From positions 62,001 through 126,000 of the forward strand of contig NZ_JAEPBG010000015.1 of assembly GCF_016632335.1 (NCBI RefSeq): a DNA stretch of 64,000 nt. Reading direction: 5' to 3'. Shown here one piece after another: positions 1-64,000 of this stretch. The notes beneath the pieces were generated by a model. That model saw only the letters and a list, made by a program, of their open reading frames with translations, was not told the DNA's origin and searched no databases. Position 1 is the stretch's first letter. Each line of letters opens with the position of its first letter. The position numbers and the translations under genes are program-made. This stretch comes from Noviherbaspirillum pedocola (GTDB lineage Bacteria; Pseudomonadota; Gammaproteobacteria; Burkholderiales; Burkholderiaceae_D).

Positions 1-649
1 GCTTGCTTGCACGGCGGCGGATCGTGTCCAGCGCCACCTGGATCGAAATGTTTCCGGAGACGGTCGCATAGCTCGTCTCCGGTGCACAACCCTCCTCCAG
101 CACCGAGCTGGCGCCGGCCGCGGCGACCGCGAACGTCGGCACCTTGTCCACCTTGAACGTCTTGAACAGTTCCGGATGGATATCCCATTCCGCGCCAGCC
201 CGGTTCAGGATCAGTGCCGCCTGCTTCGTCTCGGCCAGCGATTCATCCTTGAAGCCGCGCAGCACCAGCACCGCGCCGCTCTCCCTTGCCTGCCGCGCCA
301 GCTCCTTGAGGATGTCGGGCGGCATCGAGAACGACACAAAGACGATCAGGTCATTGGAATCCTTCGGCAGATCGACGCGCTTGCCGTCCTGATACTGCTT
401 GACCAGCGCGTCGAGGTCCTGGGTGCGCTGCGGCTTGGGCGCGACGTTCGGCACTTCGGTTTTGAAGCCGCCCGCTTGAGTGCTCTGCCCCGGTGCCATC
501 TTCAGCGCTTCCATGGTGGCCGAGCGCTGCTTGGCCATCTGCGCCTTGATTTCGGCGTCCGACGGCAGACCTTGCGCGCCGGCTGGCGCAGCCAGACTAA
601 GGAGTAGGAGTGACGCCGCTGCAGCAATCGCGCTTACGGAAAATCGCAT
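1..649 (-). CDS. trbC: TrbC, F-type conjugative pilus assembly protein (3' end outside window)
   Basis: Periplasmic protein of the F-type (MPF-F) secretion channel, needed for pilus assembly. The reading frame is open from the ATG at 649 to the window edge (216 codons). Residues 1-25 form a signal peptide (MRFSVSAIAAAASLLLL...), followed by a charged linker. The thioredoxin-like TrbC core carries LIVFVSFSMPPDILKEL and, later, VDKVPTFAV. It is last of four genes read in the order dsbC-traW-traU-trbC, and its start overlaps the 3' end of traU by 53 bp, so translation is probably coupled. The traW-traU-trbC order is that of F-like plasmids. The stop codon is not in the window. Confidence 0.9.
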   Translation of the reverse strand, partial: MRFSVSAIAAAASLLLLSLAAPAGAQGLPSDAEIKAQMAKQRSATMEALKMAPGQSTQAGGFKTEVPNVAPKPQRTQDLDALVKQYQDGKRVDLPKDSNDLIVFVSFSMPPDILKELARQARESGAVLVLRGFKDESLAETKQAALILNRAGAEWDIHPELFKTFKVDKVPTFAVAAAGASSVLEEGCAPETSYATVSGNISIQVALDTIRRRASK

Positions 650-1637
650 AGGAAAAATCTCTCATGTTGGGTAGCGGCGCTTGCGTGCCGGACTCGGACA
701 GGATGGTGGAGCGGCCGATCGGGTCGCAGCAGTGGCCATTGATTTTCGTGGTCTGCGGGATCGGCGACAGGCGCTGGAACTTGTACTGGCGCTTGTCCAT
801 GATGATCTGCGGGGTGTAGCCGCACATCGCGTTCTCGCCGGCGGCGGTCCATTGGGTACCAGCCGCGTGCAGCTTGGCCAGCACACGCGCCGTCTGCAGG
901 CGGGCCGACTGCTCATTGCTCATGTGGCTGTTGTTGTTGCCGGTGAGCGGGTACATCTGCCCGTATGCGCCAGCCGCCCAGAAGATCTCCTTGATCGGGA
1001 ATCCCGCAGTTGCAGCCACCGCATCGGCCGTGTTCGCGCCAATGGCGAGAAGGCTACCGAACGGGAAGGCATACGGCGTCAGGATGCCGGCCAGTTCATC
1101 GTCGTTGTGGGTCGGATCGGCGAACGACACCCACGGCACGTCCATGCCGCGATTGTCCAGACAGGCGTCATCCAGCACCGCGCCCAGCACATACATTGCC
1201 GGATTCAGGTACAGGTTGACCTGCCGGAAGGAGCTTTTGCTGGACACCTTCGCGCCCGGCCGGAGCTTCTTGTCGGTGCCGAAGGCATCCGAGTTCACGC
1301 CGATATTGACCCGCGCGCCGCCCAGCATCGGAAAGCAACCAGGCGTGGCCGTCACATCGGTCATCATGTCCATTTCCCAGAACGAGGTCGGCACACCGAC
1401 TTTCGGGGTGCCGCCGTTGGTGCAGGAACAGATGGCATTCGTGGGGCCGGACTGGTAATCCTCCTGCCCGCCGCTGTAGAGCGTGGTGCTGCCGAACATC
1501 TTGATCGGGAAGACGCAGGACCAGCAGACTTCAGTGATCAGGTTCGGGAATTTGCCGGTGCAGAGGTCGTCCGCTTTCACGACGCTGGGCAGCATCGCGC
1601 ATGCAGCCAGCAGCCATGCCGCCAGTTGTTTTTTCAT
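597..1637 (-). CDS. traU: TraU, conjugal transfer pilus assembly protein
   Basis: Exported, cysteine-rich periplasmic protein of F-type transfer systems, required for DNA transfer. It has 346 aa, close to the usual TraU length. Residues 1-22 are a signal peptide (MKKQLAAWLLAACAMLPSVV). Typical features are CTGKFPNLITEVCWSCVFPI just after cleavage, the CSC motif, and the C-terminal CCDPIGRSTILSESG and RKRDCC stretches. The start codon overlaps the traW stop (ATGA), showing translational coupling. Confidence 0.95.
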   Translation of the reverse strand: MKKQLAAWLLAACAMLPSVVKADDLCTGKFPNLITEVCWSCVFPIKMFGSTTLYSGGQEDYQSGPTNAICSCTNGGTPKVGVPTSFWEMDMMTDVTATPGCFPMLGGARVNIGVNSDAFGTDKKLRPGAKVSSKSSFRQVNLYLNPAMYVLGAVLDDACLDNRGMDVPWVSFADPTHNDDELAGILTPYAFPFGSLLAIGANTADAVAATAGFPIKEIFWAAGAYGQMYPLTGNNNSHMSNEQSARLQTARVLAKLHAAGTQWTAAGENAMCGYTPQIIMDKRQYKFQRLSPIPQTTKINGHCCDPIGRSTILSESGTQAPLPNMRDFSYAIFRKRDCCSGVTPTP

Positions 1638-2263
1638 AGTGCCAACTCCTCAATCTGCAATAGCTTGCCGCGCTGCGTCAGCACGGACGGCACACGCTTG
1701 ATATGGAAATGGTTGACCAGGATGCCGCGCTGATCGAAATACACCGGGCGCTTCCATTCGCGCGTGAGATTCACGTACGAGCCGCCGACGAGCACCACCT
1801 TGTCTTTCGGATTGGCGTCGGTGCGCTGCTTGGCATAGGCGACTTGCGCTTCGTCGCGGCCATCGATGAACACAATGGCTTTCGACAGCTGGGTGTAGTC
1901 CAGCGGGTTGATCTTGGTGCCGGCCGGGACGAGCACGTTGCCGAGGTTGTCCTTGACGGTTTCCGCGAAGGTATAGGTAGGATCGAAAGTGTAGGTCTTG
2001 GCTTCCTTGACCTTCGTGATGCCGGCGACCGCTGGCGGGTTGTTGACCCCGTCGAGCTGCTTGTCGCGGTAGTCTTCCCAGAACTGCTTCATCTTGCCGC
2101 CCTTGTCCATCTTCTTCAGGCGGTTCTTGATCGAGTCGACCGCGTCTGGCTCGGCGATGTCCCACGTATTGCCGTAGGTGCCCAGCTGCTCGGCGTGAGC
2201 AACCGGGTGCACGATGGCGGCCGCGGCGAGCGCGGCCAATAGAGTTGCCCGCGCCTGTCGCAT
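1634..2263 (-). CDS. traW: TraW, type-F conjugative transfer protein
   Basis: Periplasmic assembly factor that works with TrbC and TraU in the F-type channel. It has 209 aa from the ATG at 2263; the frame is open further upstream, but this start is preferred because it overlaps the dsbC stop (TAATG) and begins a signal peptide (residues 1-22). Family features are GTYGNTWDIAEPD just after the leader, the KAIVFIDGRDEAQVAYAK segment, and the C-terminal RGILVNHFHIKRVPSVL. The stop overlaps the traU start. Confidence 0.92.
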   Translation of the reverse strand: MRQARATLLAALAAAAIVHPVAHAEQLGTYGNTWDIAEPDAVDSIKNRLKKMDKGGKMKQFWEDYRDKQLDGVNNPPAVAGITKVKEAKTYTFDPTYTFAETVKDNLGNVLVPAGTKINPLDYTQLSKAIVFIDGRDEAQVAYAKQRTDANPKDKVVLVGGSYVNLTREWKRPVYFDQRGILVNHFHIKRVPSVLTQRGKLLQIEELAL

Positions 2264-2985
2264 TACATGCTGCCTTCGAGCCAGGCGTTGATCTTCTCCG
2301 CCGGCGCGGCGCCCGGCAGCGAGCGGCCATCGGCACTCATCAGGTACGGCGTGCCACGGATATTCAGCTTCTCGGCCAGCGCCACGTTGCGCTCGACCGG
2401 GTTTGCACACTTCTTCGATTCCGGCAACTGGCCGGTGATCATCGCGCTGCTCCAGCTGGCAGAACGGTCCTTCGAGCACCAGATCGATTCGGCCTTGTTG
2501 CGCGCATCCGGGTGCAGGGAGTCGATCGGGAACAGGAAGGTGTAGATCGTGACGTTGTCGACCTTGGCCAGTTCCGGCTCGAGGCGCTTGCAGAACGGGC
2601 AGTCCGGGTCGGAGAACAGGTAAATGGTGCGCGCGCCATTGCCGCGCTTGGTGACAATCGCGTCGGCCAGCGGCAGCTTCGAGACATCGATCTTGTTCAG
2701 GGCTTCGCGCTTGGGCGCGGTCAGGTCCTGGCGGGTCTGCATGTCATAGACGGAACCAAACAGGAAATAGCGGCCATCCTTGTCGGTGTAGGCGATGTTC
2801 TTGCCCATCGTGACCTCGAACACGCCCGGCAGCTGCGACTTCTCGATATTGCCGAACGTGGTGGACGGATAGCTTTGCTTCAGTTTCATCAGTACCTGGG
2901 CGGCTTCCGGGTCCATGGCCGGCTGCGCAGCGAAGGAGGTCAGCGCGCTTGCGGCCAGCGCCAGGGTAAGAAGGGTCTTTTTCAT
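2263..2985 (-). CDS. dsbC: DsbC-family periplasmic disulfide isomerase of the transfer operon
   Basis: Thiol-disulfide isomerase probably dedicated to folding the cysteine-rich transfer proteins (TraU, TraN). It has 240 aa. Residues 1-19 are a signal peptide, then a DsbC-like dimerisation domain, then a thioredoxin fold with active site CPFC (about 129-132) and the cis-proline motif RGTPYL (about 211). Two further cysteines (WCSKD, KKCAN) match the structural pair of DsbC. An AGGAA ribosome site precedes the ATG. It is the first gene of the operon downstream of a good sigma70 promoter. DsbC-like proteins in other conjugative systems occupy similar positions. Confidence 0.88.
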   Translation of the reverse strand: MKKTLLTLALAASALTSFAAQPAMDPEAAQVLMKLKQSYPSTTFGNIEKSQLPGVFEVTMGKNIAYTDKDGRYFLFGSVYDMQTRQDLTAPKREALNKIDVSKLPLADAIVTKRGNGARTIYLFSDPDCPFCKRLEPELAKVDNVTIYTFLFPIDSLHPDARNKAESIWCSKDRSASWSSAMITGQLPESKKCANPVERNVALAEKLNIRGTPYLMSADGRSLPGAAPAEKINAWLEGSM

Positions 2986-3056
2986 GGGTATTCCTGAGTA
3001 GTGAAGTTGTGCGGCCGCCGGACCATCCGAAGCGGCAGAATTTGTTTCCGACGAGC

Positions 3057-3085
3057 ATCTTAAAGTTACCTGTTATGTACGTCAA
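3057..3085 (-). promoter_or_regulatory. sigma70 promoter of the dsbC-traWU-trbC operon
   Basis: On the minus strand TTGACG (3085-3080), a 17-nt spacer and TAAGAT (3062-3057) lie about 70 nt upstream of the dsbC start. Spacing is ideal and both boxes are close to consensus. Confidence 0.75.
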
Positions 3086-3159
3086 CATAAAATACTCAGA
3101 AAGGATACAAAACATCTCTCTGTACCGTTTTTGTATTGATAAAATCGGGTCTCGACATT

Positions 3160-3175
3160 TGGATTGCACAATCCA
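3160..3175. promoter_or_regulatory. Palindrome TGGATTG-CA-CAATCCA (operator candidate)
   Basis: Perfect 7-bp arms with a 2-nt spacer, ending 5 nt before the SprT-like start codon at 3181. The same palindrome, with longer arms, recurs at 62795-62816. A repressor binding here could block translation initiation or transcription of the protease gene; no cognate regulator is identified. Confidence 0.5.
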
Positions 3176-3180
3176 CAGCC

Positions 3181-4035
3181 ATGCGCAAGATGACCCCACC
3201 AACTCAGGAACACTACGGCGAGCTATCGCATGCCTACGATTTCTTCAACGAGCGGCTGTTCGGCGGCGCGTTGCCGGGATGCCTGTTTACGCTGCAGCGC
3301 AATTCACGCTCGATGGGGTATTTCAGCCATGAGCGCTTCGTCAAGCGTGACAACATCCGCACCGACGAGATCGCGCTGAATCCGGAATACTTCGCGACGC
3401 GGCCGGTGGAGGATGTGCTCAGCACGCTCGCGCACGAGCAGGTCCACCAATGGCAGCAGCATTTCGGCACCCCGCCCCGCCGCGGCTACCACGACCAGGA
3501 GTTCGCCGCGAAGATGCAGGCGGTCGGGCTCATGCCAAGTCACACGGGAACACCAGGCGGCAAGACTACGGGCGAGAAGATGTCGCACTACATCCTGCCG
3601 GACGGCCTGTTCATCCGCGCCTGCAAGGAGCTGCTCCAGTCGTCATTCGGCATCGTCTGGTACGATCGCTTCCCGGTGCAGACGGCGAAGGAATACGAGT
3701 TCGCGGCGGACACCACGGTGAGGATTTCCCCTATCTCAGTGCCGTCGCCGGCGCAAGCCGAGAACGCGCCGGAAGAGACACTGGAGATGGAAGCATCGCA
3801 AGCGTATGCACCAGGTAGCGATGCCGGGGTGGAGAGCGCGGTTCCGCTCTATTCGGCGCCGCCAATTGAATCTGGCCTCGATGTCGAGCGGCCGGCGACT
3901 GCGGGTGCGGCGAAGAAGGCAAACACGAGCAATCGGACGAAATACGTCTGTGGTTGCAAGACTGCCATCTGGGCCAAGTCTGGCATCAAGGTGCGCTGCG
4001 AAGCGTGCAATGGCCTGTTCGTTGCTGCCGCTTGA
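3181..4035 (+). CDS. SprT-like zinc metalloprotease
   Basis: SprT/Spartan-like protein; family members cleave DNA-protein crosslinks or have unknown plasmid roles. It has 284 aa from the ATG at 3181; a TTG-initiated form from 3136 would add 15 residues through the palindrome and is less likely. The metal-binding HEQVH lies at about residues 85-89 within the SprT-like domain (about 10-175). A hydrophilic linker follows, then a C-terminal zinc ribbon (CGCKTAIWAKSGIKVRCEAC). No strong Shine-Dalgarno is visible. Transcribed divergently from the transfer operon. Confidence 0.85.
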   Translation: MRKMTPPTQEHYGELSHAYDFFNERLFGGALPGCLFTLQRNSRSMGYFSHERFVKRDNIRTDEIALNPEYFATRPVEDVLSTLAHEQVHQWQQHFGTPPRRGYHDQEFAAKMQAVGLMPSHTGTPGGKTTGEKMSHYILPDGLFIRACKELLQSSFGIVWYDRFPVQTAKEYEFAADTTVRISPISVPSPAQAENAPEETLEMEASQAYAPGSDAGVESAVPLYSAPPIESGLDVERPATAGAAKKANTSNRTKYVCGCKTAIWAKSGIKVRCEACNGLFVAAA

Positions 4036-4227
4036 AAAAGCAACTGAGGTCGCCAGATAGCGCTTGAGCAAATTTATCGTGCAGAGAAGTTACGGCTGCG
4101 CAACCATCACCGCCGACGCCTCGGATATGGTGAATAGCAATTCGACAACGGCCCATGTCGCTCATCTGGCGTAAGGCCTGTTCGCTTTTTCGCTTCATTG
4201 ACCTTCCACCCAGACAAAGGATGTCTC
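4036..4227. other. Intergenic stretch
   Basis: Short gap between the protease gene and the secreted-protein gene. I see no terminator hairpin and no convincing promoter boxes. Confidence 0.5.
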
Positions 4228-4722
4228 ATGAAAGTAAAGAATGGCCTGCTCGCCTGCGTTCTCTCTTTTGCCGGCGTTGCGGCCGTGGCGCCACACGCCG
4301 CGATGGCGGGACCGACCAACGCCGGGTTGAACGGCACCATCAATTTTGTCGGCTCCATGGACCCTACGGGCAACGCTACCTGCCCCTTCCAGGGTCTCAA
4401 TGCGGGTACCGGGATACTTACGCAACTGGGCAAGGTCGCGTTCGTCGCGGCGGACTGCATCTTCCCTTCGCCAACGGGACTGTATGCCAGCGGCACGCTG
4501 ACGCTCACGGCGACCAGCGGGGACACAGTCAGCGGCACATACGCGGGCTCGTTCATTCCCATCAATAATGGCGCGGCATATCAAATGAGCGGCGTGATGT
4601 TTTCGATCACCAGCGGCACCGGCCGCTACTTGAATGCACGGGGCACCGGGACGCTACAAGGGACGCAGGATGCGTCGACGGGCAAGGGGACCATTACGGT
4701 CAGCGGGACAATTTCCTACTGA
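4228..4722 (+). CDS. Secreted beta-rich protein of unknown function
   Basis: A 164-aa protein starting at the ATG at 4228, chosen because AAAGGA lies 7 nt upstream and the first 26 residues form a signal peptide ending AHAAMAG. The mature part is rich in Gly, Thr and Ser with alternating beta-strand patterns (GTLTLTATSGDTVSGTYAG) and holds two cysteines that could form one disulfide. I recognise no family. Followed by a strong hairpin shared with the converging small gene. Confidence 0.75.
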   Translation: MKVKNGLLACVLSFAGVAAVAPHAAMAGPTNAGLNGTINFVGSMDPTGNATCPFQGLNAGTGILTQLGKVAFVAADCIFPSPTGLYASGTLTLTATSGDTVSGTYAGSFIPINNGAAYQMSGVMFSITSGTGRYLNARGTGTLQGTQDASTGKGTITVSGTISY

Positions 4723-4770
4723 AGGAGCTAACGTCTCCCCGCTATATCAGGTTCCGCAGTCACATATGGA

Positions 4771-4801
4771 AAAAGCCCGCACATCGATGCGGGCTTTATT
4801 T
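4771..4801. terminator. Bidirectional intrinsic terminator
   Basis: AAAGCCCGC stem with ATCGAT in the loop, A-run on one side and T-rich tract on the other; serves the + gene ending at 4722 and the - gene ending at 4833. Confidence 0.8.
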
Positions 4802-4832
4802 TTCATGGCGCGATCTGCGCCGGATGCCAACA

Positions 4833-4958
4833 TCAGGGGCGCGGCTTGCCTTTGGCCCATTCGGCCTGGACGGCGGCGATCGCACCGGCCAGCGGAGCGA
4901 AATACCGGCGCGGGCTGGCCTTGGCGATGGCGATCACTTCTTTGAGCAGCTTGGGCAT
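4833..4958 (-). CDS. Small conserved protein (41 aa), IAK-SPR-FFAPL family copy 1
   Basis: Start at 4958 is fixed by a strong AAGGAGG 8 nt upstream. The core IAKASPRRYFAPLAGAI is closely matched in the next minus-strand gene (IAKDSPRLFFAPLVGVI), so both belong to one unrecognised family. Amphipathic helix plus basic turn; no clear membrane segment. Too short for routine gene callers. Confidence 0.7.
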   Translation of the reverse strand: MPKLLKEVIAIAKASPRRYFAPLAGAIAAVQAEWAKGKPRP

Positions 4959-5041
4959 GTTCAGCCTCCTTTTAACGCAAACATATAATACTGATGCACA
5001 TACGATAGTCCAGATCGCCAAGCTTATCAAGCAGGAAATAG

Positions 5042-5076
5042 AAAAAGCCCCGTTCTCGTCATGAGAAACGGGGCTT
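5042..5076 (-). terminator. Intrinsic terminator
   Basis: AAGCCCCGTT/AAACGGGGCTT stem with a T-run on the minus strand, just after the gene ending at 5085. Confidence 0.8.
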
Positions 5077-5084
5077 GTGGGCGG

Positions 5085-5255
5085 TTACTTGTGCAAGGGA
5101 GCGGTAAGGCTACGCTGCACGTCGACCGCGACTGCGGTGTTATTGCGATGGAACTCGGACTTGATGCCCTGGATGACACCCACGAGGGGAGCGAAAAATA
5201 GCCGGGGGCTATCCTTCGCGATGTTCACCAGTGCCTGAGTCGTTGTCGTCTTCAT
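5085..5255 (-). CDS. Small conserved protein (56 aa), IAK-SPR-FFAPL family copy 2
   Basis: Paralogue of the 41-aa protein at 4833-4958: NIAKDSPRLFFAPLVGVI aligns with its core. Begins at 5255 inside the 3' end of the membrane-protein gene (47-nt overlap, different frame), with GGAG 10 nt upstream, and is followed by its own terminator. C-terminal extension is polar. Function unknown. Confidence 0.65.
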   Translation of the reverse strand: MKTTTTQALVNIAKDSPRLFFAPLVGVIQGIKSEFHRNNTAVAVDVQRSLTAPLHK

Positions 5256-5529
5256 TGTTGAAAAACTCCATGATTTCTCGCTTGATGGAAGTCAGCAAAT
5301 AGACGGCATAGAGAAGGATGTCCAGAACTGCGACAAAATTCTCCAGGCCTTCCAGTGCCTTGATGATGAACTTGCTGACGTGGGTTTCCCCAGCCAACCA
5401 TTCAACAAAAATCGACAGGACGTATGCGCCCATGCCAATTCCGATGAACCAGACAGTGGCCACGGCGATATGCGCCAGGACCAAAACCAGTACCTTCCAA
5501 AGCGGCTCGTTCTTCTTCTGATGTGCCAT
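5209..5529 (-). CDS. Small two-helix membrane protein
   Basis: A 106-aa protein with a charged N-terminus, a hydrophobic segment at about 12-38 (VLVLVLAHIAVATVWFIGIG), a second at about 66-85, and an acidic tail. A strong AAGGAG precedes the ATG. Upstream lies a perfect 7-bp-arm palindrome (5557-5575). Overlaps the start of the 56-aa gene, suggesting a two-gene transcript. No known family recognised. Confidence 0.7.
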   Translation of the reverse strand: MAHQKKNEPLWKVLVLVLAHIAVATVWFIGIGMGAYVLSIFVEWLAGETHVSKFIIKALEGLENFVAVLDILLYAVYLLTSIKREIMEFFNNEDDNDSGTGEHREG

Positions 5530-5556
5530 GATGTGTGCTCCTTCGTTGGTGGAATG

Positions 5557-5575
5557 CAGGTGACCTGTTCACCTG
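5557..5575. promoter_or_regulatory. Palindrome CAGGTGA-N5-TCACCTG (operator candidate)
   Basis: Perfect 7-bp arms with spacer CCTGT, 28 nt upstream of the start at 5529. Position and symmetry fit a dimeric repressor site. No cognate regulator is adjacent. Confidence 0.5.
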
Positions 5576-5663
5576 GTGCCAAGGAAATGAGCGACACGAA
5601 AATGTAAGAACGCGGCGCAGCAAGCGGTGCTGGCGTTTCCTTTCGAGAGCCCCAAAATGAAAA

Positions 5664-5690
5664 CGCCCCGCGATCTTGCGATGCGGGGCC
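5664..5690 (-). terminator. Intrinsic terminator
   Basis: GCCCCGC/GCGGGGC stem with minus-strand T-run after the gene ending at 5708. Confidence 0.75.
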
Positions 5691-5707
5691 TGTCGGGAAA
5701 CTCTGGG

Positions 5708-5914
5708 CTACTGCCGGCTGCGGTAAAACAGGGCGTCGATCTGCGGCTCCGTCAGAATCATGCTGCTTCCCTGTTCGGTGGTGATGCCGAAGACCGCCTG
5801 GCGACGGACCGGATGCTGTTCTTCGCTCATGATGCGTGAGTTACCGACCTTGCGGCCGTCGCGCGTGAACAGCTCCATCCCAATAGTCAAGTCGACGCTC
5901 TGGCGCTCGAGCAT
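5708..5914 (-). CDS. Small hypothetical protein (68 aa)
   Basis: Start at 5914 (MLERQSVDL) has GAGG 9 nt upstream; an ATG at 5929 is an alternative and would overlap the stop of the possible lipoprotein remnant just upstream. Contains MELFTRDGRKVGNSRI and QAVFGITTEQGSSMILTE, a PRC-barrel-like small beta pattern, but I do not recognise the family. Confidence 0.6.
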   Translation of the reverse strand: MLERQSVDLTIGMELFTRDGRKVGNSRIMSEEQHPVRRQAVFGITTEQGSSMILTEPQIDALFYRSRQ

Positions 5915-5930
5915 GGTGTCATCCCTCATT

Positions 5931-6015
5931 GGTTGAAGCAGTATTTCAGATTGCCGGTGGCATCCGGCTGCCCGCAACCGGACAAGGAGGGCGTGCGCGA
6001 TGGCAGGGACGATGA
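5931..6015 (-). pseudogene. Possible frameshifted small lipoprotein remnant
   Basis: One frame reads a lipobox-like LSGCGQPDATGN... to a stop, but has no start codon. The neighbouring frame just upstream reads a hydrophobic leader-like SLIVPAIAHALL. A single-base shift would join them into a lipoprotein. Weak, since the locus is only about 85 nt. Confidence 0.25.
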
Positions 6016-6018
6016 GAC

Positions 6019-6249
6019 TTATTGCGCGGCGCTTTGCATCTTGGACTTCACGTCCGCGGGGAGCAGATCGGTCGTGGCCTTCGCTTCATCAAAGCCGGCG
6101 CCAGCCATGCTCTTTGCCGACGATGAAACGGCCTGAACGGAATTCGCCACGGACTTCACCGTCTGGATGCCGGAGGCGACAGTCGGACTGTTCGCCAAGT
6201 ATTGGTAACCGCAGAAGCCAGCAATCAAAACAAAGAGCCAACCCATCAT
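6019..6249 (-). CDS. Small membrane-anchored protein (76 aa)
   Basis: Start at 6249 follows AAAGGAAA. Residues 3-20 form one hydrophobic anchor (GWLFVLIAGFCGYQYLA); the rest is a Ser/Ala-rich amphipathic helix. A TGTAT-N7-ATACA site lies 51 nt upstream (6300-6316), adjoining a TATAAT box on the minus strand. Function unknown. Confidence 0.65.
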   Translation of the reverse strand: MMGWLFVLIAGFCGYQYLANSPTVASGIQTVKSVANSVQAVSSSAKSMAGAGFDEAKATTDLLPADVKSKMQSAAQ

Positions 6250-6299
6250 TTTCCTTTCGCAGCATGGTCAAGAATATACCGGCGCTATTATATGTCTCA

Positions 6300-6316
6300 T
6301 GTATCGTTTTAATACA
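6300..6316. promoter_or_regulatory. TGTAT-N7-ATACA site 1
   Basis: Perfect 5-bp inverted repeat with 7-nt spacer at the -35 region of the gene starting at 6249. Same 17-bp format recurs at 6833 and 7094, with a degenerate copy at 8357. Confidence 0.5.
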
Positions 6317-6332
6317 GCGATAAAACTAAAAA

Positions 6333-6356
6333 GGCCCACCTTTTGATCGGTGGGCC
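6333..6356 (-). terminator. Intrinsic terminator
   Basis: GGCCCACC/GGTGGGCC stem, minus-strand T-rich tail, after the gene ending at 6364. Confidence 0.75.
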
Positions 6357-6363
6357 TGGGAAG

Positions 6364-6495
6364 TTAAGTTGCGAAGTTGAGATAGAAAACCATGCCGATA
6401 GCAGCGGTTGCCAGTACCGCGTAGCCCACGTTGCCCCACATCGGAGCACGCGGGTCGAACCGCTTCGGCCGGTCACTCAAAGGGTAAGGCTTCAT
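6364..6495 (-). CDS. Small membrane protein (43 aa)
   Basis: Start at 6495 is fixed by GAGGAG upstream. A polar basic N-terminus (MKPYPLSDRPKRFDPRAP) is followed by one hydrophobic helix to the C-terminus (YAVLATAAIGMVFYL). Own terminator downstream. No family recognised. Confidence 0.65.
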   Translation of the reverse strand: MKPYPLSDRPKRFDPRAPMWGNVGYAVLATAAIGMVFYLNFAT

Positions 6496-6598
6496 CGAGA
6501 CTCCTCTGTTGTGAAGGCACCTCGAAATGGCGAACGCGGATTTGTAATCGGGAGAACGGTGAGGAGAGGACCGGCGCGGCACGGCCCGAAACAGAAAA

Positions 6599-6628
6599 AC
6601 CCGGAAAGGACAAAGGTCCGATCCGGGT
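6599..6628 (-). terminator. Intrinsic terminator of an unassigned transcript
   Basis: ACCCGGA/TCCGGGT stem followed by a minus-strand T-run. The stretch it would end (6629 to about 6830) has no convincing gene: a 55-codon GTG frame at 6826-6659 lacks a ribosome site. A TATAAG box and a TGTAT-N7-ATACA site sit at its upstream end, so a small RNA is possible. Confidence 0.6.
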
Positions 6629-6832
6629 CGTGGTTGTCGCTGGCAGGAGTAGCCAGGTTCAAAAGTCTCTAATGAGACCTTGGATGCGCGGGTTGGCGCA
6701 GCTGGCGGAAGTGGCCAGGTTCAGCAGGATCGTCGCTGGGACGTTGAGTGCGAATGCACGTTCCCCGAGAGGGAAATTGTCTTTGTACTTTGGATATGTC
6801 GGGTGTGCACTTACAACAACACGCACTTATAT

Positions 6833-6849
6833 TGTATTTTTTTGATACA
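6833..6849. promoter_or_regulatory. TGTAT-N7-ATACA site 2
   Basis: Perfect 5-bp arms, 7-nt spacer, just upstream of a minus-strand TATAAG box. Confidence 0.5.
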
Positions 6850-6876
6850 GAAAACGCATGTTTCCCGGCAAAGCTC

Positions 6877-6905
6877 TTGCACCAGGCCAACATTTCCGGT
6901 TTAAT
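6877..6905 (+). promoter_or_regulatory. sigma70-like promoter of a putative small RNA
   Basis: TTGCAC (6877-6882), 17-nt spacer, TTTAAT (6900-6905). Predicted start near 6912. Confidence 0.45.
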
Positions 6906-6911
6906 ACGACT

Positions 6912-7042
6912 CACACGACGCGCAACACGAACCGTCCTGACAGAATTACCGATTTCCCTCTCCTGAGTTGAAGGAAAAGAGCCTCACGGCTCAACTTGCG
7001 ACCACGAAGCCCGCCCGTCAAACGGTGGGCTTTGTGGTTTTT
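6912..7042 (+). ncRNA. Candidate small RNA (~130 nt)
   Basis: Lies between a sigma70-like promoter and a strong intrinsic terminator (stem 7002-7037 CCACGAAGCCC/GGGCTTTGTGG, then five T). It contains an internal AGCC-TCAC-GGCT hairpin and no ORF with a ribosome site. No Rfam family recognised by eye. Confidence 0.4.
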
Positions 7043-7093
7043 GGCGTTCTGACAACGGTCGCGGTATTGATGTAGCGCAATGCGTCTAAAATT

Positions 7094-7110
7094 TGTAACA
7101 ATATGATACA
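7094..7110. promoter_or_regulatory. TGTAA-N7-ATACA site 3
   Basis: One mismatch to the TGTAT-N7-ATACA format; it overlaps the first possible start codon of the receiver-GGDEF gene (7103). Confidence 0.45.
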
Positions 7111-7189
7111 TTGCAAAAAATCAACAAACGAGCAAGGCGCATCTTGGTACTCCCTGCGCCCCACTTCCATCGAAATCGGTCTTCCAGAC

Positions 7190-8125
7190 ATGATAGGTAT
7201 TGACGCCATCCACGACGGGCACATCCTGATCGTTGACGATCAGCCGGGAAACGTCACTGCGCTGACCGGACTGCTCGTCGCCAACGGCTACCGGCGCATC
7301 TCCACTACGACAAATGGCCGTGCGGTGGCCGCCATGCACCGGGCTCACCGCTACGACCTGATCCTGCTGGACATGCACATGCCCGACATTACCGGGCTGG
7401 AGGTCATGAAACAGTTACGAGCGGCCGACCCGGAACATTACCTGCCAGTGATCGTGGTGACAGGCGACCAGCACAGTCGGATCGCGGCGCTCGAGGCCGG
7501 CGCGAGGGACTTCATCATGAAACCTTACGACTTCGTCGAGCTGGATGCCCGGATACGCAACACGATGGAGGTCCGCCTCCTCTACAAGGCGGTCGATGAA
7601 AGTCGACGCCTGATGGAGCAGCAGGCGCAGCACGATGCGTTGACCGGTCTGCCGAACCGACGCCTGTTGCTGGACCGGCTCGAAAACACGCTGGAACAGG
7701 CGCGACGCCAACAGCGCCAGGTCGGGCTGCTGTATATGGACCTGGACGGCTTCAAGGAAGTCAACGACCGGTACGGCCATGCCTGTGGCGATCGGCTCCT
7801 GGTGCAGGTGGCGGAGCGCGTGCGCAACGCCGTACGCCGCGCGGACACCGTCGCCCGGATAGGCGGCGATGAATTTATTGTGTTGCTCCCCGAAGTTTGC
7901 GACGTTCGCGATGCCGAGCGCCCGGCGGAGAAGCTGCTCAATGTGCTGCGCGAGCCGTTTGCAATGCCGGAAGGCGATGTGCAGATCAGCGGCAGCATCG
8001 GGATGGCGCTCTATCCCGATAACGGCGATGACATGGAACGGTTAATCGCTTCAGCCGATACCGCTCTCTACAGTGCCAAGCGCGCCGGCAAGAGCCGCTA
8101 TGAGATCGCCCGGTCCCTTCAGTAG
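7190..8125 (+). CDS. Response regulator with GGDEF domain (diguanylate cyclase)
   Basis: Makes cyclic di-GMP under phosphorelay control, with a PleD/WspR-like layout. The receiver (about residues 10-125) has the acidic pair in ILIVDDQPGN, phospho-Asp in LILLDMHMPD and the conserved Lys in IMKPYD. A helical linker leads to a GGDEF domain with intact RIGGDEFIVLL and an RRAD inhibitory-site motif five residues before it, so product inhibition is expected. No kinase is adjacent. Start uncertain: an in-frame ATG at 7103 would add 29 residues across the inverted-repeat site; neither start has a clear ribosome site. Confidence 0.88.
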   Translation: MIGIDAIHDGHILIVDDQPGNVTALTGLLVANGYRRISTTTNGRAVAAMHRAHRYDLILLDMHMPDITGLEVMKQLRAADPEHYLPVIVVTGDQHSRIAALEAGARDFIMKPYDFVELDARIRNTMEVRLLYKAVDESRRLMEQQAQHDALTGLPNRRLLLDRLENTLEQARRQQRQVGLLYMDLDGFKEVNDRYGHACGDRLLVQVAERVRNAVRRADTVARIGGDEFIVLLPEVCDVRDAERPAEKLLNVLREPFAMPEGDVQISGSIGMALYPDNGDDMERLIASADTALYSAKRAGKSRYEIARSLQ

Positions 8126-8171
8126 CCCTACTGTTATTCAGGGCGCATATATCATCTATTGCCAATGGGAA

Positions 8172-8201
8172 TTGGATTCACGGAGGAGCGGCCGCTATAG
8201 T
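8172..8201 (+). promoter_or_regulatory. Promoter of sRNA candidate A
   Basis: TTGGAT (8172-8177), 18-nt spacer, TATAGT (8196-8201); predicted start about 8209. Confidence 0.5.
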
Positions 8202-8208
8202 TACACCT

Positions 8209-8265
8209 GTCTCCTCCACCCTCCCAAGGATGGATTATCCCGCTCCCCGTGAGCGGGTTTTTTTT
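8209..8265 (+). ncRNA. CUCC-rich small RNA candidate A
   Basis: About 57 nt, beginning GTCTCCTCCACCCTCCC and ending in a strong terminator (CCCGCTC/GAGCGGG, eight T). The CUCCUCC stretch is complementary to Shine-Dalgarno sequences. A near copy lies in opposite orientation at 8429-8492. CUCC-rich anti-SD small RNAs are known in alphaproteobacteria; kinship with them is inference. Confidence 0.6.
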
Positions 8266-8289
8266 GTCCGTTACTTCCGCAAAAGAAAA

Positions 8290-8316
8290 AACCCGCGACC
8301 GTTGCCGATGCGGGTT
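8290..8316 (-). terminator. Intrinsic terminator between the sRNA pair
   Basis: AACCCGC/GCGGGTT stem with a long minus-strand T-run. No convincing gene precedes it (a 35-codon frame runs into the hairpin). A degenerate TGTAA-N7 site lies at 8357-8373. Confidence 0.6.
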
Positions 8317-8428
8317 TCCCTGTCGTCTTCGCTGCCACCCCTGTGGGGATAGATTTTGTAACAAGATGATGCCTCCATTTTATGGTTGTGTCTATGTACA
8401 TCGCATCACGCTATTGCGCTTGAGCAAT

Positions 8429-8492
8429 AAAAAAACCCGCTCGCCGTGAAGGGGAGCGGGTGGAATCCATCCTTTGGGAGGGTGGAGGAGAC
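8429..8492 (-). ncRNA. CUCC-rich small RNA candidate B
   Basis: Inverted copy of candidate A: the same first 18 nt, GGATGGATT middle, and a terminator CCCGCTC/GAGCGGG with seven T. Its own promoter is CTGACG (8527-8522), 17-nt spacer, TACTAT (8504-8499), placing the start at about 8492. The stem is kept although the loop differs (12 versus 5 nt), which supports a conserved structure. Confidence 0.6.
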
Positions 8493-8569
8493 GTTTCAAT
8501 AGTAGAGGTGCGGCGCTTCGGCGTCAGTCAGACAAATACTGATCTGGCCGTAGGAATTTGTGCATCGCA

Positions 8570-8782
8570 TCATGACGGCAACCGTTTCTTGAGCCCCTGT
8601 TCCAGCGCCAGCACCGCCCAGTCCGGGCAGCGGTTCGATACCTTGCTGGCGTCGCCTTTGAGCCAGTGCTGCAGCGTACGTACACCGCAGGGACGCCCGG
8701 ATTCTTCCATCAGCAGGCATGCCGCCTGGACATCGCTCAGCACAGCCCCTTCCATCATGTCTTGCAGTCGTCTACGGTTCAT
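8570..8782 (-). CDS. Small DNA-binding-like plasmid protein (70 aa)
   Basis: Start at 8782 is preferred because GGAGGA lies 8 nt upstream; in-frame starts at 8797 and 8848 are alternatives. The pattern VQAACLLMEESGRPCGVRTLQHWLKG resembles a helix-turn-helix, followed by WAVLALEQGL. No family recognised. Confidence 0.6.
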   Translation of the reverse strand: MNRRRLQDMMEGAVLSDVQAACLLMEESGRPCGVRTLQHWLKGDASKVSNRCPDWAVLALEQGLKKRLPS

Positions 8783-9004
8783 CAGCGCATCCTCCATGGA
8801 AGTGGGTTTCTTGATGTTGGCGCGTTTCGCCCGGGTAGCGGCATCCATAGCGTTGGCCTTCGAAAAAGCCGGCCCTCTTCTGAAGGCCCAGATCGACTCA
8901 CCGCGAAAAACTGGCTTCCACGCTACCGATGCTGATCTTGCTGACAAGTCAGTGAGATGCTGAATGCCATGTAGGAAATTTCCCTTGGAAAAATTTCAAC
9001 AAAA

Positions 9005-9035
9005 ACCCCGCATCCATTGGAATTGGATACGGGGT
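9005..9035 (-). terminator. Intrinsic terminator
   Basis: ACCCCG/CGGGGT stem closed by an inner ATCCA stem, then a minus-strand T-run; ends the gene at 9043. Confidence 0.8.
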
Positions 9036-9042
9036 CGGTTGG

Positions 9043-9588
9043 TTAAGCGTGCGCGGCTGCGCAAGCACACACAGAAGATTCCGGCGACAAGGCCGGTTCC
9101 TTGATTTCCGCCTCAAAGAGGCTGACGGCGACTGCACCTGGTGTACTGGCCTGCAGCGCCGCAATCGTTGCGGGCGTCAGGTCATACGAGTCATACAGCG
9201 TGGCGTGCAGCGGATTGTCGATCCAGCCTTCCTTGTTATGCCAGTAGCCCTGCTCGACGGGCGAGTACAGCACCAGGGTATTGGTTGGAACAATGGGATG
9301 CTTGGTCTTGGCCGCAATCTGCTCGGCAAAGTCACGCGTTTCCTTGCCGGTGGCGAAATCGCCGGCACAGACTTCACCGCGCGTGTCGGTCCAGACATAG
9401 ACGGAGAAGAACTCCGGAACGATGGCAAGACCTGGACGGGCGATGCGGGCGATGGAGACGCTGCGCTCCTTGTCCCGGCCGATGGCGTAAATCGAGATAC
9501 GGCCGCTGTTCTTCGCCGTGAAGCTGGCGGGAAGGCGAAACACGGATGGCAGGACGATGGGATCTTTGAAAACGACGGTGAGTGGCAT
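9043..9588 (-). CDS. Hypothetical plasmid backbone protein (181 aa)
   Basis: Not recognised. A beta-rich N-terminal half (MPLTVVFKDPIVLPSVFRLP) is followed by SVYVWTDTRGEVCAGDFATG and a short Cys/Ala-rich tail. No signal peptide. Monocistronic with its own terminator; upstream lies a copy of the bipartite backbone promoter element (9642-9659), so it is probably co-regulated with the PP-loop and PRTRC genes. Confidence 0.65.
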   Translation of the reverse strand: MPLTVVFKDPIVLPSVFRLPASFTAKNSGRISIYAIGRDKERSVSIARIARPGLAIVPEFFSVYVWTDTRGEVCAGDFATGKETRDFAEQIAAKTKHPIVPTNTLVLYSPVEQGYWHNKEGWIDNPLHATLYDSYDLTPATIAALQASTPGAVAVSLFEAEIKEPALSPESSVCACAAAHA

Positions 9589-9641
9589 AACAAGCTCCTG
9601 AGTGGGTTAAGGGATGCACGCCTTGCGTTGGCGTGGCAGGA

Positions 9642-9659
9642 GGGAGATGCGCCACACGG
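9642..9659 (-). promoter_or_regulatory. Bipartite backbone element, copy 1
   Basis: Minus strand CCGTGTGGCGCATCTCCC, with CAACGC 13 nt further on; 54 nt upstream of the start at 9588. Confidence 0.6.
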
Positions 9660-9675
9660 AAGCACAAAAGAAAAA

Positions 9676-9699
9676 GCGCCTCGGGGATGTCCGAGGCGC
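9676..9699 (-). terminator. Intrinsic terminator
   Basis: GCGCCTCGG/CCGAGGCGC stem and minus-strand T-run after the gene ending at 9735. Confidence 0.85.
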
Positions 9700-9734
9700 G
9701 TGGTTGAATGGCCCGCTCAGAAAGAACCGTTGCA

Positions 9735-10067
9735 TCAAATGGCAGCCGGTTCGCAGCGTATCCAGCCGAGCCGCGGATACCATTTCGCGGTCGTGAGCGA
9801 TTTCAGGTAGAAGCGTTCTGCGTCATACACCTGTTCCCACAGCTGATCCTGCTTGCGCTGGAAGAAGCCAAGGATCGCGTCCGATACCGGATCGGTGCCG
9901 TTGACGACGGTCCCGAGCAGCTGCGGATCGTCCGAACTGCAATAGAACGCCTGACAGGGGGCATTGAGTGGCCGCCATGACACGCGCCCCTGCAAGCCGG
10001 CAACACGATAGTCGGACACGCCCTGGTAGTTGGAAATGAACTCGGGTTGGCTTGTTGCGGCAGACAT
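9735..10067 (-). CDS. Hypothetical protein (110 aa)
   Basis: Start at 10067 is supported by AGGAG 8 nt upstream; the open frame continues upstream but without a ribosome site. Aromatic-rich C-terminus (ERFYLKSLTTAKWYPRLGW). Soluble; function unknown. Own terminator; the bipartite element is not clear upstream. Confidence 0.65.
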   Translation of the reverse strand: MSAATSQPEFISNYQGVSDYRVAGLQGRVSWRPLNAPCQAFYCSSDDPQLLGTVVNGTDPVSDAILGFFQRKQDQLWEQVYDAERFYLKSLTTAKWYPRLGWIRCEPAAI

Positions 10068-10153
10068 GAAAATCTCCTGTGAGAGTTGAACTTGCACAGT
10101 CGAGATGACTTTCATGGAATTAGAAGATGGGATAGGGCGGGAAAAAAATAAAA

Positions 10154-10175
10154 AGCGCCCCTTGGAAGAGGCGCT
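10154..10175 (-). terminator. Intrinsic terminator
   Basis: AGCGCC/GGCGCT stem with T-rich tail on the minus strand, after the gene ending at 10201. Confidence 0.75.
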
Positions 10176-10200
10176 GTGCAGGTTGATTGGGGATATCGGC

Positions 10201-10434
10201 TTACGCCTGGATGGCTTCCTGATCCCGCCAGTCGCGGATGCCGAGTTCTTCTTCCATGACTTCGGCGACCTCCTGGGCGAGATCGGGCCGGTGCCGGCAG
10301 ATGTAGTTGGCCAGCGGCCGCGTTCGCATCGGGTTCGATTCGAGCACGCGCATGACGTCGACCTTGCGCAGCGCACCAATGGAGTCGGCGGCCACTTTAA
10401 TGAACAGCTCGAGGTTTTCAGATTCGTGTTGCAT
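10201..10434 (-). CDS. Hypothetical alpha-helical protein (77 aa)
   Basis: Start at 10434 fixed by AAGGAG. Highly charged helices (LELFIKVAADSIGALRKVDV; AQEVAEVMEEELGIRDW) resembling a small helical adaptor; unrecognised. Preceded by a copy of the bipartite element (10490-10507). Confidence 0.65.
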   Translation of the reverse strand: MQHESENLELFIKVAADSIGALRKVDVMRVLESNPMRTRPLANYICRHRPDLAQEVAEVMEEELGIRDWRDQEAIQA

Positions 10435-10489
10435 GAGTTTGCGCTCCTTGTCGTGATGGGGAAAGCAAGAGACTCGTTCTCTTGGTGAA

Positions 10490-10507
10490 GATGAATGCCG
10501 CACACGG
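10490..10507 (-). promoter_or_regulatory. Bipartite backbone element, copy 2
   Basis: Minus strand CCGTGTGCGGCATTCATC, 56 nt upstream of the start at 10434; the second box is weak. Confidence 0.5.
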
Positions 10508-10534
10508 ATCTGGAATCAGGACGGCCAAAGAAAA

Positions 10535-10560
10535 ACCCGCGCCTGGTGAGAGGCGCGGGT
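10535..10560 (-). terminator. Intrinsic terminator
   Basis: ACCCGCGCC/GGCGCGGGT stem with minus-strand T-run after the gene ending at 10586. Confidence 0.85.
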
Positions 10561-10585
10561 GGTAGCGGTTATCGAAGCAGGCAGG

Positions 10586-11572
10586 TCATGTTGGACCGGC
10601 CGCTTCACCGTAGGCGCCAGCCGGCAGCGCCCATTCCTCCATGAAGATCGGCAGATCGTACGTCTCGGACATCGCCACGCGCACATGCTCCGGATCCATC
10701 GCATACGGCGTGCCGCGAGCAATGGCTTTATCGATGTCGCCATCGCGCCGAAGCGTGACGCCAAACTCCTGCTCGTGCTTTCGGATCTGGATGATCTTGT
10801 GCGGAGCAATCTGCGCGACGCTTGCCCATTGCGACGGGCTACCGAAGATGCAGGTCTGGCAGCTGCACCGACTCCAGCCAAGCCAATACGCGGGATGCGC
10901 CCGGATGCGATGGCGTTCCATGATGGCCCATACTTCCTTTTCTGACCACTTATGGACTGGGCGCCACTGCCACACCATGCGCTTGCCATTGCTGGTCTTG
11001 TGCGGCTCGGCCTCGGCATACTTCGACCTCGCTGTGCTTTCCTCCGCGCGCTCGCCGGTAACCAGGCAAGTGCGCTTGCCGGTGAACCGGTCCTGGTTGG
11101 CGATCGCCATTGAACATATATCGATTTTGAGCGAGCTCGAGCACCACCTAGTAGACAGGTTGGCCGATTGCTGAGGGAATTTCCGTCTTGTAGACGGCGT
11201 GCCCCGGATGCCGCCAGCCTTCATCAGGCCGGTCGGTGTTTCGAACAGCGTTGGCGCGGTCAATGCGTTTTCCCGAAGGAGTTCCCGCGCAAACCCGCCT
11301 TCGCGCCAACTGAAGTACAACGGAATACCGAGCGCATCGGCAAATGCGCGGACATAGGCATGCGTGCATGGCCAGTCCATCTTCAGCTGACCGGTGTCGC
11401 CGTCATCGATCTCGTGATGCCAAAGCTCGATGCGGTCCTTCGGGATGCCCAACTCGAGGACGTGCAAAACGCACGCGACCGAGTCCTTACCGCCTGAAAA
11501 ACCAATGATGACCTTATCGAACGCGAACGGATCGAAGGCATCGCTGGTGACAAACAACGTTACTTGTTCCAT
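10586..11572 (-). CDS. PP-loop ATPase, PAPS-reductase-like family
   Basis: Adenylyl-transferring N-type ATP pyrophosphatase related to PAPS reductase and to DndC-like sulfur-transfer proteins; substrate unknown. It has 328 aa. The PP-loop SGGKDS lies near residue 25 (KVIIGFSGGKDSVACVLHVL), WHHEIDDGD follows, and CSCQTC (about 235) suggests a metal or Fe-S site. GGAG sits upstream of the ATG. Monocistronic, with its own terminator and a copy of the bipartite element (11618-11634). On mobile elements such proteins may act in DNA modification, defence or cofactor chemistry; I cannot choose between these. Confidence 0.8.
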   Translation of the reverse strand: MEQVTLFVTSDAFDPFAFDKVIIGFSGGKDSVACVLHVLELGIPKDRIELWHHEIDDGDTGQLKMDWPCTHAYVRAFADALGIPLYFSWREGGFARELLRENALTAPTLFETPTGLMKAGGIRGTPSTRRKFPQQSANLSTRWCSSSLKIDICSMAIANQDRFTGKRTCLVTGERAEESTARSKYAEAEPHKTSNGKRMVWQWRPVHKWSEKEVWAIMERHRIRAHPAYWLGWSRCSCQTCIFGSPSQWASVAQIAPHKIIQIRKHEQEFGVTLRRDGDIDKAIARGTPYAMDPEHVRVAMSETYDLPIFMEEWALPAGAYGEAAGPT

Positions 11573-11617
11573 CTCTCACTCCATAGAAAGAAGGCCTATT
11601 GCGTAGGCCGGACTCTC

Positions 11618-11634
11618 GAAAATGAGAAACACCG
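11618..11634 (-). promoter_or_regulatory. Bipartite backbone element, copy 3
   Basis: Minus strand CGGTGTTTCTCATTTTC with CAATAGG further downstream; 46 nt from the start at 11572. Weaker spacing match. Confidence 0.45.
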
Positions 11635-11666
11635 AACAAGAAGCGGAAATGGCGCGGCAATGAGAA

Positions 11667-11687
11667 AGCCCGCATCGGTAGCGGGCT
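11667..11687 (-). terminator. Intrinsic terminator
   Basis: AGCCCGC/GCGGGCT stem after the gene ending at 11723; tail only moderately T-rich. Confidence 0.65.
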
Positions 11688-11722
11688 GCGCGACGAGGCT
11701 TAACTACGTCTCTTTTATGAGA

Positions 11723-12082
11723 TCAGCGTTCGTGGGAAGCCGCCTCAATCAGGCAGCCCGAGAGTTTGTCGAAGTACAGCAATGCCGCCTGCGTGAGCTC
11801 GATCTGCTTGCGCCGCATGTCTTCCGTATCGGCCAGCGCGATCCATCCCTTCTCGCGCATGGACTTGAGCCGCGTATGAATGGTCGCCGGAGCGCCCAGC
11901 TCTGCACGGGCCATCATGTCGCGTACCGAAAGCCGGCCACCCTCCGTATCCATGCGCGCAATGATTTGCAGCATGCGCTCCTCCAGCGGATCGAGGGCGG
12001 GCAACATCGGCAATTCCCGGATGGAGTCAGTGAGTTGCAGGAAGCGGAGATAGATATCAGCAGGGCGTTGTCGCGGTCTCAT
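11723..12082 (-). CDS. MarR-like winged-helix regulator
   Basis: A 119-aa protein from the ATG at 12082 (MRPRQRPADIY). The winged-helix core runs LDPLEERMLQIIARMDTEGG, then VRDMMARAELGAPATIHTRL as recognition region and KQIELTQAALLYFDKL as wing and helix, as in MarR-type regulators. No ligand can be inferred. The weak ribosome site leaves the start uncertain. A candidate for the backbone regulator, but not evidenced as such. Confidence 0.65.
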   Translation of the reverse strand: MRPRQRPADIYLRFLQLTDSIRELPMLPALDPLEERMLQIIARMDTEGGRLSVRDMMARAELGAPATIHTRLKSMREKGWIALADTEDMRRKQIELTQAALLYFDKLSGCLIEAASHER

Positions 12083-12310
12083 TGCGGGTGAAGCCAAATC
12101 TAAACTAAAGAAAACTGGTTGCCTGGTGAAGGCAAGCCGACTCAGGAAGAGGCAGTGAAGGTAACGGAAACGGGTCGCGTTTGACGCGCCTTCTCGCACA
12201 CAGTTCGTTTCTTCGCAATAACCCTGCATCTCGCACGGTGGTTAACGGTCGGCAACAACATTGTCTTCTGTATAATCAATTGCAATTCGTTTAACACATG
12301 GGCGGACAGC

Positions 12311-12826
12311 ATGACTTTCCTGAAGCTGGCATTGGGACTGGGCCTGATCTGGTTCATCTTCGCCTTCCTGCTGGTGATCCACGAATATGGCCATGCGTGG
12401 GCCATGCGCCGCCTGGGCATGCGCGTCGATCGGATCGTCATCGGCACCGGGCCGGTGCTGTTCCGCACCGGCGAAGACGAATTCCGCCTGCTGCCGCTCA
12501 TCGGCATGGCGATCAGCAAGGACTACGCCAAAGCTTCGCTCGAGGCGCGCGCCGTCGCCGCTGCGGCCGGTCCTGCGGCCTCTCTCCTGCTCGGTCTGTT
12601 CCTGCTGCTGGCCTACTGGCTCATGCCGGCATGGGCGACGCTGATCGCCGCCAAGGCCTCCCTGCTGCTGGCCGCCATCAACCTGATACCCTTGCCGCCC
12701 TTTGATGGCTTTACGATCGTTGAAGCTTCTCTCGCTCGCCGTGGGCTGCGCATCGACGAAGGCCAGCGGCGCCAGCTCTTCGCCATCGGCATCGGAACGA
12801 TGGTGCTGCTCACCCTGGTGCTTTGA
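12311..12826 (+). CDS. Site-2 protease family (M50) membrane metalloprotease
   Basis: A 171-aa integral membrane protein. The zinc-binding HEYGH lies in the first helix (LVIHEYGHAWAMRRLGM, about 24) and the third ligand motif NLIPLPPFDG is at about 124, both intact; several hydrophobic helices flank them. Short for the family and without a PDZ domain. A TATAAT-like box precedes it at about 12271. Transcribed divergently from the MarR-like gene. Confidence 0.85.
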   Translation: MTFLKLALGLGLIWFIFAFLLVIHEYGHAWAMRRLGMRVDRIVIGTGPVLFRTGEDEFRLLPLIGMAISKDYAKASLEARAVAAAAGPAASLLLGLFLLLAYWLMPAWATLIAAKASLLLAAINLIPLPPFDGFTIVEASLARRGLRIDEGQRRQLFAIGIGTMVLLTLVL

Positions 12827-12841
12827 ATTCTCTGGAAGGGC

Positions 12842-13189
12842 TCAGGCTTCCGTGGCAACGCGGTTGTCTATCGCTTCGCGCAGGTGCATGACGAACGCTG
12901 CCAACTCACCGTCTGACAGGCCGGTGGTGTCAAAGCCGGGATAGCGCCTATTGCCTGCCCCATCAGTGGACGGCAGATACAACAGTTCGTACCCCAACCC
13001 TTTGATCAGCAACTCGGCGGGCATGGCCAGCTTCCTCGGCGTGATGTAGAAACATGTCCCCTTCACTTTGCCGACCCGGTTGGTGTCGAAAGCGCCCCGG
13101 AATTCCGGACGCAAATCAAAAACGGCAACCCAGTTTTCCCGATCTTTCAGCGACAGACCGGCATGCGCAAGCACCTGAAAAATACCCAT
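12842..13189 (-). CDS. Hypothetical protein (115 aa)
   Basis: Converges on the M50 gene with a 15-nt gap. Starts at an ATG at 13189; a GTG at 13225 in the same frame is possible. Contains WVAVFDLRPEFRGAFD, GTCFYITPRKLAMPAELL and ELLYLPSTDG. No family recognised. Confidence 0.55.
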   Translation of the reverse strand: MGIFQVLAHAGLSLKDRENWVAVFDLRPEFRGAFDTNRVGKVKGTCFYITPRKLAMPAELLIKGLGYELLYLPSTDGAGNRRYPGFDTTGLSDGELAAFVMHLREAIDNRVATEA

Positions 13190-13316
13190 CGCTTTATTGA
13201 TTTTAATTTCTAAATGGAAAGGCACGCAGTGTAGCAGTCTCCGCTTCTGTTCGACATTCTCCTGGCTGCGTTGTGCGCATACCGTACCGAGAACCAGACA
13301 TCGAAACTGTTATTTC

Positions 13317-13345
13317 TTGACGGAAATTAATCAAGCAATGATAAT
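13317..13345 (+). promoter_or_regulatory. sigma70 promoter upstream of the porin leader
   Basis: TTGACG (13317-13322), 17-nt spacer, GATAAT (13340-13345); start predicted near 13352. Confidence 0.7.
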
Positions 13346-13351
13346 TCGGTT

Positions 13352-13420
13352 TCCGATAAGAAACTTTTATCGGGCCAGGAGCCAGTCATTTCGCGCGAAT
13401 GACTGGCTCTTGTGTTTTTG
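13352..13420 (+). ncRNA. Attenuator leader or small RNA upstream of the porin gene
   Basis: The RNA would start with a hairpin CCGATAA/TTATCGG (13353-13373), immediately followed by a strong terminator hairpin (GCCAGTCATT/AATGACTGGC, 13381-13407) and a T-rich tract. The porin ATG is 39 nt beyond the tract. Either a ~69-nt stand-alone RNA or a leader that attenuates porin transcription. Confidence 0.6.
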
Positions 13421-13458
13421 GCCTTCGGGAATATGCAATCAGCAATTGAGATTTTGGA

Positions 13459-14475
13459 ATGAAGCACTCGTATGCCGTTCTGACGGCAGCCCTCCTCGCC
13501 TGCGCCACCCCGTATGCGCAGTCAGCCGTCGAAGTGTACGGCTCCATCGATGCCGGGTTACGCAATCAGACGAACGTCAACGCTGCCGGCGATAGCAAGA
13601 CCACCATGAGCTCGAACGGCACCTACAACTCGAATCGCCTCGGGTTCAAGAGCACGGAAGACCTCGGCAACGGCTGGAACACCCATTTCACGCTGGAGAG
13701 CGGCTTCAACAGCGGCACCGGCGCACTGAACAATCCTGTTGGGCGCCTCTTCCTGCGCACGGCTTCCGTGGGGGTCGGCCACAAGCTCGGCATGCTGGAC
13801 CTGGGACACCAGTACACGAATGCGTTCATGACGATGTATGGCTACGATCCGCTCTCGTTCCAGTATTCGAGCATCAATCCGATCATGCCAGCCACGGCCG
13901 GCGTCTGGTTCGACAACGACATCAAGGTCATCGGCACCTTCGGCCCGGTCTACACGCTTGCCGAGTGGTCGCTCGGGGAGCAGGCAGGGTCGACGGCTGC
14001 AGGCTCAGCGCGATCCCTCGCCATGATCTACAACGATGGGCATGTCTCGGCCGGCGCTGCCTATACCGACCGGCGCAGTCTGTCGAACCCGAAGACAACG
14101 CACTGGACCGCAGGCGGCGCATACCGCTTCGGCAAAGCCAGGGTTTCGGCTGGATTCGTCGATGAAACCGCCAACGTGCTGGCCGCGGGTGGAGACACGC
14201 ACAACCGGCACGCGTGGGCCGGCGTGAACTATGCCCTCTATCCTTCCATCGAACTCACTGCCGCAGCGTATCGACAGAAGCTCTCCGGCGTGCTCGCCAA
14301 CGGCAACACGGCGGATGGTTCCAGGAACCTGTATCTGCTGTCCGCGACCTATGCGTATTCCAAGCGCACCAAGTTCTATGCGATGGTCGACCAGGCGCGC
14401 ATGTCCAATGCCCTGCTCGCCTATGGGCATGATCGGCAGCGCGATCTCGCCTTCGGCATCAACCATCTGTTCTAA
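13459..14475 (+). CDS. Gram-negative porin
   Basis: Outer-membrane trimeric diffusion porin of the betaproteobacterial type. It has 338 aa. Signal peptide residues 1-22 (MKHSYAVLTAALLACATPYA), then SAVEVYGSIDAGLRNQTNV, the typical first strand. The rest alternates as beta strands and ends in a terminal phenylalanine (FGINHLF), needed for BAM insertion. The promoter and attenuator-like leader lie directly upstream. Shares a terminator with the convergent chemoreceptor. Confidence 0.92.
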   Translation: MKHSYAVLTAALLACATPYAQSAVEVYGSIDAGLRNQTNVNAAGDSKTTMSSNGTYNSNRLGFKSTEDLGNGWNTHFTLESGFNSGTGALNNPVGRLFLRTASVGVGHKLGMLDLGHQYTNAFMTMYGYDPLSFQYSSINPIMPATAGVWFDNDIKVIGTFGPVYTLAEWSLGEQAGSTAAGSARSLAMIYNDGHVSAGAAYTDRRSLSNPKTTHWTAGGAYRFGKARVSAGFVDETANVLAAGGDTHNRHAWAGVNYALYPSIELTAAAYRQKLSGVLANGNTADGSRNLYLLSATYAYSKRTKFYAMVDQARMSNALLAYGHDRQRDLAFGINHLF

Positions 14476-14498
14476 TTCCGCCGGCGCACAAAGAAAAA

Positions 14499-14522
14499 CG
14501 CCCTGACCTTTCGATCAGGGCG
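14499..14522. terminator. Intrinsic terminator between porin and chemoreceptor
   Basis: CGCCCTGA/TCAGGGCG stem; A-run on the left gives a minus-strand T-tract. Confidence 0.8.
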
Positions 14523-14541
14523 CTCCACGATGTTCTGTTGA

Positions 14542-16260
14542 TCAGAACTCTTCCCAGTCTCCGCCAGACGCGGCAGGCGTAACTGCCGATCGGAGGCGCG
14601 GCGCAGGCGCTGCCACGGCCTTCGAGGACGCCTTCCTGCCAGTGACTATGGGAACTGCCTTGCGCGTCACAGGTGCGCTTGCCGTACGCTCGACACGCGC
14701 CAGCACCGGTTCATTGCTGAGTTTGAACTGGCTGACTGCCCGCGACAGCTGCTGCGACTGGTCGCTCATGGACTCGGAGGCCGCGGCCGCCTGTTCCACC
14801 AGCGCGGCATTCTGCTGCGTGACCTGATCCATCTGGGCAATTGCCTGATTCACCTGCTCGATGCCGGCGCTCTGCTCGTTGCTCGCCGCCGAGATCTCGG
14901 CCACGATATCCGTCACGCGGCGAATGCTCGCTACCACTTCCTCCATGGTCTGGCCCGCCTCACCCGCCAGATGCGTGCCGGCGTCGACCTTGGCCACGGA
15001 ATCGCCGATCAGGTCCTTGATCTCCTTCGCCGCGGCCGCAGACCGTTGCGCCAGACTGCGCACTTCGCTGGCCACCACGGCGAAGCCCCTGCCCTGCTCG
15101 CCGGCGCGCGCCGCTTCCACGGCCGCATTCAGCGCCAGGATATTGGTCTGGAAAGCGATGCCGTCGATGGTGCCAATGATGTCGGAAATCTTGCGGGATG
15201 CGGCCTCGATCTCGCTCATGGTGCCCACTACCTGCGACACCACCGCGCCGCCGCGCTCGGCAACCTCGGAAGCCGACTCGGCAAGCTGGTTGGCCTGACG
15301 GGCGTTGTCGGCGTTCTGCTTGACCGTGGAGGTGAGTTCCTCCATCGAAGAAGCGGTTTCCTCCAGCGAGCCGGCCTGCTGCTCGGTGCGCGAGGACAGG
15401 TCCTGATTGCCCGAGGCAATTTCCGCGGACGCCGTTCCGATCGCTTCGGTGCCGACCCGGATGTCGCTGACGATCTTCAGCAGATTGCCGTTCATGTTCT
15501 TCAGTGCCTGCTGCAGCTGGCCAATCTCATCGCCAGTCGTGACGTCGATCAGGCCGGTCAAATCGCCGTCGGCCACGCGCTGCGCGCCCTTCACCGCCGC
15601 GTTCAACGGGCGGGTAATGCTGCGGGTCAGCCATGCGGCACAGACGATACCGAGCGCCACGCACAGCAGCGCCAGCAACATCACGCGGTTGCGGCTCTGT
15701 TGCCGCAACTTTGCGATATCTCCCGCCAGCTCATCGAACTGCGAACGCTGCATGCTGACGAACTCCCGGAGCGTATCCTGATACGCCTGCGCCGCCGGCA
15801 GGTACGTCTTGTCCAGCACAGCGTTGGCTTCGTCCAGCTTGCCCGCCTCCTTGAGCTTGATAGCCTGATCGCGGCTGCTCAGATAGGTCTTCCGGACTTC
15901 AATCGCCTTGGCGTAGAGTTCTTTCTCCTTGGCGCTGTTGAGCATCGGCTCCAGCTTCTTGAGGATTTCCGCACTGCTCTTGGTGGTTTCTTCGGCCGCC
16001 TTGGCAAAGAACGGCGCCAGTGAGGTATCGGTGCTCTTGGCGATGGCCGAGGTACGGGCAACGGCAACGGAGATATTGCTGCTCCAGTCGCTGGCAAGCC
16101 GCTCCTTTTTGATCGGCTCATCGAGCATCTTCTCGGCCGCGTCGGACACAGTGTTCAAATTGACGATGCCGATGATCGTGATAACGATCGACAGGCCCAG
16201 AACGATGGCGAACCCGAGAGCAAGGCGGCTCCCGATGCGCATGTTGGATAGTAATTGCAT
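14542..16260 (-). CDS. Methyl-accepting chemotaxis protein (4HB type)
   Basis: Membrane chemoreceptor of 572 aa. TM1 at about 12-32, a periplasmic four-helix-bundle ligand domain (about 33-190), TM2 at about 191-212, HAMP, then a long cytoplasmic signalling coiled coil with the conserved hairpin tip ([20 protein letters not shown]). It ends GGDWEEF, a C-terminal pentapeptide of the kind that docks CheR/CheB. No ligand can be predicted. No che genes are in the window, so it presumably feeds a chromosomal array. Confidence 0.93.
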
Positions 16261-16441
16261 AGTGCTTATCTTCTTGTTGATTGTTCAATTTTCGACCAGG
16301 CATACGGCGGCCTGGCATTTGTTGCCATTTGTTATCGGTCCCCACCCGTTGCATCTGAATGTCAAATTGGCATCAATATAAAATTTTATAAACTGAAACT
16401 GTCCTGAACCGTTGTCATACGGGCCATGCGGCAAAAGAAAA

Positions 16442-16466
16442 CGCCCTGATCGAGATGACCAGGGCG
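16442..16466 (-). terminator. Intrinsic terminator
   Basis: CGCCCTG/CAGGGCG stem with minus-strand T-run after the gene ending at 16478. Confidence 0.8.
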
Positions 16467-16477
16467 CGGCAACTACG

Positions 16478-18292
16478 TTAAGCGGCAAGCTCCAGCTCCG
16501 TTTGTGCGGAGTCGGAAGTTGCCTTGCTGGCCCATATCTTCCGGGCCGCTTCGGGCAGCTGATTGAAAGGGATCGCCTTTTCCAGCAATGCGTTGATGTC
16601 GTAGTCCAGGGTCGCGCCAAGCCGATCCTTGAACGCGGTTCTCTTCAGCACTTCGTCATGCTTGGCAAGCTGCGCATGCGAGAGGGTGATCACGCCGTAC
16701 TGCACATAGAACTTGTAGGCCTGCGTGATGCCTCCCCGGTTGTAGGAAGCGTCATACATGGCCAGCATGTTTTCCATCTCGAAGTCCAGAAGCATGACCG
16801 CGGATTCCTGATCAACCGTAAAGCCCTGCTCGGTCTCCAGATCCCATACCGCGCTTCCATCCTTCAACAGACGGATGTCCGGCGTGCAGCCGCTTCCTTC
16901 CGTTAGCGCTTCCACATACGCATCCCTCATCCCCGTCCAGGCGGAATCCGGTGCGCTGTTATCCCAGTCCTTGCCGACATACAGGAACTTCGCATCCGGC
17001 AGTGGCGTTTCCTTGAAGGGCGCCACATCCGGGATATCGAAGCGGATGCCCTTCTCGTAGATGGAACGATAGTCGTCCCAAATAGCGAAGGGACGGGCAA
17101 TGCCGTTAAGCGACTGCAATGCATCGACCGCGATCATCATCTCCAGGGGCAGCAGCGTGAACTTCCGTTGCTCTCCTGCGCGGCGGGACCGCACCCATTC
17201 ATCATGATCGAGCTGCATCATGTACCGGGTGAGATTGCGAAGCTCGGTCGGATGCAGCGTATCGGGCTGAATCAGGATGTAGCCTTCCTGGATGGTGCGA
17301 CCCACCCAATGCCGGCGACTCCAGTCCTTCTCGATGGCGCGCAGATACTTGTTGAGACGGTTCAACCCTCGCATGTAAACATAGCGCGGATCGAGCTCGA
17401 TCATTGCCGCAAGCGACTTGTCTTCCGCTTTTAGGCATGTGAAACAACCATGCCTCGCGCCGCAGCCGCCCTTCTTCTGCCGACCTTCATAGATGCTTTG
17501 CGCCACAACCGCACACGACGTTCCCGCCGAGTGCGCGTAGATGCGAAGCGTTTCTTTGAAGTCCGAGTAGGCTTCGCGAAGGCCAGAGCTACATTCTCCG
17601 AGATACTCGAAGATATCGTCCTCCGACCAGTATTGCACCGGGCAGAGAACGAGTTCTCCGTCCTTGTTGCGCACTGGCGTTTCGGCCCTTGCTCCGCTTT
17701 GCCGCATCCGCGCAGCCCTAACTTCGGACTCCTGGATACGCATGCCGAGACAGGTGACCGGCTCGCGCATCCCCTTCTCGGCAAGCACCCGGAACAGCTT
17801 CTTCCGGTACGACTTTTGCGCCTGTAGCTTAAGGTCTACGGCGCAATCGTTGCCCCCCGATGCCCAGCTTGGGATACCGCGCCCCGACAACACTTTCACC
17901 TGGAAGGTGGACAGCAATGGCGGGGTGACGAACTTGCCGAAGAAGCGGATGCCATGCTGCTCGGCGAAGGCGTGCAGCTTGCCCATCTCCTCCTTGGCCA
18001 TTGCATGGACCTCCGGATTTTCGACCAAGGTATCCGAGCTGGTTGCCACGACAAGCGGGCGACCGCCCTGGCTTGCGAAGGTCTTCGCCGCGTTCATCAC
18101 GATGGACGTGACGACTGAGCTGTCCTTCCCAAACGACGTCGCTACCACAATGGGATGCCCTGCCGCGAACAGATCCATGATCACTTCAGTGGCCGAAGCC
18201 ACCTGGTCCTCCAGCGACATGGTGATGTCTTCCATGCGGAAGAGCTGCAGCGTCTGATACTTCTCGGTACGACCGACTTCGATGGTTTGCAT
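16478..18292 (-). CDS. DndC-like PP-loop protein (604 aa)
   Basis: Large PP-loop ATPase resembling DndC and phage or plasmid PAPS-reductase-like proteins. ATP loop SFGKDSS at about 59 (VATSFGKDSSVVTSIVMNAA). A cysteine cluster CGARHGCFTC (about 280) fits an Fe-S or zinc site, and CPVQYWSEDDIFEYL matches the family. The C-terminal ~250 residues are not recognised. No dndA/B/D/E genes are adjacent, so a complete phosphorothioation pathway is not present here. The first 24 codons are duplicated as a separate leader ORF at 19590-19664; MSLEDQ at codon 25 could be the ancestral start. Preceded by the bipartite element. Confidence 0.75.
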   Translation of the reverse strand: MQTIEVGRTEKYQTLQLFRMEDITMSLEDQVASATEVIMDLFAAGHPIVVATSFGKDSSVVTSIVMNAAKTFASQGGRPLVVATSSDTLVENPEVHAMAKEEMGKLHAFAEQHGIRFFGKFVTPPLLSTFQVKVLSGRGIPSWASGGNDCAVDLKLQAQKSYRKKLFRVLAEKGMREPVTCLGMRIQESEVRAARMRQSGARAETPVRNKDGELVLCPVQYWSEDDIFEYLGECSSGLREAYSDFKETLRIYAHSAGTSCAVVAQSIYEGRQKKGGCGARHGCFTCLKAEDKSLAAMIELDPRYVYMRGLNRLNKYLRAIEKDWSRRHWVGRTIQEGYILIQPDTLHPTELRNLTRYMMQLDHDEWVRSRRAGEQRKFTLLPLEMMIAVDALQSLNGIARPFAIWDDYRSIYEKGIRFDIPDVAPFKETPLPDAKFLYVGKDWDNSAPDSAWTGMRDAYVEALTEGSGCTPDIRLLKDGSAVWDLETEQGFTVDQESAVMLLDFEMENMLAMYDASYNRGGITQAYKFYVQYGVITLSHAQLAKHDEVLKRTAFKDRLGATLDYDINALLEKAIPFNQLPEAARKIWASKATSDSAQTELELAA

Positions 18293-18333
18293 AGATCTCT
18301 CCTGTGTAAGAAGGCTGGATTGCCCTGACAGGA

Positions 18334-18351
18334 CGGAAATGCGTTACATCG
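18334..18351 (-). promoter_or_regulatory. Bipartite backbone element, copy 4
   Basis: Minus strand CGATGTAACGCATTTCCG, then 13 nt, then CAATCC; 42 nt upstream of the start at 18292. Confidence 0.65.
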
Positions 18352-18384
18352 CTATGGAAGCCGCGGCGGGGGCAGAAAAGCAGA

Positions 18385-18418
18385 GAGCCGGGCGCGACGC
18401 ATGGTCGGCCCAGCTCTT
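18385..18418 (-). terminator. Hairpin AGAGCCGGGC/GCCC-GCTCT (duplicated)
   Basis: Terminator-like stem with minus-strand T-run; part of the duplicated segment, so it may have arrived with it. The gap 18421-18480 contains no gene that I can see. Confidence 0.6.
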
Positions 18419-18481
18419 TGGTTAGGGGCTTCCGGCGGCCAATCGTTACGGAAACACTGTATCCAGGCGCCAGCCAAAAAA

Positions 18482-18511
18482 ATGCCCGGTCTCCAGAGGA
18501 GAGCCGGGCAT
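18482..18511 (-). terminator. Intrinsic terminator
   Basis: ATGCCCGG/CCGGGCAT stem and seven-base T-run on the minus strand, after the gene ending at 18611. Confidence 0.8.
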
Positions 18512-18610
18512 GGTTTGAGAAGTTACGTCCGATGGATGTGCCTTTGAGAGGGAGCCTTGGCCGGCTAGTGGTACTGCTGCGCCAGCTTGAATAGTTACAT
18601 CGTTGTCTTT

Positions 18611-19516
18611 TCAGACCAACTGCGCCCACAGACCCGGCCGATGCAGCTTGAGCCAATCCATGGCGCTGTCTTCGTCCACCGAACACTCGAAGCCCACATG
18701 GTTGCGGGTAGTGTGAGTGGCGCGGCAGAACGCGAACAGGTCCGCAATGCCCCGGTTGCTCTTCTCGAAGAATTCCGCAACTACGTCCGAAGGCTCATCG
18801 CCCTTCCAGCCGATGCCGTGGAGGTTGATGATCTGCTCCTCGGTGGCCTGGGCAAACCAGGGCGCAGCGTCGAACTCTTCCTTCTTGAAGTGCGAGTCAT
18901 CGTGAACTTCCGCGTAGACCCGAACTCTTGGCAGAACACCATACCGCTTACGCAGACCGTCGGCCCGCTCCGCCTCCAACTCTTGAAGAGGAACCCGCTG
19001 CGGCCACTCGCTGTACGGACAGATTTCATCCGAGCAGTAATCGCCTTCCATGTGGCTGCCACACCTCGCGCATTCGGCACCGGCTTTACCGGCCACCAGC
19101 GCCTGACTGCTCTCCCCGACAGCGTGGTAGTCGATGTCTGCCTGTTGGGCCAGCGCCGCCATGAAAGCCGCATCCTTCTCGGCCACCGTGGCGCCGACCG
19201 GCGCTTGGAACTCGACATTAAGCTGGGTGCCCTCGTAGCCAAAATAGCCCTGAAACACCTGGACAGCCTCGGTTGCCTTGTACGAGTCGGGAATCAATGC
19301 ATACACATCGTTCCACGACCAGTCTTCGGGCTCCGCCGGCGCGGCCAACTCCAGCGTTTGAAATTCGACACCAAGGGCCTTGGCAAGATACGGCGCCACC
19401 TTGGCAGGATCGGTGCCTTTTTCACTGGTCTCCGACGACAAAACTGCATCCGCATTCACGAACAGGGCTGCATCGCCGTTGGTCAGCTTCACGAGGATGA
19501 TTTCCGCTCGCTTCAT
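18611..19516 (-). CDS. Hypothetical protein with a zinc-finger-like Cys cluster (301 aa)
   Basis: Start at 19516 is fixed by AAGGAG 6 nt upstream (MKRAEIILVKLTNGDAALF). A central CARCGSHMEGDYCSDEICPY looks like a treble-clef or zinc-ribbon metal site. The C-terminal half includes ATEEQIINLHGIGWKGDEPS. Not recognised. The 5' side is notable: a 24-codon leader ORF and a 10-bp-arm hairpin lie between the promoter element and this start, suggesting leader control. Confidence 0.65.
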   Translation of the reverse strand: MKRAEIILVKLTNGDAALFVNADAVLSSETSEKGTDPAKVAPYLAKALGVEFQTLELAAPAEPEDWSWNDVYALIPDSYKATEAVQVFQGYFGYEGTQLNVEFQAPVGATVAEKDAAFMAALAQQADIDYHAVGESSQALVAGKAGAECARCGSHMEGDYCSDEICPYSEWPQRVPLQELEAERADGLRKRYGVLPRVRVYAEVHDDSHFKKEEFDAAPWFAQATEEQIINLHGIGWKGDEPSDVVAEFFEKSNRGIADLFAFCRATHTTRNHVGFECSVDEDSAMDWLKLHRPGLWAQLV

Positions 19517-19553
19517 TTGATACTCCTTCTTGAGAAAATAGCAGGAGTCCTGG

Positions 19554-19583
19554 CCCATAAGGGCCTGGAAACTCCCTTATGGG
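19554..19583 (-). promoter_or_regulatory. Leader hairpin CCCATAAGGG/CCCTTATGGG
   Basis: Perfect 10-bp arms with a 10-nt loop, 6 nt after the stop of the leader ORF and 37 nt before the start at 19516. No T-run follows, so it may act at the translational level. Confidence 0.6.
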
Positions 19584-19589
19584 TAAGTG

Positions 19590-19664
19590 TTAACTGATGT
19601 CTTCCATGCGGAAGAGCTGCAGCGTCTGATACTGCTCGGTCCGACCGACTTCGATGGTTTGCAT
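19590..19664 (-). CDS. 24-aa leader peptide / truncated copy of the DndC-like N-terminus
   Basis: ATG at 19664, stop at 19590, 24 codons. It differs from the first 24 codons of the DndC-like protein only by Lys-to-Gln at position 11 and Thr-to-Ser at position 24, then stops. The ribosome site and bipartite element upstream are kept. Conservation of the frame with a clean stop suggests a functioning leader rather than debris, but simple duplication is equally possible. Confidence 0.5.
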   Translation of the reverse strand: MQTIEVGRTEQYQTLQLFRMEDIS

Positions 19665-19798
19665 GAATCTCTCCTATGTAAGAAGGCTGGATTGCCTAAC
19701 AGGATGGAGATGCGTTACATGGCTATGGAAACCGAAGCGGATGTTGAAAAGCAAAGAGCCGGGCGCGACGCATGGTCGGCCCGGCTCTACGGAAGAAA
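19593..19798. repeat. ~200-bp segmental duplication, copy 2
   Basis: Second copy of 18222-18420: leader codons, ribosome site, promoter element and terminator hairpin (about 19762-19794). Here the hairpin follows the tandem small-gene trio and serves as its terminator. Confidence 0.85.
19706..19722 (-). promoter_or_regulatory. Bipartite backbone element, copy 5
   Basis: Minus strand CCATGTAACGCATCTCC, 12 nt, CAATCC; 42 nt upstream of the leader ORF start. Confidence 0.65.
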
Positions 19799-19803
19799 TT
19801 CGT

Positions 19804-19929
19804 CTAAAGCAAAGTCTTCGGCTGGCTGGTCCGCCCTTGGTGTTCTTCCAGCGGCGATGTGAGGTCGAGATAAACGATTACTGCCGCGAAGGCAGCAATG
19901 AATCCGAGAGTGACGTAGAGCGCGTTCAT
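19804..19929 (-). CDS. Tandem small membrane protein, copy 3 of 3 (41 aa)
   Basis: Starts MNALYVTLGFIAAFAAVIVY, one hydrophobic helix then a polar tail ending in LL. GAGG precedes the ATG. Paralogue of the two genes that follow in coordinates; last in transcription order. Confidence 0.7.
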   Translation of the reverse strand: MNALYVTLGFIAAFAAVIVYLDLTSPLEEHQGRTSQPKTLL

Positions 19930-19949
19930 GCTTCGCCTCGTCCTATGGC

Positions 19950-20072
19950 TTAAAGCAGTGTATGGGGCTGTTCGGCCTTCGGATTCTCAGCCGGCGGTGT
20001 TCTGAGATTGAAGTACACCGGGATCAGCGCCAGCAGAAGAATGGTTCCCAACGTGATGTCTAATGCGTCCAT
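19950..20072 (-). CDS. Tandem small membrane protein, copy 2 of 3 (40 aa)
   Basis: Starts MDALDITLGTILLLALIPVY, then FNLRTPPAENP and a tail ending TLL. AAGGAGG is 9 nt upstream. Single-spanning membrane protein of unknown role. Confidence 0.75.
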   Translation of the reverse strand: MDALDITLGTILLLALIPVYFNLRTPPAENPKAEQPHTLL

Positions 20073-20098
20073 CTGCAATCCTCCTTACTGAAAACATA

Positions 20099-20224
20099 CT
20101 AGAGCAACATATCATGCCGATGGTACGGTTTCGGCGTTTGATCAGGCGCCGTGCGCAGATTCAGATACACCGGGATCAGCGCAAACGCGACAATGAGGCC
20201 GAGGGTCACATACAAGGCATCCAT
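20099..20224 (-). CDS. Tandem small membrane protein, copy 1 of 3 (41 aa)
   Basis: Starts MDALYVTLGLIVAFALIPVY, then LNLRTAPDQTP and a tail ending MLL. GGAGGA precedes the ATG, and a TACAAT box is visible on the minus strand near 20262. First gene of the trio; the conserved pattern is M-x-A-L-x-x-T-L-G plus PVY-x-NLRT. Confidence 0.75.
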   Translation of the reverse strand: MDALYVTLGLIVAFALIPVYLNLRTAPDQTPKPYHRHDMLL

Positions 20225-20320
20225 CGTTCCGTTCCTCCGCGCATGACGTTGCAATTGAGTCTATTGTAGCCACAGTACCGCGCAGAATCGCGCAACCTGA
20301 TTCCCGCACAAAAGAAAGAA

Positions 20321-20347
20321 CCCCGGGCTCAAGAAAGAGCGCCGGGG
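20321..20347 (-). terminator. Intrinsic terminator
   Basis: CCCCGG-GCTC/GAGC-g-CCGGGG stem with an A/G-rich left side, after the gene ending at 20401. Confidence 0.75.
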
Positions 20348-20400
20348 CGGGTTGGGTTAACGATACCGGTCAAGGAAAGGCGCAAAGCCCTTCCATGACC

Positions 20401-21945
20401 TTAGCGGGTCAGCACGAGGATCACGACTGCGACCTGCGTGCCCTCGAAGCGGTTGTCGAAGACTTCGCTCCATTCATGGTTCCAGCCTTCCACCAGCGTC
20501 TTGTTGCGACGACTGGCGGGAAGAATAGCAACCAGCTTGCCGCCCTCCTGAAGGAAGGAGCAGGCATGCCTGACGTGCGCGGCGTCCCGGCCTTCGCTGA
20601 ACGGCGGATTCATCACGATTTTCGAGAATTTCATTGGCGGACTCCACCGAAGGAAATCCTCGCAGACCGTGATATATCCCTTTGCTTCGAGCACCTTGCA
20701 ATGCAGATTGGAGATCTCCACGCAAGTGGTTCGCTCTTTCGGCAAATGCTCGGCAAGGCCCCCGAGACCGGCACTCGGCTCGAGCACCGTATCGGTGTCT
20801 GCAATATCGGCCAGATCCACCGCGGTCGATGCCAGGCATTCCGGGGTCGGGTAGAACTGATGCGTTTTCTGGTCGGGAATCCGGCCAGTGCGCGTTAGCT
20901 CGTCCAGCACCGGCTGCACCTCGTAGTCAAAGCTCCAGTTGCCCATCGTGCCCGGCACGCCTCCCAGATACTGCAGGACCTGCACCGTGCGATGGTTCGG
21001 CTTGATCGAGTTGTAGAAGAAGGAAATCGACTTGCCCGTCCTGTCCACCCTTCCTCGCGCCAACTCCGACAGCACCTCGAACGGCACCAGGTCATGCACC
21101 ATCGTGAAATCCTTCGGCGCCTTCGCGGGTTTCGTACGAAACTCGTTCGGGATTGCCATCGGATGCAGCCAGGCCAACACCTGATTCAGGCGATACGCGA
21201 TATCCGGATGAACTTCCAGGTGCGCGGTTCCCTTCATGTACAGCCGCACGCGGAACGCGCCGCCGTCGAAGCATTTCCATTCCCCATACTGGCGGTTGCG
21301 GTACATGCTGTTCAGGTCATCGTGGGTCACGTTGGCAAACGGCGCGTCACGGCCCATGAACTTGGCAATCACACAGCGCAAGTCATGGATATAGTTCGAC
21401 CGATCGTAGTTCAGCGTGTCGTAATGCGAGCGCAGGTGGGCGATGATCATGCGCTTGCCGAATCCTTCCGGCGCGTTGGTCAAATGCTCGCCCGACAAGG
21501 CGCGAAACAGCCCGTCTACCCGCTCAGCGAAGAACTGGGAGCGCTGCGCCAGCAACGCGCCGATGGTGGCTTTCACCGACTCCGGCTCGAAGGCCGGCGT
21601 CTTGTGGCCGCGGATCTGCTCGTTCCACTCGTTGCGCTTGGCCGCCGGCATGGAGTCCAGCACGTCAGTCAGCGACATGGCGCGGGACCAGTAACTGGCA
21701 TCGAGCTCACGCACTGCCGGCGCGAGCTCGAAGAGGCTGGCTGCGCTGATGCTGCTGATCTGATTCTCGATCTGCGCCCCGGCCATGAAGTAATGCATGA
21801 CGCGGGTCTCCCCGGCGACATACGACGCGATGCGCTCCAGGTCTTCCCTGTCCTTGCGATACGCGGACAGCAGCGAATCGATCGGGGTGAAAACAGCCAA
21901 CTGGTTTTGGTCGCCCGCGAACAGCTGCGGTTCATTCATGTTCAT
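20401..21945 (-). CDS. DUF4942-type class I SAM-dependent methyltransferase
   Basis: A 514-aa protein. The N-terminal two thirds match the DUF4942 style of plasmid and phage proteins. The C-terminal part is a Rossmann methyltransferase with FYPTPECLA, DTVLEPSAGLGGLAEHL (SAM loop) and catalytic IVMNPPFSEG (NPPF, about 453), which points to an adenine-N6 or related amino-methylating enzyme. The target could be DNA; no restriction partner is seen. Monocistronic, with its own terminator and a clear copy of the bipartite element. Confidence 0.8.
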   Translation of the reverse strand: MNMNEPQLFAGDQNQLAVFTPIDSLLSAYRKDREDLERIASYVAGETRVMHYFMAGAQIENQISSISAASLFELAPAVRELDASYWSRAMSLTDVLDSMPAAKRNEWNEQIRGHKTPAFEPESVKATIGALLAQRSQFFAERVDGLFRALSGEHLTNAPEGFGKRMIIAHLRSHYDTLNYDRSNYIHDLRCVIAKFMGRDAPFANVTHDDLNSMYRNRQYGEWKCFDGGAFRVRLYMKGTAHLEVHPDIAYRLNQVLAWLHPMAIPNEFRTKPAKAPKDFTMVHDLVPFEVLSELARGRVDRTGKSISFFYNSIKPNHRTVQVLQYLGGVPGTMGNWSFDYEVQPVLDELTRTGRIPDQKTHQFYPTPECLASTAVDLADIADTDTVLEPSAGLGGLAEHLPKERTTCVEISNLHCKVLEAKGYITVCEDFLRWSPPMKFSKIVMNPPFSEGRDAAHVRHACSFLQEGGKLVAILPASRRNKTLVEGWNHEWSEVFDNRFEGTQVAVVILVLTR

Positions 21946-22014
21946 ACGTTTCTCCTTGAAGGTTAAGGATGTGAGTCACGGAACCGGCTAACGCCGGCGT
22001 TCTACTTGCGACAA

Positions 22015-22030
22015 GGAGATGACAAACAGG
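22015..22030 (-). promoter_or_regulatory. Bipartite backbone element, copy 6
   Basis: Minus strand CCTGTTTGTCATCTCC, then GAACGCCGGC; a CCGGC/GCCGG hairpin follows. 70 nt upstream of the start at 21945. Confidence 0.55.
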
Positions 22031-22065
22031 GACCAGCAAGAAAAATCAGGCAGGAAAAGAAAAAA

Positions 22066-22097
22066 CCCGCGTCATTCCTCGAGTGAGGAAAGCGCGG
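22066..22097 (-). terminator. Intrinsic terminator
   Basis: CCCGC..TTCCTC/GAGGAA..GCGGG stem with minus-strand T-run after the gene ending at 22115. Confidence 0.8.
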
Positions 22098-22114
22098 GCA
22101 GTGAGGTTGAGAAG

Positions 22115-22399
22115 TTACTTCGGTGGGTGCATGGCGTTGACCAGCGCAAGCTCGGCCCGCGCGGCGGCATCCCGCGTCGGATACGTATGGTCGCCGGGAC
22201 CGCCAAGATCGCGACGCCTGTGGTCGCAGACGATGCGCCATTTTTCGTCAGGGTAGTTGTTGCTCACACAGCCGCAGGCACCGCCCGGACGGCGGACATT
22301 GTGGACGTACCAGCCGCCATGGCGCCAGCGGGAATACACCGGCTGCCAATCCTGCTCTTCTGCGACGGGTGCGTGGGGATTGCGGACATTGCCTTGCAT
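22115..22399 (-). CDS. Hypothetical protein (94 aa)
   Basis: Start at 22399 (MQGNVRNPHAPVAEEQDW) is a guess: the open frame continues upstream, but this ATG fits the distance to the promoter element. Contains WQPVYSRWRHGGWYVHNVR and a short Cys pair (GACGCV). Resembles small plasmid proteins that bind nothing known to me. Confidence 0.55.
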   Translation of the reverse strand: MQGNVRNPHAPVAEEQDWQPVYSRWRHGGWYVHNVRRPGGACGCVSNNYPDEKWRIVCDHRRRDLGGPGDHTYPTRDAAARAELALVNAMHPPK

Positions 22400-22466
22400 G
22401 GGAAAGCTACTTGTGAGGTCGGGTAGATGTTTGGCCCTTGGCAGAGCCAGGGATTGATCGGACCTA

Positions 22467-22484
22467 CCGAGATGCGCCACAAGG
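22467..22484 (-). promoter_or_regulatory. Bipartite backbone element, copy 7
   Basis: Minus strand CCTTGTGGCGCATCTCGG, 12 nt, CAATCCC; 68 nt upstream of 22399. Confidence 0.6.
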
Positions 22485-22521
22485 AAATGCAAACGCTGAT
22501 CAGCAAATGGAGAAATACAGG

Positions 22522-23262
22522 TCAGGAAGTCGCAGAGTCGGGCGTGGTGTGCGCGGACACGCCTGGTGTATTTTCGTCCGGGGCTATCTGGGTCAGCTGA
22601 TAACCGTAGCCGTAAATCGTCGCCAGCCGATAGCCATGCTCGGGGACGAGATGCAGCTTGGTGCGCACGCGAGACATATGGGTGTCCAGCGTCCGGGATT
22701 GCTGGCCCGGTTCGCTTCGCCACACCTCTTCCATGAGGAAAGCCCGGGATAACGGCCGGCCGAGATGGCGAAACAACAGCAGCGCCAGATCGAATTCGTT
22801 GCTTGTCACAGTGATCGGCTCGCCTGCGCGCGTGATGCGTCTGCGGCGCGTCTCGAACATGAAATCGCCAAAATGCAGCTTTTCTTCAACCGCCAACAAG
22901 GGGTATGCCTGACGCATGAGCACACGAAGCCTGAGCACCAGATCCGTGCGGCGTATCGGTTTGAGCGCGTAGCCATCCGCCCCGGCCGCGAGCGCGTCGA
23001 CGAGCGCTTCTTCATCGGCCCCTCGAAAAAGACAAAAGATCGGCACGGTGGCGGGCAGGCTTTCCCGCAGTAGCCGCACCAGGCCCGGAACCTCTCTTTC
23101 GTTTTGCCACTGCACGAGGATCAGATGAAACGGCTCACGCCGATGCTTCTCCAGAACCTCGCTGATCGCCGTGACCGGCACGCAGTCCAACGCCACCTCG
23201 GCCAGCATGTGACAGACCTCGTCGGCCCGACTGGCGTCATCGTGAAGCAATGCGGTTTTCAT
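22522..23262 (-). CDS. OmpR-type response regulator with atypical receiver
   Basis: A 246-aa protein: receiver (1-120) plus OmpR/PhoB winged helix (about 130-230; VTSNEFDLALLLFRHLG, LMEEVW, TLDTHMSRVRTKL). The acidic pair (LLHDDASRAD) and the Lys (ALKPI) remain, but the usual phospho-Asp site reads LILVQWQ, so phosphorylation as usual is unlikely. Probably an aspartate-less, constitutively active or ligand-driven regulator. It lies downstream of a chemoreceptor on the same strand, with no kinase nearby. Confidence 0.85.
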   Translation of the reverse strand: MKTALLHDDASRADEVCHMLAEVALDCVPVTAISEVLEKHRREPFHLILVQWQNEREVPGLVRLLRESLPATVPIFCLFRGADEEALVDALAAGADGYALKPIRRTDLVLRLRVLMRQAYPLLAVEEKLHFGDFMFETRRRRITRAGEPITVTSNEFDLALLLFRHLGRPLSRAFLMEEVWRSEPGQQSRTLDTHMSRVRTKLHLVPEHGYRLATIYGYGYQLTQIAPDENTPGVSAHTTPDSATS

Positions 23263-23434
23263 AGTAGAGGGGATGGCGCCGGCCGACCCGAATGGCAGCG
23301 GCAGCCAATTGCCCTTGTATCCCTGAATTTAATTATGTTGATTTTCGTCAATATTCCCACAGTTGCAGTTTCTATACACGAATTATTTCAAGCGTGTTGC
23401 AGTTTTGCGAAACCATTGCGGCGCGGGCGAAAAA

Positions 23435-23456
23435 AAACCGGCTCTCAGGCCGGTTT
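23435..23456 (-). terminator. Intrinsic terminator
   Basis: AAACCGG/CCGGTTT stem, long minus-strand T-run, after the chemoreceptor ending at 23475. Confidence 0.8.
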
Positions 23457-23474
23457 CTCGTCACGCGGAAGGAT

Positions 23475-25184
23475 TCAGAATTCCGCCCATTCCTCGCCGC
23501 TATGCGCAGGCACAGGCGAGCGCTGCACGCTGGCCAGCACGCGCGAGCCCGATGGCCGCGCAAGAGAGCGGGCCGGAACGGAGGACTTCACCGCCATGCG
23601 GGGCGCGGTGTGCGGTGCGGCCAAGCCAGCGGCGCTGCTCGACACTTGAAACACGCTCACGGCCTGTGCCAGGCTTGCCGCCTGTTCCTGCAGCGAGGCG
23701 GCTGCGGCAGCGGCTTCTTCCACCAGCGCCGCGTTCTGCTGGGTCACCTGATCCATCTGTGCCACCGCCTGATTCACCTGCTCGATGCCGGCGCTCTGCT
23801 CGGCGCTGGCCGCAGTGATTTCGGCCATCATGTCGGTGACGCGCTGCACGCTGTTCACCACCTCATCCATCGTGCTGCCCGCCAGCGCCGCCTGCTGCGT
23901 GCCGGCATCGACCTTCTCCACGGAGCTGTTGATCAGTTCCTTGATTTCCTTCGCCGCCGCGGCCGAGCGCTGCGCCAGACTGCGCACTTCGCTGGCCACC
24001 ACGGCGAAGCCCCTGCCCTGCTCGCCGGCGCGCGCCGCTTCCACCGCCGCATTCAGCGCCAGGATATTGGTCTGGAAGGCGATGCCGTCGATGGTCGTGA
24101 TGATGTCGGCGATCTTCTTCGACGCGGCATCGATTTCCGCCATTGTCGACACCACTTGGGACACCGCCGCACCGCTGTTCCTGGCCACTTCCGACGCGGT
24201 CTGCGCCAACTGGTTGGCCTGACGCGCATTGTCCGCATTCTGCTTCACGGTCGACGTCAGTTCTTCCATCGACGACGCGGTTTCTTCGAGCGAGGAGGCT
24301 TGCTGCTCGGTGCGGGAAGACAGGTCCATATTGCCGCTGGCGATCTCGCTGGAGGCGGTCGCAATGGTGTCGGTGCTCAGACGGACTTCGGAAACCGTCT
24401 TCAGCAGGCTGGCATTCATGGTCTTGAGAGCGGTCATCAGCGCGCCCACTTCGTCTTTGGACTTGATCTCGATGTCGGCAGTCAGATCGCCCGACGCGAC
24501 TTTCTCGGCAATGCCGACGGCGCCGGTTAGCGGCACGGTAATGCTGCGTGAGAGCAGCCAGCCAAGGATGGCGCTGACTGCCAGGCCCACGATGGCAAAT
24601 CCGATCAGGAGGGTCTTCGCCTCACCGTACACCTTCTCCATGGCTGCATCGGTTTCCTCAAGACGCTTTTTCTGATGGTCGAGAAGAGCCTGCATCGCGT
24701 TCAGATAGGCATTCATCACCGGCAGCATCTCTTTTTGCGAGCGCGCACTGATGTCGGCCGCATCCGCCTTGCCCGATTCTTTCAATGCAAAGAGACTGTT
24801 GCGGATATCTAGATACTTCGCGCGCTGCGCTGTGATGTCGGCAAGCAGTCGCTTGCCTTCCTCGCTTTTGACAAGTTCCTCGAGCTGCTTCTGGATCTTG
24901 TTGTTGCGGTCGCGGCTTTGCTCCATGCCGTCTGCGAAATACCGCTGGTCTTCGGCATCATTGCTCTTGATCCTGGCATAGGTGCGTACGGCGTTGGCGC
25001 TCGTGACGCCCAGCCACTCGGTGACCAATTGCTGCTTGGTGCCGTCTTCCTTTACGGCTTGTTTGGCGTCCATGACGCGCGACAGCTCCCAAATGCCAGT
25101 CACCACCATTGAGGCCATGAGGATCAATACAGCAGCGAAGGCGAGCGCAAGTCGCATACCAATTTTCAGATTTGCAATTCTCAT
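23475..25184 (-). CDS. Methyl-accepting chemotaxis protein (4HB type), second copy
   Basis: A 569-aa chemoreceptor: TM1 about 10-32, periplasmic helical ligand domain, TM2 about 190-212, HAMP, then a signalling domain almost the same as in the receptor at 14542-16260, including the same tip. Ends EEWAEF, a CheR-docking-like tail. The periplasmic half differs strongly, so ligand specificity should differ. Confidence 0.92.
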
Positions 25185-25421
25185 CTTGTTTCAGTTTTAA
25201 AGTTATAAAAGATGCAGCAGATGCGGTATGGATAGGTACGGCTAGGCGCACATCGCTCCTCGTATAAGAAAAGCAATACATAGCGCGTATGTATCGACAT
25301 GGGAAACCGGCCATTCTTGGTGTTTCCTTTCGTAAATAAATTGACCGTGCTCAATAATTACGAAAATGTCGCGTCCGCCGCACTGTTTTGACGCATCTCC
25401 TTTCTGAACGCGCAAGAAAAA

Positions 25422-25445
25422 GCCCACGATCCGAAGATCGTGGGC
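25422..25445 (-). terminator. Intrinsic terminator
   Basis: GCCCACGATC/GATCGTGGGC perfect stem with minus-strand T-run after the gene ending at 25483. Confidence 0.85.
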
Positions 25446-25482
25446 GGTGTTGGGGTTAAAGACGGATTGCGCTGCTGTAGCG

Positions 25483-25923
25483 TTATTTGATGTATCCCGC
25501 TGCCCGGGAATACTCGATATTGCCGGGACCGATATAGACAATGGCGACATCCTGCGCGAGGCATTGGCCGCCGGCGAACGCAAACCGCTCGCCCGCTTCG
25601 ATGGCTTTCAGCGCGTCGTGCCATTTCTTGTACACGACGAATCCCCATTTCTCGCCTTTCTTCATCGAGAAGCGCGGGAACTGCACATCGCGCTGGAACT
25701 CGAGCACTGCGTGGAGCCGCTTTGCCTCCGTGGTTTGCGCCGACCAGTCGCCAATGATCAGGTCGGTGGCTTCCGTCACCGGGATCACCAGTTGGGCATA
25801 GCCGGCATAGTCCACGAACTCGTCCATGTTCATTAGCCAGCCCTTGCGATGGGTTCCGTGGAAGGTGCCGCTGGCTTGTACTCCGTTTGCTTCGATGTCT
25901 GCGACTGAATATTTCGTTTGCAT
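25483..25923 (-). CDS. Hypothetical protein (146 aa)
   Basis: Start at 25923 (MQTKYSVADIEANGVQASG) with GGAG upstream. Contains KKGEKWGFVVYKKWHDALKA and FAFAGGQCLAQDVAIVYIG. Soluble, unrecognised. Its upstream region shares about 45 nt (element, spacing and CCGGC/GCCGG hairpin) with that of the ParB operon. Confidence 0.65.
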   Translation of the reverse strand: MQTKYSVADIEANGVQASGTFHGTHRKGWLMNMDEFVDYAGYAQLVIPVTEATDLIIGDWSAQTTEAKRLHAVLEFQRDVQFPRFSMKKGEKWGFVVYKKWHDALKAIEAGERFAFAGGQCLAQDVAIVYIGPGNIEYSRAAGYIK

Positions 25924-25981
25924 GGATTTCTCCGAGAGTGAATGGGTGATTCCGGCCGAGGCCGGAGTTGCGCTTGCTCGA

Positions 25982-25999
25982 GGAGATGCGAAACACGGG
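25982..25999 (-). promoter_or_regulatory. Bipartite backbone element, copy 8
   Basis: Minus strand CCCGTGTTTCGCATCTCC, 12 nt, CAACTCC, then a CCGGC/GCCGG hairpin. 59 nt upstream of 25923. Confidence 0.65.
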
Positions 26000-26026
26000 C
26001 GCACAAGCCGTGCCGCAAAAGAAAAA

Positions 26027-26054
26027 CGCTCCCGATCGGTGAAGATCGAGAGCG
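26027..26054 (-). terminator. Intrinsic terminator
   Basis: CGCTCcCGATC/GATCGaGAGCG stem with minus-strand T-run after the gene ending at 26072. Confidence 0.8.
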
Positions 26055-26071
26055 TGGTACCGCGATTAAAA

Positions 26072-26731
26072 CTAGGCAGCCAGCGCCATGACATGCCGGA
26101 TCGCTTCATCCGGCCCGCGATGGAGGTTTTCGAGGATGCGGGCAGCGACTTCCCCCTTGAGCCCGATGTTGCCGCAGGCGTAGCCACTGGTGTCGCTTTG
26201 CCTGAGCTTCACCAGCTGGAACGCCGGCGAGAACTGCTTTGCCGAAGCTGTTCCACACAATGCCCACGTTGGTGAGCGCAGTTGCGTGATGGCGTCGAAA
26301 CCGCACGCTTGTAGGTAGCGTTCTCCAAGAAGAATCAGGACCAGGTCCGCGTCGGTATCCAGCACCGCACGGATGCTTTCCCGGATGCCGAGCATGGTGG
26401 CCCATGCGTGGCTTTCCTTTTTCTTCATGCCATTGAACGTCATCTCGTACGGGGCGATAAGCTGCTCCTCCGGGATGAGGCCATAGCCGGCTGACAGGAT
26501 CGAGACGCTGACCGCCGCGCCCTGTTCCCTTGCCGCGTGAACGCCGCGCATCAGACGCACATGCTGCTCGCCCGAATACAGCGCCACGGCGGGCCGCATC
26601 CACTGCGCCAGCTCGGCTTCCCGGCTTCTGATGTGGCTTGCGCCCTTTGCGAAGTCAGCCTGCGTGAGCTGGTTCGGAGGCGAGGCCGTTTTCTTACCGG
26701 TGCAAGAAGTGATGATCGAGACTTTCATCAT
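26072..26731 (-). CDS. DUF6884/YaaA-like protein paired with the TGT-like gene
   Basis: A 219-aa protein beginning MMKVSIITSCTGKKTASP, a cysteine-Gly-Lys-Lys start typical of small proteins near deazaguanine or TGT-like genes, with later VSILSAGYGLIPEEQLIAPY and LVLILLGERYL. A strong AGGAGGGG precedes it, and it begins 6 nt after the TGT-like stop, so the two are one operon. Family assignment is by motif memory. A joint role in base modification is inference. Confidence 0.55.
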   Translation of the reverse strand: MMKVSIITSCTGKKTASPPNQLTQADFAKGASHIRSREAELAQWMRPAVALYSGEQHVRLMRGVHAAREQGAAVSVSILSAGYGLIPEEQLIAPYEMTFNGMKKKESHAWATMLGIRESIRAVLDTDADLVLILLGERYLQACGFDAITQLRSPTWALCGTASAKQFSPAFQLVKLRQSDTSGYACGNIGLKGEVAARILENLHRGPDEAIRHVMALAA

Positions 26732-26737
26732 CCCCTC

Positions 26738-27976
26738 CTACGCGGCCAGCGCCAGCGCGTTGTCCTGCTGCTCGCCACCGTCGAACACGGTGGCCACTGC
26801 GACGGCCCGCATGCGCGCGGACAGCGCCTTCAACGCCGCTTCACCGAAGACATGGTGCAAGCCGCAGGCCCAGAGCATGTTCCACTCCGGATCGATGGCG
26901 TCGACCAGGTCCCTGAGCCCCTCAGCGCTACTGCGGTGCGTTCGGACCCATAGCCTGACGGCCTTGGGCTCGTGCACGCCGTAGAAGCTGGCGATCGCCT
27001 TCACACTGCGCTCGGTCATCCAGCCGCGGCCGCACACCACCTCGTACATCAGCTCGGTCGGATCGAACGATCCTTCCCAAGCCTCGTCTTCGCGCTCCTC
27101 GATCAACCTGCCATGCTCATGGCTGATCGACATTGTCTCCTTGCGCAGTTGGTTCGCGTCACAGGAAACCATGGCGCCGGGGCAGTTTTCCAGGAAGGCA
27201 TACGCGATCCTGAACAACGGCAGGCCCATCGAAGCGCGCCCGAGGATGTGGAAGCGACTGAAGCCGCGGATGGTGGCGATATCGGATAACGCCATTGCCG
27301 CTGCCGCACTGGGAATGCCAAGCGTGATGTCCCGCGTGCCAAGGATGTCCGCTACCGTCTCAGCCGTTACGCCGGCCGGTGTCTGTCCTTTCTGAAGCGG
27401 GACAATGACATTGACGCCGGCGGCGATGTACTCGCCAATCCTGCTGCGATGTTCCTGCAGCAGTTCCAGCGACCATTCCGGATGCGCGAGCACATCCGGC
27501 ATCACCAGCGCCAGGTTGAAGCGATGCGCCTGGGGCAGGCCGTCGACGAGCGCGTCATAGGCAGCAAAAACCTTCTGGAAATCGGCGAGCGGCGTGGTTG
27601 CCTTCCCCTCCTTCCATTTGGCGAACCTGCCATACGCGCCGGAGTCAACGAAGCACTTCCCGCTGCGAGACAGGTAGTCCTTCAGCAGATGCATGACGCG
27701 CGGCCGGATCAGATCGGCCACGACGCCAACATCCTTGCCAGCCGTGATCAGGCCAAGGGCGTCAAAATATGCCGATCCGCCTGAGTGGAAAACAGCACTG
27801 AAACGCTCGGGGCAGACGGTGTCATTCAGGGCAAAGAGGCCGCCCGAGAACACCGGCACCGACTTGTGCGATTTCACGGGGGCCAGCTTCGGCCGTACCG
27901 CTTTCGATACAACAGGGATTTCGCCAAACAGATCATGTTGTGATCGTCCGGCAGTCACGGACTGCAAATGGTTCAT
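26738..27976 (-). CDS. TGT/DpdA-like transglycosylase-fold protein
   Basis: A 412-aa protein whose core resembles the TIM barrel of tRNA-guanine transglycosylases and the DNA transglycosylase DpdA: KCFVDSGAYGRF, FNLALVMPDVLAHPEWS, VNVIVPLQKGQTP, DITLGIPSAAAAM and RFHILGRAS follow in the usual order of strand-end motifs. Such enzymes exchange guanine for 7-deazaguanine bases in tRNA or DNA. No queuosine or preQ0 synthesis genes are present in the window, so any base would come from the host. AGGAG precedes the start. Upstream element copy not clear. Confidence 0.6.
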   Translation of the reverse strand: MNHLQSVTAGRSQHDLFGEIPVVSKAVRPKLAPVKSHKSVPVFSGGLFALNDTVCPERFSAVFHSGGSAYFDALGLITAGKDVGVVADLIRPRVMHLLKDYLSRSGKCFVDSGAYGRFAKWKEGKATTPLADFQKVFAAYDALVDGLPQAHRFNLALVMPDVLAHPEWSLELLQEHRSRIGEYIAAGVNVIVPLQKGQTPAGVTAETVADILGTRDITLGIPSAAAAMALSDIATIRGFSRFHILGRASMGLPLFRIAYAFLENCPGAMVSCDANQLRKETMSISHEHGRLIEEREDEAWEGSFDPTELMYEVVCGRGWMTERSVKAIASFYGVHEPKAVRLWVRTHRSSAEGLRDLVDAIDPEWNMLWACGLHHVFGEAALKALSARMRAVAVATVFDGGEQQDNALALAA

Positions 27977-28138
27977 GATGCTTCTCCTGAGAGGTCATAT
28001 CCGGTCCTTGCGGGAACCTGGATACGGGGTGGGTTGAGGGTCGAGACGTGATTTCCCAAAGCGAGAGTTCGCCGGGCGAATAAGGAATGACCAACAGGAG
28101 AGTGGAAGGCGGAACGAGGAGAAGCGGCTGCGTGGACG

Positions 28139-28166
28139 TTGACCCCGTTGAGACCAACGCTATACT
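28139..28166 (+). promoter_or_regulatory. Promoter with CGTTG-N4-CAACG operator, copy 1
   Basis: TTGACC (28139-28144), 16-nt spacer holding a perfect inverted repeat CGTTG-AGAC-CAACG (28146-28159), TATACT (28161-28166). Drives the RHH-like gene at 28194. Confidence 0.75.
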
Positions 28167-28193
28167 GGGCGCGAACCTATATGACCGCGATCC

Positions 28194-28430
28194 ATGGCCG
28201 AGAAAAAAACCTATGACCGAACCCGCACCGAGCGTAGTCAGCGCCTCGGTGACGAGATCAAGGCCGCCGGCGGCGCTGCCTTTCCGGTTCGATTCCGTAC
28301 TGCCGAAGAGTTGCAGAAGCTACAGGACCTGATCGAGTGGGGCTACGGGGCGAACCGCAACGATGTGCTGCGCCGCCTGGTAGAAGAAAAGCACACCGCC
28401 CTGATGAAGAAGGCCGGCAAAGCCCGATAG
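28194..28430 (+). CDS. Small basic RHH-like DNA-binding protein (78 aa)
   Basis: Charged protein with PVRFRTAEELQKLQDLIEW, then GANRNDVLRRLVEEKHTAL, a strand-helix-helix order consistent with plasmid ribbon-helix-helix repressors. A promoter with an operator between -35 and -10 sits directly upstream, and the same arrangement precedes the next gene, so it may repress both. No ribosome site is obvious; the leader is only about 20 nt. Confidence 0.55.
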   Translation: MAEKKTYDRTRTERSQRLGDEIKAAGGAAFPVRFRTAEELQKLQDLIEWGYGANRNDVLRRLVEEKHTALMKKAGKAR

Positions 28431-28484
28431 CCGCTGACCGATATCGGTTCGTGCTGAGCGTGGGCGCTCCGTTGCTGGCGCTTG

Positions 28485-28512
28485 TTGACACCGTTGGTAT
28501 CAACGCTATACT
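28485..28512 (+). promoter_or_regulatory. Promoter with CGTTG-N4-CAACG operator, copy 2
   Basis: TTGACA (28485-28490), 16-nt spacer with CGTTG-GTAT-CAACG (28492-28505), TATACT (28507-28512). Same architecture as copy 1, 346 bp away. Confidence 0.8.
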
Positions 28513-28553
28513 TTGCCGATCAGCAACTAACACGCGCAAGTGCCAGGTTCCCT

Positions 28554-29447
28554 ATGGGCCAACTATCCCTGTCCTTTGACAGCATTACGATCAACGAGCC
28601 AGCCCGCTCCCAAGAGGCGATTGCCTGCCAGCGGTGGACGCGGCGGCGCATGAGCTTCCGGCCAGCCGGCGAACCATTTCGGCCGGAGCGACACGAAGTC
28701 GTGCTGCTATCCGAATCCGATGCGAAGGCATTCTGCGTGGCGAATCACTATGCCGGCTCGATGCCGCCCGCCCGGCTGCGGGTCGGTTTGATGCGCAAGA
28801 TGCCCTTCGAGGCCGAGGCACTGGTTGGCGCTGCAATCTTCTCGGTGCCGATGCAAAGCGCTGCGCTTTCCAAATACCTGAAGGCGGATATGGAGACAGG
28901 CGTGGAGTTGGGTCGCTTCGTCTGTACCGACGTTGTTGAGGGCAACGGAGAATCGTATTTCATCGCGGCCGCTAACCGCATGCTCCAGCGCGAAACAAAG
29001 ATCAGGGCAGTGGTCAGCTACTGTGATCCGCTACCGCGCATGGATGCGCAGGGCAACGTCGTGAAGCCGGGCCATGTCGGTTCGATCTACATGGCGTCAT
29101 CGGCAAGCCTACTCGGACGCTCGTCGCCACGGACGCTAATCCTGTCGCGCACCGGGCAAGTGATCAGCGAACGGAGTCTTTCGAAGATCCGGAATGATGA
29201 AAGCGGCTCGGCGTACGCGTATCGCCAGTTGCTGGCGGCCGGCGCACCGGAGCGGCAATGGGGAGAAGATCCGGCAGCCTATGTTCGTCGCGCGCTCGCT
29301 TCGGAAGCGTTCACAAGACTGCGGCATCCGGGAAACTGGGTCTATGCATGGGGTTGCGGGAACAAGCTGGAACGCCGACTTGTCCGCGCGCGCATCGGTC
29401 CTGGCCTGCCCTATCCGAAGCGACATCATCCGATGGCAGTCGCTTGA
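28554..29447 (+). CDS. Mom-like / GNAT-fold protein, possible DNA base modifier
   Basis: A 297-aa protein from the ATG at 28554 (MGQLSLSFDSITINEPARS). NHYAGSMPPARLRVGLM, LVGAAIFSVPMQ, ELGRFVCTDVVEGNGESYF and VVSYCDPLPRMDAQG followed by GHVGSIYMAS are hallmarks of a phage/plasmid acetyltransferase-like family that includes Mom-type adenine modifiers, as I remember them. Mom modifies adenine in Mu DNA to resist restriction. Tightly regulated expression (operator-embedded promoter) fits a toxic modifier. An SD-like AGG is 8 nt upstream. The family call needs a profile search. Confidence 0.5.
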   Translation: MGQLSLSFDSITINEPARSQEAIACQRWTRRRMSFRPAGEPFRPERHEVVLLSESDAKAFCVANHYAGSMPPARLRVGLMRKMPFEAEALVGAAIFSVPMQSAALSKYLKADMETGVELGRFVCTDVVEGNGESYFIAAANRMLQRETKIRAVVSYCDPLPRMDAQGNVVKPGHVGSIYMASSASLLGRSSPRTLILSRTGQVISERSLSKIRNDESGSAYAYRQLLAAGAPERQWGEDPAAYVRRALASEAFTRLRHPGNWVYAWGCGNKLERRLVRARIGPGLPYPKRHHPMAVA

Positions 29448-29736
29448 GCGATCGGCAAAAATGATACGGCCGCCGTCGCTAAACCCGGCCTTGGGAGCAG
29501 GTGTACGCGCACCGCAAAACCCCCGTTGCAATGCCTGAAGCTGACATACCGTAGCCGTGCCGCGCCTGGTGGCGTGAAATGGGTATAGATAAAAAAAGGT
29601 TCTTCGCCGATTTGAGGGGATGAGAAACGAACCAAGGACGGTCAGCTGTGGTTCCGGGAGCAATGCGAAAGTTCGACCCCTTGCAGCCCTTCAGGCGGAT
29701 TTCTTGAGTGTCCCCTCCTGGCAGGACACCGGACAA
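29448..29736. other. Intergenic stretch, no gene seen
   Basis: Several short shadow frames, an AT-rich run near 29590, and no promoter or hairpin that I trust. Confidence 0.5.
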
Positions 29737-29964
29737 TCAAATCAAACCCTTCAATGAAAAGCCACGCCAATCGGCGGGCATCTGTCCGCACTGTTTGACT
29801 CTATAGGTGAGAATATTCCGCGCCGGTTCTACACCTTTGCCCATATTCAACGACTTGATATTGGCCGTATTGAACGCACCCTCGCTTTCCGACTCCAAGA
29901 ATTGATCCGCGCAACGACTCTCTGGTTTTGCTGGCAGATGCCGATAGGCAATAGCCAGGTTTGA
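29737..29964 (-). pseudogene. Coding remnant: C-terminal 75 codons of an unknown protein
   Basis: An open minus-strand frame of 75 codons with natural composition (SNLAIAYRHLPAKPESRC ... GQMPADWRGFSLKGLI) ends at a stop at 29737, but is closed by an in-frame TGA just upstream and has no start codon. It looks like the 3' end of a gene lost by deletion or by insertion of the neighbouring lower-GC segment. Family not recognised. Confidence 0.45.
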
Positions 29965-30137
29965 CTCAGATCATCCCGTCAAAGGCACATTCTCAAGGTC
30001 TTTTACGCAGCGCGAAGCGGATGCCGGTCGTGTACTAGCTGACCGGCTAACTCCGGCTACAATCTACCGCTTGACGCTCTTTTCCGTTTGCTTTCTGCTT
30101 CGGATCTGATATTGCCCTTTGGAAAATAAGATCACCC
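29965..30137. other. Upstream region of the KaiC-like gene
   Basis: Lower GC than the preceding backbone. No confident promoter boxes; no ribosome site stronger than AAATAAGATC before 30138. Confidence 0.4.
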
Positions 30138-31664
30138 ATGAGTAACCGCTTGCATTCTGAAAAAAATGTCAAAACATCCCCTCGCGTTCGCACCGGCGTG
30201 CCAGGACTGGACGACATTTTATGCGGCGGATTGTCGCAAAACCGCGTGTATTTGGTAGAAGGCTCTCCGGGCGCCGGCAAAACGACATTGGCCCTTCAGT
30301 TCCTTATGGAAGGCGTTCGAAACGGCGAAAAAGGCCTGTACATCACCTTGTCCGAAACTGCGGAAGAATTGCAAGAGATCGCTGACAGCCATGGGTGGTC
30401 GATTGACAACTTGTCTTTATTTCAGCTTGTCAATGACGTGGGTCTTGATCCCGATTCTGAACAGTCAATTCTGCATCCGTCGGAACTCGAACTCGGCGAA
30501 ACGACGAAGAGCATTATGAACGAGGTGGACCGGGTAAGTCCGGCGCGTGTCGTATTCGATAGCTTGTCCGAAATGCGCCTTTTGGCACAAAATCCATTAC
30601 GCTACCGCCGTCAGATTTTAGCGATTAAGAATTATTTCTCTACTCGAAAATGTACTGTTATTTTGCTGGACGACAAAACAGCGGAGCCGGGTGACCAGCA
30701 ACTGCACAGCATCGCACACGGCGTGATTACACTAGAGCAATTGGCACAAGAATTTGGCAAAGAGCGGCGACGCCTGAATGTCGTGAAAATGCGGGGCATC
30801 AAGTTCCGCGGTGGCTATCATGACTTCATTCTTGATACCGGTGGAATTATGGTATTTCCGCGCCTTATTGCTGCTGAACATGGAAGGGACTTCTCTCCAG
30901 TAATACGCTCTACCGGCTCCTCGGGATTGGACGAACTCTTAGGTGGAGGACTGGTGCCAGGTACAAGCACGCTGTTTGTAGGACCGTCAGGCATCGGTAA
31001 AACGACGCTTTCCATACAGGCGGTCTTAGCAGCTCTCGAACGTGGCGAACGTGCTGCCCTTTATCTGTTTGACGAGGGACTCGGTACGTTGTTTGCACGC
31101 AGTGCAGCGCTTGGAATGAATATTCGCCCCTACATTGATAGCGGTGAATTGCTGATCAAACATATTGATCCAGCCGAGCTGGCGCCTGGTGAGTTTGCCC
31201 ATATGCTGCGCGATTCGGTTGAAAACATTGGTGTGAGCTTTATCGTTATTGACAGTCTGAACGCTTATTTGCAGGCGATGCCCGGAGAAAAGTATCTGAC
31301 GTTGCAAATGCACGAATTGCTGGCGTACTTAAATCAACAAGGCATTACGACTGTTTTGGTACTGGGTCAGCACGGTCTAATCGGCGAGGTGCGCAGCGAA
31401 GTTGACCTCAGTTACCTTAGCGACGCGACTGTGCTGCTTCGCTTCTTCGAAGCTAACGGACTTATGCGCCGGGCCATTACTGTTATAAAAAGTCGCACTA
31501 ATGACCACGCACAATCAATCCATGAGTTGCGTTTTGCTGCCAAGGGCATTGAGATCGGCGCGGCACTTGAAGGTTTTGAGGGAGTGTTGACAGGCCTGCC
31601 GACATATCGTGGCGAAACGCCAATGATGAGTGTGCAGAAAGAAAACAATGTTACGGGAGCATAA
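30138..31664 (+). CDS. KaiC-like RecA-superfamily ATPase (double domain)
   Basis: A 508-aa protein with two KaiC domains: Walker A GSPGAGKTTL at about 38-47 with downstream RVVFDSLSEMRLL, and a second Walker A GPSGIGKTTL at about 281 with FIVIDSLNAYL. Outside cyanobacteria such proteins pair with histidine kinases in stress or signalling roles without a KaiA/KaiB clock. The stop lies inside the next gene's 5' end (ATG at 31651), so the two are coupled. Codon use is more AT-rich than neighbours, suggesting later acquisition. Confidence 0.88.
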   Translation: MSNRLHSEKNVKTSPRVRTGVPGLDDILCGGLSQNRVYLVEGSPGAGKTTLALQFLMEGVRNGEKGLYITLSETAEELQEIADSHGWSIDNLSLFQLVNDVGLDPDSEQSILHPSELELGETTKSIMNEVDRVSPARVVFDSLSEMRLLAQNPLRYRRQILAIKNYFSTRKCTVILLDDKTAEPGDQQLHSIAHGVITLEQLAQEFGKERRRLNVVKMRGIKFRGGYHDFILDTGGIMVFPRLIAAEHGRDFSPVIRSTGSSGLDELLGGGLVPGTSTLFVGPSGIGKTTLSIQAVLAALERGERAALYLFDEGLGTLFARSAALGMNIRPYIDSGELLIKHIDPAELAPGEFAHMLRDSVENIGVSFIVIDSLNAYLQAMPGEKYLTLQMHELLAYLNQQGITTVLVLGQHGLIGEVRSEVDLSYLSDATVLLRFFEANGLMRRAITVIKSRTNDHAQSIHELRFAAKGIEIGAALEGFEGVLTGLPTYRGETPMMSVQKENNVTGA

Positions 31665-33342
31665 GGATGAGGAGCGCATCCTCATCTTGGCCCCACAAGG
31701 TAGGGATGCGCAGGTCATCGAACAGGTTTTGAACAGGGTCGGTACTTATTGCACAGTATGCGTTGACTACAACGAGTTGTTGCAGCAGCTCGAATCGCCG
31801 ACTGGAGCTGCACTGATTGTGGAAGAAGCCCTGCACGGCATTGACATCGAACCGTTGGTCGATACGCTGGCGCGGCAGCCATCGTGGTCGGATTTCCCAT
31901 TTGTCGTCTTGATGTCTCCGAGGAATGGCAAAGCCGGACCGGGTTCGAACGCCGTGATCCAAAAGTTAGGCAATGTCATTTTGCTTGAGCGCCCTATCAA
32001 TGCCGACACTTTGCGTACCGCCGCAGCATCGACACTGCGTGCGCGCAGGCGACAATACCAGGCCCGTGCCGATCTCCAGGAACGTATCCGTCTCAACGAG
32101 ACCCTTGAAAGTCGCATCGCCGAACGCACGACAGAGCTTGCACAGGCAAATAACCGATTAATGCAGGAAATGGCCGAGCGTGAGCGTGCGCAAATCGCCC
32201 TGGTGCAAACGCAAAAGATGGAAGCCTTGGGCCATCTTACCAGTGGGATCTCTCATGATTTTAACAATCTGTTGAGCATCATTCAGGGTAACGCCGACCT
32301 AATTGATTTGCTTACAGGTAATGATCGTATAAAGCGGATGGTAAATACGATTCGAAAGGCGGCAGGTCAAGGCGCAAAATTGACAGGTCAGTTACTGGCG
32401 TTTTCGCGTGCGCAGCCCCTCAATCTGAAATCGTTCGACCTGAATATGTCCTTGGAAGGCGTGGAAGATTTGCTGTCTTCGTCCCTTGGTTCCAACGTGC
32501 AAGTTCGGTTGGAATTGGCAGCAGACCTTTCGCCCGTTAAAGCAGATCCGCATCAGATCGAGTTGGCAGTGCTCAATTTGGCAATCAACGCCAAGGATGC
32601 GATGCGCGATACCGGCACGGTGATCATCGGTACCGCAAAAAAGCCTGCCACTGTCGACTTAACGTCTGGTCGAGACTATGCGGTGATTTCAGTAACAGAC
32701 ACTGGAGAAGGAATCAACCCGGAAATAATTGGCAAGGTCTTCAATCCATTTTTCACGACGAAGCCGCACGGAAAGGGAACGGGGCTGGGGTTGAGCCAGG
32801 TGTATGGAATTGCCCAGCAGTCAGGTGGTACTGTAAAAATCCGGAGTGAAGTCGGCGTCGGCACAACAGTGGAGATCTGGCTGCCGTTTGCTCAACCTGA
32901 AGACATGGCGGAGCCGGTACTGCGGGGTGATGTAAACGTCGACCATAATGATCAACGCATATGCATTCTGGTGGTTGAGGATGACGTGCGTGTTCGACAG
33001 TTTATGGTCGAAAGTTTGGAAATTCTTGGGTACCAGGTCGCGCATGCGGAGGATGCCCAAGCGGGGCTCGACAGCATTGAATCCGTCAAGCCCGATTTAT
33101 TGATTACCGACTTCTTGATGCCAAATATGACAGGTGCAGAATTGGTAAAGCGCGCTCGTAGAGTATATCCGGATCTGCCGGTAATCATCGCAACAGGCTA
33201 TGCTGATCTGCACGCCATTACTGCTGTGACTGATTCCGAGATGGTCTTGCGCAAACCCTTTCAATTGCACGATTTAGCTCAAAAAGTACAAAAGGCACTG
33301 GCTTGGCGTGCGATACCCAAGAAACTGTCACCGTTTGGCTAG
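31651..33342 (+). CDS. Hybrid histidine kinase with C-terminal receiver, KaiC partner
   Basis: A 563-aa soluble kinase. The N-terminal pseudo-receiver (about 1-125) has no phospho-Asp (LIVEEALHG). A coiled coil (about 130-185) follows, then HisKA with SHDFNNLLSIIQGNADL, HATPase with DTGEGINPEI and KGTGLGLSQVYGI, and a C-terminal receiver with LLITDFLMPNMTG and LRKPF. The start overlaps the kaiC stop by 14 nt. KaiC plus hybrid kinase is a recurring two-gene cassette in proteobacteria. Output unknown. Confidence 0.88.
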   Translation, partial: LREHKDEERILILAPQGRDAQVIEQVLNRVGTYCTVCVDYNELLQQLESPTGAALIVEEALHGIDIEPLVDTLARQPSWSDFPFVVLMSPRNGKAGPGSNAVIQKLGNVILLERPINADTLRTAAASTLRARRRQYQARADLQERIRLNETLESRIAERTTELAQANNRLMQEMAERERAQIALVQTQKMEALGHLTSGISHDFNNLLSIIQGNADLIDLLTGNDRIKRMVNTIRKAAGQGAKLTGQLLAFSRAQPLNLKSFDLNMSLEGVEDLLSSSLGSNVQVRLELAADLSPVKADPHQIELAVLNLAINAKDAMRDTGTVIIGTAKKPATVDLTSGRDYAVISVTDTGEGINPEIIGKVFNPFFTTKPHGKGTGLGLSQVYGIAQQSGGTVKIRSEVGVGTTVEIWLPFAQPEDMAEPVLRGDVNVDHNDQRICILVVEDDVRVRQFMVESLEILGYQVAHAEDAQAGLDSIESVKPDLLITDFLMPNMTGAELVKRARRVYPDLPVIIATGYADLHAITAVTDSEMVLRKPFQLHDLAQKVQKALAWRAIPKKLSPFG

Positions 33343-33567
33343 CCATCAAAGAAGCTCCTGGAACATGCACTTCGAAGACGTGAGTGCTTTAGGCACTCGG
33401 CTTTCTCAAAACTGAATATCTGCTCGTAGCGTGAAAGCGGGCGTATTCGCCTTGCCCTATGAAAGTCCGGTCATGGCCGGACCCGGTCGGAAAGTGAATT
33501 CTGCCAAAGCCTCAATCCAGTCCACTGTTATTGTAATAACGCAATAATAATGGATGGAAGGTAGAAG
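33343..33567. other. Junction between kinase cassette and IS transposase
   Basis: Holds a small TCCGG/CCGGA palindrome near 33466. I looked here for an inverted match to the right end of the IS and found none, so the left IS end is not defined. Confidence 0.4.
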
Positions 33568-34791
33568 TTGGCATTACGCGATATAACTGCGCAGCTTGGC
33601 TGCTGGGAAGGCTATCTCTTACGGGATAGTTGGGAGGAAACCCGCTCTGGACAGCGTTGGTGCGTCATGCGACTTGAGCCAAAGACTCGCTCACGTCGCT
33701 GTTGCAGTGGCTGTGGCCGGCGCGTCAATGCGGTTCATGACAAGACTGAACGGCGGGTGCGCGATCTGCCGGTGTTCGAAGTGCCTGTTGAACTGGTCGT
33801 CACCCGGCTCCGCATGGCTTGCGGGCATTGCGGACCACGGTTGGAGCGGCTGGACTGGCTCGCTCCCTATGCACGGGTAACAACGCGGCTGGCAGCGAGC
33901 GTCGCTCGGCTGTGCAAGGTCATGTCAGTACGCCATGTCGCCGAGTTCTATCGCCTGTCCTGGACGGCCGTGAAGCGCATCGACTTACGGACGCTGGAAC
34001 GCGAACTCGGACCGGTCGATTTGAGCGGCGTAACAATCATCGCCATGGATGAGTTCGCTATCCAGAAAGGGCACCGCTATGCCACGGGCATTGTGGAACC
34101 GGCCAGCAAGCGGGTGCTATGGGTCGGGCGAGGCCGTTCGCGTGAGGAGATCCGCCCGTTCTTTGAGCTGCTTGGCGCGCAAGGCTGTGCTCAGCTGCGA
34201 GCTGCAGTCATGGACATGAACACTGCATACGATCTGGAAGTGCGTATGCATTGCCCACAGGCCGAGATCGTCTATGACCTATTCCACGTTGTCGCCAAAT
34301 ACGGTCGCGAGGTCATCGACCGCGTACGGGTGGACGAAGCGAATCGCCTACGTGGCGACCGCGCTGCTCGCAAGGTGGTGAAGTCGTCCCGCTGGCTGTT
34401 GCTACGCAATCGCGAGAACGTCATCCGAGAGAATGACCAGATCCGGCTCAATGAGCTGCTCGCGGCCAATCAGGCACTGATGACGGTCTACGTACTGAAA
34501 GACGACCTGAAAGCCTTATGGAACTACCGGCACAGAGGATATGCGATGCGCTTCTGGGAAGACTGGTACGAGCGCGCCATCAGCAGCGGGATCGGGCCTC
34601 TCTGTCAATTTGCGCGGCGGTTGAAGCCATACCTGGCCGGCATTCTGGCGCACACGCGTTGGCCGTTGGGCACAAATCTGGTGGAAGGGATCAACAATCG
34701 GATCAAAGTAATCAAGCGTATGGCCTACGGCTACCGTGATGACTATTACTTCTTCCTGAAAATCCGCGCAGCGTTCCCCGGAAATCGGTGA
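33568..34791 (+). CDS. ISL3-family transposase
   Basis: A 407-aa DDE transposase. N-terminal zinc-finger pair (CCSGCGRR ... CGHCG), helix-turn-helix (VAEFYRLSWTAVKRID), catalytic first Asp in IIAMDEFAIQKGHRY, second in AAVMDMNTAY, and the C-terminal NLVEGINNRIKVIKRMAYGY with the catalytic Glu. Full length, no frameshift, so potentially active. Begins with TTG, preceded by a GGAAGG-like site. Confidence 0.92.
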   Translation: MALRDITAQLGCWEGYLLRDSWEETRSGQRWCVMRLEPKTRSRRCCSGCGRRVNAVHDKTERRVRDLPVFEVPVELVVTRLRMACGHCGPRLERLDWLAPYARVTTRLAASVARLCKVMSVRHVAEFYRLSWTAVKRIDLRTLERELGPVDLSGVTIIAMDEFAIQKGHRYATGIVEPASKRVLWVGRGRSREEIRPFFELLGAQGCAQLRAAVMDMNTAYDLEVRMHCPQAEIVYDLFHVVAKYGREVIDRVRVDEANRLRGDRAARKVVKSSRWLLLRNRENVIRENDQIRLNELLAANQALMTVYVLKDDLKALWNYRHRGYAMRFWEDWYERAISSGIGPLCQFARRLKPYLAGILAHTRWPLGTNLVEGINNRIKVIKRMAYGYRDDYYFFLKIRAAFPGNR

Positions 34792-34798
34792 TGAACCT
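33568..34798 (+). mobile_element. ISL3-family insertion sequence (left end undefined)
   Basis: Transposase gene plus about 7 nt. The right boundary must lie within 34792-34799, because a backbone terminator (T-run then GCGCCCGG stem) starts there. No matching left inverted repeat or target duplication is visible; the element may be decayed or truncated on the left. Confidence 0.6.
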
Positions 34799-34805
34799 AA
34801 AAAAA

Positions 34806-34833
34806 GCGCCCGGGGACTGTCTTCGCCGGGCGC
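34806..34833 (-). terminator. Intrinsic terminator of the PEP-CTERM gene
   Basis: GCGCCCGG/CCGGGCGC stem with seven-base T-run on the minus strand. Confidence 0.85.
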
Positions 34834-34868
34834 CGTGTTACTGGCTCTCGAAAGAGCCGCGGGTGAAC

Positions 34869-35702
34869 TTACGCTTGCTTCCTGCGGCGGGACAGGCCCA
34901 GACCCATCAGGCCCAGACCGACCAGGGCGACGCTGGCGGGTTCCGGCACGGCATTGCCGAAGGTGACGTCCATCGAACCATTGACGGTTTGCGTACCGGT
35001 CAGCGGGATGTTGTTGAACTGGCCGGACTGGAACGACACGTTGTAGAACGGGTTCGGCGAGGTGAAGTACTGGCTGCCTTGTGCGGTCAGCGCGAAGCTG
35101 GTCGAGGAGCCGAAGCTGCCGCAGTTGATGCCGTTGCTGCTGCCGCAGGTCGACAGCGTCGGGTCCAGGGTGCCCTGGCCAGATTTCGGCGTGCCGGTGG
35201 CGATCAGGTAATCGTCGCTGCTGCTGCCGGTGGTCCAGGCGGTCGAGCCGTTCGACGGCTGGCCAAAGGTCGTGTTCGTGTTCGGATCGATGTACACGGA
35301 CAGCGCGCCACCCGGCGTGAAGTTGAAGACCGTCTTGCCATCGGCGCCAGTGTTGTAGGTGCCGCTGCCGGTGTACAGCGCGTACAGGCCATATTGCTGC
35401 GCGATCGTCGAGCCGCTCTGGCCCAGTTGGGTAGCGACCGGGCTGGTGCCGTTATTGGCCACGAACTGGCCGGCATTCCACAGCAGCGACACATTGAAGG
35501 AGTTGTTTGCGCCAAACGAGATGACTTCGGTGTAATTGCCGGTGACTTTATCGGCGGTGAAGGTATTCGCAGTGGCGCCGGCGACCGAGCCTTCGTTGAC
35601 CGTGAAGTCAGGGAAGGTCTGCGCCATTGCGGCCGAGCTCGCCAGGGCCATTGCACCGGTTACCGCTGCTGCCAGTACGCTTTTCTGAATGAACTTTTTC
35701 AT
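34869..35702 (-). CDS. pepA: PEP-CTERM secreted protein, PepA (flocculation-associated) type
   Basis: A 277-aa exported protein: signal peptide 1-27, then a mature domain (NVSLLWNAGQFVANNGTSPV, TTFGQPSNGSTAWTTG, NPFYNVSFQSGQFNNIPLTG) matching what I remember of flocculation-associated PepA. C-terminal sorting signal VPEPASVALVGLGLMGLGLS followed by RRRKQA. Such proteins are processed by exosortase EpsH/XrtA, not encoded here, so the host must supply it. A sigma54-like promoter (35812-35827) fits known RpoN control of PEP-CTERM genes. Confidence 0.8.
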   Translation of the reverse strand: MKKFIQKSVLAAAVTGAMALASSAAMAQTFPDFTVNEGSVAGATANTFTADKVTGNYTEVISFGANNSFNVSLLWNAGQFVANNGTSPVATQLGQSGSTIAQQYGLYALYTGSGTYNTGADGKTVFNFTPGGALSVYIDPNTNTTFGQPSNGSTAWTTGSSSDDYLIATGTPKSGQGTLDPTLSTCGSSNGINCGSFGSSTSFALTAQGSQYFTSPNPFYNVSFQSGQFNNIPLTGTQTVNGSMDVTFGNAVPEPASVALVGLGLMGLGLSRRRKQA

Positions 35703-35811
35703 GCTACCTCCGGGGATATTTGGTTAGCTTTGCACGCACAGTCTGTAAGGGGTTTACCGCTCAATTTGCAGCCAATTACCGTTGAGTAATTGTTATGCCT
35801 AGCAATGCTTA

Positions 35812-35827
35812 ATCAAGTTCTGTGCCA
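35812..35827 (-). promoter_or_regulatory. sigma54-like promoter of the PepA-type gene
   Basis: Minus strand TGGCACAGAACTTGAT: a perfect -24 box and N5 spacing; the -12 box is TTGAT instead of TTGCA/T. 110 nt upstream of the start at 35702, leaving a long leader. Confidence 0.5.
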
Positions 35828-36000
35828 CCCGGAAAAGTTTCATGAAATACAGTCCACTAGCCTGTTAGCAATATGCAAGAATATTAAATCTGTAAATTGC
35901 TCCGACACATGTTTTGCGCAAGCAATTTGCATTTCATCAAACTCGACAGTAATTTCTGGTTGCCGTCCGGCTTTGATAGGGCGAACACGAAAAAGAAAAA

Positions 36001-36025
36001 CCCCGGTCGACGAATCGAACCGGGG
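36001..36025 (-). terminator. Intrinsic terminator of the PRTRC B-A-ThiF operon
   Basis: CCCCGGT/ACCGGGG stem with minus-strand T-run. Confidence 0.85.
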
Positions 36026-36068
36026 CTGGGTAGGTTGGAGCTGCATGGCTGGCTGGAAGAGGCTGGTA

Positions 36069-36905
36069 TCACGCCTCCGCCGGCTGGCCTTGCGGCTTCT
36101 TCTTGGCTCGGGGAGCCCTTTTCTTTGCGGCTGGTACCGCATAGCCGAATCGCTTCCACACGTCTTCGCTCACCTGCAGCGGGGAGGTCCTCCCCGACTT
36201 CAGGTTCACGAACACGCCGTGGTACGTGATTTGTCCATGCCGGAAAAGCTCGGTCAGGACGTTACAGGCAAACATCGCCACCAAAGTGTTGATGAACAGC
36301 GCCTGCTTTTCGAGGGCATCAGCCAACGAGCAGCTGGGCACATCGTCTTCAGCATCCAGCGACGGATCGATCAGCTCCGGATACAGGTCGGCCGCATGCG
36401 GCAGGCGCAGTTCCTTTCGCTGCTTGGCGCGTAGCGGGCAGACTTCGCCCAGTACCACCTGCCCGTCACCGAGCCGGTTGCCGCAATCGAGCCAGTACAG
36501 CACCCGGTTACGATCCGCCGCCTTCAGGATGGCCAGTCGGGCTTTGCGGTTGTCGACGCAGCCGATGATGATGTCGGCCCGGTCAAGGTCGCTACCAGCA
36601 TCGATGCGCCGCACCCTGCTCGACCAGTTCAACTGAAAGCCGAGGTTCAGCCGGTTGACGATGGTGGAGGCTTTCGCCGCACCGATATCGACCGGATAGA
36701 ACGACTGCCGTCCAACGTTCGCTGCGCTGACCACATCGTCATCCCAAAGGGTGACATGCAGACCGCCCGGATGACCGAGCGCCAGCAGCGCCAGATGCAG
36801 CCGTGCCAGGTTGTTCATCAACTGCGAGCCAGTGCCGCCGGCGCCGATGACGGCGACGCGGACCTGACGCCTGAGCAGGTCGGGATGGAACTGATGGCTA
36901 GCCAT
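36069..36905 (-). CDS. PRTRC system ThiF-family (E1-like) protein
   Basis: E1-like adenylating enzyme of the PRTRC cassette. It has 278 aa from the ATG at 36905, which overlaps the stop of the JAB-like gene (TAATG) with GGAGGGG just before. Rossmann motif VAVIGAGGTGSQLMNNL at about 16-32, TLWDDDVVSAANVGRQSFYP, and IIGCVDNRKARLAIL are classic ThiF/E1 features. A basic tail (KKRAPRAKKKPQG) ends the protein. Expected to activate the ubiquitin-like protein C. Confidence 0.9.
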   Translation of the reverse strand: MASHQFHPDLLRRQVRVAVIGAGGTGSQLMNNLARLHLALLALGHPGGLHVTLWDDDVVSAANVGRQSFYPVDIGAAKASTIVNRLNLGFQLNWSSRVRRIDAGSDLDRADIIIGCVDNRKARLAILKAADRNRVLYWLDCGNRLGDGQVVLGEVCPLRAKQRKELRLPHAADLYPELIDPSLDAEDDVPSCSLADALEKQALFINTLVAMFACNVLTELFRHGQITYHGVFVNLKSGRTSPLQVSEDVWKRFGYAVPAAKKRAPRAKKKPQGQPAEA

Positions 36906-37507
36906 TATTTCCCCTCCCAGCGTTTGCCCATGTCGATGTACAGACCATTGGCGCACAGACGGAAGCGGCATTCGAGCTCGCCGTCGACCCGACCAAAGAC
37001 GCCGGCGACCTTGAACTCGCCGCAGTCATCCCGGTTGTCCTCAGAAGAGAAGAACGCCGGGATGCGACCGTGCGAGTGCAAATCGACAACCAGGTGCTCG
37101 TTTTCCGCCAGCGCCGGCCGGACGAACTGCACCGAGGCATTGGACACCGACGTTGGCACCATCTTCACCAGCTTGCACTGGTTGGTGACGGCATTCCAGA
37201 CGATCCACGCGGCGCATTCCAGCGGACACACTTCCTTCGCAAACGCGATGAAGTCTTCCACCAAATGCCCCGGCACTTTCTGCACCTGGACAACAGGCTC
37301 GATCGCGCCGTACGGCATGGCCACCTGCGACTGCTTGGCCAGCTTCCAGCGCAAATACAGCCATGCGCGGCGGGCTTCGAGCCAGAGGCCGTCGGCCGCT
37401 GCCAGAAAGCGATGGCCAGTGTGCGCCATCGGGACGAACGGTTCATGGCGAGGCACCATGACAGTCGGGGTAGCCGACTGGAGTGCTGCATCGATACGGT
37501 TAAGCAT
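36905..37507 (-). CDS. PRTRC system protein A, JAB/MPN metalloprotease-like
   Basis: A 200-aa protein with the JAMM signature HSHGRIPAFFSSEDNRDD (about 147-164), intact for zinc binding, plus an upstream acidic residue. JAB proteases cleave ubiquitin-like tails or conjugates, so this is a candidate processing or deconjugating enzyme for protein C. AAGGAA precedes the start. It follows protein B by 12 nt and overlaps ThiF. Confidence 0.88.
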   Translation of the reverse strand: MLNRIDAALQSATPTVMVPRHEPFVPMAHTGHRFLAAADGLWLEARRAWLYLRWKLAKQSQVAMPYGAIEPVVQVQKVPGHLVEDFIAFAKEVCPLECAAWIVWNAVTNQCKLVKMVPTSVSNASVQFVRPALAENEHLVVDLHSHGRIPAFFSSEDNRDDCGEFKVAGVFGRVDGELECRFRLCANGLYIDMGKRWEGK

Positions 37508-37519
37508 GATGGGATTTCC

Positions 37520-38233
37520 TTATTTGAGTTTCGTTAACAGGGATTTCACGGTGACGTTCATGCTCACCAGGACTTCATTAGGGAATGCAGAGAACTTCCC
37601 ATCCAACACGTCGCGCCAGAACGCATAGCAACCGGTTTCCCAGAGGACCAGCTTGTTCTTTTCGTGGATGTTGGGATGGGTGAAGGCGGACTCGAAAAAC
37701 GCATGAGTCCAGCGATCCGGGTTGTTCGCGTCTTCCCGTGTGGGTGTTTTCGTCGACCCGGTACAGATCAAGCCGCCGCTCCAGACGTTGAAGTACGGAG
37801 CAACGTGAAGCACCGTGTCGGCGGTTGGCCGCTTGTTTTCCGCGAGAGCAAAGACGTACCAGCTCCCGTCATTCACGGCGAACAGCAACGGCGGATGCGA
37901 TACGACTGCGGCCCGTTTGCCGATCTCCTTCGAATGGAAGACGATGCGCCGCGACGCCGCTTCTTCCCACCACACCATGCAGCCATCGTTTTGCGCGATG
38001 ACATTCGGGTGCAGCAGCTCGAGCGGTTTGCGCACGGCTTCCTTGACGCAGTCGAGCATATCCAGCAGCCCGGCCTTGGTTGCCGCCCGACCTTCGCCGA
38101 TGACCGGACCGGCCTCGGTCTGGACAACGTTGTTGATGGTGACCAGATCGACGCTGCCGGAGCCCGAGCCATACATCAGGATCGCGTGCAGCAGCGAGTA
38201 TGTCGGCGTGGTTTGATACAGATTGACATCCAT
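37520..38233 (-). CDS. PRTRC system protein B (prokaryotic E2-like family)
   Basis: A 237-aa protein assigned from its place upstream of JAB and ThiF and from motifs such as MVWWEEAASRRIVFHSKEI and PPLLFAVNDGSWYVFALAEN with a late LICTGSTKTP. This family has been grouped with bacterial E2-like folds; the single cysteine in LICTG is a candidate active site. First gene of the B-A-ThiF operon, preceded by a copy of the bipartite element (38298-38317). Confidence 0.82.
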   Translation of the reverse strand: MDVNLYQTTPTYSLLHAILMYGSGSGSVDLVTINNVVQTEAGPVIGEGRAATKAGLLDMLDCVKEAVRKPLELLHPNVIAQNDGCMVWWEEAASRRIVFHSKEIGKRAAVVSHPPLLFAVNDGSWYVFALAENKRPTADTVLHVAPYFNVWSGGLICTGSTKTPTREDANNPDRWTHAFFESAFTHPNIHEKNKLVLWETGCYAFWRDVLDGKFSAFPNEVLVSMNVTVKSLLTKLK

Positions 38234-38297
38234 GTGATGACCTTTCAGAGAAAAGCGTTGAAGAGAGTTCCGCGAAAGAGCGGATAGACCAGGTACA

Positions 38298-38317
38298 GGG
38301 GAAATGGGAAACGCCGG
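38298..38317 (-). promoter_or_regulatory. Bipartite backbone element, degenerate copy
   Basis: Minus strand CCGGCGTTTCCCATTTCCCC, 65 nt upstream of the start at 38233. The core GTTTCnCATyTCC matches; the second box is unclear. Confidence 0.45.
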
Positions 38318-38483
38318 GCGATAAGAGGGAGCGCTAAGACAAGGCGGGCAAGCGCCATCCCTTCGCGATGGCAGCTTTAGCGGGATGACGGAAGAAAGTT
38401 CTCTGTCGGAAATATTTACACTGCCGCAACATGCATCGAAAAGAGTTTCTCCAAATCATTGATTTAAATAAATATTTACTTTC

Positions 38484-38499
38484 TGGCATGCTTTTCGCA
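38484..38499 (+). promoter_or_regulatory. sigma54-like promoter of the PEP-CTERM gene
   Basis: TGGCATGCTTTTCGCA: GG at -24 and GC at -12 with the canonical spacing. 36 nt upstream of the ATG at 38535. Confidence 0.65.
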
Positions 38500-38534
38500 T
38501 AGGAAAGAGAAAGCAAATTACTTGGAGAGCTTCA

Positions 38535-39095
38535 ATGAACGCATTCAAAAAACTGGTTTTCGCAGGTCTCGTGGCCGCCGTAGGCTTTTCCACTGGCGCG
38601 CATGCTTCGCTGATCGGTGACACCATCACCGCGACCGGTACTTCGCTGGACAAGGCGTCTGCGGTCATCAGCACCGGCAGCATCCCTGAGTTCACTGCTG
38701 TCAACGGGCTACTGAACTTCAATTTCGACTTGAGCACGCTGACCATCACCGCTCCGGGTGTGCCAAATTCCAACTACACCTTTGCCAATCTCGGCAAATA
38801 CGTCTTCAGCGGTTTCGATGACGTGATCACTGGCTTGTCGCTCGGGTCGAATAGCCCGAAGTTCGAAGGCAGTGTCGTAGACAACTTCAGCTTCACCGCT
38901 CATAGCATCACCATTGACTTCTCCGCAGCCAAAGCGCAGAACAGTAATGCGTCCCTGGTACTCAACATCGCCACGGCTGGCGCACCGGCCCAAGGCAGCG
39001 ACGTGCCTGAACCTGGTTCGGTTGCCATCATCGGTCTTGGCCTTCTCGGCTTGGCCGCATCGCGCCGCAAGTTCGCCAAGCGCGACGCCACCTGA
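38535..39095 (+). CDS. PEP-CTERM sorting-domain protein (186 aa)
   Basis: Exported protein with signal peptide 1-24 (GLVAAVGFSTGAHA), a beta-rich mature part (NGLLNFNFDLSTLTITAPG) and a C-terminal PEP-CTERM signal VPEPGSVAIIGLGLLGLAAS followed by RRKFAKRD. TGGAG precedes the ATG. It lies on the opposite strand between the two PRTRC operons, which suggests an insertion into the cassette. Own promoter (sigma54-like) and terminator. Confidence 0.85.
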   Translation: MNAFKKLVFAGLVAAVGFSTGAHASLIGDTITATGTSLDKASAVISTGSIPEFTAVNGLLNFNFDLSTLTITAPGVPNSNYTFANLGKYVFSGFDDVITGLSLGSNSPKFEGSVVDNFSFTAHSITIDFSAAKAQNSNASLVLNIATAGAPAQGSDVPEPGSVAIIGLGLLGLAASRRKFAKRDAT

Positions 39096-39115
39096 TCCAC
39101 GCAGCCGCACCATCC

Positions 39116-39139
39116 AGCCCGCCATGCGCGGGCTTTTTT
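39116..39139 (+). terminator. Intrinsic terminator
   Basis: AGCCCGC/GCGGGCT stem followed by six T, 21 nt after the PEP-CTERM stop. Confidence 0.85.
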
Positions 39140-39273
39140 CTTGTCGCTATAATCCGCTCCGCGGCGCGTCAGCTACAGACGCTAGAACCGGATGTTCTCC
39201 CTGATATGTCCGTCCGAAAGTAGAGTTAGCGCCTACTGCTGCACCCTCATGTATCCAGCCCAACCAAAGAAAA

Positions 39274-39296
39274 AGCCCTCGGGTTGACCGAGGGCT
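39274..39296 (-). terminator. Intrinsic terminator of the ParB-E-C-F operon
   Basis: AGCCCTCGG/CCGAGGGCT stem with minus-strand T-run. Confidence 0.85.
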
Positions 39297-39349
39297 TGGG
39301 GTGAAGTTGAAGGAAGGCTTGGCGAGCGTCGAGGGTACAGCGGCGCCAG

Positions 39350-40459
39350 CTAACCACCATGGCGAAAAGTGCCGTTACAGAGTTGATGCAGCAGCGTGTC
39401 GATGTGCCTGACAAGCCGGAAGCCGTTCAGGATTCCCTTCCACCATCTCCGGAAGCACTCGATATCGTCGTGGCCGACGAGCTCGAAATGCGAGGACTGC
39501 GTATAGGAATCGCTTGAAGCATTGGCCATGTAGAAGTAATCGTCGAGGATTCTTCCCATCGTGTCCTGCTCGTTAAACCGCACTACCGCCAGCGTGTACA
39601 CCGGCTCCTGGTCACGGTAGGTGAACTCGCCCAGCTTATAGGCGCCTTCTTCCCACAGGTCGGCAATTGCCAGCGTCGATCGCAGGATCTCCTTGGCCCA
39701 ATCGGGCGTCGAAGCCTGACCGATCATCCGTTTCAGTTGCGCCGGCGTGAGCTTCAGTTCCGGTGAACCGACCCATTGCGGCAGGCCTTCCAGCAGTTGC
39801 TTCTTCGTCGGCATTCCTTCGAACTCGGAATCGGCATCGGAGTCGGCATCGTCGTCACCTTCGCCCTCTTCCGTTTCCTCGTCTTCCCGCTCATCGAAGT
39901 GGTAGAGAAACGGCAGGTTTTCGAACACATGCTGGAACGTGAACAGGAGCATGCTTCCGTACCCGGCCCACTGCAGCACGGCGTACACCGTTTCACCCAG
40001 CCCCGGACGCATTGCTTCCAGCGCCAGGATGCGCTCGCCGATATAAGCCGTTGGGATCGCGCCGACATCCACCGTGAAGTGGAAGCGGCCCGCCGCGGGC
40101 TTGTCTCCGCACTCTTCGCTTAGCTCAGAGTACTCATCGATCTCGCCATCGTTGATGTCCACCGACAGCTCGATCATGCTGAGCTTGCCGAGAACTTCCT
40201 CGATGCCGCGGCCGATTGCCTTCTTGATGACGCCCTCGATGGTTTCCTCCGGCTGGAGGTCACTGTCGTGGATGACACCGATGGCGTTGAGCTGCCGGGC
40301 CAACTGAACGATCGAAGGATGCGTCGCCTGCGTGAAGAACTGCGGTACCGTTGGCGCGAGCCGTGGCAGGTTCAGAAGAAAGGGGGCAGGAACTGCGGTT
40401 GTGGCTGCAATGCCGGACCCTTGTTGGGGGACATAACTGCTTTCGTAGCCTTTGAACAT
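39350..40459 (-). CDS. PRTRC system protein F
   Basis: A 369-aa protein placed by order (ParB-E-C-F) and by an N-terminal LPRLAPTVPQFFTQ stretch. Mostly helical with an acidic low-complexity run near 195-215. No catalytic motif visible. AAGGAA precedes the start. Function within the cassette unknown. Confidence 0.75.
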   Translation of the reverse strand: MFKGYESSYVPQQGSGIAATTAVPAPFLLNLPRLAPTVPQFFTQATHPSIVQLARQLNAIGVIHDSDLQPEETIEGVIKKAIGRGIEEVLGKLSMIELSVDINDGEIDEYSELSEECGDKPAAGRFHFTVDVGAIPTAYIGERILALEAMRPGLGETVYAVLQWAGYGSMLLFTFQHVFENLPFLYHFDEREDEETEEGEGDDDADSDADSEFEGMPTKKQLLEGLPQWVGSPELKLTPAQLKRMIGQASTPDWAKEILRSTLAIADLWEEGAYKLGEFTYRDQEPVYTLAVVRFNEQDTMGRILDDYFYMANASSDSYTQSSHFELVGHDDIECFRRWWKGILNGFRLVRHIDTLLHQLCNGTFRHGG

Positions 40460-40566
40460 AACGACATTTCCTTGTGATCAAAAGAAAAAAGGGGAGCAGC
40501 ACGGCCCCCCTTCGCGTTGTTTGCGTCGTCGATCTTCTGACGAACCCAATCATCGATGAGAGCCAT
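40372..40566 (-). CDS. Small ORF between PRTRC C and F (64 aa)
   Basis: Starts 6 nt after the protein C stop with AAGGG upstream, and overlaps the 5' end of F by 88 nt in another frame. N-terminal MALIDDWVRQKIDDANNAKG looks like a real amphipathic helix; the overlapping tail is proline-rich. It may serve to couple translation into F. Confidence 0.45.
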   Translation of the reverse strand: MALIDDWVRQKIDDANNAKGGRAAPLFSFDHKEMSLCSKATKAVMSPNKGPALQPQPQFLPPFF

Positions 40567-40571
40567 ACTGC

Positions 40572-40781
40572 TTAGCCCTTTGCACCAGCTGTCTTGACGA
40601 ACTTGTACACGAGCTTGTCGCCCTTGTTATCAGGTCCTTCGACGGTGGCATTGGTCAACTCGGGAAACGTGGCAGAGTAAATGTCACGCACTTCGTCGAC
40701 GCTGAGGTTGTTTCCCGGGCACGGGAGTTCCGTTCCGTTGTAGGCAAATACGCGGGTCAGGGTTTGGACTTGGAGAGACAT
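40572..40781 (-). CDS. PRTRC system protein C, ubiquitin-like
   Basis: A 69-aa protein of the PRTRC C family, predicted to take a beta-grasp ubiquitin-like fold: VQTLTRVFAYNGTELPCPG, then helix SVDEVRDIYSATFPEL, then TVEGPDNKGDKLVYKF. Ends in a single glycine (GAKG) rather than Gly-Gly, so it may need no JAB trimming or use a lone Gly for activation. AGAGGA precedes the start. Candidate modifier for the ThiF/B pair. Confidence 0.85.
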   Translation of the reverse strand: MSLQVQTLTRVFAYNGTELPCPGNNLSVDEVRDIYSATFPELTNATVEGPDNKGDKLVYKFVKTAGAKG

Positions 40782-40795
40782 CGTGGTTTCCTCTG

Positions 40796-41248
40796 TTAAG
40801 CAAAAATGTTGATTGCGGATTGGCCAACATCGGCCGTTGCTGCGGGCGCTGCACCATCGCTGGTGGCAGTGCTCTGGGTGTCGTCCTGCCCGTCATCGTC
40901 GTCGCTGGTGGAAGCCGGCGCTGATGCGGTGCTGGTCTTCGCTCCCTTCTTGATGGCGCTGGCGGCCTTGGCTGCGGATTCCTTGCGGCCCGCTTCCAGG
41001 ACTGCCGTGGTGGCTTCCACTTGTTCCACGACCGAAAGACGCTTGGTCGAGAACTGCGCGAGCGCCTCCACAAAACCCGCATCCAGCTCCTCGGCGGTGC
41101 CGGTGAGCTTCAGCGGCTGCGCCAGTGCCGCGCAGTCGCCTGCGGTGGGCTTGGGCATCACGACCACGGTCAGGTCGTTTCCCTGGCCGGTAATGCTCAT
41201 GGTCAGGGACGGGCTTTGGGACAGCAGCTGCTTGAGTGCGACAAACAT
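40796..41248 (-). CDS. PRTRC system protein E
   Basis: A 150-aa protein. The N-terminal part (MFVALKQLLSQSPSLTMSIT, then VVVMPKPTAGDCAALAQPL) is typical of the family; the C-terminal half is a low-complexity Ala/Ser/Thr/Asp tail, probably disordered. Follows ParB by 86 nt; AAAGGAA upstream. Function unknown. Confidence 0.8.
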   Translation of the reverse strand: MFVALKQLLSQSPSLTMSITGQGNDLTVVVMPKPTAGDCAALAQPLKLTGTAEELDAGFVEALAQFSTKRLSVVEQVEATTAVLEAGRKESAAKAASAIKKGAKTSTASAPASTSDDDDGQDDTQSTATSDGAAPAATADVGQSAINIFA

Positions 41249-41334
41249 GGGATTTCCTTTGGATTGAATTGCGTTGCGCCCGGATGGGCATTGGAGAGAG
41301 GGGAAACGAGAACGGCGGCTGCCGTTCCCGGTTG

Positions 41335-43035
41335 TTACTTGGTGTATTGCATCGAGCGGGGAACGCGTCCCTTGTACTCGAAACCTTCCACCTTCAGCAG
41401 GGCTTTGATGATGTCGTCTTTCTTCTGGCCGAGCACCTTGGAGAAGTTCTTTCCAAGGACCGCCTTCAGGCCGATTTCTTCACACAGCACCTCGATTTCG
41501 CTCTTGGTGAGCAGGTCCAGAAACTCACTGTTCAACTGCCAGTGATTTTTCAGGTCCAGTTCCAGGAACTGCATGATTTCGACCAGGCGCCGCTCTTCGA
41601 TGGCATCCATCGCCGAGGCAGCGATTCCCATCGTCATCATCTTGCGATACTCCTCCGAGAGCGTGCCCGCGGCATCGATCGCCTTGGTCAAACCCATGCA
41701 CGAGAAGCTTTCTTTAGTGCCGCTCATCTTGCCGAGGGCTTCGGAGAGCTTGCCGCTGCTGACGTGCCGGAATTCACCGGTCGCCGCCATCGACAGCATC
41801 ACCAGCAGGTTCTTCTCCGGGTTTTGCATCAGCTCCTTCTTGGTGAAGGTGCGCCATTGCTTGACCCGGTATTCCTTGACGCGATTCGAGTCCTGCACCG
41901 TGGTCGGCGCAGTCGTCGTCTTCGTCGTGGAAGCGGTCGTTGCTGCTGCGGTGGTCTTCGCCGTGCTGGCCGAGGACTGCGCTGCGGTTGCCGGTTGCTT
42001 CTCCGTTGCCGGAGCCGCCGCCTTTTCCGCTGCTTTTTCCGCCGCGATGCGCTTGGCGACCATCTTGCTGTTGCACGCCGTATCGAAGCACTGGTTCTTG
42101 TACATCTTCCCCATGGCATCCGGTATGGCGCTGACTGCGGCACCGTAGTTCTTGCAGGCGCGGCAGGCTTTCGCCTGTTCCTCACCCACACCGGTAGCGC
42201 CTTCAGCAACCAGCTTGATGATCGTGTACTGGTCGCCCGGTCGCACAATCCTGACTTCGGGGAATTCGTCGGCGAGCGACTCCTTCCTCTTGATCAGTTC
42301 CGCTTCGGTTTTCTCGGTATAACAAGCGCCGTTGGTGCAGGAGCCTGTACTGACCGCTTCGCCGAAGAGCGCTTGCTGGTTGTCGGAGTTGTGCTGGCAG
42401 CCAGCGCAGTCCGACTTGTCGAAGATCGCCGCTGCCATGCTCTTGGAGATGCTTTGCAGCTGCTGCTTGACCGCCGCGACCGTCAGGTTGTGCTCGAGGA
42501 TGGCCGATAGCGCCTTGTCCTGCACCGCCTTTTCGGCTGCTGCGAGCAGCTCCGCATGACCGAGCTGGATCTTGCGCTCGTTCAGGGCGGTGCGAACCGC
42601 TTCCGAACAGTTGGTCAGCGCCAGCCGCTTGATCAGCGTGGCGCGGGACCAGCCCAGACGCTTGGCTGCCTCGTCGTGGTCACCGGCACAGCTTCCCAAC
42701 ACGCGGGCGGCTGCGACAGCTTCCTCGGTCGGCGACATCTGCGCACGCTGCACGTTTTCGATCAGGGCGACTTCGTCAGCCTCGGCGTCGGTCATATCCT
42801 TGACCAGTACCGGGATTTCGTAGTCGTCACCCTTGACCTTTTTTGCGGCGCGATAGCGGCGTTCGCCAGCCACCAGTTGGTACGCATCCCCGAAAGGACG
42901 AACCAAAATGGGCTGGATCACGCCTTGCGCTGCCACCGACGCTTCGAGTTCCGCCATTTCTGCCGGGTCGAAGTAGGTGCGCGGGTTACGGCCCATGGAA
43001 ATCAGGCTGAGGGACACCAAAGAGGGATGAGTCAT
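41335..43035 (-). CDS. PRTRC system ParB-family protein
   Basis: A 566-aa ParB-related protein. ParB/sulfiredoxin-type domain: MGRNPRTYFDPAEMAELEASV and VAGERRYRAAK, with a helix-turn-helix region following (LGWSRATLIKRLALTN). The centre has a cysteine-rich zinc-like region (CAGCQHN, CTNGACY, ACRACKNYG, CFDTACN), a hallmark of the PRTRC ParB and not of partition ParBs. Start at 43035 fixed by GGAG. No ParA is adjacent and I see no parS. First gene of the operon, with a strong copy of the bipartite element. Confidence 0.9.
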   Translation of the reverse strand: MTHPSLVSLSLISMGRNPRTYFDPAEMAELEASVAAQGVIQPILVRPFGDAYQLVAGERRYRAAKKVKGDDYEIPVLVKDMTDAEADEVALIENVQRAQMSPTEEAVAAARVLGSCAGDHDEAAKRLGWSRATLIKRLALTNCSEAVRTALNERKIQLGHAELLAAAEKAVQDKALSAILEHNLTVAAVKQQLQSISKSMAAAIFDKSDCAGCQHNSDNQQALFGEAVSTGSCTNGACYTEKTEAELIKRKESLADEFPEVRIVRPGDQYTIIKLVAEGATGVGEEQAKACRACKNYGAAVSAIPDAMGKMYKNQCFDTACNSKMVAKRIAAEKAAEKAAAPATEKQPATAAQSSASTAKTTAAATTASTTKTTTAPTTVQDSNRVKEYRVKQWRTFTKKELMQNPEKNLLVMLSMAATGEFRHVSSGKLSEALGKMSGTKESFSCMGLTKAIDAAGTLSEEYRKMMTMGIAASAMDAIEERRLVEIMQFLELDLKNHWQLNSEFLDLLTKSEIEVLCEEIGLKAVLGKNFSKVLGQKKDDIIKALLKVEGFEYKGRVPRSMQYTK

Positions 43036-43096
43036 TTCAATTCTCCAATCAGTTAGTCGTTGAGTACCGGCGGATGCCGGATTACGCGTTGCTCTT

Positions 43097-43115
43097 GGGG
43101 ATGCGAAACACGCGG
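43097..43115 (-). promoter_or_regulatory. Bipartite backbone element, copy 9 (PRTRC operon)
   Basis: Minus strand CCGCGTGTTTCGCATCCCC, 13 nt, TAATCC, then a CCGGC/GCCGG hairpin. 62 nt upstream of 43035; closely matches copy 8. Confidence 0.65.
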
Positions 43116-43247
43116 TGATAACCGTGGAGAAAGGAACGGACGGAAGCGGGGACACAATGCGGGGGAAATGGCCGGCGATTTGCGCTATGGCAATCGAGCG
43201 CAGTCAAACGCATGTATATTTGCCAATGATTTTTTCAGAGGAACGTA

Positions 43248-43586
43248 ATGGATGTATCAGATGAAAGCCCTGCGCCTGACCACTTCAATCCGGACAACCT
43301 GCTGGACTTCTTGATCAAGAGACTGGGATTGAAGAACGACGCCGCGCTGTCGCGTGCGCTGGAAGTCGCCCCGCCGGTCATCAGCAAGATTCGCCATCGC
43401 CGCATGCCGGTGGGCGCGTCGCTTCTGATCCGCATGCACGAAGTGTCTGACTTGCCGGTGGCCGAACTGCGCCGGCAATTGGGCGATCGCCGCAAGAAGT
43501 TCCGCATCAGCCCGCAGCAGGGCCTGCCGAAAGAGAAAGCGGATGAGACGCCGTCTGGTGGGTCTGAATCGAATGGTCAGGAGTAG
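43248..43586 (+). CDS. Cro/C1-type HTH regulator (112 aa)
   Basis: Divergent from the ParB operon. Helix-turn-helix DAALSRALEVAPPVISKIRH (about 27-46), then LLIRMHEVSDLPVAELRRQL and a charged tail. GAGGA lies 7 nt upstream. Its position makes it a candidate regulator of the PRTRC operon. Confidence 0.75.
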   Translation: MDVSDESPAPDHFNPDNLLDFLIKRLGLKNDAALSRALEVAPPVISKIRHRRMPVGASLLIRMHEVSDLPVAELRRQLGDRRKKFRISPQQGLPKEKADETPSGGSESNGQE

Positions 43587-43619
43587 CAGCGGCCGAATGC
43601 CACCCGCGTGTTTTCCCGG

Positions 43620-44381
43620 TTAACCGAGAAAGGGAAGCAGCCGGCGCGCGCCGGGAAGCTGCGCCTTCCTTTGCTCGAGCATCTTCACGCCGCCATACGC
43701 GAGCACGGCAATCGCTTGCAGGATGTCGCGCAGGTCGTCGTGACGCACCCCATTAAAATCCAGGCATGCGCCGCCCGTGCGCCGCGCAATCTCCTCGAAC
43801 ACGGTGCGGGCACGGTGATCGCCGCTGGAAGCGTCGTGAAACATGATCGCCTTCACGCCGCGCAGCCGTAGCGCGTCAGCCGCGGCGAATGCGGCGTCGG
43901 CATCCTCTTCGAAACAGTCGCCGATGTAGATCAGCACTTTCACGCCGGTTTGTGAGCGTACTTTTTCCATCAGCGGCACCAGCATTGTCGGCCCGGCCTG
44001 GCAGTGGACCGACGCCGCCTTGTCCCGGAACAGCGCGCTATCCGACGAAAACTCGGTGAACGTATGCACCCTTCCACCGCCGTGCACCGCCAGCGCCACA
44101 TCCAGTTGACCAGGCAAGGCGGAGAATAGGCCATCGGTGACCTGACGGGCCGTATCCCATTCGGATTCGCGGCTGGCGGTGGCATCGAATGCGAAGACCA
44201 GCCGGGGGCGCTGCGATGGCGCAAGCGCGGCATGCAGCAGATCGCCTTTCGCCAGCCCTGATGCCAGGGGCTTTGCCGGCTTCGCCGCCCGGATGCGATC
44301 CAGTGCGGTTCCGTTCTTAGCGGGCCCGGACGGTTTGCCGATGCGCGCCGGCGGTTTCGGCGGTTCGTTGGATCGGCTCAT
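43620..44381 (-). CDS. VWA-domain protein
   Basis: A 253-aa protein with a von Willebrand A fold: MIDAS-like FAFDATASRESEWD (DxTxS form of DxSxS), then SVHCQAGPTMLVPLM and VLIYIGDCFEEDADAAF, the usual third MIDAS motif region. A Pro/Lys-rich N-terminal tail precedes it. The start overlaps the stop of the J-domain gene (ATGA), so the two are translationally coupled and probably act together. Confidence 0.85.
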   Translation of the reverse strand: MSRSNEPPKPPARIGKPSGPAKNGTALDRIRAAKPAKPLASGLAKGDLLHAALAPSQRPRLVFAFDATASRESEWDTARQVTDGLFSALPGQLDVALAVHGGGRVHTFTEFSSDSALFRDKAASVHCQAGPTMLVPLMEKVRSQTGVKVLIYIGDCFEEDADAAFAAADALRLRGVKAIMFHDASSGDHRARTVFEEIARRTGGACLDFNGVRHDDLRDILQAIAVLAYGGVKMLEQRKAQLPGARRLLPFLG

Positions 44382-45589
44382 GGTTCCCCTCTTTGCTGGC
44401 GGATGGTGCGATAGGCAGCGCTGGCCACACGGGCGAACCAGCCGCTGAAGTTGGCGACATCCGGATGGACCTTTTGCATGATTCGCCGGTAGGCCTTGGT
44501 GATCTCGTCCATTTGCGCATCCGGCGCCACGCCCAGCACCTCGTACGGGTCCGGCGTGACGGCTTCGCCCTGCTCGTCGCCGGCGGCGGAAGCGGCTGCC
44601 TGCTCCCGCCAGTCCGGCGCCATCACATCGAGATAGGCTTCCAGCAGATCGGCATCGACGTCCAGTTCACTTGTGCGCAGCGCGCCAAGCAGCGCGATCA
44701 GCTGGATGAGGCCGATGTCCGCCAGATCGGTGTCGGCGGCATGGCCAAGAAAGTCTTTCTTCAGCTTGCCGAAGAGTTGGTTGGCCGCATTAATCGTGAT
44801 GGCGATGATTTTTCCCTCATCGCCCGCCCGGCTTGGCCTGCCGGTCTTGCGCCGGGATACCACGTCGGACACGCCCAGCCAGCCGCACGCGCGCTCCAGG
44901 ATCTGGCGCTCGACTTCCTGCGAGACGCTGGAGAGCGGCCGCAACGCAGCAATCTGGCTGTCCTCGATCAGTGCGCCGTCAGCCGCCTGGAGGTGCTGCC
45001 ATAGGGTGTGTGCCCGTTGCAGGTCATCGGTCCACTCCTGCGCGGCGATGCGGGAAATCCAGAGGTATGCCGCATCGAGGCTGCCTTCCATGCCGATGGC
45101 CAGTTTGAAGGCGACTTCACCAAGCGTCACCGTGGTTGTCTTCTGCACGAGGATAAAGTCATCGCGCTCTTCCAGAAAACTCCCACCCGCTGCCAACGCC
45201 AGCTTGAACGGGTGGTCCGGAATGCGATCGCGCATCATGTCGTCCACTTCTTTCGGAGGCCGCGGCGGCTCGTTCGGATCGCGCCACAGGGTCCGTGGAT
45301 CCCGCACTTCCCAGATCGCCGCGCCCGGCGCTCCCGCGGGAACCTGCGCTTGCACGCGTCCCGGCAGGGCCTTTTTCGGCCGCACGCTTCGCACCATCAT
45401 GTCGAGGATGCTCGGCCCGACAACGAGCGGTTTGCCATCCACGCGCAGAGGGAGTCCAGCAATCTCTTTGCCGGTATAGGGCGAGGTCAGCGGCGTATCG
45501 GTTTTCCAGAGCAAATCGTGGCGAAGAAACTTCACCTGAACCCGCTTGTCGTTGCGGCGCACATCGGCGTACCGGGCATGCAGCGCCAT
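44378..45589 (-). CDS. Protein with C-terminal J domain, VWA partner
   Basis: A 403-aa protein from the ATG at 45589 (MALHARYADVRRNDKRVQVK; GAGGG upstream). The first ~330 residues are unrecognised. The C-terminal J domain carries PYEVLGVAPDAQMDEITKAY and the HPD motif (IMQKVHPDVANF), so it should stimulate a DnaK-type chaperone. Coupled to the VWA gene; together they could remodel a plasmid complex. No bipartite element upstream. Confidence 0.75.
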   Translation of the reverse strand: MALHARYADVRRNDKRVQVKFLRHDLLWKTDTPLTSPYTGKEIAGLPLRVDGKPLVVGPSILDMMVRSVRPKKALPGRVQAQVPAGAPGAAIWEVRDPRTLWRDPNEPPRPPKEVDDMMRDRIPDHPFKLALAAGGSFLEERDDFILVQKTTTVTLGEVAFKLAIGMEGSLDAAYLWISRIAAQEWTDDLQRAHTLWQHLQAADGALIEDSQIAALRPLSSVSQEVERQILERACGWLGVSDVVSRRKTGRPSRAGDEGKIIAITINAANQLFGKLKKDFLGHAADTDLADIGLIQLIALLGALRTSELDVDADLLEAYLDVMAPDWREQAAASAAGDEQGEAVTPDPYEVLGVAPDAQMDEITKAYRRIMQKVHPDVANFSGWFARVASAAYRTIRQQRGEP

Positions 45590-45718
45590 CGATTCCCTCT
45601 TTTTCTGATCGGTTCTGCTATCTCGACTCAGCGTAAAGGGGCTTTGCAGGCAAAAAAGGCATGCCTGCAAAAAGTTTGATTTTGCTCAGTTGCCTCCTGG
45701 AAGAAGTCATAATCGACT

Positions 45719-47344
45719 ATGAGATTGCATTATGTTGTGCCTGCCCTAACCGCTCTTTTCAACATGCATGGTTCCCTGTCGCGCCTGCGCAAGCTGCTCC
45801 GGCGTACCCATCACCTCCGGCCCAGGACCGTCCGGGCGGTGGCTTTCGCCTTCGTTGCGCTGGTAATCCTCTCTTTCGTCGGCGCCGAAGGCTGGAGCGT
45901 CTGGCAGGCGCGTCAAGATTGCCTGGACAGCGCCCGCGTGACCACGATAAACATGACGCGCGCCTTGACCCAGCACGCCAACGACACCATTCAGGCCGCC
46001 GATATCGCCCTGGTGGGCGTGGTTGAAGCGTTGGAAAACGACGGCATGGATGAAGCTGCCAAGCCGAACATCAAAACGCTGCTGCAGCGCACAGTCGTCA
46101 GGTTCCCGGCTTTAAATACCGTGTCGATCTATGACAGCCAAGGTCGAGGCCTGGCGACATCCCGTACGGTCATCACTGGCAAATTCGCGATACCCCGCCG
46201 GGAGTATTTTCGCTACCACGCCAGCCACGGGGACGCGACCGCCCACGTCAGCGAGCCGGTGCGCAGCGTGACCTCCGGGCAGTGGGTCTTGCCGGTGTCG
46301 CGCCGCATCAACCATCCTGACGGCTCCTTCGCCGGCGTAGCCGTGGCCACCATCGAAATCGACTATTTCGCGCAGTATCAGAACACGTTCGACATTGGCT
46401 CGAACGGCGCCATTCTCCTGATGATGGATAACGGCACGGTCATCGTGCGTCGTCCCTACGACCCGGCGCTCATCGGAGCCGACCTCAGCAAGGGTCGGCT
46501 TTACCGCGCTTACCTTAGAACGGGCGAGCAGGGAAGCACGGTGCTGACCGCGGTGCTGGATGGGAAGGAGCGGCTATACAACTACCAGCGGCTAGCGGAC
46601 TATCCCGTCATCGTTTCCAGCGCCCTGGCTGTCGACGATGTGCTGGCGCACTGGCGCGAAGACAAGCAACGCACCACGGCCATCGAAGCAGTCGTGCTGG
46701 CGGTGCTGTGCGTGGTGGGCTATCGGCTCATCCGGCTCATCGATGAACGTGAACGGGCGCAGGAGGAGCTGCGACAGGCCAAGGCCGCACTTGAGGTAAC
46801 GAACAAAACGCTGGAGCGCCTCTCTCTGCAAGACGCCCTGACCGGCTTGGGCAACCGGCGCCTGTTCGACACCGCGCTGGCCGAAGAATTTGCGCGGGCG
46901 GTGCGCGGCGGTACGTCGCTGGCGCTGCTGCTGATCGACGTCGACTGCTTCAAGCGCTACAACGACGAGTACGGCCATCCGGCCGGCGATGCCTGTCTGC
47001 GCCAGATCGGCGACGCATTGCTGCGCACCGGGAGCCGGCCAGGCGATGTGGCGGTGCGTTATGGCGGAGAAGAACTCGCCGTGTTGCTTCCCGATACGGA
47101 TGAAGCCGGCGCGATCGCGATGGGCGAACGGTTCCGAATCGCCATCCATGCTTTGGAGATGCTGCATGTGGGCAGTCCGATCGGGATGGTGACGGTGAGC
47201 GTCGGTGCCGCAGCTTGCGGTCCCGGTCTCGATTCTTCCTCCGCGCAATCGTTGGTCGATGCGGCCGATACGGCGCTCTACACCGCCAAGGAGGGCGGGC
47301 GCAACCAGGTGCGTGCTGCTGCCCCGCGCATCACAAATTGCTGA
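45719..47344 (+). CDS. Membrane diguanylate cyclase with periplasmic CACHE-like sensor
   Basis: A 541-aa protein. TM1 about 38-60, periplasmic double-CACHE-type domain (about 65-300; FPALNTVSIYDSQGRGLATS, DGSFAGVAVATIEIDYF), TM2 about 310-330, then GGDEF with YGGEELAVLLPDTDE (active GGEEL variant). Upstream of the motif is GSRPGDVAVR; no RxxD I-site is seen. An alternative start at 45764 lacks a better ribosome site. Makes c-di-GMP in response to a small ligand. Confidence 0.88.
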   Translation: MRLHYVVPALTALFNMHGSLSRLRKLLRRTHHLRPRTVRAVAFAFVALVILSFVGAEGWSVWQARQDCLDSARVTTINMTRALTQHANDTIQAADIALVGVVEALENDGMDEAAKPNIKTLLQRTVVRFPALNTVSIYDSQGRGLATSRTVITGKFAIPRREYFRYHASHGDATAHVSEPVRSVTSGQWVLPVSRRINHPDGSFAGVAVATIEIDYFAQYQNTFDIGSNGAILLMMDNGTVIVRRPYDPALIGADLSKGRLYRAYLRTGEQGSTVLTAVLDGKERLYNYQRLADYPVIVSSALAVDDVLAHWREDKQRTTAIEAVVLAVLCVVGYRLIRLIDERERAQEELRQAKAALEVTNKTLERLSLQDALTGLGNRRLFDTALAEEFARAVRGGTSLALLLIDVDCFKRYNDEYGHPAGDACLRQIGDALLRTGSRPGDVAVRYGGEELAVLLPDTDEAGAIAMGERFRIAIHALEMLHVGSPIGMVTVSVGAAACGPGLDSSSAQSLVDAADTALYTAKEGGRNQVRAAAPRITNC

Positions 47345-47698
47345 AGCTGAGACAGGACCCATAAGGCCCTCGACCAACATATCTCATAATCGTTTATGAA
47401 TTATGTTGAAGGGAGTGAAAGGCTTCCTTACGCGGGTAAGCGGGGCTGCCCGCACAAACTCACGGGTGGCTGAATTCACATCACGTTCCCGCAAAATTCT
47501 TGCGCATTCGCGCGCTGCCTGTGGATAACCCTACAAAGCGCCAGTAAAATAGATTCCGTTGCCTGCAATCAAGCGCAGAGCAGCGCGTCGTCGAAAGGCG
47601 AAAGGGGTGTCGGTAAAAAGAGAAACGGCACCCGGGACCTGGACAGTTCGGGTGCCGCTTTTTGCCGAAATCTTCACCCCGGAAAGGAGGGGTGAGCG
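47345..47698 (+). other. Intergenic region with terminator (47626-47663)
   Basis: Contains CGGCACCCG/CGGGTGCCG with five T (47626-47663), a + terminator with no protein gene directly before it other than the GGDEF gene 280 nt upstream. A TTGCGC-N17-GGATAA box pair around 47500-47530 may drive a short RNA ending here. Confidence 0.5.
47674..47695 (+). promoter_or_regulatory. RBS-occluding hairpin TCACCCC/GGGGTGA
   Basis: Perfect 7-bp arms with an 8-nt loop; the second arm contains the Shine-Dalgarno AGGAGGGG of the 29-aa ORF. In the RNA this would hide the ribosome site. Confidence 0.6.
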
Positions 47699-47788
47699 AT
47701 GACGGTAAAGATCAAGCTTGGTCGCTTCAGTTGTCACATCAGCATCGACAAGGCAGTCATCTTGGCTGTGCTGACATTCTGGTGTTGA
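47699..47788 (+). CDS. 29-aa hydrophobic-tailed peptide, possible type I toxin-like
   Basis: ATG at 47699, very strong but hairpin-occluded AGGAGGGG upstream, stop at 47788, then an intrinsic terminator (47795-47834). Basic start (MTVKIKLGRF) and hydrophobic C-terminus (KAVILAVLTFWC). Size, hydrophobic end, occluded RBS and tight terminators recall type I toxins, but no antisense RNA promoter is evident. Confidence 0.45.
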   Translation: MTVKIKLGRFSCHISIDKAVILAVLTFWC

Positions 47789-47794
47789 CGTTCC

Positions 47795-47834
47795 AAAGCC
47801 CTGTGAGCTGTGGCGGCTCGCGGGGCTTTTTTTG
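47795..47834 (+). terminator. Intrinsic terminator after the 29-aa ORF
   Basis: AAAGCCC...GGGCTTT stem with GAGC/GCTC inner pairing and seven T. Confidence 0.8.
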
Positions 47835-47991
47835 GAATGAGCCACTACCTAACAGAAAGTTTATAGAGAACTCGCGCTCACCTCAAGATTTTTCAAAATT
47901 TTGAACGCTTCGGTCATTCCCCAAGCACTCGTCCCGAATGGGGAGCGGGCGCGGTGGCCGACGCTTTACACCGGCTTGCCTTGCCTCTATG

Positions 47992-48007
47992 CTGTATGCA
48001 TATACAG
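47992..48007 (+). promoter_or_regulatory. LexA (SOS) box
   Basis: CTGTATGCATATACAG, a perfect CTGT-N8-ACAG site, 36 nt upstream of the imuA start at 48043. Places the gene under DNA-damage control. Confidence 0.85.
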
Positions 48008-48042
48008 TTAAGATGCTGCATGTCATCGCGGCAGGCTCTGTC

Positions 48043-48789
48043 ATGGCTTTACCGAACAAAAAAATAACATCCATCGTCGATGCGCTGGATCAGCATATGG
48101 CGCAAGCGGTATGGCAAGCCAACCAGTTGGGCCATGCGCCAAGCCGCACGCTCAGCACGGGTTTCGCTGCGCTGGATGCGGAGCTGCCCGATGGCGGCTG
48201 GCCGCACTCGACATTGACCGAGCTGCTGCTCCAGAAACATGGCATTGGCGAGATGCGATTGTTGCGCCCCGCCCTTGCGGCGCTGGCCAAAACCCGGCGC
48301 GTGGCGCTGCTGGCGCCGCCTTTCACGCCGCACATCGCAACCTGGAGCGGATGGGACATCGATGCCGAGCAGCTGTTGCTTCTGAACGCGACCCGGACCT
48401 CGGACGCGCTATGGGCGGCGGAACAGGTGCTTCACAATGGCAGCTGCGGCGCGGCGATCCTGTGGCAGAAAGACGTCAAGCCCGAGGCGCTACGCCGCCT
48501 GCAACTCGCAGCGCAGGCATCGGACACCGTGTTCTGGCTGGTGCGCCCCGCCACCGCGCAACAGAATCCGTCCCCCTCCCCTTTACGCCTCCTGCTGCAA
48601 GCAGCTCCCGCGGGCGTGGAAGTGCAAGTCGTGAAGCGGCGCGGCCCGCTGCATGAAGGCACGGTGTTCGTCCAGCTGCTGGAAGGCGAGATCGGCGACC
48701 TCGATCCGAGGCGCGCGGCCGCTCACACGTCAGGCGAGCCTGCCAGCGCTGAGCGACCGCCGCATCGACCGGCGCTGCGCGCCGTCTGA
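48043..48789 (+). CDS. imuA: ImuA, SOS mutagenesis accessory protein
   Basis: A 248-aa RecA-like protein of the ImuA family (LGHAPSRTLSTGFAALDAEL, WPHSTLTELLLQKHGIGEMR, RVALLAPPFTPHIATW). ImuA works with the Y-family-like ImuB and DnaE2 in damage-induced mutagenesis. Here imuB and dnaE2 do not follow; the next gene is on the other strand, so this is an orphan that would need host partners. A start at 48013 is possible but has a poorer ribosome site. A perfect LexA box lies upstream. Confidence 0.85.
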   Translation: MALPNKKITSIVDALDQHMAQAVWQANQLGHAPSRTLSTGFAALDAELPDGGWPHSTLTELLLQKHGIGEMRLLRPALAALAKTRRVALLAPPFTPHIATWSGWDIDAEQLLLLNATRTSDALWAAEQVLHNGSCGAAILWQKDVKPEALRRLQLAAQASDTVFWLVRPATAQQNPSPSPLRLLLQAAPAGVEVQVVKRRGPLHEGTVFVQLLEGEIGDLDPRRAAAHTSGEPASAERPPHRPALRAV

Positions 48790-48830
48790 GCCGCTGCAGC
48801 TCACTGCTCCTCAAAAATTTCAGAAAAAAA

Positions 48831-48865
48831 AGGCCCTCATCTCTACCGAAAGAGAATGAGGGCCT
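48831..48865 (-). terminator. Intrinsic terminator
   Basis: AGGCCCTCAT/ATGAGGGCCT stem and eight-base T-run on the minus strand. Confidence 0.85.
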
Positions 48866-48875
48866 GTGCACGTTG

Positions 48876-49145
48876 CTACTTGCAAAGCTTCACCAGCTGC
48901 TCGTGCAATTTCATGACGGACCAGCGAAACGAGCCGGGATCGTGCATATCGATGTTCTGGCGCTGCAATGGGTTGGCCAGCAATGCCTCCTGTGCATCGG
49001 CGCACATCACCGTTTCCTCGGCTGGCCGGGGATCATTCAGCCAGGCGCGATGCTTGGCATCCGCCTCCCATGCGATGCCGAGTGCAAGCGGGACCGCCGC
49101 CAGCATCGCGACGGAGAACAGCGCGGTATTTCGTGAAATTTTCAT
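48876..49145 (-). CDS. Small exported or membrane-anchored protein (89 aa)
   Basis: Start at 49145 with AGGAG upstream. Residues 1-24 form a signal peptide or anchor (ISRNTALFSVAMLAAVPLAL); the mature part has two cysteines (VMCAD, KLCK), probably one disulfide. Function unknown. Bipartite element upstream (49191-49207). Confidence 0.7.
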   Translation of the reverse strand: MKISRNTALFSVAMLAAVPLALGIAWEADAKHRAWLNDPRPAEETVMCADAQEALLANPLQRQNIDMHDPGSFRWSVMKLHEQLVKLCK

Positions 49146-49190
49146 GTTGGGGCTCCTGTGGTAATGGATGGGTCGAATTTGCGTGACCCT

Positions 49191-49207
49191 CCGAGATGCG
49201 CCACATG
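49191..49207 (-). promoter_or_regulatory. Bipartite backbone element, copy 10
   Basis: Minus strand CATGTGGCGCATCTCGG, 11 nt, CAAATTC; 46 nt upstream of 49145. Confidence 0.6.
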
Positions 49208-49245
49208 AAAAGACAACGCTACGCTTGCCGCCGGCGGCATGAAAA

Positions 49246-49279
49246 AGCCCGGCACTCCTGGATGAGGAGTTGCCGGGCT
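49246..49279 (-). terminator. Intrinsic terminator
   Basis: AGCCCGGCACTCCT/AGGAGTtGCCGGGCT stem, minus-strand T-run, after the gene ending at 49303. Confidence 0.85.
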
Positions 49280-49302
49280 GTGGTTGGTTGATAGGCTGCG
49301 CG

Positions 49303-49695
49303 TCAGAACAGGGACGCTTGCCTTGGATGCGGATCGTCCGCGCTGGAGGCCTGGGGAGGCGTTGGTTGCTCCGGAGAGTCGGGCGTGGCAGCTTCGTTAT
49401 CTGCGATATCAGGGAACGCCTGAGCATCGGTCGGTGCGGCACCAGTGTCGGCCTTCTCAGTCGTATCAGCGATGACATCGTCATACGCCGCTTCGGGTGA
49501 AGCCACCTGAACCGCAGGGGTCATTTCGACCGGCGCCGTGAGACCGTTGGAAAACAGCGCCCACAGCAGCGGAAACACCACGAAGGTACAGGGCACGAAA
49601 ACGACAACGGCCCATACCTCCTGGTGGTGCTGGTAGAGCGACCATGCGCCGTAGTACACCGCTGCAAAAAGCGTTAAGAGGACAAGTTTCATCAT
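49303..49695 (-). CDS. Two-helix membrane protein with acidic Pro-rich tail (130 aa)
   Basis: Start at 49695 (MMKLVLLTLFAAVYYGAWSL); 49704 is possible. Two hydrophobic helices (about 2-20 and 28-50) and a long disordered tail rich in Ala, Pro, Asp and Thr. No family recognised. Bipartite element upstream. Confidence 0.6.
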   Translation of the reverse strand: MMKLVLLTLFAAVYYGAWSLYQHHQEVWAVVVFVPCTFVVFPLLWALFSNGLTAPVEMTPAVQVASPEAAYDDVIADTTEKADTGAAPTDAQAFPDIADNEAATPDSPEQPTPPQASSADDPHPRQASLF

Positions 49696-49762
49696 GGATT
49701 CCATTCAGGGGCATAGAGATGCCTAAGGGTTTACGGCCCGAAACGGGTTGACTTGATGCTCT

Positions 49763-49779
49763 TGGAATGCGGCACACGG
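49763..49779 (-). promoter_or_regulatory. Bipartite backbone element, copy 11
   Basis: Minus strand CCGTGTGCCGCATTCCA, 13 nt, CAACCCG; 68 nt upstream of 49695. Confidence 0.6.
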
Positions 49780-49814
49780 AAACAGAAGCAGTTTAGGCTT
49801 TGGCATAAGAAAGA

Positions 49815-49845
49815 GCCCCTTGTTCTCTTCCGAGAGACAAGGGGC
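49815..49845 (-). terminator. Intrinsic terminator
   Basis: GCCCCTTGT/ACAAGGGGC stem; left side A/G-rich; after the gene ending at 49858. Confidence 0.75.
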
Positions 49846-49857
49846 GGGAACGACAAG

Positions 49858-50685
49858 TTAGACGACGGCAGCGGAGACCTCGGACTGCGTTTCGACTGCG
49901 TTGGCCAGCGCCACATTGACCGCTGCAGCGACCTCATCCGCGAGCGCGGCGATGGTGTCCGCATAGAAGAACGAGGCCGACTGCGCCAGCAAGCTTTTCT
50001 GCATGCCGGCGAACGGCCTGCCCTGCTCGACCCAGACGATCGCGCGGTGCCGGTCCTCGCCGAAGACTTCAGCCTTTCCCGGGCGTTGCAAAGTGCGACG
50101 CTGCCAGAAATACCGGATCTCGACTGAGAACTGGTGCTCATCCTGCGCGTTTGCCGGCACCAGCCCGATGAAGAGCGAAGCACCGGACAAGGAGGAGCGA
50201 AGCGGATCGTTCATGTTCCACCGTAGCGGCTGGCCGATGCGAAGCCAGGCATGGCCGGACGGTATCGCAATGCGCTGACGAAGGCAGTCATCCATCGCGA
50301 AGAAGGACTTCTCGATGTAGGCATTGAACTGCTCGTGCGAGAGCGGGATCTCCTTCGGATCGGCAGTCTTGCTGCTGCCGTTGGCCACGACGCCGGGAAA
50401 GCGCGCGGCGATCTGCGGATACTCGGCCAGCACTTCCGGCGTCGGCATTGCCGCCTCCATCCAGTCGGGTGCGTCCGGCGAGTTGGCATACAGCGCATTA
50501 TTCACCTCGCGCTGATGCACCTGCGCTAGCGCCTCTTCCTGGCTTCCATCCCCATAGCCGAGACTCGCGCCATTGAGGAAGATTTCCCAATGGCGTCCAT
50601 GCTGGAACAACCGGGTGATCTGCACTTCCCCGGCAAACTCGATGAACGACATGTGCTGCGCGGGCTTTGCTATGACATTACTCAT
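49858..50685 (-). CDS. Hypothetical backbone protein (275 aa)
   Basis: Unrecognised. Contains GRHWEIFLNGASLGYGDGSQ, PSGHAWLRIGQPLRWN and a C-terminal helical ALADEVAAAVNVALANAVE stretch. Soluble. The bipartite element lies 91 nt upstream, further than usual. Confidence 0.65.
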   Translation of the reverse strand: MSNVIAKPAQHMSFIEFAGEVQITRLFQHGRHWEIFLNGASLGYGDGSQEEALAQVHQREVNNALYANSPDAPDWMEAAMPTPEVLAEYPQIAARFPGVVANGSSKTADPKEIPLSHEQFNAYIEKSFFAMDDCLRQRIAIPSGHAWLRIGQPLRWNMNDPLRSSLSGASLFIGLVPANAQDEHQFSVEIRYFWQRRTLQRPGKAEVFGEDRHRAIVWVEQGRPFAGMQKSLLAQSASFFYADTIAALADEVAAAVNVALANAVETQSEVSAAVV

Positions 50686-50775
50686 GATGATGACTCCTTG
50701 GTGAAGCGCTTCCCTGAACGGTTAGTGCACTTGCGGTTTGAAATAAATGGCCTGATACCGGCCGTTGGCAACAGT

Positions 50776-50792
50776 CAGAGATGCATCACAAG
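50776..50792 (-). promoter_or_regulatory. Bipartite backbone element, copy 12
   Basis: Minus strand CTTGTGATGCATCTCTG, 10 nt, CAACGG. Confidence 0.5.
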
Positions 50793-50822
50793 AAAGAGGA
50801 AGCACGTTCGTGCGGCAAAAAA

Positions 50823-50850
50823 ATGCCCCCGAAAGCGTGTTCGGGGGCAT
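50823..50850 (-). terminator. Intrinsic terminator
   Basis: ATGCCCCCGA/TCGGGGGCAT stem, seven-base minus-strand T-run, after the gene ending at 50862. Confidence 0.85.
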
Positions 50851-50861
50851 GGTTTGCGGGT

Positions 50862-51443
50862 TCAGCATGGAAGGTCCGAGCGGATTTCCAGTTCCGACGG
50901 CATTGCACCGAGCGAATAATTCCCGGTGTCGCCAATCCAGCGGATACCGATCGGTCGCTGAGGATGATCCGAGATGTTATCGACCCACGCGATGCCGCTG
51001 CGGAAGGAACTGGCGAGATAGAAGCGGCACCAGCTTCCGACCTTGATCGGCGCACCGGTGCGATCGGCAAGATGCTGCTCTCCCGCGCTAGATGGTTGAA
51101 GCGCCAGCAGGGCCAGGCGCGCGCCGCGTTCGATGACGTTATGGATTTTCGCCTTGGCGTGATGCGCTATCCGTTCGACATTCACCGAACCGCACCAGGT
51201 GAACTGCTCGCCGATGTCGACCGCATCGAACGTCTTGAATCGAACGCATCCTGCCGCTTCCACACGAACGCCAAACGCCGTGATCCGGCCAAACGAGCCA
51301 AGCCCTTCCCTTACCATGTCAGCGACCGCGGCCGTATCCTCAGTGTCGGTTTTGAGGATGACGGTAGCGGGCAGGTCTTGCCCACCGACTTCATGGTCAT
51401 CGTTATGATCGCGTACTGCGACAACTACAGCTGCAACTGCCAT
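50862..51443 (-). CDS. Hypothetical backbone protein (193 aa)
   Basis: Start at 51443 fixed by AAGGAG. Begins with a hydrophobic beta strand (MAVAAVVVAVRDHNDDHEVG), later KVGSWCRFYLASSFRSGIAWV. No family recognised. Bipartite element directly upstream (51476-51492). Confidence 0.65.
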   Translation of the reverse strand: MAVAAVVVAVRDHNDDHEVGGQDLPATVILKTDTEDTAAVADMVREGLGSFGRITAFGVRVEAAGCVRFKTFDAVDIGEQFTWCGSVNVERIAHHAKAKIHNVIERGARLALLALQPSSAGEQHLADRTGAPIKVGSWCRFYLASSFRSGIAWVDNISDHPQRPIGIRWIGDTGNYSLGAMPSELEIRSDLPC

Positions 51444-51475
51444 ATCAATCTCCTTACGGGTTATCTGTGATAGGA

Positions 51476-51492
51476 GGAAATGGCTCACATGG
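51476..51492 (-). promoter_or_regulatory. Bipartite backbone element, copy 13
   Basis: Minus strand CCATGTGAGCCATTTCC, 14-15 nt, AACCCG; only 33 nt upstream of 51443. Confidence 0.5.
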
Positions 51493-51533
51493 AAATGGAG
51501 TCGCTTCTTGTTGCGCCGGCATCCAAAGAAAAA

Positions 51534-51558
51534 CCCGGCTCTCACAAGAGAAGCCGGG
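51534..51558 (-). terminator. Intrinsic terminator
   Basis: CCCGGCT/AGCCGGG stem with minus-strand T-run after the gene ending at 51586. Confidence 0.8.
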
Positions 51559-51585
51559 CCGGTGATTGATGATGAATGCGAAAGG

Positions 51586-52125
51586 CTATTTGCCTTCGTT
51601 AGTTGCGGCGTCAGACGAATCGGGGAACACCACCTGATCCCAAGTCCAGCCGCCGCCGATCTGGTAGACCACAACGGGCTGGCCGTCGCAGACAATCGTT
51701 TGCGGGTGATGCTCCTCCGGCTCCTCGCCTTCGAACTGCACGACGAATACGCCGGTGGCTTCGTTGAACGTGATACCGGGGATTGCTTCCGCGACTTTCA
51801 GCGCCGTGTCCTTGTCGAACAACGGCATGCCCCAGCCGTTCCACCGCGATCCATCGCTGTAGCAGGAAAAGACCTGACCATCATCGAGAAAGTCCGCCGT
51901 CACCGTGCCACGACGCATCACAGGTGGCGGTGCAACCTCGAACTGCGCTGCGAACTCCTCGGCCGACAGCATGCCGCTGAAGCCACCGCCTTGCGGCCAG
52001 ATGTTGATGCGGCCATCCGCTTCGGTCCGCGCCTCGTAGAGCCCGCCATGCTGCTTGTGCTGATAGTACGTGCGCGCCAGCGTATCCTGCTGTGCTTCCT
52101 GGCTCTTGTTTCCTTGTTCGTCCAT
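51586..52125 (-). CDS. Hypothetical acidic protein (179 aa)
   Basis: Start at 52125 (MDEQGNKSQEAQQDTLARTY) with AGAGGA upstream. Repeated Gly/Trp patterns (NIWPQGGGFSGMLSAEEFAA, IGGGWTWDQVVFP) suggest a beta-sandwich. Unrecognised. The bipartite element is not clear here. Confidence 0.65.
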   Translation of the reverse strand: MDEQGNKSQEAQQDTLARTYYQHKQHGGLYEARTEADGRINIWPQGGGFSGMLSAEEFAAQFEVAPPPVMRRGTVTADFLDDGQVFSCYSDGSRWNGWGMPLFDKDTALKVAEAIPGITFNEATGVFVVQFEGEEPEEHHPQTIVCDGQPVVVYQIGGGWTWDQVVFPDSSDAATNEGK

Positions 52126-52286
52126 GTGTTCCTCTCCACGTGGTGATTGAAATTCCGCCTTCGCGGGTTTGCTGTGCCTATGGATATGGCCAACATCGAT
52201 CACCAGGCATATGCAGCGGCCGCATGGCAAGGGATAAGAATCCTCCTTGGTGAGAATCTACGGGAACGCTTCACCAAAAAATAAAC

Positions 52287-52315
52287 GCCCCGGCATCCTT
52301 GAGGATGCGCGGGGC
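52287..52315 (-). terminator. Intrinsic terminator
   Basis: GCCCCG.ATCC/GGAT.CGGGGC stem with an A-rich left side, after the gene ending at 52325. Confidence 0.8.
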
Positions 52316-52324
52316 AGGTTTGGG

Positions 52325-52903
52325 TTAGGCAAAGGTGCTCGCGGATATCGGCATACGGCGGGTGCCGAGCTGCACGAGCTCGTTGAGGATGTCGTCGTGG
52401 TCCACCCCACTTCTTCGCGAGGTTTCGAACGAAGCCCTAACGGCATCGTAGAAGCACATGGCCGAATACCTGTCGGTGGGGACCGCTTCCCCGCCGAGTT
52501 CTTCGACCGGCTCTCGTTGCGAGGTATGGGTACGCTGCGCCTCCTCGTTTTCCCATTGCCGGCGTTCCGCAACAGTAAGCGGCCCGCTGAGCGCTGCATT
52601 CACGACCGTCCGGAATTCGGCGAGCTGTTGCTCGTCGTCGACCGGGATCTGTCCGTGCACCGATGCCGACACGTTGAAGCGCAGGCTGTACTGGTAGTAC
52701 GGCGCCGGTACCCGCTGCTTGTCGACGTAGATCATCGGTCGCTGCAGGTAGTCGTCAGCGGAATCGAAATACCGGCGCACCGGCCATCCGCGTCCACCGC
52801 GTAGCGACTCTCGGCGCGGGTCCAGCGCCAGCACCTGCATCAATGCACAAGCACTTCTCCACTCCACATCCTTGCTGCTGACTTCCTGGGGCCAAATCAC
52901 CAT
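52325..52903 (-). CDS. Hypothetical backbone protein (192 aa)
   Basis: Start at 52903 (MVIWPQEVSSKDVEWRSACA) has AAGGA 8 nt upstream; 52918 is possible. Contains WPVRRYFDSADDYLQRPMIY and YYQYSLRFNVSASVHGQIPV. Unrecognised. A degenerate bipartite element is at 53001-53020, followed by a GCGGC/GCCGC hairpin. Confidence 0.6.
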   Translation of the reverse strand: MVIWPQEVSSKDVEWRSACALMQVLALDPRRESLRGGRGWPVRRYFDSADDYLQRPMIYVDKQRVPAPYYQYSLRFNVSASVHGQIPVDDEQQLAEFRTVVNAALSGPLTVAERRQWENEEAQRTHTSQREPVEELGGEAVPTDRYSAMCFYDAVRASFETSRRSGVDHDDILNELVQLGTRRMPISASTFA

Positions 52904-53000
52904 CTTCTTTTCCTTCATGGGCAAGAGGCGCGACGTATCCCGAGCGGGAGTTCATCGAACCTGTTTGTTTGAAATAGCGGCATTGCCGCGTTCACATGCC

Positions 53001-53020
53001 CATGGAAATGCCAAACAGCG
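53001..53020 (-). promoter_or_regulatory. Bipartite backbone element, degenerate copy
   Basis: Minus strand CGCTGTTTGGCATTTCCATG; 98 nt upstream of 52903. Confidence 0.4.
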
Positions 53021-53167
53021 AAATGGAACCTGGTACAGGAGTCGGGTAAGCTACGGACCGCCTTGCGTGTGCGCAATCGCATTGCCAATTTCTCAAGGGC
53101 GCAGATGTCTCGCCTCATCAGTTGCGCCAAAATGTGACCTATTGACCGAGTTTGCCGGTTGCAGTGA

Positions 53168-55609
53168 ATGCGACAGATGCGGAAACGAAAGATCGATTTA
53201 CGAGCTGCGATGGTGCTGCTGATAGTGCTGACTATCGCGCCGCTGGCGATCCTGCTCGTCGTCCACAACCTGACAAACCAACGTGACGCCCTCGCCCGGA
53301 TTTACGGTGGCACGACCGCCATGGGGTTGAAACTCGCTTCCTACCCCAAGGAAGTTCTCCCGGCTCCAAGAGATTTTCTCCTTACGCTCAGCCAGTTACC
53401 AGAGATGGCTGCGCCCGAGAATTGCGAGCCGCTTCTTGCTGTCACGAACCCGGTGCTACGGGTCCAGCCGTATTTCTCGAGCTTCGCGGTCTTCACGCCG
53501 GATGGGAACCGTGTCTGCCCTGCCCCGCTACCAGACGAACCCATTAATCTCCTCGATCGCGACTACTTCCAGCGCGTCTTGCAGAAGAAGGAATACACCA
53601 TCAGCACTCTATTGATGGCCCGGATGGCGAAGAAGCCGGCGCTCATCTTCTCGCGCCCGGTCCTGAGCGCAAACGGCGACATCAGGTACGTGGTGAACTT
53701 GGGGCTTGATGCCGAATGGTTGCAGACACTGCTCAACCGAGCGGCAGAGCAATACCCGGTGCCAGCAGGCACGACTGCCCAGATCGTGGATGACGCCGGG
53801 ACGATCATTGCCGCGATACCGCAAGCCGGAGCACCTGTCGGAATGAAGGTCCTGGACTGGAACGCGGTGCGGCCCCTGCTCACCGACCACGAAGATGTCG
53901 TCCGCCAAGAGGCATGGCGCGATGGCATCCTCCGCGCCACCGCCTATGTCCCGCTGCTCGTGGCGCCAGAAGGCAGCCTGCGCCTTCGCGTGGGCACGCC
54001 AATCCGACCCGCGATGCAGCAGGCGATATGGGAGGACGCACGGCTGTTTTCCATCACCGCCGGCGTCATTCTTCTTGCGATCTTGCTCGCCTGGCTGGTG
54101 AGCACGCGCATGGTGCTCCGGCCTATTCACGCCATCTGGCTCGCGGCCACCGCGCTCAAAGGCGGGAATCTGGCTGCACGCGTAGGCCCGGTGAATGCGA
54201 CCGGCGAGCTGGCAGAACTGGCCAGCGCCTTTGACAGCATGGCGGAACAAATCCAGGAGGAACAGCAGCGCCTGCAAGTGCTCGCCACACACGATTCATT
54301 GACGGGCTTGCCGAATCGGTACGGGATACGGGAAAAGCTCTCTCAGATGATTGAAGACGAACAGCAAGCGCAAGGAAGCGTCGGCGTCATCCTGCTCGAC
54401 CTGGACGGCTTCAAGCAGATCAACGACAGCTACGGGCACCCGCTCGGCGACAAAGTGTTGATACGGGCTGCTGGTGCGCTTTTCTCTTCTCTCTGTGACG
54501 GCGCCACTGCCGGCAGGCTGGGCGGGGATGAATTCATCATCCTTGTCGAAGGAAGAGCCAAGCGACAGGATTTCGTGAAGCTGGCAGTGAAGGTTCAAGA
54601 GATCCTGCGCAATCCGATAGACGTGGACGGGCATGAATTCCTCATCTCGGCCAGCATGGGTATCGCCATCTTCCCCGAGCATGGCAGCGATATCGACACC
54701 CTGATCCAGCATGCCGATGTGGCCATGTACCACGCCAAGGCGACCAGGCTGCCCGGCTACTGCTTCTATTCCTGCGAAATGAATGAATCTGCCGCGGCGA
54801 AACTGCGCATGCAGAACCTGCTGAAGAACGCGATCGAAAAAGGCGAGCTGGTTTTGTACTATCAGCCCAAGATCAGCGCATCGACTTGCCGGATAACTGG
54901 CGCGGAAGCGCTCGTGCGCTGGAACAGTGCCGAGTTGGGCATGGTATCGCCGGTGGAGTTCATCCCTCTCGCGGAAGAGACCGGACTGATCGTGGCGATC
55001 GGCGAGTGGGTGCTGAAAACCGCCTGTGCCCAGCTTGAGCAGTGGAACAGGGTATTTACCGGGCACTTCAGCATGGCCGTCAATTTGTCACCGCGCCAGT
55101 TTGCCGATTCGGCACTCATCCCCAAGATCATCGATATCGCTCGCACCCACGAAATTTCGATCTCTCAACTGGAGCTCGAAATCACCGAAGGAGCATTGAT
55201 GCATGACCCGGTTACAGCGACCGAAGCCCTGCACAAGATCCGCGCAGTCGGTGCCAAAGTCGCCGTCGACGATTTTGGCACTGGCTATTCCAGCCTTGGC
55301 TATCTGAAGCGGCTGCCCATCGATGCCCTGAAGGTCGATCGTTCCTTTGTCTCAGGACTGCCGGATGACGGTTCGGACCGCGCCATCGTGAGCGCGGTGA
55401 TCGCAATCGCCCAGGAGCTGAACCTGCGGGTGACGGTCGAGGGCGTGGAGACCATCGAACAGCTGAACAAGCTGCGCAAGCTGGGATGCGACGAGCTGCA
55501 GGGCTATCTATTCAGCCGTCCGGTGCCTGCGGAAGAGTTCACGGCGCTGCTGCGCCCGCATGGCAATGTGGCGATCCTCGCGCCGGATGCGAATCGCACG
55601 AAGCACTGA
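53168..55609 (+). CDS. CACHE-HAMP-GGDEF-EAL c-di-GMP protein
   Basis: An 813-aa membrane protein: TM1 about 15-35, periplasmic dCACHE (about 40-285), TM2 about 290-312, HAMP, GGDEF with AGRLGGDEFIILV (intact; no RxxD site before it), then EAL with GAEALVRW, EITEGALM and DDFGTGYSSLGYLKRLP, all catalytic residues present. So both synthesis and breakdown of c-di-GMP are possible. Starts at 53168 or 53177. Converges on the hybrid kinase gene. Confidence 0.9.
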   Translation: MRQMRKRKIDLRAAMVLLIVLTIAPLAILLVVHNLTNQRDALARIYGGTTAMGLKLASYPKEVLPAPRDFLLTLSQLPEMAAPENCEPLLAVTNPVLRVQPYFSSFAVFTPDGNRVCPAPLPDEPINLLDRDYFQRVLQKKEYTISTLLMARMAKKPALIFSRPVLSANGDIRYVVNLGLDAEWLQTLLNRAAEQYPVPAGTTAQIVDDAGTIIAAIPQAGAPVGMKVLDWNAVRPLLTDHEDVVRQEAWRDGILRATAYVPLLVAPEGSLRLRVGTPIRPAMQQAIWEDARLFSITAGVILLAILLAWLVSTRMVLRPIHAIWLAATALKGGNLAARVGPVNATGELAELASAFDSMAEQIQEEQQRLQVLATHDSLTGLPNRYGIREKLSQMIEDEQQAQGSVGVILLDLDGFKQINDSYGHPLGDKVLIRAAGALFSSLCDGATAGRLGGDEFIILVEGRAKRQDFVKLAVKVQEILRNPIDVDGHEFLISASMGIAIFPEHGSDIDTLIQHADVAMYHAKATRLPGYCFYSCEMNESAAAKLRMQNLLKNAIEKGELVLYYQPKISASTCRITGAEALVRWNSAELGMVSPVEFIPLAEETGLIVAIGEWVLKTACAQLEQWNRVFTGHFSMAVNLSPRQFADSALIPKIIDIARTHEISISQLELEITEGALMHDPVTATEALHKIRAVGAKVAVDDFGTGYSSLGYLKRLPIDALKVDRSFVSGLPDDGSDRAIVSAVIAIAQELNLRVTVEGVETIEQLNKLRKLGCDELQGYLFSRPVPAEEFTALLRPHGNVAILAPDANRTKH

Positions 55610-55677
55610 TACTGACTTCCTTGGCCGACGGCAAAGGAATCGCCGGGCATTGCTTCACTGCGACAACGAACTTCATC

Positions 55678-57174
<1,497 letters not shown>

Positions 57175-57244
57175 TTTTATAGGAATTGTGCGTTTTCCGA
57201 TCGCGGAGCGGTTTCGATGGAATCAGCATGCGCAGAACAAAAAA

Positions 57245-57270
57245 CCCCGCTGGCATCTCTGCCTGCGGGG
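57245..57270 (-). terminator. Intrinsic terminator
   Basis: CCCCGC/GCGGGG stem with minus-strand T-run, ending the response-regulator transcript. Confidence 0.75.
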
Positions 57271-57351
57271 CGTTCAAAGCTCAGTCGTAACCATATCATC
57301 TACTACGTGCCTAAAGACAACATCGGCAATGAAAAGTTCGATATGGTCCGC

Positions 57352-57717
57352 TTAGCGAACGCCCACTTCGGCTAGCTCCGTGACCTTGGCTACCAGCTCC
57401 GGGATGCGCGGTGGTTTTTCCATGAAGGCATCGTACGCATCCGCTGGCGCCTGGCGCTCGGTATACCCGGCGCTCATCAACAATACCGGGATGCGTTGTC
57501 CCGGCGGCCAACCACGGATCGTCCGGCCAAGCGTCACGCCATCCATCTCCGGCATGGCCCAGTCCGCCACCACAACGTCAGGCCTCGAACAGGCGATGCA
57601 CCGTAGCGCCGCGACGCCGTTGCAGGCAGCGCATACCTTGAACCCTAAGGATTCCAGCAGCATTGCCATGATTTCCCTGAGGTCCTTATCGTCCTCAACG
57701 ACGAGTACTGCTGCCAT
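57352..57717 (-). CDS. Single-domain response regulator (121 aa)
   Basis: Stand-alone receiver: VLVVEDDKDLREIM, phospho-Asp in VVVADWAMPEMDGVTL, and FMEKPPR for the conserved Lys. No output domain. Upstream of the hybrid kinase but separated by a terminator; it may take phosphate from it. Confidence 0.88.
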   Translation of the reverse strand: MAAVLVVEDDKDLREIMAMLLESLGFKVCAACNGVAALRCIACSRPDVVVADWAMPEMDGVTLGRTIRGWPPGQRIPVLLMSAGYTERQAPADAYDAFMEKPPRIPELVAKVTELAEVGVR

Positions 57718-57863
57718 GTGACGTCACCACGAGCCTGTTGAAAAATATCCCCCACGCTTGTCATTTTCCGTATTGGGTAGGAAGAACTCGGTGCGGCAAC
57801 GCACCCAACCGGTTTTCTATCGGCAGACGCCGTTGTCTGCGTTTTCTAACCGACAAAAGAAAA
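57718..57863. other. Short intergenic stretch
   Basis: Contains a GCAGAC/GTCTGC hairpin (about 57824-57841) with GTTTTC after it; role unclear. Confidence 0.35.
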
Positions 57864-57887
57864 AGGCCCGATCCGGAGATCGAGCCT
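57864..57887 (-). terminator. Intrinsic terminator
   Basis: AGGCcCGATC/GATCGaGCCT stem with minus-strand T-run after the gene ending at 57924. Confidence 0.8.
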
Positions 57888-57923
57888 TGGTGGAAATGAA
57901 CCCTGACGGGTCCGGAAGCAGAA

Positions 57924-59063
57924 TCACTTCGTTGAGAAGGTCCAGGTCTTGGCGACCGGGCTTTGCTTCACCGCGCCGACGAAGGTGACCTTGTAGGTCG
58001 TGCCAGCGTCGAGTGGGCTGGTTGGCAGCAGAACGAGGTTGCCGTTGGAGGTGATGTTGGCATCAGACGTCAGCGCCGCACCCATCGACAGCACACCAGG
58101 AGCCGTCAGGATACGCGCGTCCACCTTCGCACCGTCGCTCACGCGGGTCAGCGAGAAGGAGATGACGCCAATATCCGTCGGCGCCAGCGTTTCCGCACCT
58201 TGCGAATACAGGTTCACCAGCACCGGATGACCGACACCGGTGCCAGCACCGATATCCGCGGCCGGGGTCGGCACTTCCATCTGGTTGAAGAACGTCGGAT
58301 CGACGCCCGTCTGCCCATTGGCCGGCAGGACCGAAACCGAACCGGCTTTCGGCAGCTGCGGCTTCATGCCGTTCGCCGCGTCGTGCCCCAGTTCGATCGT
58401 GCAGACTTTGCCGGGAGTGACGGAGATGCCGACTTCACGATACCAGTTCACCAGCGAGATCAGGTGATAGACCGTGTTCGCCAGGCTGCTGACGCACTGT
58501 CCAGCCGGCGTATTGACCGTGACGTTTTCCGCGACCGTACCCGTGTACTGCGCAAAGACAGCGCGATCCGCCGGAGCCTGACCGGTGAAGCCGAGCAGCG
58601 CCGCATCTTCATAGTGCGGGCCGAGGATGCCGTTGAACGTAGAGTGCAGATAAGTCGCGTTCTGGTACAGGTTATGCGATTCGAGGAAGTGACGGTGATT
58701 GCCCGCAGCAAAATCCAGCTTCAGATTCTGTTGCAGCAAGCCGATTCCCATCGCGCCGCGCAGGTTGTTCAAGTCCTGGAAGATTTGCGCTTCTTCGGAC
58801 CCAGCTTGATACGTCGCAGCCGGCACCGAAGTGACCGGATCGACCGCGATGGCGGATGCCAGCGTGACCGTCGACGGCGTGTTGCTTCCGCTGCCGGCGT
58901 TGCTGCTGGTGCTGCTGGTGCCGCTGGCGCCGGAGGTGCTGCTTCCCGATGAATCGCCACCACCGCCGCCGCCGCATCCGGACAGCGCCAGACCGGCGAG
59001 GAGTGCGACGAGAACGGCGTTTTGCTTCATGGTGAAGGATGCTGCCTTGTGGGTATTGAACAT
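57924..59063 (-). CDS. CAP-domain lipoprotein
   Basis: A 379-aa protein with a lipobox (LSGCGGGGGGDSSGSSTSG; Cys about 30), a low-complexity Ser/Gly linker and a CAP/SCP-like domain (EAQIFQDLNNLRGAMGIGLL, HRHFLESHNLYQNATYLHS, AENVTVNTPAGQCVSSL, a CAP-style His/Glu set). The C-terminal part is Ig-like (SPLDAGTTYKVTFVGAVKQS). Start at 59063 has AGGAAA upstream. Outer-membrane or surface location likely; activity unknown. Confidence 0.8.
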   Translation of the reverse strand: MFNTHKAASFTMKQNAVLVALLAGLALSGCGGGGGGDSSGSSTSGASGTSSTSSNAGSGSNTPSTVTLASAIAVDPVTSVPAATYQAGSEEAQIFQDLNNLRGAMGIGLLQQNLKLDFAAGNHRHFLESHNLYQNATYLHSTFNGILGPHYEDAALLGFTGQAPADRAVFAQYTGTVAENVTVNTPAGQCVSSLANTVYHLISLVNWYREVGISVTPGKVCTIELGHDAANGMKPQLPKAGSVSVLPANGQTGVDPTFFNQMEVPTPAADIGAGTGVGHPVLVNLYSQGAETLAPTDIGVISFSLTRVSDGAKVDARILTAPGVLSMGAALTSDANITSNGNLVLLPTSPLDAGTTYKVTFVGAVKQSPVAKTWTFSTK

Positions 59064-59151
59064 GATGGTTTCCTATTTAATGAGTTGAAGGTTCCAGACC
59101 TTGCGGTTGTTCTGGCCCTTTGATATGCATGACAGGCGTGTGTAATGCGCC

Positions 59152-59502
59152 CTAGTTCGCTTCTGCGGCCTGTGCAGCCTGTGCTGCCCGTGCGGCGGCG
59201 GCCCGACTTTCGAAGAAGCCGGCCAGCGTGTCGAACGGCAGGCCATAGCCGCGAGAGACCTCGATCATGGTGGTGAACCGGGGGTTCTCGATCTTTCCCG
59301 CCTCGAGCTTGCTCAGTACCGGCAGGGACAAGGCGCTGCGGCGCGTGATATCGGCGATCGACATCGGGCGTCCGGTCGGTCCCTTCATTGAGCGCCTGGT
59401 ATTTCTGAGGAATTCTCCGAGCGAGAAACGGCCTCCCCGCTTCTCGTCGTTGGCTGCGTTGCTGGCTAGCGTTTTGTTGTGGTCTTGGGTGAGCATTTGC
59501 AT
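59152..59502 (-). CDS. XRE-family HTH regulator (116 aa)
   Basis: Cro/C1 helix-turn-helix: FSLGEFLRNTRRSMKG, SIADITRRSALSLPVLSKLE, AGKIENPRFTTMIEVSRGYG. An Ala-rich tail (SRAAAARAAQAAQAAEAN) follows. Start at 59502 chosen over a TTG at 59523. Downstream on the same strand is the lipoprotein gene. Target unknown. Confidence 0.85.
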   Translation of the reverse strand: MQMLTQDHNKTLASNAANDEKRGGRFSLGEFLRNTRRSMKGPTGRPMSIADITRRSALSLPVLSKLEAGKIENPRFTTMIEVSRGYGLPFDTLAGFFESRAAAARAAQAAQAAEAN

Positions 59503-59532
59503 GGTGTGGATGGAACCGTACAAGAAAGGGGG

Positions 59533-59913
59533 TTAGTGGTGTCCTGCGATGCGGGCGTCGGCGATGACGGCATTGGCAAGGCCGGAGCACCGGATCATGT
59601 GCGTGAGGTATTCCTCGGCGGTGGCATAGCCCGCCTCATAAGCCATGCCACCAATGGCGTAGTGGCTGACGATTTCGTGGTCTTCTACTGGGCTGAGTAC
59701 GGGAAAATCCTCCACCGGGAATGGATCAAAGAAAAAGAACAGGTACTCGCCGCGTGCGCCGCCATAGCTCGGATTGAACGTAATGAACCAGGGCCGCAAG
59801 ACGGTCAAAAGCTTCGGATGCTGGTCGAGCAGCGATTGAATCTGCTGCTCCTCCTGCGCTTGCGGCCACCGTTTCGAATCGACGGGTTCGCTGTCGGGGT
59901 CGTGCCAGTTCAT
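59533..59913 (-). CDS. Hypothetical protein (126 aa) in the rdgC operon
   Basis: Starts at 59913, overlapping the stop of the upstream 63-aa gene (ATGA). Aromatic-rich (RPWFITFNPSYGGARGEYLF); contains EAGYATAEEYLTHMIRCSG. Third gene behind rdgC. Unrecognised. Confidence 0.65.
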   Translation of the reverse strand: MNWHDPDSEPVDSKRWPQAQEEQQIQSLLDQHPKLLTVLRPWFITFNPSYGGARGEYLFFFFDPFPVEDFPVLSPVEDHEIVSHYAIGGMAYEAGYATAEEYLTHMIRCSGLANAVIADARIAGHH

Positions 59914-60101
59914 GCGTCGAAAGAAGAAGTGGACTGGCGCAGGGTGCGTGCGTCATGCGCCTCCTCGATGCGGCGCCGCACGTCCGAGCGTTGTTTTTTG
60001 ATGTGATCGAACTGCTGCTGCGTCATCGGCGGCGCGGTCATGATCGCCTTGATCGGCGCGGGGTTATCCGCTTCGCGGGAATGGGTCGTGCGTTGCTTCA
60101 T
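59910..60101 (-). CDS. Small basic protein (63 aa) in the rdgC operon
   Basis: Start at 60101, one base after the rdgC stop. Charged helix FDHIKKQRSDVRRRIEEAHD. Couples rdgC to the next gene. Unrecognised. Confidence 0.6.
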   Translation of the reverse strand: MKQRTTHSREADNPAPIKAIMTAPPMTQQQFDHIKKQRSDVRRRIEEAHDARTLRQSTSSFDA

Positions 60102-60102
60102 C

Positions 60103-61008
60103 TCAGGCCGCCAGATCTTCCTGCACTTCGCCGCCAAGGGCGTCGATCAGCGCGCCCAGCAGCGCATTGAGTTCGCCGGTCATCAGCGCCCATTCGGAAT
60201 CAAAGGCCTCGTCCGAGTTGGCCGCTTCGCTCTGTCCCTTGAGGACGTCCAGCGGGCGGATGCGCTTGAGCGTGGTATTGCCGGACAGGACAAACGAAAT
60301 CTTGTCGTTCCACGTCATGGCCAGATTCAGGCATTGCTTGCCGGCGGCAATATGGTTGCGGATGTCTTCGGCGTCGAGAGAATGGCGGGTGTATTTGACG
60401 GTCGCCTTGCCCTCGTTATTCGACTGAAGTTCCGCCTCGTTGTCCACGGTGAAAAAGCCGGGAGCCTCGTCGTTGGAGAGCCATTCCGTCATGGCCGAGG
60501 TGGGCGATCGCACCAGCCGGAAACCGGCGATCGGCACCTGCTCGATGGTCAGCAGCAGGTATTTCAGCACCAGTTCACTTTTCGCCGAGGCGGAAGTATC
60601 GATGCCGATCCAGCCGTGAACCGGGTCGATCCAGACGTTGATGGTGGAGCGCACCGGGAAGGCCTTCGGCAGCAAGTCGTCAATGACCTGTTCCTTGATT
60701 TCCCTGAGCTGCTTCTTGCCCGGCTTGAAGCCCTGCTGCTGCTCCAGCGCGGTAGCCTTTTCCTTCACCTTTTGCTTGATGGTGGAGGCCGGGAGGTTCT
60801 TCTTTTCGATGGCCAGCGAAATGAGGAACTGGCGGTTGAACGCGTAGACCAGCTGTCCGTCATCGCGCGGGCTGATCCAGCCAATCGACTCGGCCTGAAG
60901 GCCGCTGCACGGCTGGAACGTCTGCTTGGCCAACAAGCCGGCAAGCCGTTCCGCGGTCATGTCCCAATGCGGCCTGAGCCGCAGCAACTGCAGATTCTTG
61001 AACCACAT
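60103..61008 (-). CDS. rdgC: RdgC, recombination-associated DNA-binding ring protein
   Basis: A 301-aa protein of the RdgC family, which forms DNA-encircling rings and modulates RecA. Diagnostic stretches: MWFKNLQLLRLRPHW at the start, GWISPRDDGQLVYAFNRQFL, EKKNLPASTIKQKVKEK, and WNDKISFVLSGNTTLKRIRP. AGGGAA precedes the ATG. The promoter has a palindromic ATACG-TTA-CGTAT at -10, also found upstream of the next minus-strand operon. RdgC homologues are common on large plasmids and phages. Confidence 0.92.
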   Translation of the reverse strand: MWFKNLQLLRLRPHWDMTAERLAGLLAKQTFQPCSGLQAESIGWISPRDDGQLVYAFNRQFLISLAIEKKNLPASTIKQKVKEKATALEQQQGFKPGKKQLREIKEQVIDDLLPKAFPVRSTINVWIDPVHGWIGIDTSASAKSELVLKYLLLTIEQVPIAGFRLVRSPTSAMTEWLSNDEAPGFFTVDNEAELQSNNEGKATVKYTRHSLDAEDIRNHIAAGKQCLNLAMTWNDKISFVLSGNTTLKRIRPLDVLKGQSEAANSDEAFDSEWALMTGELNALLGALIDALGGEVQEDLAA

Positions 61009-61050
61009 CGTTATATTCCCTCGCTGACAAGCCATACATAACACCGGGGA

Positions 61051-61079
61051 ATAATACGTTACGTATATTTTATTGGCAA
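61051..61079 (-). promoter_or_regulatory. rdgC promoter with ATACG-N3-CGTAT operator
   Basis: TTGCCA (61079-61074), 17-nt spacer, TATTAT (61056-61051). The inverted repeat ATACG-TTA-CGTAT (61054-61066) overlaps the -10 box and spacer. Confidence 0.7.
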
Positions 61080-61211
61080 GAAGAAATGTATCTGTAGAGA
61101 AACAATTTGCCGTGGAATTGCGGCCGGGGCACGGCACATACAGGAAGAAAGATCGACGCCGGTAAGGTCAGATGCCGGCGCCAGAGGGGGAGAATGGGGG
61201 AAGTGAGCGCG

Positions 61212-61769
61212 TCAGTGGGTAAACATCCATGCACCGTCCGGCTGCTTGACGACTTCATGCGCCTGTTTGGCTGATTCGCCGCTGTCGTCGGCCAGATAGA
61301 TCACTTCGAAGGAAAGCGCATTCATCGCCTGCATTTGCCAGCCGTGAATCCTTGCCACGGTCATGCAGGCGCCCCTGTTGTGGTAGCGCGTCGCGACCAT
61401 CGGCGACGGGAAGAAGTCGCCCCAGTTTTTGCCAGGGGCCGAATAAATACCTGCGCCATCCATCGCGCCGCATGCACGCTTCTCGATTACGGCCTTGATG
61501 TTGGGCGTGGCTTCGGCAACCGCGGCAGTCAGGCGCTTGTCGGCGAAATTGGCCTGTAGCGCACGCATCAGCGCGGCTTGCTGCTCGGCCGTAGGCTGAG
61601 GCGCTCGGGGCGCGATCGCCATGCGTTGCGCGGTGGGGACCGGCGTACCGGTAACCGCAGCGAGCGACTGGTTCAGACCAGCGAGGCCTTGATTCACATC
61701 TTTGAGGGTGTCGGCGCAGCCAGCCAAAGCAAGGGTTGCGATCAGGGGGGTGAGGATACGGGTTTTCAT
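61212..61769 (-). CDS. Small lipoprotein (185 aa)
   Basis: Lipobox LALAGCADTLKDV (Cys 18). The mature part has a C-terminal domain around NRGACMTVARIHGWQMQAMN and SFEVIYLADDSGESAKQAH. Probably co-transcribed with the 79-aa gene upstream. Function unknown. Confidence 0.75.
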   Translation of the reverse strand: MKTRILTPLIATLALAGCADTLKDVNQGLAGLNQSLAAVTGTPVPTAQRMAIAPRAPQPTAEQQAALMRALQANFADKRLTAAVAEATPNIKAVIEKRACGAMDGAGIYSAPGKNWGDFFPSPMVATRYHNRGACMTVARIHGWQMQAMNALSFEVIYLADDSGESAKQAHEVVKQPDGAWMFTH

Positions 61770-61829
61770 GGCAATCGTCGTTGAAGGTTTAAGGCATGCG
61801 TTGATAGCAGTGATTAAGGAGTTACGGCA

Positions 61830-62069
61830 TCAAATTGGGCACTCGGGGCGACGGAGCATTTCCCACTGCGCGGGATTGTTCAGCAGCGTCTGTAGACGCA
61901 CGACGCTTTCCACGCGGCCGATATAACCCTCATCGAACACGGTGCGCAGGTGCGCGACATCGCCTTGCACCCTGTCGACGACGCATATCCGCCTGCCTGA
62001 AACCGCGTTCGTTTCCTGCCAGGTTTGTCCGGGCCGTATCAGAAAGGCGTCATTCGTATCAGTGTTCAT
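61830..62069 (-). CDS. Small hypothetical protein (79 aa)
   Basis: Start at 62069 with GGAG upstream (MNTDTNDAFLIRPGQTWQET). Contains RRICVVDRVQGDVAHLRTVF and ESVVRLQTLL, an SH3-like beta pattern. First gene behind the promoter at 62153. Unrecognised. Confidence 0.65.
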   Translation of the reverse strand: MNTDTNDAFLIRPGQTWQETNAVSGRRICVVDRVQGDVAHLRTVFDEGYIGRVESVVRLQTLLNNPAQWEMLRRPECPI

Positions 62070-62152
62070 CCTTGCTCCATCACCAGTGGAAGCGCCGCAT
62101 CCGGCGCCATGCGTCGCTATCCAGTTAAGGAAACACGACATAACAAGGGGGC

Positions 62153-62181
62153 ATAATACGCCTCGTATTTACTGCGAGCAA
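62153..62181 (-). promoter_or_regulatory. Promoter with AATACG-N3-CGTATT operator
   Basis: TTGCTC (62181-62176), 17-nt spacer, TATTAT (62158-62153). Perfect 6-bp inverted repeat AATACG-CCT-CGTATT (62155-62169) in the same place as at rdgC. Confidence 0.7.
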
Positions 62182-62278
62182 GAAAAATGTTGCCGTACAG
62201 ACTCTTTTTCTGAACGGTGCTGTCAGAATGGCGTCTGCCCTTCGGGGCCAGGAATCATCACCACTTTCATGGAATCGC

Positions 62279-62782
62279 ATGCACACAGCAAAAGCCTTAT
62301 GCGGTATCGCGGCCCTGTTTTTCTCGGCGGCCGCGCTCGCCGGAGATCTGCCCGATCCATCGCGGACGCCCGGCGCGCTCAATCCGGACGTCACCCAGGA
62401 AAACATTCACCAGACCGTTTGCGTGAAGGGCTGGACGAAGACGGTTCGGCCTCCGGCCTATTACACCAACAAGCTCAAGAAGATTCAGATCCGCGAGTAC
62501 GGCTACGCGGATACGCGCCCTTCTGATTACGAGGAAGATCATCTGGTGCCGCTGTCGGTGGGAGGCAATCCGACCGACCCGAATAATTTGTGGCCGCAGC
62601 CGCGCAATTCGGAGTGGGGTGCGGACAAGAAGGATCAGCTGGAATTCGCGCTGTACAAGGCGGTATGCCGGGGCGAGATGTCGCTGGCCGATGCGCGCAA
62701 TGCTTTTCGTACCAACTGGATTGCCGCGTACAAGAGCTACGGATACTTCCTGAGGAAGTACAGCCACGGCAACGGCGAGTAG
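62279..62782 (+). CDS. Secreted HNH-like nuclease (167 aa)
   Basis: Signal peptide 1-20 (MHTAKALCGIAALFFSAAAL), then a C-terminal HNH-type region EDHLVPLSVGGNPTDPNNLW (Asp-His, Asn and second-strand pattern of HNH endonucleases). Two cysteines flank the domain (VCVKG, AVCRG). Exported nuclease or nuclease-fold protein; activity not proven. Divergent from the 79-aa gene. Confidence 0.7.
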   Translation: MHTAKALCGIAALFFSAAALAGDLPDPSRTPGALNPDVTQENIHQTVCVKGWTKTVRPPAYYTNKLKKIQIREYGYADTRPSDYEEDHLVPLSVGGNPTDPNNLWPQPRNSEWGADKKDQLEFALYKAVCRGEMSLADARNAFRTNWIAAYKSYGYFLRKYSHGNGE

Positions 62783-62794
62783 TGATTGGCGCTA

Positions 62795-62816
62795 TATTGG
62801 ATTGCACAATCCAATA
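62795..62816. repeat. Long palindrome TATTGGATTG-CA-CAATCCAATA
   Basis: Perfect 10-bp arms with a 2-nt centre; core equals the palindrome at 3160-3175. Lies 13 nt after a stop codon, between convergent genes. Confidence 0.8.
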
Positions 62817-62825
62817 CTGGCCGCA

Positions 62826-62885
62826 CATTCCAAAACGGCTGGAATGGACGTTACGAATAGGTAGGGAAGGAGTTGCATCCTTCCC
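62826..62885. repeat. Two further inverted repeats
   Basis: CATTCCA-N7-TGGAATG (62826-62846) and GGGAAGGA-N6-TCCTTCCC (62864-62885). No T-run follows either, so ordinary intrinsic termination is doubtful. Confidence 0.7.
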
Positions 62886-62928
62886 CATTTCCACATGCCT
62901 TCGGGCGGTACGCTGCCTAGAACGCTGC

Positions 62929-64000
62929 CTAGAACTCTTCCCAATCGCCGCCCGTCGATCCACCTGCGCCAGACGGTACACGCGAGGCCAGCGTCGTAGC
63001 GGGCGTTCTCTTCTTGGCGGGAGTAGCACTGGTTACGGAGACCTGCCTGCCGGTGTGTTGGTCATGGGCCGCCGTGTTCCTTTGCCCTTTTTCCTGCAGT
63101 TTGAAGACGCTGACCAGCTCGGACAGATTGGCCGCCTGCTCGCGCATTGCTTGCGCTGCGGCTGCGGCCTCCTCCACCAGCGCCGCATTCTGCTGCGTCG
63201 CGTTATCCATGTCCGTGATTGCGCGGTTTACCTGCTCGATGCCGGTGGTCTGCTCACTGCTGGCCGCGCTGATCTCGGCCACCAGGTCGGTGACTTTCTG
63301 CACGCTCTCGACGACGTCCGTCATTGTCGTCCCCGCTTCGCCCACCAGCCGGGTGCCGGCATCGACCTTGCTCACCGAGTCGTCAATGAGCAGTTTGATT
63401 TCTTTGGCTGCGGAAGCCGAACGCTGCGCCAGGCTGCGCACTTCGCTGGCCACCACGGCGAAGCCCCGGCCCTGCTCGCCGGCGCGCGCCGCTTCGACCG
63501 CCGCATTCAGCGCCAGGATATTGGTCTGGAAGGCGATGCCATCGATCACACCGATGATGTCAACGATTTTCTTTGATGCCGCGTGGATGTCGTCCATTGT
63601 GCCGACCACCTTGGCCACAACCTCGCCGCCTTTGACCGCAATGCCGCTTGCGGTGCTCGCCATGCCGTTGGCCTGACGCGCGTTGTCGGCATTCTGACGT
63701 ACCGTGGAAGTGAGCTCCTCCATCGACGAGGCCGTTTCTTCCAGCGCCGAGGCCTGTTGCTCAGTGCGCGAAGACAGGTCCATGTTGCCCGAGGCAATTT
63801 CACCGGAGGCCGTTGTGATTGCATCTGTCGCCTGACGTACTTGGCTGACAATGTGGACCAGTCCGTCGCGCATGGTGCTCATGGCGGCCATCAGGCTGGC
63901 TTGATCATTACCCTTCATCGGGACTTCGACTTCGAGGTTGCCGGCGGCGATCTGTCGAGCGATCTCGGCTGCCGCGGCCGGGTCGCCGCCGATGGAACGC
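62929..64000 (-). CDS. Methyl-accepting chemotaxis protein, C-terminal part (5' end outside window)
   Basis: The frame is open to the right edge, giving the end of the HAMP domain ([15 protein letters not shown]) and a full signalling domain with the same tip as the other two receptors ([20 protein letters not shown]), ending GGDWEEF. The sensor half is not in the window. The last codons are part of a 12-bp tandem duplication (GTTCTAGGCAGC repeated), so a second stop lies just beyond. Confidence 0.9.

Follow-up and report, generated by a model that had tools for sequence, protein, structure and literature searches.

Large conjugative plasmids have to get their genes expressed in many hosts, and for many genes of the backbone neither function nor regulation is known. 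CnrH of pMOL28 is an ECF sigma factor on a Cupriavidus plasmid; it serves one metal-resistance operon and is not known to serve the plasmid backbone. For SigN (ZpdN), encoded on the Bacillus subtilis plasmid pBS32, sigma activity was demonstrated in vitro, and its promoter consensus was not found on the chromosome by the authors (PMC6751061). ECF promoters require strict spacing, with an optimum of 17 bp for sigma-H (PMC6411747). The window, the whole stretch of 64,000 nt of contig C7 of Noviherbaspirillum pedocola that was analysed, holds twenty copies of a promoter-like element of similarly fixed spacing, and a sigma-like protein encoded further along the same contig probably reads it.

A fixed-spacing element upstream of backbone genes

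The twenty window copies all lie on the minus strand, 41–120 nt upstream of start codons, and share a single gapless element, TT-N9-TGT-N4-CATYTC. This is a 24-bp span at fixed spacing with TT, TGT and CAT conserved, followed by a weaker AAC 16–17 nt 3′ of CAT. What is conserved is the primary sequence, starting 11 bp 5′ of TGT: TT at -11/-10 is found in 18 of the 20 copies, T/C-GT in 19 and CAT in all. AAC sits 17 nt after CAT in 7 and 16 nt after it in 3 of the 25 sites on contig C7, and 16 nt after CAT in 16 of 50 sites of relatives.

The original prediction had described a core TGT-N3-GCATYTC with a second box, CAAYCC, at fifteen places. A minus-strand element is present at all fifteen (for the entry at 11618 the TGT in register is at 11631, not 11638) and the exact core occurs eight times, always on the minus strand, but G precedes CAT at 10 of the 19 matrix sites, the upstream TT-N9 had been overlooked, and the list lacked five copies, at 5596, 6536, 10114, 28096 and 52195. 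The second box did not hold up as a complete unit. CAAYCC is exact near just 4 of the 20 sites, the conserved portion being AAC, and the inverted repeats at 3160 and 62795, of which it had been taken to be the half-site, are a separate element found on contig C7 only; both the full box and its tie to the repeats were dropped.

From one end of the window to the other, the copies (24-bp spans in brackets, always minus strand) begin with TGT at 5596 (5584–5607), 67 nt before a 106-aa ORF, and CGT at 6536 (6524–6547), 41 nt before a 43-aa ORF with a good SD. TGT at 9656 (9644–9667) lies 68 nt before a 181-aa ORF, a TGA variant at 10114 (10102–10125) 47 nt before a 110-aa ORF and TGT at 10504 (10492–10515) 70 nt before a 77-aa ORF. 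Two genes with a PAPS_reduct domain follow, one of 328 aa behind TGT at 11631 (11619–11642; 59 nt) and one of 604 aa behind TGT at 18348 (18336–18359; 56 nt), and the latter element has a near-copy with TGT at 19719 (19707–19730), 55 nt before the start of a truncated gene copy. The next TGTs are at 22028 (22016–22039), 83 nt before a DUF4942/methyltransferase gene, at 22481 (22469–22492), 82 nt before a 94-aa ORF, at 25995 (25983–26006), 72 nt before a 146-aa ORF, and at 28096 (28084–28107), 120 nt before a 412-aa ORF. CGT at 38313 (38301–38324) stands 80 nt before an ORF matching PRTRC protein B of other plasmids, and TGT at 43110 (43098–43121) 75 nt before PRTRC ParB. Further on, TGT is found at 49205 (49193–49216), 60 nt before an 89-aa ORF, at 49776 (49764–49787), 62–72 nt before 77/133-aa ORFs, at 50790 (50778–50801), 105 nt before a 275-aa ORF, at 51489 (51477–51500), 46 nt before a 193-aa ORF, at 52195 (52183–52206), 70 nt before a 179-aa ORF, and at 53017 (53005–53028), 62–99 nt before 66/197-aa ORFs. 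An ORF of at least 50 aa stands behind 18 of the 20 sites (all except 6536 and 19719), with a poor SD at two of these, 22481 and 53017. Two further matches were set aside, 35987 (score 13.2–13.5) because no start follows and 59134 (score 11.6, 71 nt before a 379-aa ORF) as too weak.

At a matrix score of at least 17 the window contains 20 minus-strand matches and no plus-strand match, and 20 order-2 simulations gave none at that score (best 15.8), the matrix having been trained on 19 of these 20 window matches. Motif discovery with a shuffled control bore out the enrichment: TGT-N4-CAT ranks first of 77,824 gapped trinucleotide pairs, with 17 observed against 1.27 expected in 52 upstream regions, a list that we compiled ourselves and that includes starts chosen because an element precedes them. 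The element tracks gene orientation: the rest of contig C7 has five plus-strand copies before plus-strand ORFs. A terminator-like hairpin lies at most 95 nt upstream at 9 of the 25 contig sites, against 8 of 600 random places. Neither a TTGACA nor a TATAAT box is part of the consensus, and sigma-70-type promoters (TTGACA/TATAAT, 16–18 nt apart) show no excess between positions 9000 and 28000 on both strands (7 found, 5.6 expected).

In the genome as a whole, 14 of the 24 strict matches fall on contig C7, which makes up 2% of it (reversed control, 3), and 20 of the 24 on C7, C17 and C24 together, the last two being perhaps parts of the same plasmid, with plasmid status unproven. The rest of the 7.24-Mb genome has 4 strict matches, against the 3 of the reversed control genome-wide. 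The promoter-like sites are found on the plasmid and not on the chromosome, as in a SigN-type system.

A plasmid-encoded protein with a sigma region 2-like half

The suggestion that these genes answer to a single plasmid regulator or to a dedicated sigma factor gained support from the contig itself. Outside the window it encodes a 364-aa protein (C7:145325–146419, plus strand, ~19 kb past the window end) with an N-terminal half similar to ECF sigma region 2. Its region 2 sequence scores under every curated cut-off: the NCBIfam SigZ model matches 7 of 10 family members (best 5e-6, below cut-off), the sigma70-ECF model 5 of 10 (best 8.7e-5) and Pfam Sigma70_r2 one of 10, and PDB profile E-values are 0.14 or worse. 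In Foldseek, the top seven matches of the N-terminal model are all sigma-factor structures (probability 0.98–1.00, E 0.17 or worse), six being E. coli sigma-E, of which four include -10-type DNA; those to 2map/4lup have a probability of 1.00, TM of 0.65–0.70 by target and E of 0.17–0.20. On the agreement of the three methods, we assign this half to sigma region 2, as present in ECF factors. Region 4, which in ECF factors reads the -35 box, is missing. Its place is taken by two Xre/Cro-type HTH domains, with HTH_3 in 10 of the 10 members scanned and the Sigma70_r4 family in none of them at E up to 1.

The gene lies on a plasmid, as does that of SigN, and its N-terminal part is conserved among beta- and gammaproteobacterial plasmids; 80% or more of the protein is encoded in 30 plasmid records, nearly always labelled hypothetical. 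A small gene (94–98 aa) directly precedes the sigma-like gene on the nine close-relative plasmids examined, and a relative of the small protein is encoded on C7, 3 kb from the sigma-like gene. Six of these candidate anti-sigma proteins were scanned and no Pfam family was found above cut-off. The sigma-like gene itself has no copy of the element before it on C7.

The element accompanies the protein on other plasmids

A model built from the window only, applied to 49 kb of the Pseudomonas plasmid pSTY, gave 16 matches, 15 of them 44–87 nt before annotated starts; the averages over 100 column-permuted matrices were 0.5 and 0.11. On the complete plasmids, 24 of 27 matches on pSTY and 35 of 42 on pBVIE01 stand before an ORF with an SD (permuted mean 0.4 in each case). 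Presence of the element goes with presence of the protein, which supports the idea of a dedicated sigma factor: the nine plasmids tested with a close relative of the protein have 15–33 matches per record (0–3 for the reversed pattern), and these include near-identical pairs and therefore represent fewer than nine independent cases. In contrast, the whole records of seven PRTRC plasmids without the protein have 0–6 matches (0–3 reversed), with an excess, a slight one, on pHG1 only (6 against 1). PRTRC was rejected as the carrier of the system: pMOL28, pPNAP01 and pHG1 all have it, but in the parts of them that were scanned no gene is preceded by the element. The element was found on plasmids of Pseudomonas, Burkholderia, Caballeronia, Cupriavidus and Methylibium, and in all four genomes of the genus Noviherbaspirillum examined the sigma-like protein is present and the matches are clustered on few contigs. 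On pMOL30 the protein is present but good copies are few: there are 7 matches at score 14, 5 of them before an ORF, where one permuted matrix reached 6, and 7 of the 13 forward pattern matches come from one tandem array. A start-site table of C. metallidurans CH34 that includes pMOL30 accompanies PMC9045368 as a supplement.

Co-occurrence does not prove which of the shared proteins reads the element. According to Pfam, the C7 proteins common to pBVIE01, pMOL30 and pSTY are transfer proteins, an integrase, a response regulator with GGDEF, a lone receiver, a PAPS_reduct protein, a UvrD-type helicase, PRTRC ParB (which matches other ParB weakly) and one without a family assignment. In this comparison, which covered contig C7 only, the sigma-like protein is the only one besides ParB and the integrase with the build of a DNA-binding regulator. 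A distant relative on plasmid 1 of Aromatoleum aromaticum EbN1 accompanies promoters of the form TT-N16-CATYTC, and TTT-N16-CAT is the top pattern of 48 EbN1 upstream regions.

Proposed mechanism and alternative explanations

On these sequence comparisons, we consider it likely that every copy of the element serves as a promoter for a single alternative sigma factor encoded by the plasmid, for which the 364-aa protein is the likely candidate. Region 2 would contact host RNA polymerase and would melt and read the -10 box GCATYTC, and the two Xre/Cro-type HTH domains would hold the upstream duplex DNA at TGT and TT, with TT near the -35 position. Transcription may start about +13 to +28 after TGT, perhaps at the conserved A's (+21 or the AAC near +26 to +29), and such a start would give a short leader that includes the ribosome-binding site. 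The backbone would then be divided into units of one gene or operon, each with its own element and some with a terminator immediately ahead of the element that follows. Somewhat more tentatively, we favour the view that the protein represents a new class of sigma factors, in which an ECF-type region 2 is joined to two Xre/Cro-type HTH domains replacing region 4. Its carriers would be a family of beta- and gammaproteobacterial megaplasmids that have a mating system of the F type, and its private promoter, placed before dozens of backbone genes, would allow for like expression in any host.

The alternative that survives best, although we regard it as unlikely, is that the sigma-like protein, or its HTH part, is an ordinary activator or repressor acting at the element, with the sigma-2 domain a relic and a poor host promoter nearby being used. 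The presence of two Xre-type HTH domains would suit such a role, as would HTH-half-only relatives on Oxalobacter chromosomes (186–192 aa) and in a Burkholderiaceae MAG (205 aa), because of which the HTH part can be said to exist alone, and three Oxalobacter genomes with this half only have 18 strict matches against 3 reversed. However, an ORF with an SD follows just 2 of these 18, most being within long open frames, and in the 96 kb surrounding the Oxalobacter-type genes the matrix gave no match with an ORF behind it. The lack of any excess of sigma-70-type promoters, the promoter-like narrow distance to the start codon, the position of CATYTC where an ECF -10 box belongs and the retention of the N-terminal part on beta- and gammaproteobacterial plasmids also speak against this alternative.

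It is less probable still that a different plasmid factor reads the element and that the sigma-like gene is a mere fellow passenger on a shared backbone. Conjugation and other backbone genes are indeed common to these plasmids, the restriction of the comparison to C7 leaves room for another factor, and PRTRC ParB and the integrase bind DNA and have relatives there. Yet PRTRC plasmids with a ParB of ~45% identity are (nearly) without the element, the remaining shared proteins belong to transfer, repair or signalling, and in EbN1 the promoter changes where the sigma-like protein changes. Recognition by an alternative sigma factor or a regulator of the host is very improbable: we dropped this idea in view of the 4 strict matches outside C7, C17 and C24, close to the number for the reversed pattern, and the same element is found on plasmids in five other genera. 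Least credible is an RNA leader (riboswitch, antitermination or binding site) in place of a DNA signal, rejected despite a small hairpin behind several sites, z < -2 folds in 4 of 15 leaders and the terminator-like hairpins shortly before 9 of 25 sites, as an Rfam scan gave no match at gathering score and none of its 19 weaker matches is on an element, z ranges from -2.9 to +1.3 across the 15 leaders of 65 nt, and the conserved part is DNA-like, with primary sequence at fixed spacing beginning 11 bp before TGT.

If the private sigma factor is real, it and its promoter would explain expression across hosts, and the plasmid may bring its own expression system, independent of that of the host. 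The element would then allow promoters to be mapped for dozens of unknown genes of pSTY, pBVIE01 and perhaps pMOL30, and the protein would offer a clean way to test if region 4 is dispensable for a sigma factor.

Comparison with known systems

In searches of PMC full text we found no report of the element or the protein. Like SigN of pBS32, the protein is plasmid-encoded, weakly similar to known sigma factors and associated with a many-gene plasmid regulon with its own consensus (PMC6751061). Unlike here, SigN belongs to a B. subtilis plasmid and has another promoter sequence, and the likeness is one of description, between a demonstrated sigma activity and a putative one. With ECF sigma factors (E. 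coli sigma-E region 2 in PDB 2map/4lup; the SigZ model) the protein shares the region 2 fold and a strictly spaced promoter, but it lacks region 4 and has two Xre/Cro-type HTH domains there. The sigma-H boxes, GGAAYA/GTT (PMC6411747), differ from GCATYTC and TT...TGT. EBN1_RS20860 of EbN1, labelled as sigma-70 family in its record, has the same architecture, with HTH_3, a weak Sigma70_r2 match (E 0.006) and TT-N16-CATYTC promoters. It differs in having only 24–25% identity to the 364-aa protein and in its promoters, which are without TGT and mostly have TGCAG at +18 to +22.

One gapless element precedes many of the window's genes

The original prediction of a shared promoter-like element in front of many plasmid genes is confirmed and extended by 20 sites in the window and by matches outside the training sample. 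When the sites first reported are aligned on their TGT, a single gapless motif emerges, in which (with TGT at 0 to +2) TT stands at -11/-10, Y at -8, TYC at -4 to -2 and CAT at +7 to +9, followed by YTC. Over the 20 final sites, all on the minus strand, CAT is conserved in 20/20, T/C-GT in 19/20 and TT in 18/20. A first matrix, trained on 14 sites, added five more, also on the minus strand (scores 25.1, 21.5, 20.0, 17.0 and 13.5), with maxima elsewhere of 12.6 on the plus strand and up to 16.9 on five simulated strands. Since the simulated strands reach 16.9, the fifth added site (52195, 13.5) is within chance by score; it was kept because a 179-aa ORF that has a good Shine-Dalgarno sequence (SD) begins 70 nt further on. 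The refined matrix (19 training sites, with 19719 excluded as a near-copy) gave 20 matches of at least 17 on the minus strand and none on the plus strand (best 13.3), and none at that score in 20 order-2 simulations (best 15.8). As 19 of the 20 window matches had trained this matrix, the weight rests on the out-of-sample tests. The excluded copy lies in a partial duplication of a promoter and gene start (window 19590–19730), where near-copies of the element and of codons 1–24 of the 604-aa gene at 18292 end in a stop.

The contig NZ_JAEPBG010000015.1 (146,794 bases, with the window at bases 62001–126000, in a genome of 7.24 Mb and 80 contigs) is either part of a plasmid or a plasmid relative that has been integrated, since the window holds F-type transfer, PRTRC and signalling genes. 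Outside the window the contig has eight matches with scores of 16.8–25.4, each before an ORF with an SD: 29033, 32786, 57294, 139210 and 140364 on the plus strand and 3658, 4965 and 34865 on the minus strand. Weak matches with no gene behind them are found at 10996 (15.9), 134361 (14.9) and 32936 (14.0) on the minus strand, at window position 35987 (13.5) and at four plus-strand positions (11.5–13.3); two others, 137921 plus (13.3) and window 59134 minus (11.6), lie ahead of an ORF. More clusters of the element occur on two other contigs of the genome, C17 (52570–69688) and C24 (3071–24452), which are perhaps pieces of the same plasmid.

Two further features of the contig were seen. The inverted repeat GGATTG-TG-CAATCC has five copies, at window 3161–3174 (contig 65161) and 62799–62812 (contig 124799) and at contig 3678, 128758 and 129998, and none elsewhere in the 7.24-Mb genome; in 4/5 copies it extends to TTGGATTGTGCAATCCAA. 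It forms a second element specific to the plasmid, which may serve as a partition or operator site. The Rfam family Betaproteobacteria_toxic_sRNA has two facing near-threshold matches, at window 8208–8266 (+) and 8427–8493 (-), with 49.5 and 45 bits against a gathering threshold of 50.

The element recurs on other plasmids

Motif discovery with a shuffled control, which had been proposed as a check, finds the element enriched in the window and on two plasmids of other bacteria. Among 77,824 gapped trinucleotide pairs, counted over 130 nt ahead of each gene start and compared with dinucleotide shuffles, TGT-N4-CAT ranks first in the window (17/52 regions against 1.27 expected, in a search that was not blind, as the starts were listed after the sites had been seen). 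With annotated starts it ranks second in 49 kb of pSTY, a plasmid of Pseudomonas sp. VLB120 (19/68 against 2.35), where rank one goes to TTA-N16-ATC, another part of this element; in pBVIE01 (41 kb) its rank is third (11/50 against 1.68). The top twelve patterns of pMOL28 (42 kb) include none of these.

The window-trained matrix gives a similar picture. At a threshold of 13 the 49 kb of pSTY contain 16 matches, 15 of them 44–87 nt before annotated starts (100 column-permuted matrices: mean 0.5 matches, 0.11 before starts); pBVIE01 (41 kb) has 12, seven before annotated starts, and pMOL28 (42 kb) has one, which is not before a start. Whole plasmids were scanned at a score of at least 14 and compared with the means of 30 permuted matrices (in brackets, all matches and those before an ORF with an SD): 24 of 27 matches precede such an ORF on pSTY (2.5, 0.4), 35 of 42 on pBVIE01 (2.7, 0.4), 5 of 7 on pMOL30 (1.5, 0.7) and 2 of 3 on EbN1 plasmid 1 of Aromatoleum aromaticum (1.7, 0.4). 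With five matches before an ORF against six for one permuted matrix, pMOL30 is a weak case for the exact window matrix.

A sigma-like protein accompanies the element

A candidate protein with fitting predicted fold, distribution and promoter geometry now supports the suggestion of a dedicated sigma factor; its sigma activity and the start sites are predicted. Comparison of the contig with EbN1 plasmid 1 pointed to a gene annotated there as a sigma-70 family factor, whose relative lies at contig 145325–146419 (364 aa; 24–25% identity). By tblastn the protein is found in 32 plasmid records (Pseudomonas 17, Cupriavidus 8, Stenotrophomonas 2 and five genera with one each), of which 30 cover 80% or more of its length; it is labelled hypothetical in all but EbN1 and one unannotated record. 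The gene on pSTY is PVLB_RS25930. Ten aligned members match HTH_3 of Pfam in 10/10 cases and Sigma70_r2 in 1/10, and below cut-off the NCBIfam models SigZ (seven) and sigma70-ECF (five). A profile search of PDB sequences placed two sigma-E region 2 chains on top (E 0.14–0.17, profile positions 82–127). For one relative, the 156 N-terminal residues were modelled with AlphaFold (mean pLDDT 79.9, and ~92 up to residue 90); this model has sigma-factor structures as its top seven matches, at E-values of 0.17 and above, and aligns to sigma-E region 2 with its -10 strand (2map, 4lup) with probability 1.00, TM by target 0.65–0.70 and rmsd ~3. The full-length model (mean pLDDT 71.2, pTM 0.34) has two helical domains at its C-terminal end, and among its matches at E 0.04–1 are both sigma factors and domains of the Xre/Cro type (HigA2 and P22 c2, for example).

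Element and protein occur together. The pattern TTN9YGTN4CATNYC was run on the genome that holds the window and on 17 plasmid records, with the reversed pattern as control. Nine close-relative carriers gave forward/reverse counts of 13/2, 23/10, 23/9, 15/5, 22/10, 17/10, 21/3, 12/3 and 18/5, with control sums of 0–3 each; as these nine and EbN1 are a sample of the 30 carriers, with close relatives among them, they amount to fewer independent cases than the count suggests. On pMOL30, 7/13 forward matches form one 48-bp tandem array (NC_006466, 189018–189449), which resembles a tandem repeat more than a set of promoters; copies elsewhere on this plasmid include those at 11601, 12302, 23668, 46124, 55603, 136656 and 136769. 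Seven PRTRC plasmids for which homology searches returned no relative of the protein gave, with controls in brackets, 1/1 (0) for pMOL28, 0/1 (3) for pPNAP01, 2/4 (1) for pHG1, a slight excess, and 0/1 (0), 0/0 (0), 0/0 (0) and 1/0 (0) for the others.

In a survey of the family the protein matched in 10/195 genomes. In four of them, each belonging to the window's genus, the match spans nearly the full profile; in the other six, which fall in one other genus (Oxalobacter, judging by the loci), it covers the HTH half. Among the genomes of the window's genus is that of Noviherbaspirillum suwonense, judged by identical match positions in two genome records. Loci in Oxalobacter and in a Burkholderiaceae MAG (L035–L039) encode 186–205-aa relatives of the HTH half alone, lacking the sigma-2 part (49–56% identical where they match). 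In three Oxalobacter genomes the strict element matches number 5, 7 and 6, against one each reversed; these were taken as chance, since 2/18 precede an ORF with an SD and most lie inside long open frames.

A gene for 94–98 aa directly precedes the sigma-like gene on 9/9 close-relative plasmids examined, and its product is a possible partner or anti-sigma factor. The small proteins were compared from five plasmids and EbN1; a second, similar gene stands ahead of the first on pMOL30, pBVIE01 and PM1, and the relative on our contig (142101–142361, minus strand) is 3 kb away from the sigma-like gene. Similar small proteins with four cysteines each are encoded two genes before the sigma-like gene at three loci of relatives (L013:19137–19421, L014:19132–19416 and L016:19144–19434).

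Proposed promoter geometry and comparison with known systems

At its closest, TGT lies so near the start codon (25–33 nt in three doubtful cases, then 41–51 nt in 25/75 sites) that transcription would have to start between CATYTC and the SD. Candidate start sites would be the A at +21, present at 34/50 sites of relatives against 10/25 on our contig, or AAC at CAT-N16/17.

Factor and promoter appear to change together in EbN1. On its plasmid 1 the pattern count is 0/1 (control 0/1), as it uses its own promoter variant: TTT-N16-CAT ranks first in the motif search (42 kb, 16/48 against 2.0 expected). In 17 sites picked by hand, with CAT at the same spacing as the criterion, TT occupies -11/-10 in 17/17, TGCAG stands at +18 to +22 in most and TGT is absent. 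Since TT-N16-CATYTC is common to both promoters while the middle differs, the comparison fits a sigma-2 part that would read CATYTC in both factors and an HTH part that has diverged. ECF factors, according to PMC6411747, read the -10 via sigma-2 and the -35 via sigma-4 at a strict spacing, and TT-N16-CAT has about that spacing.
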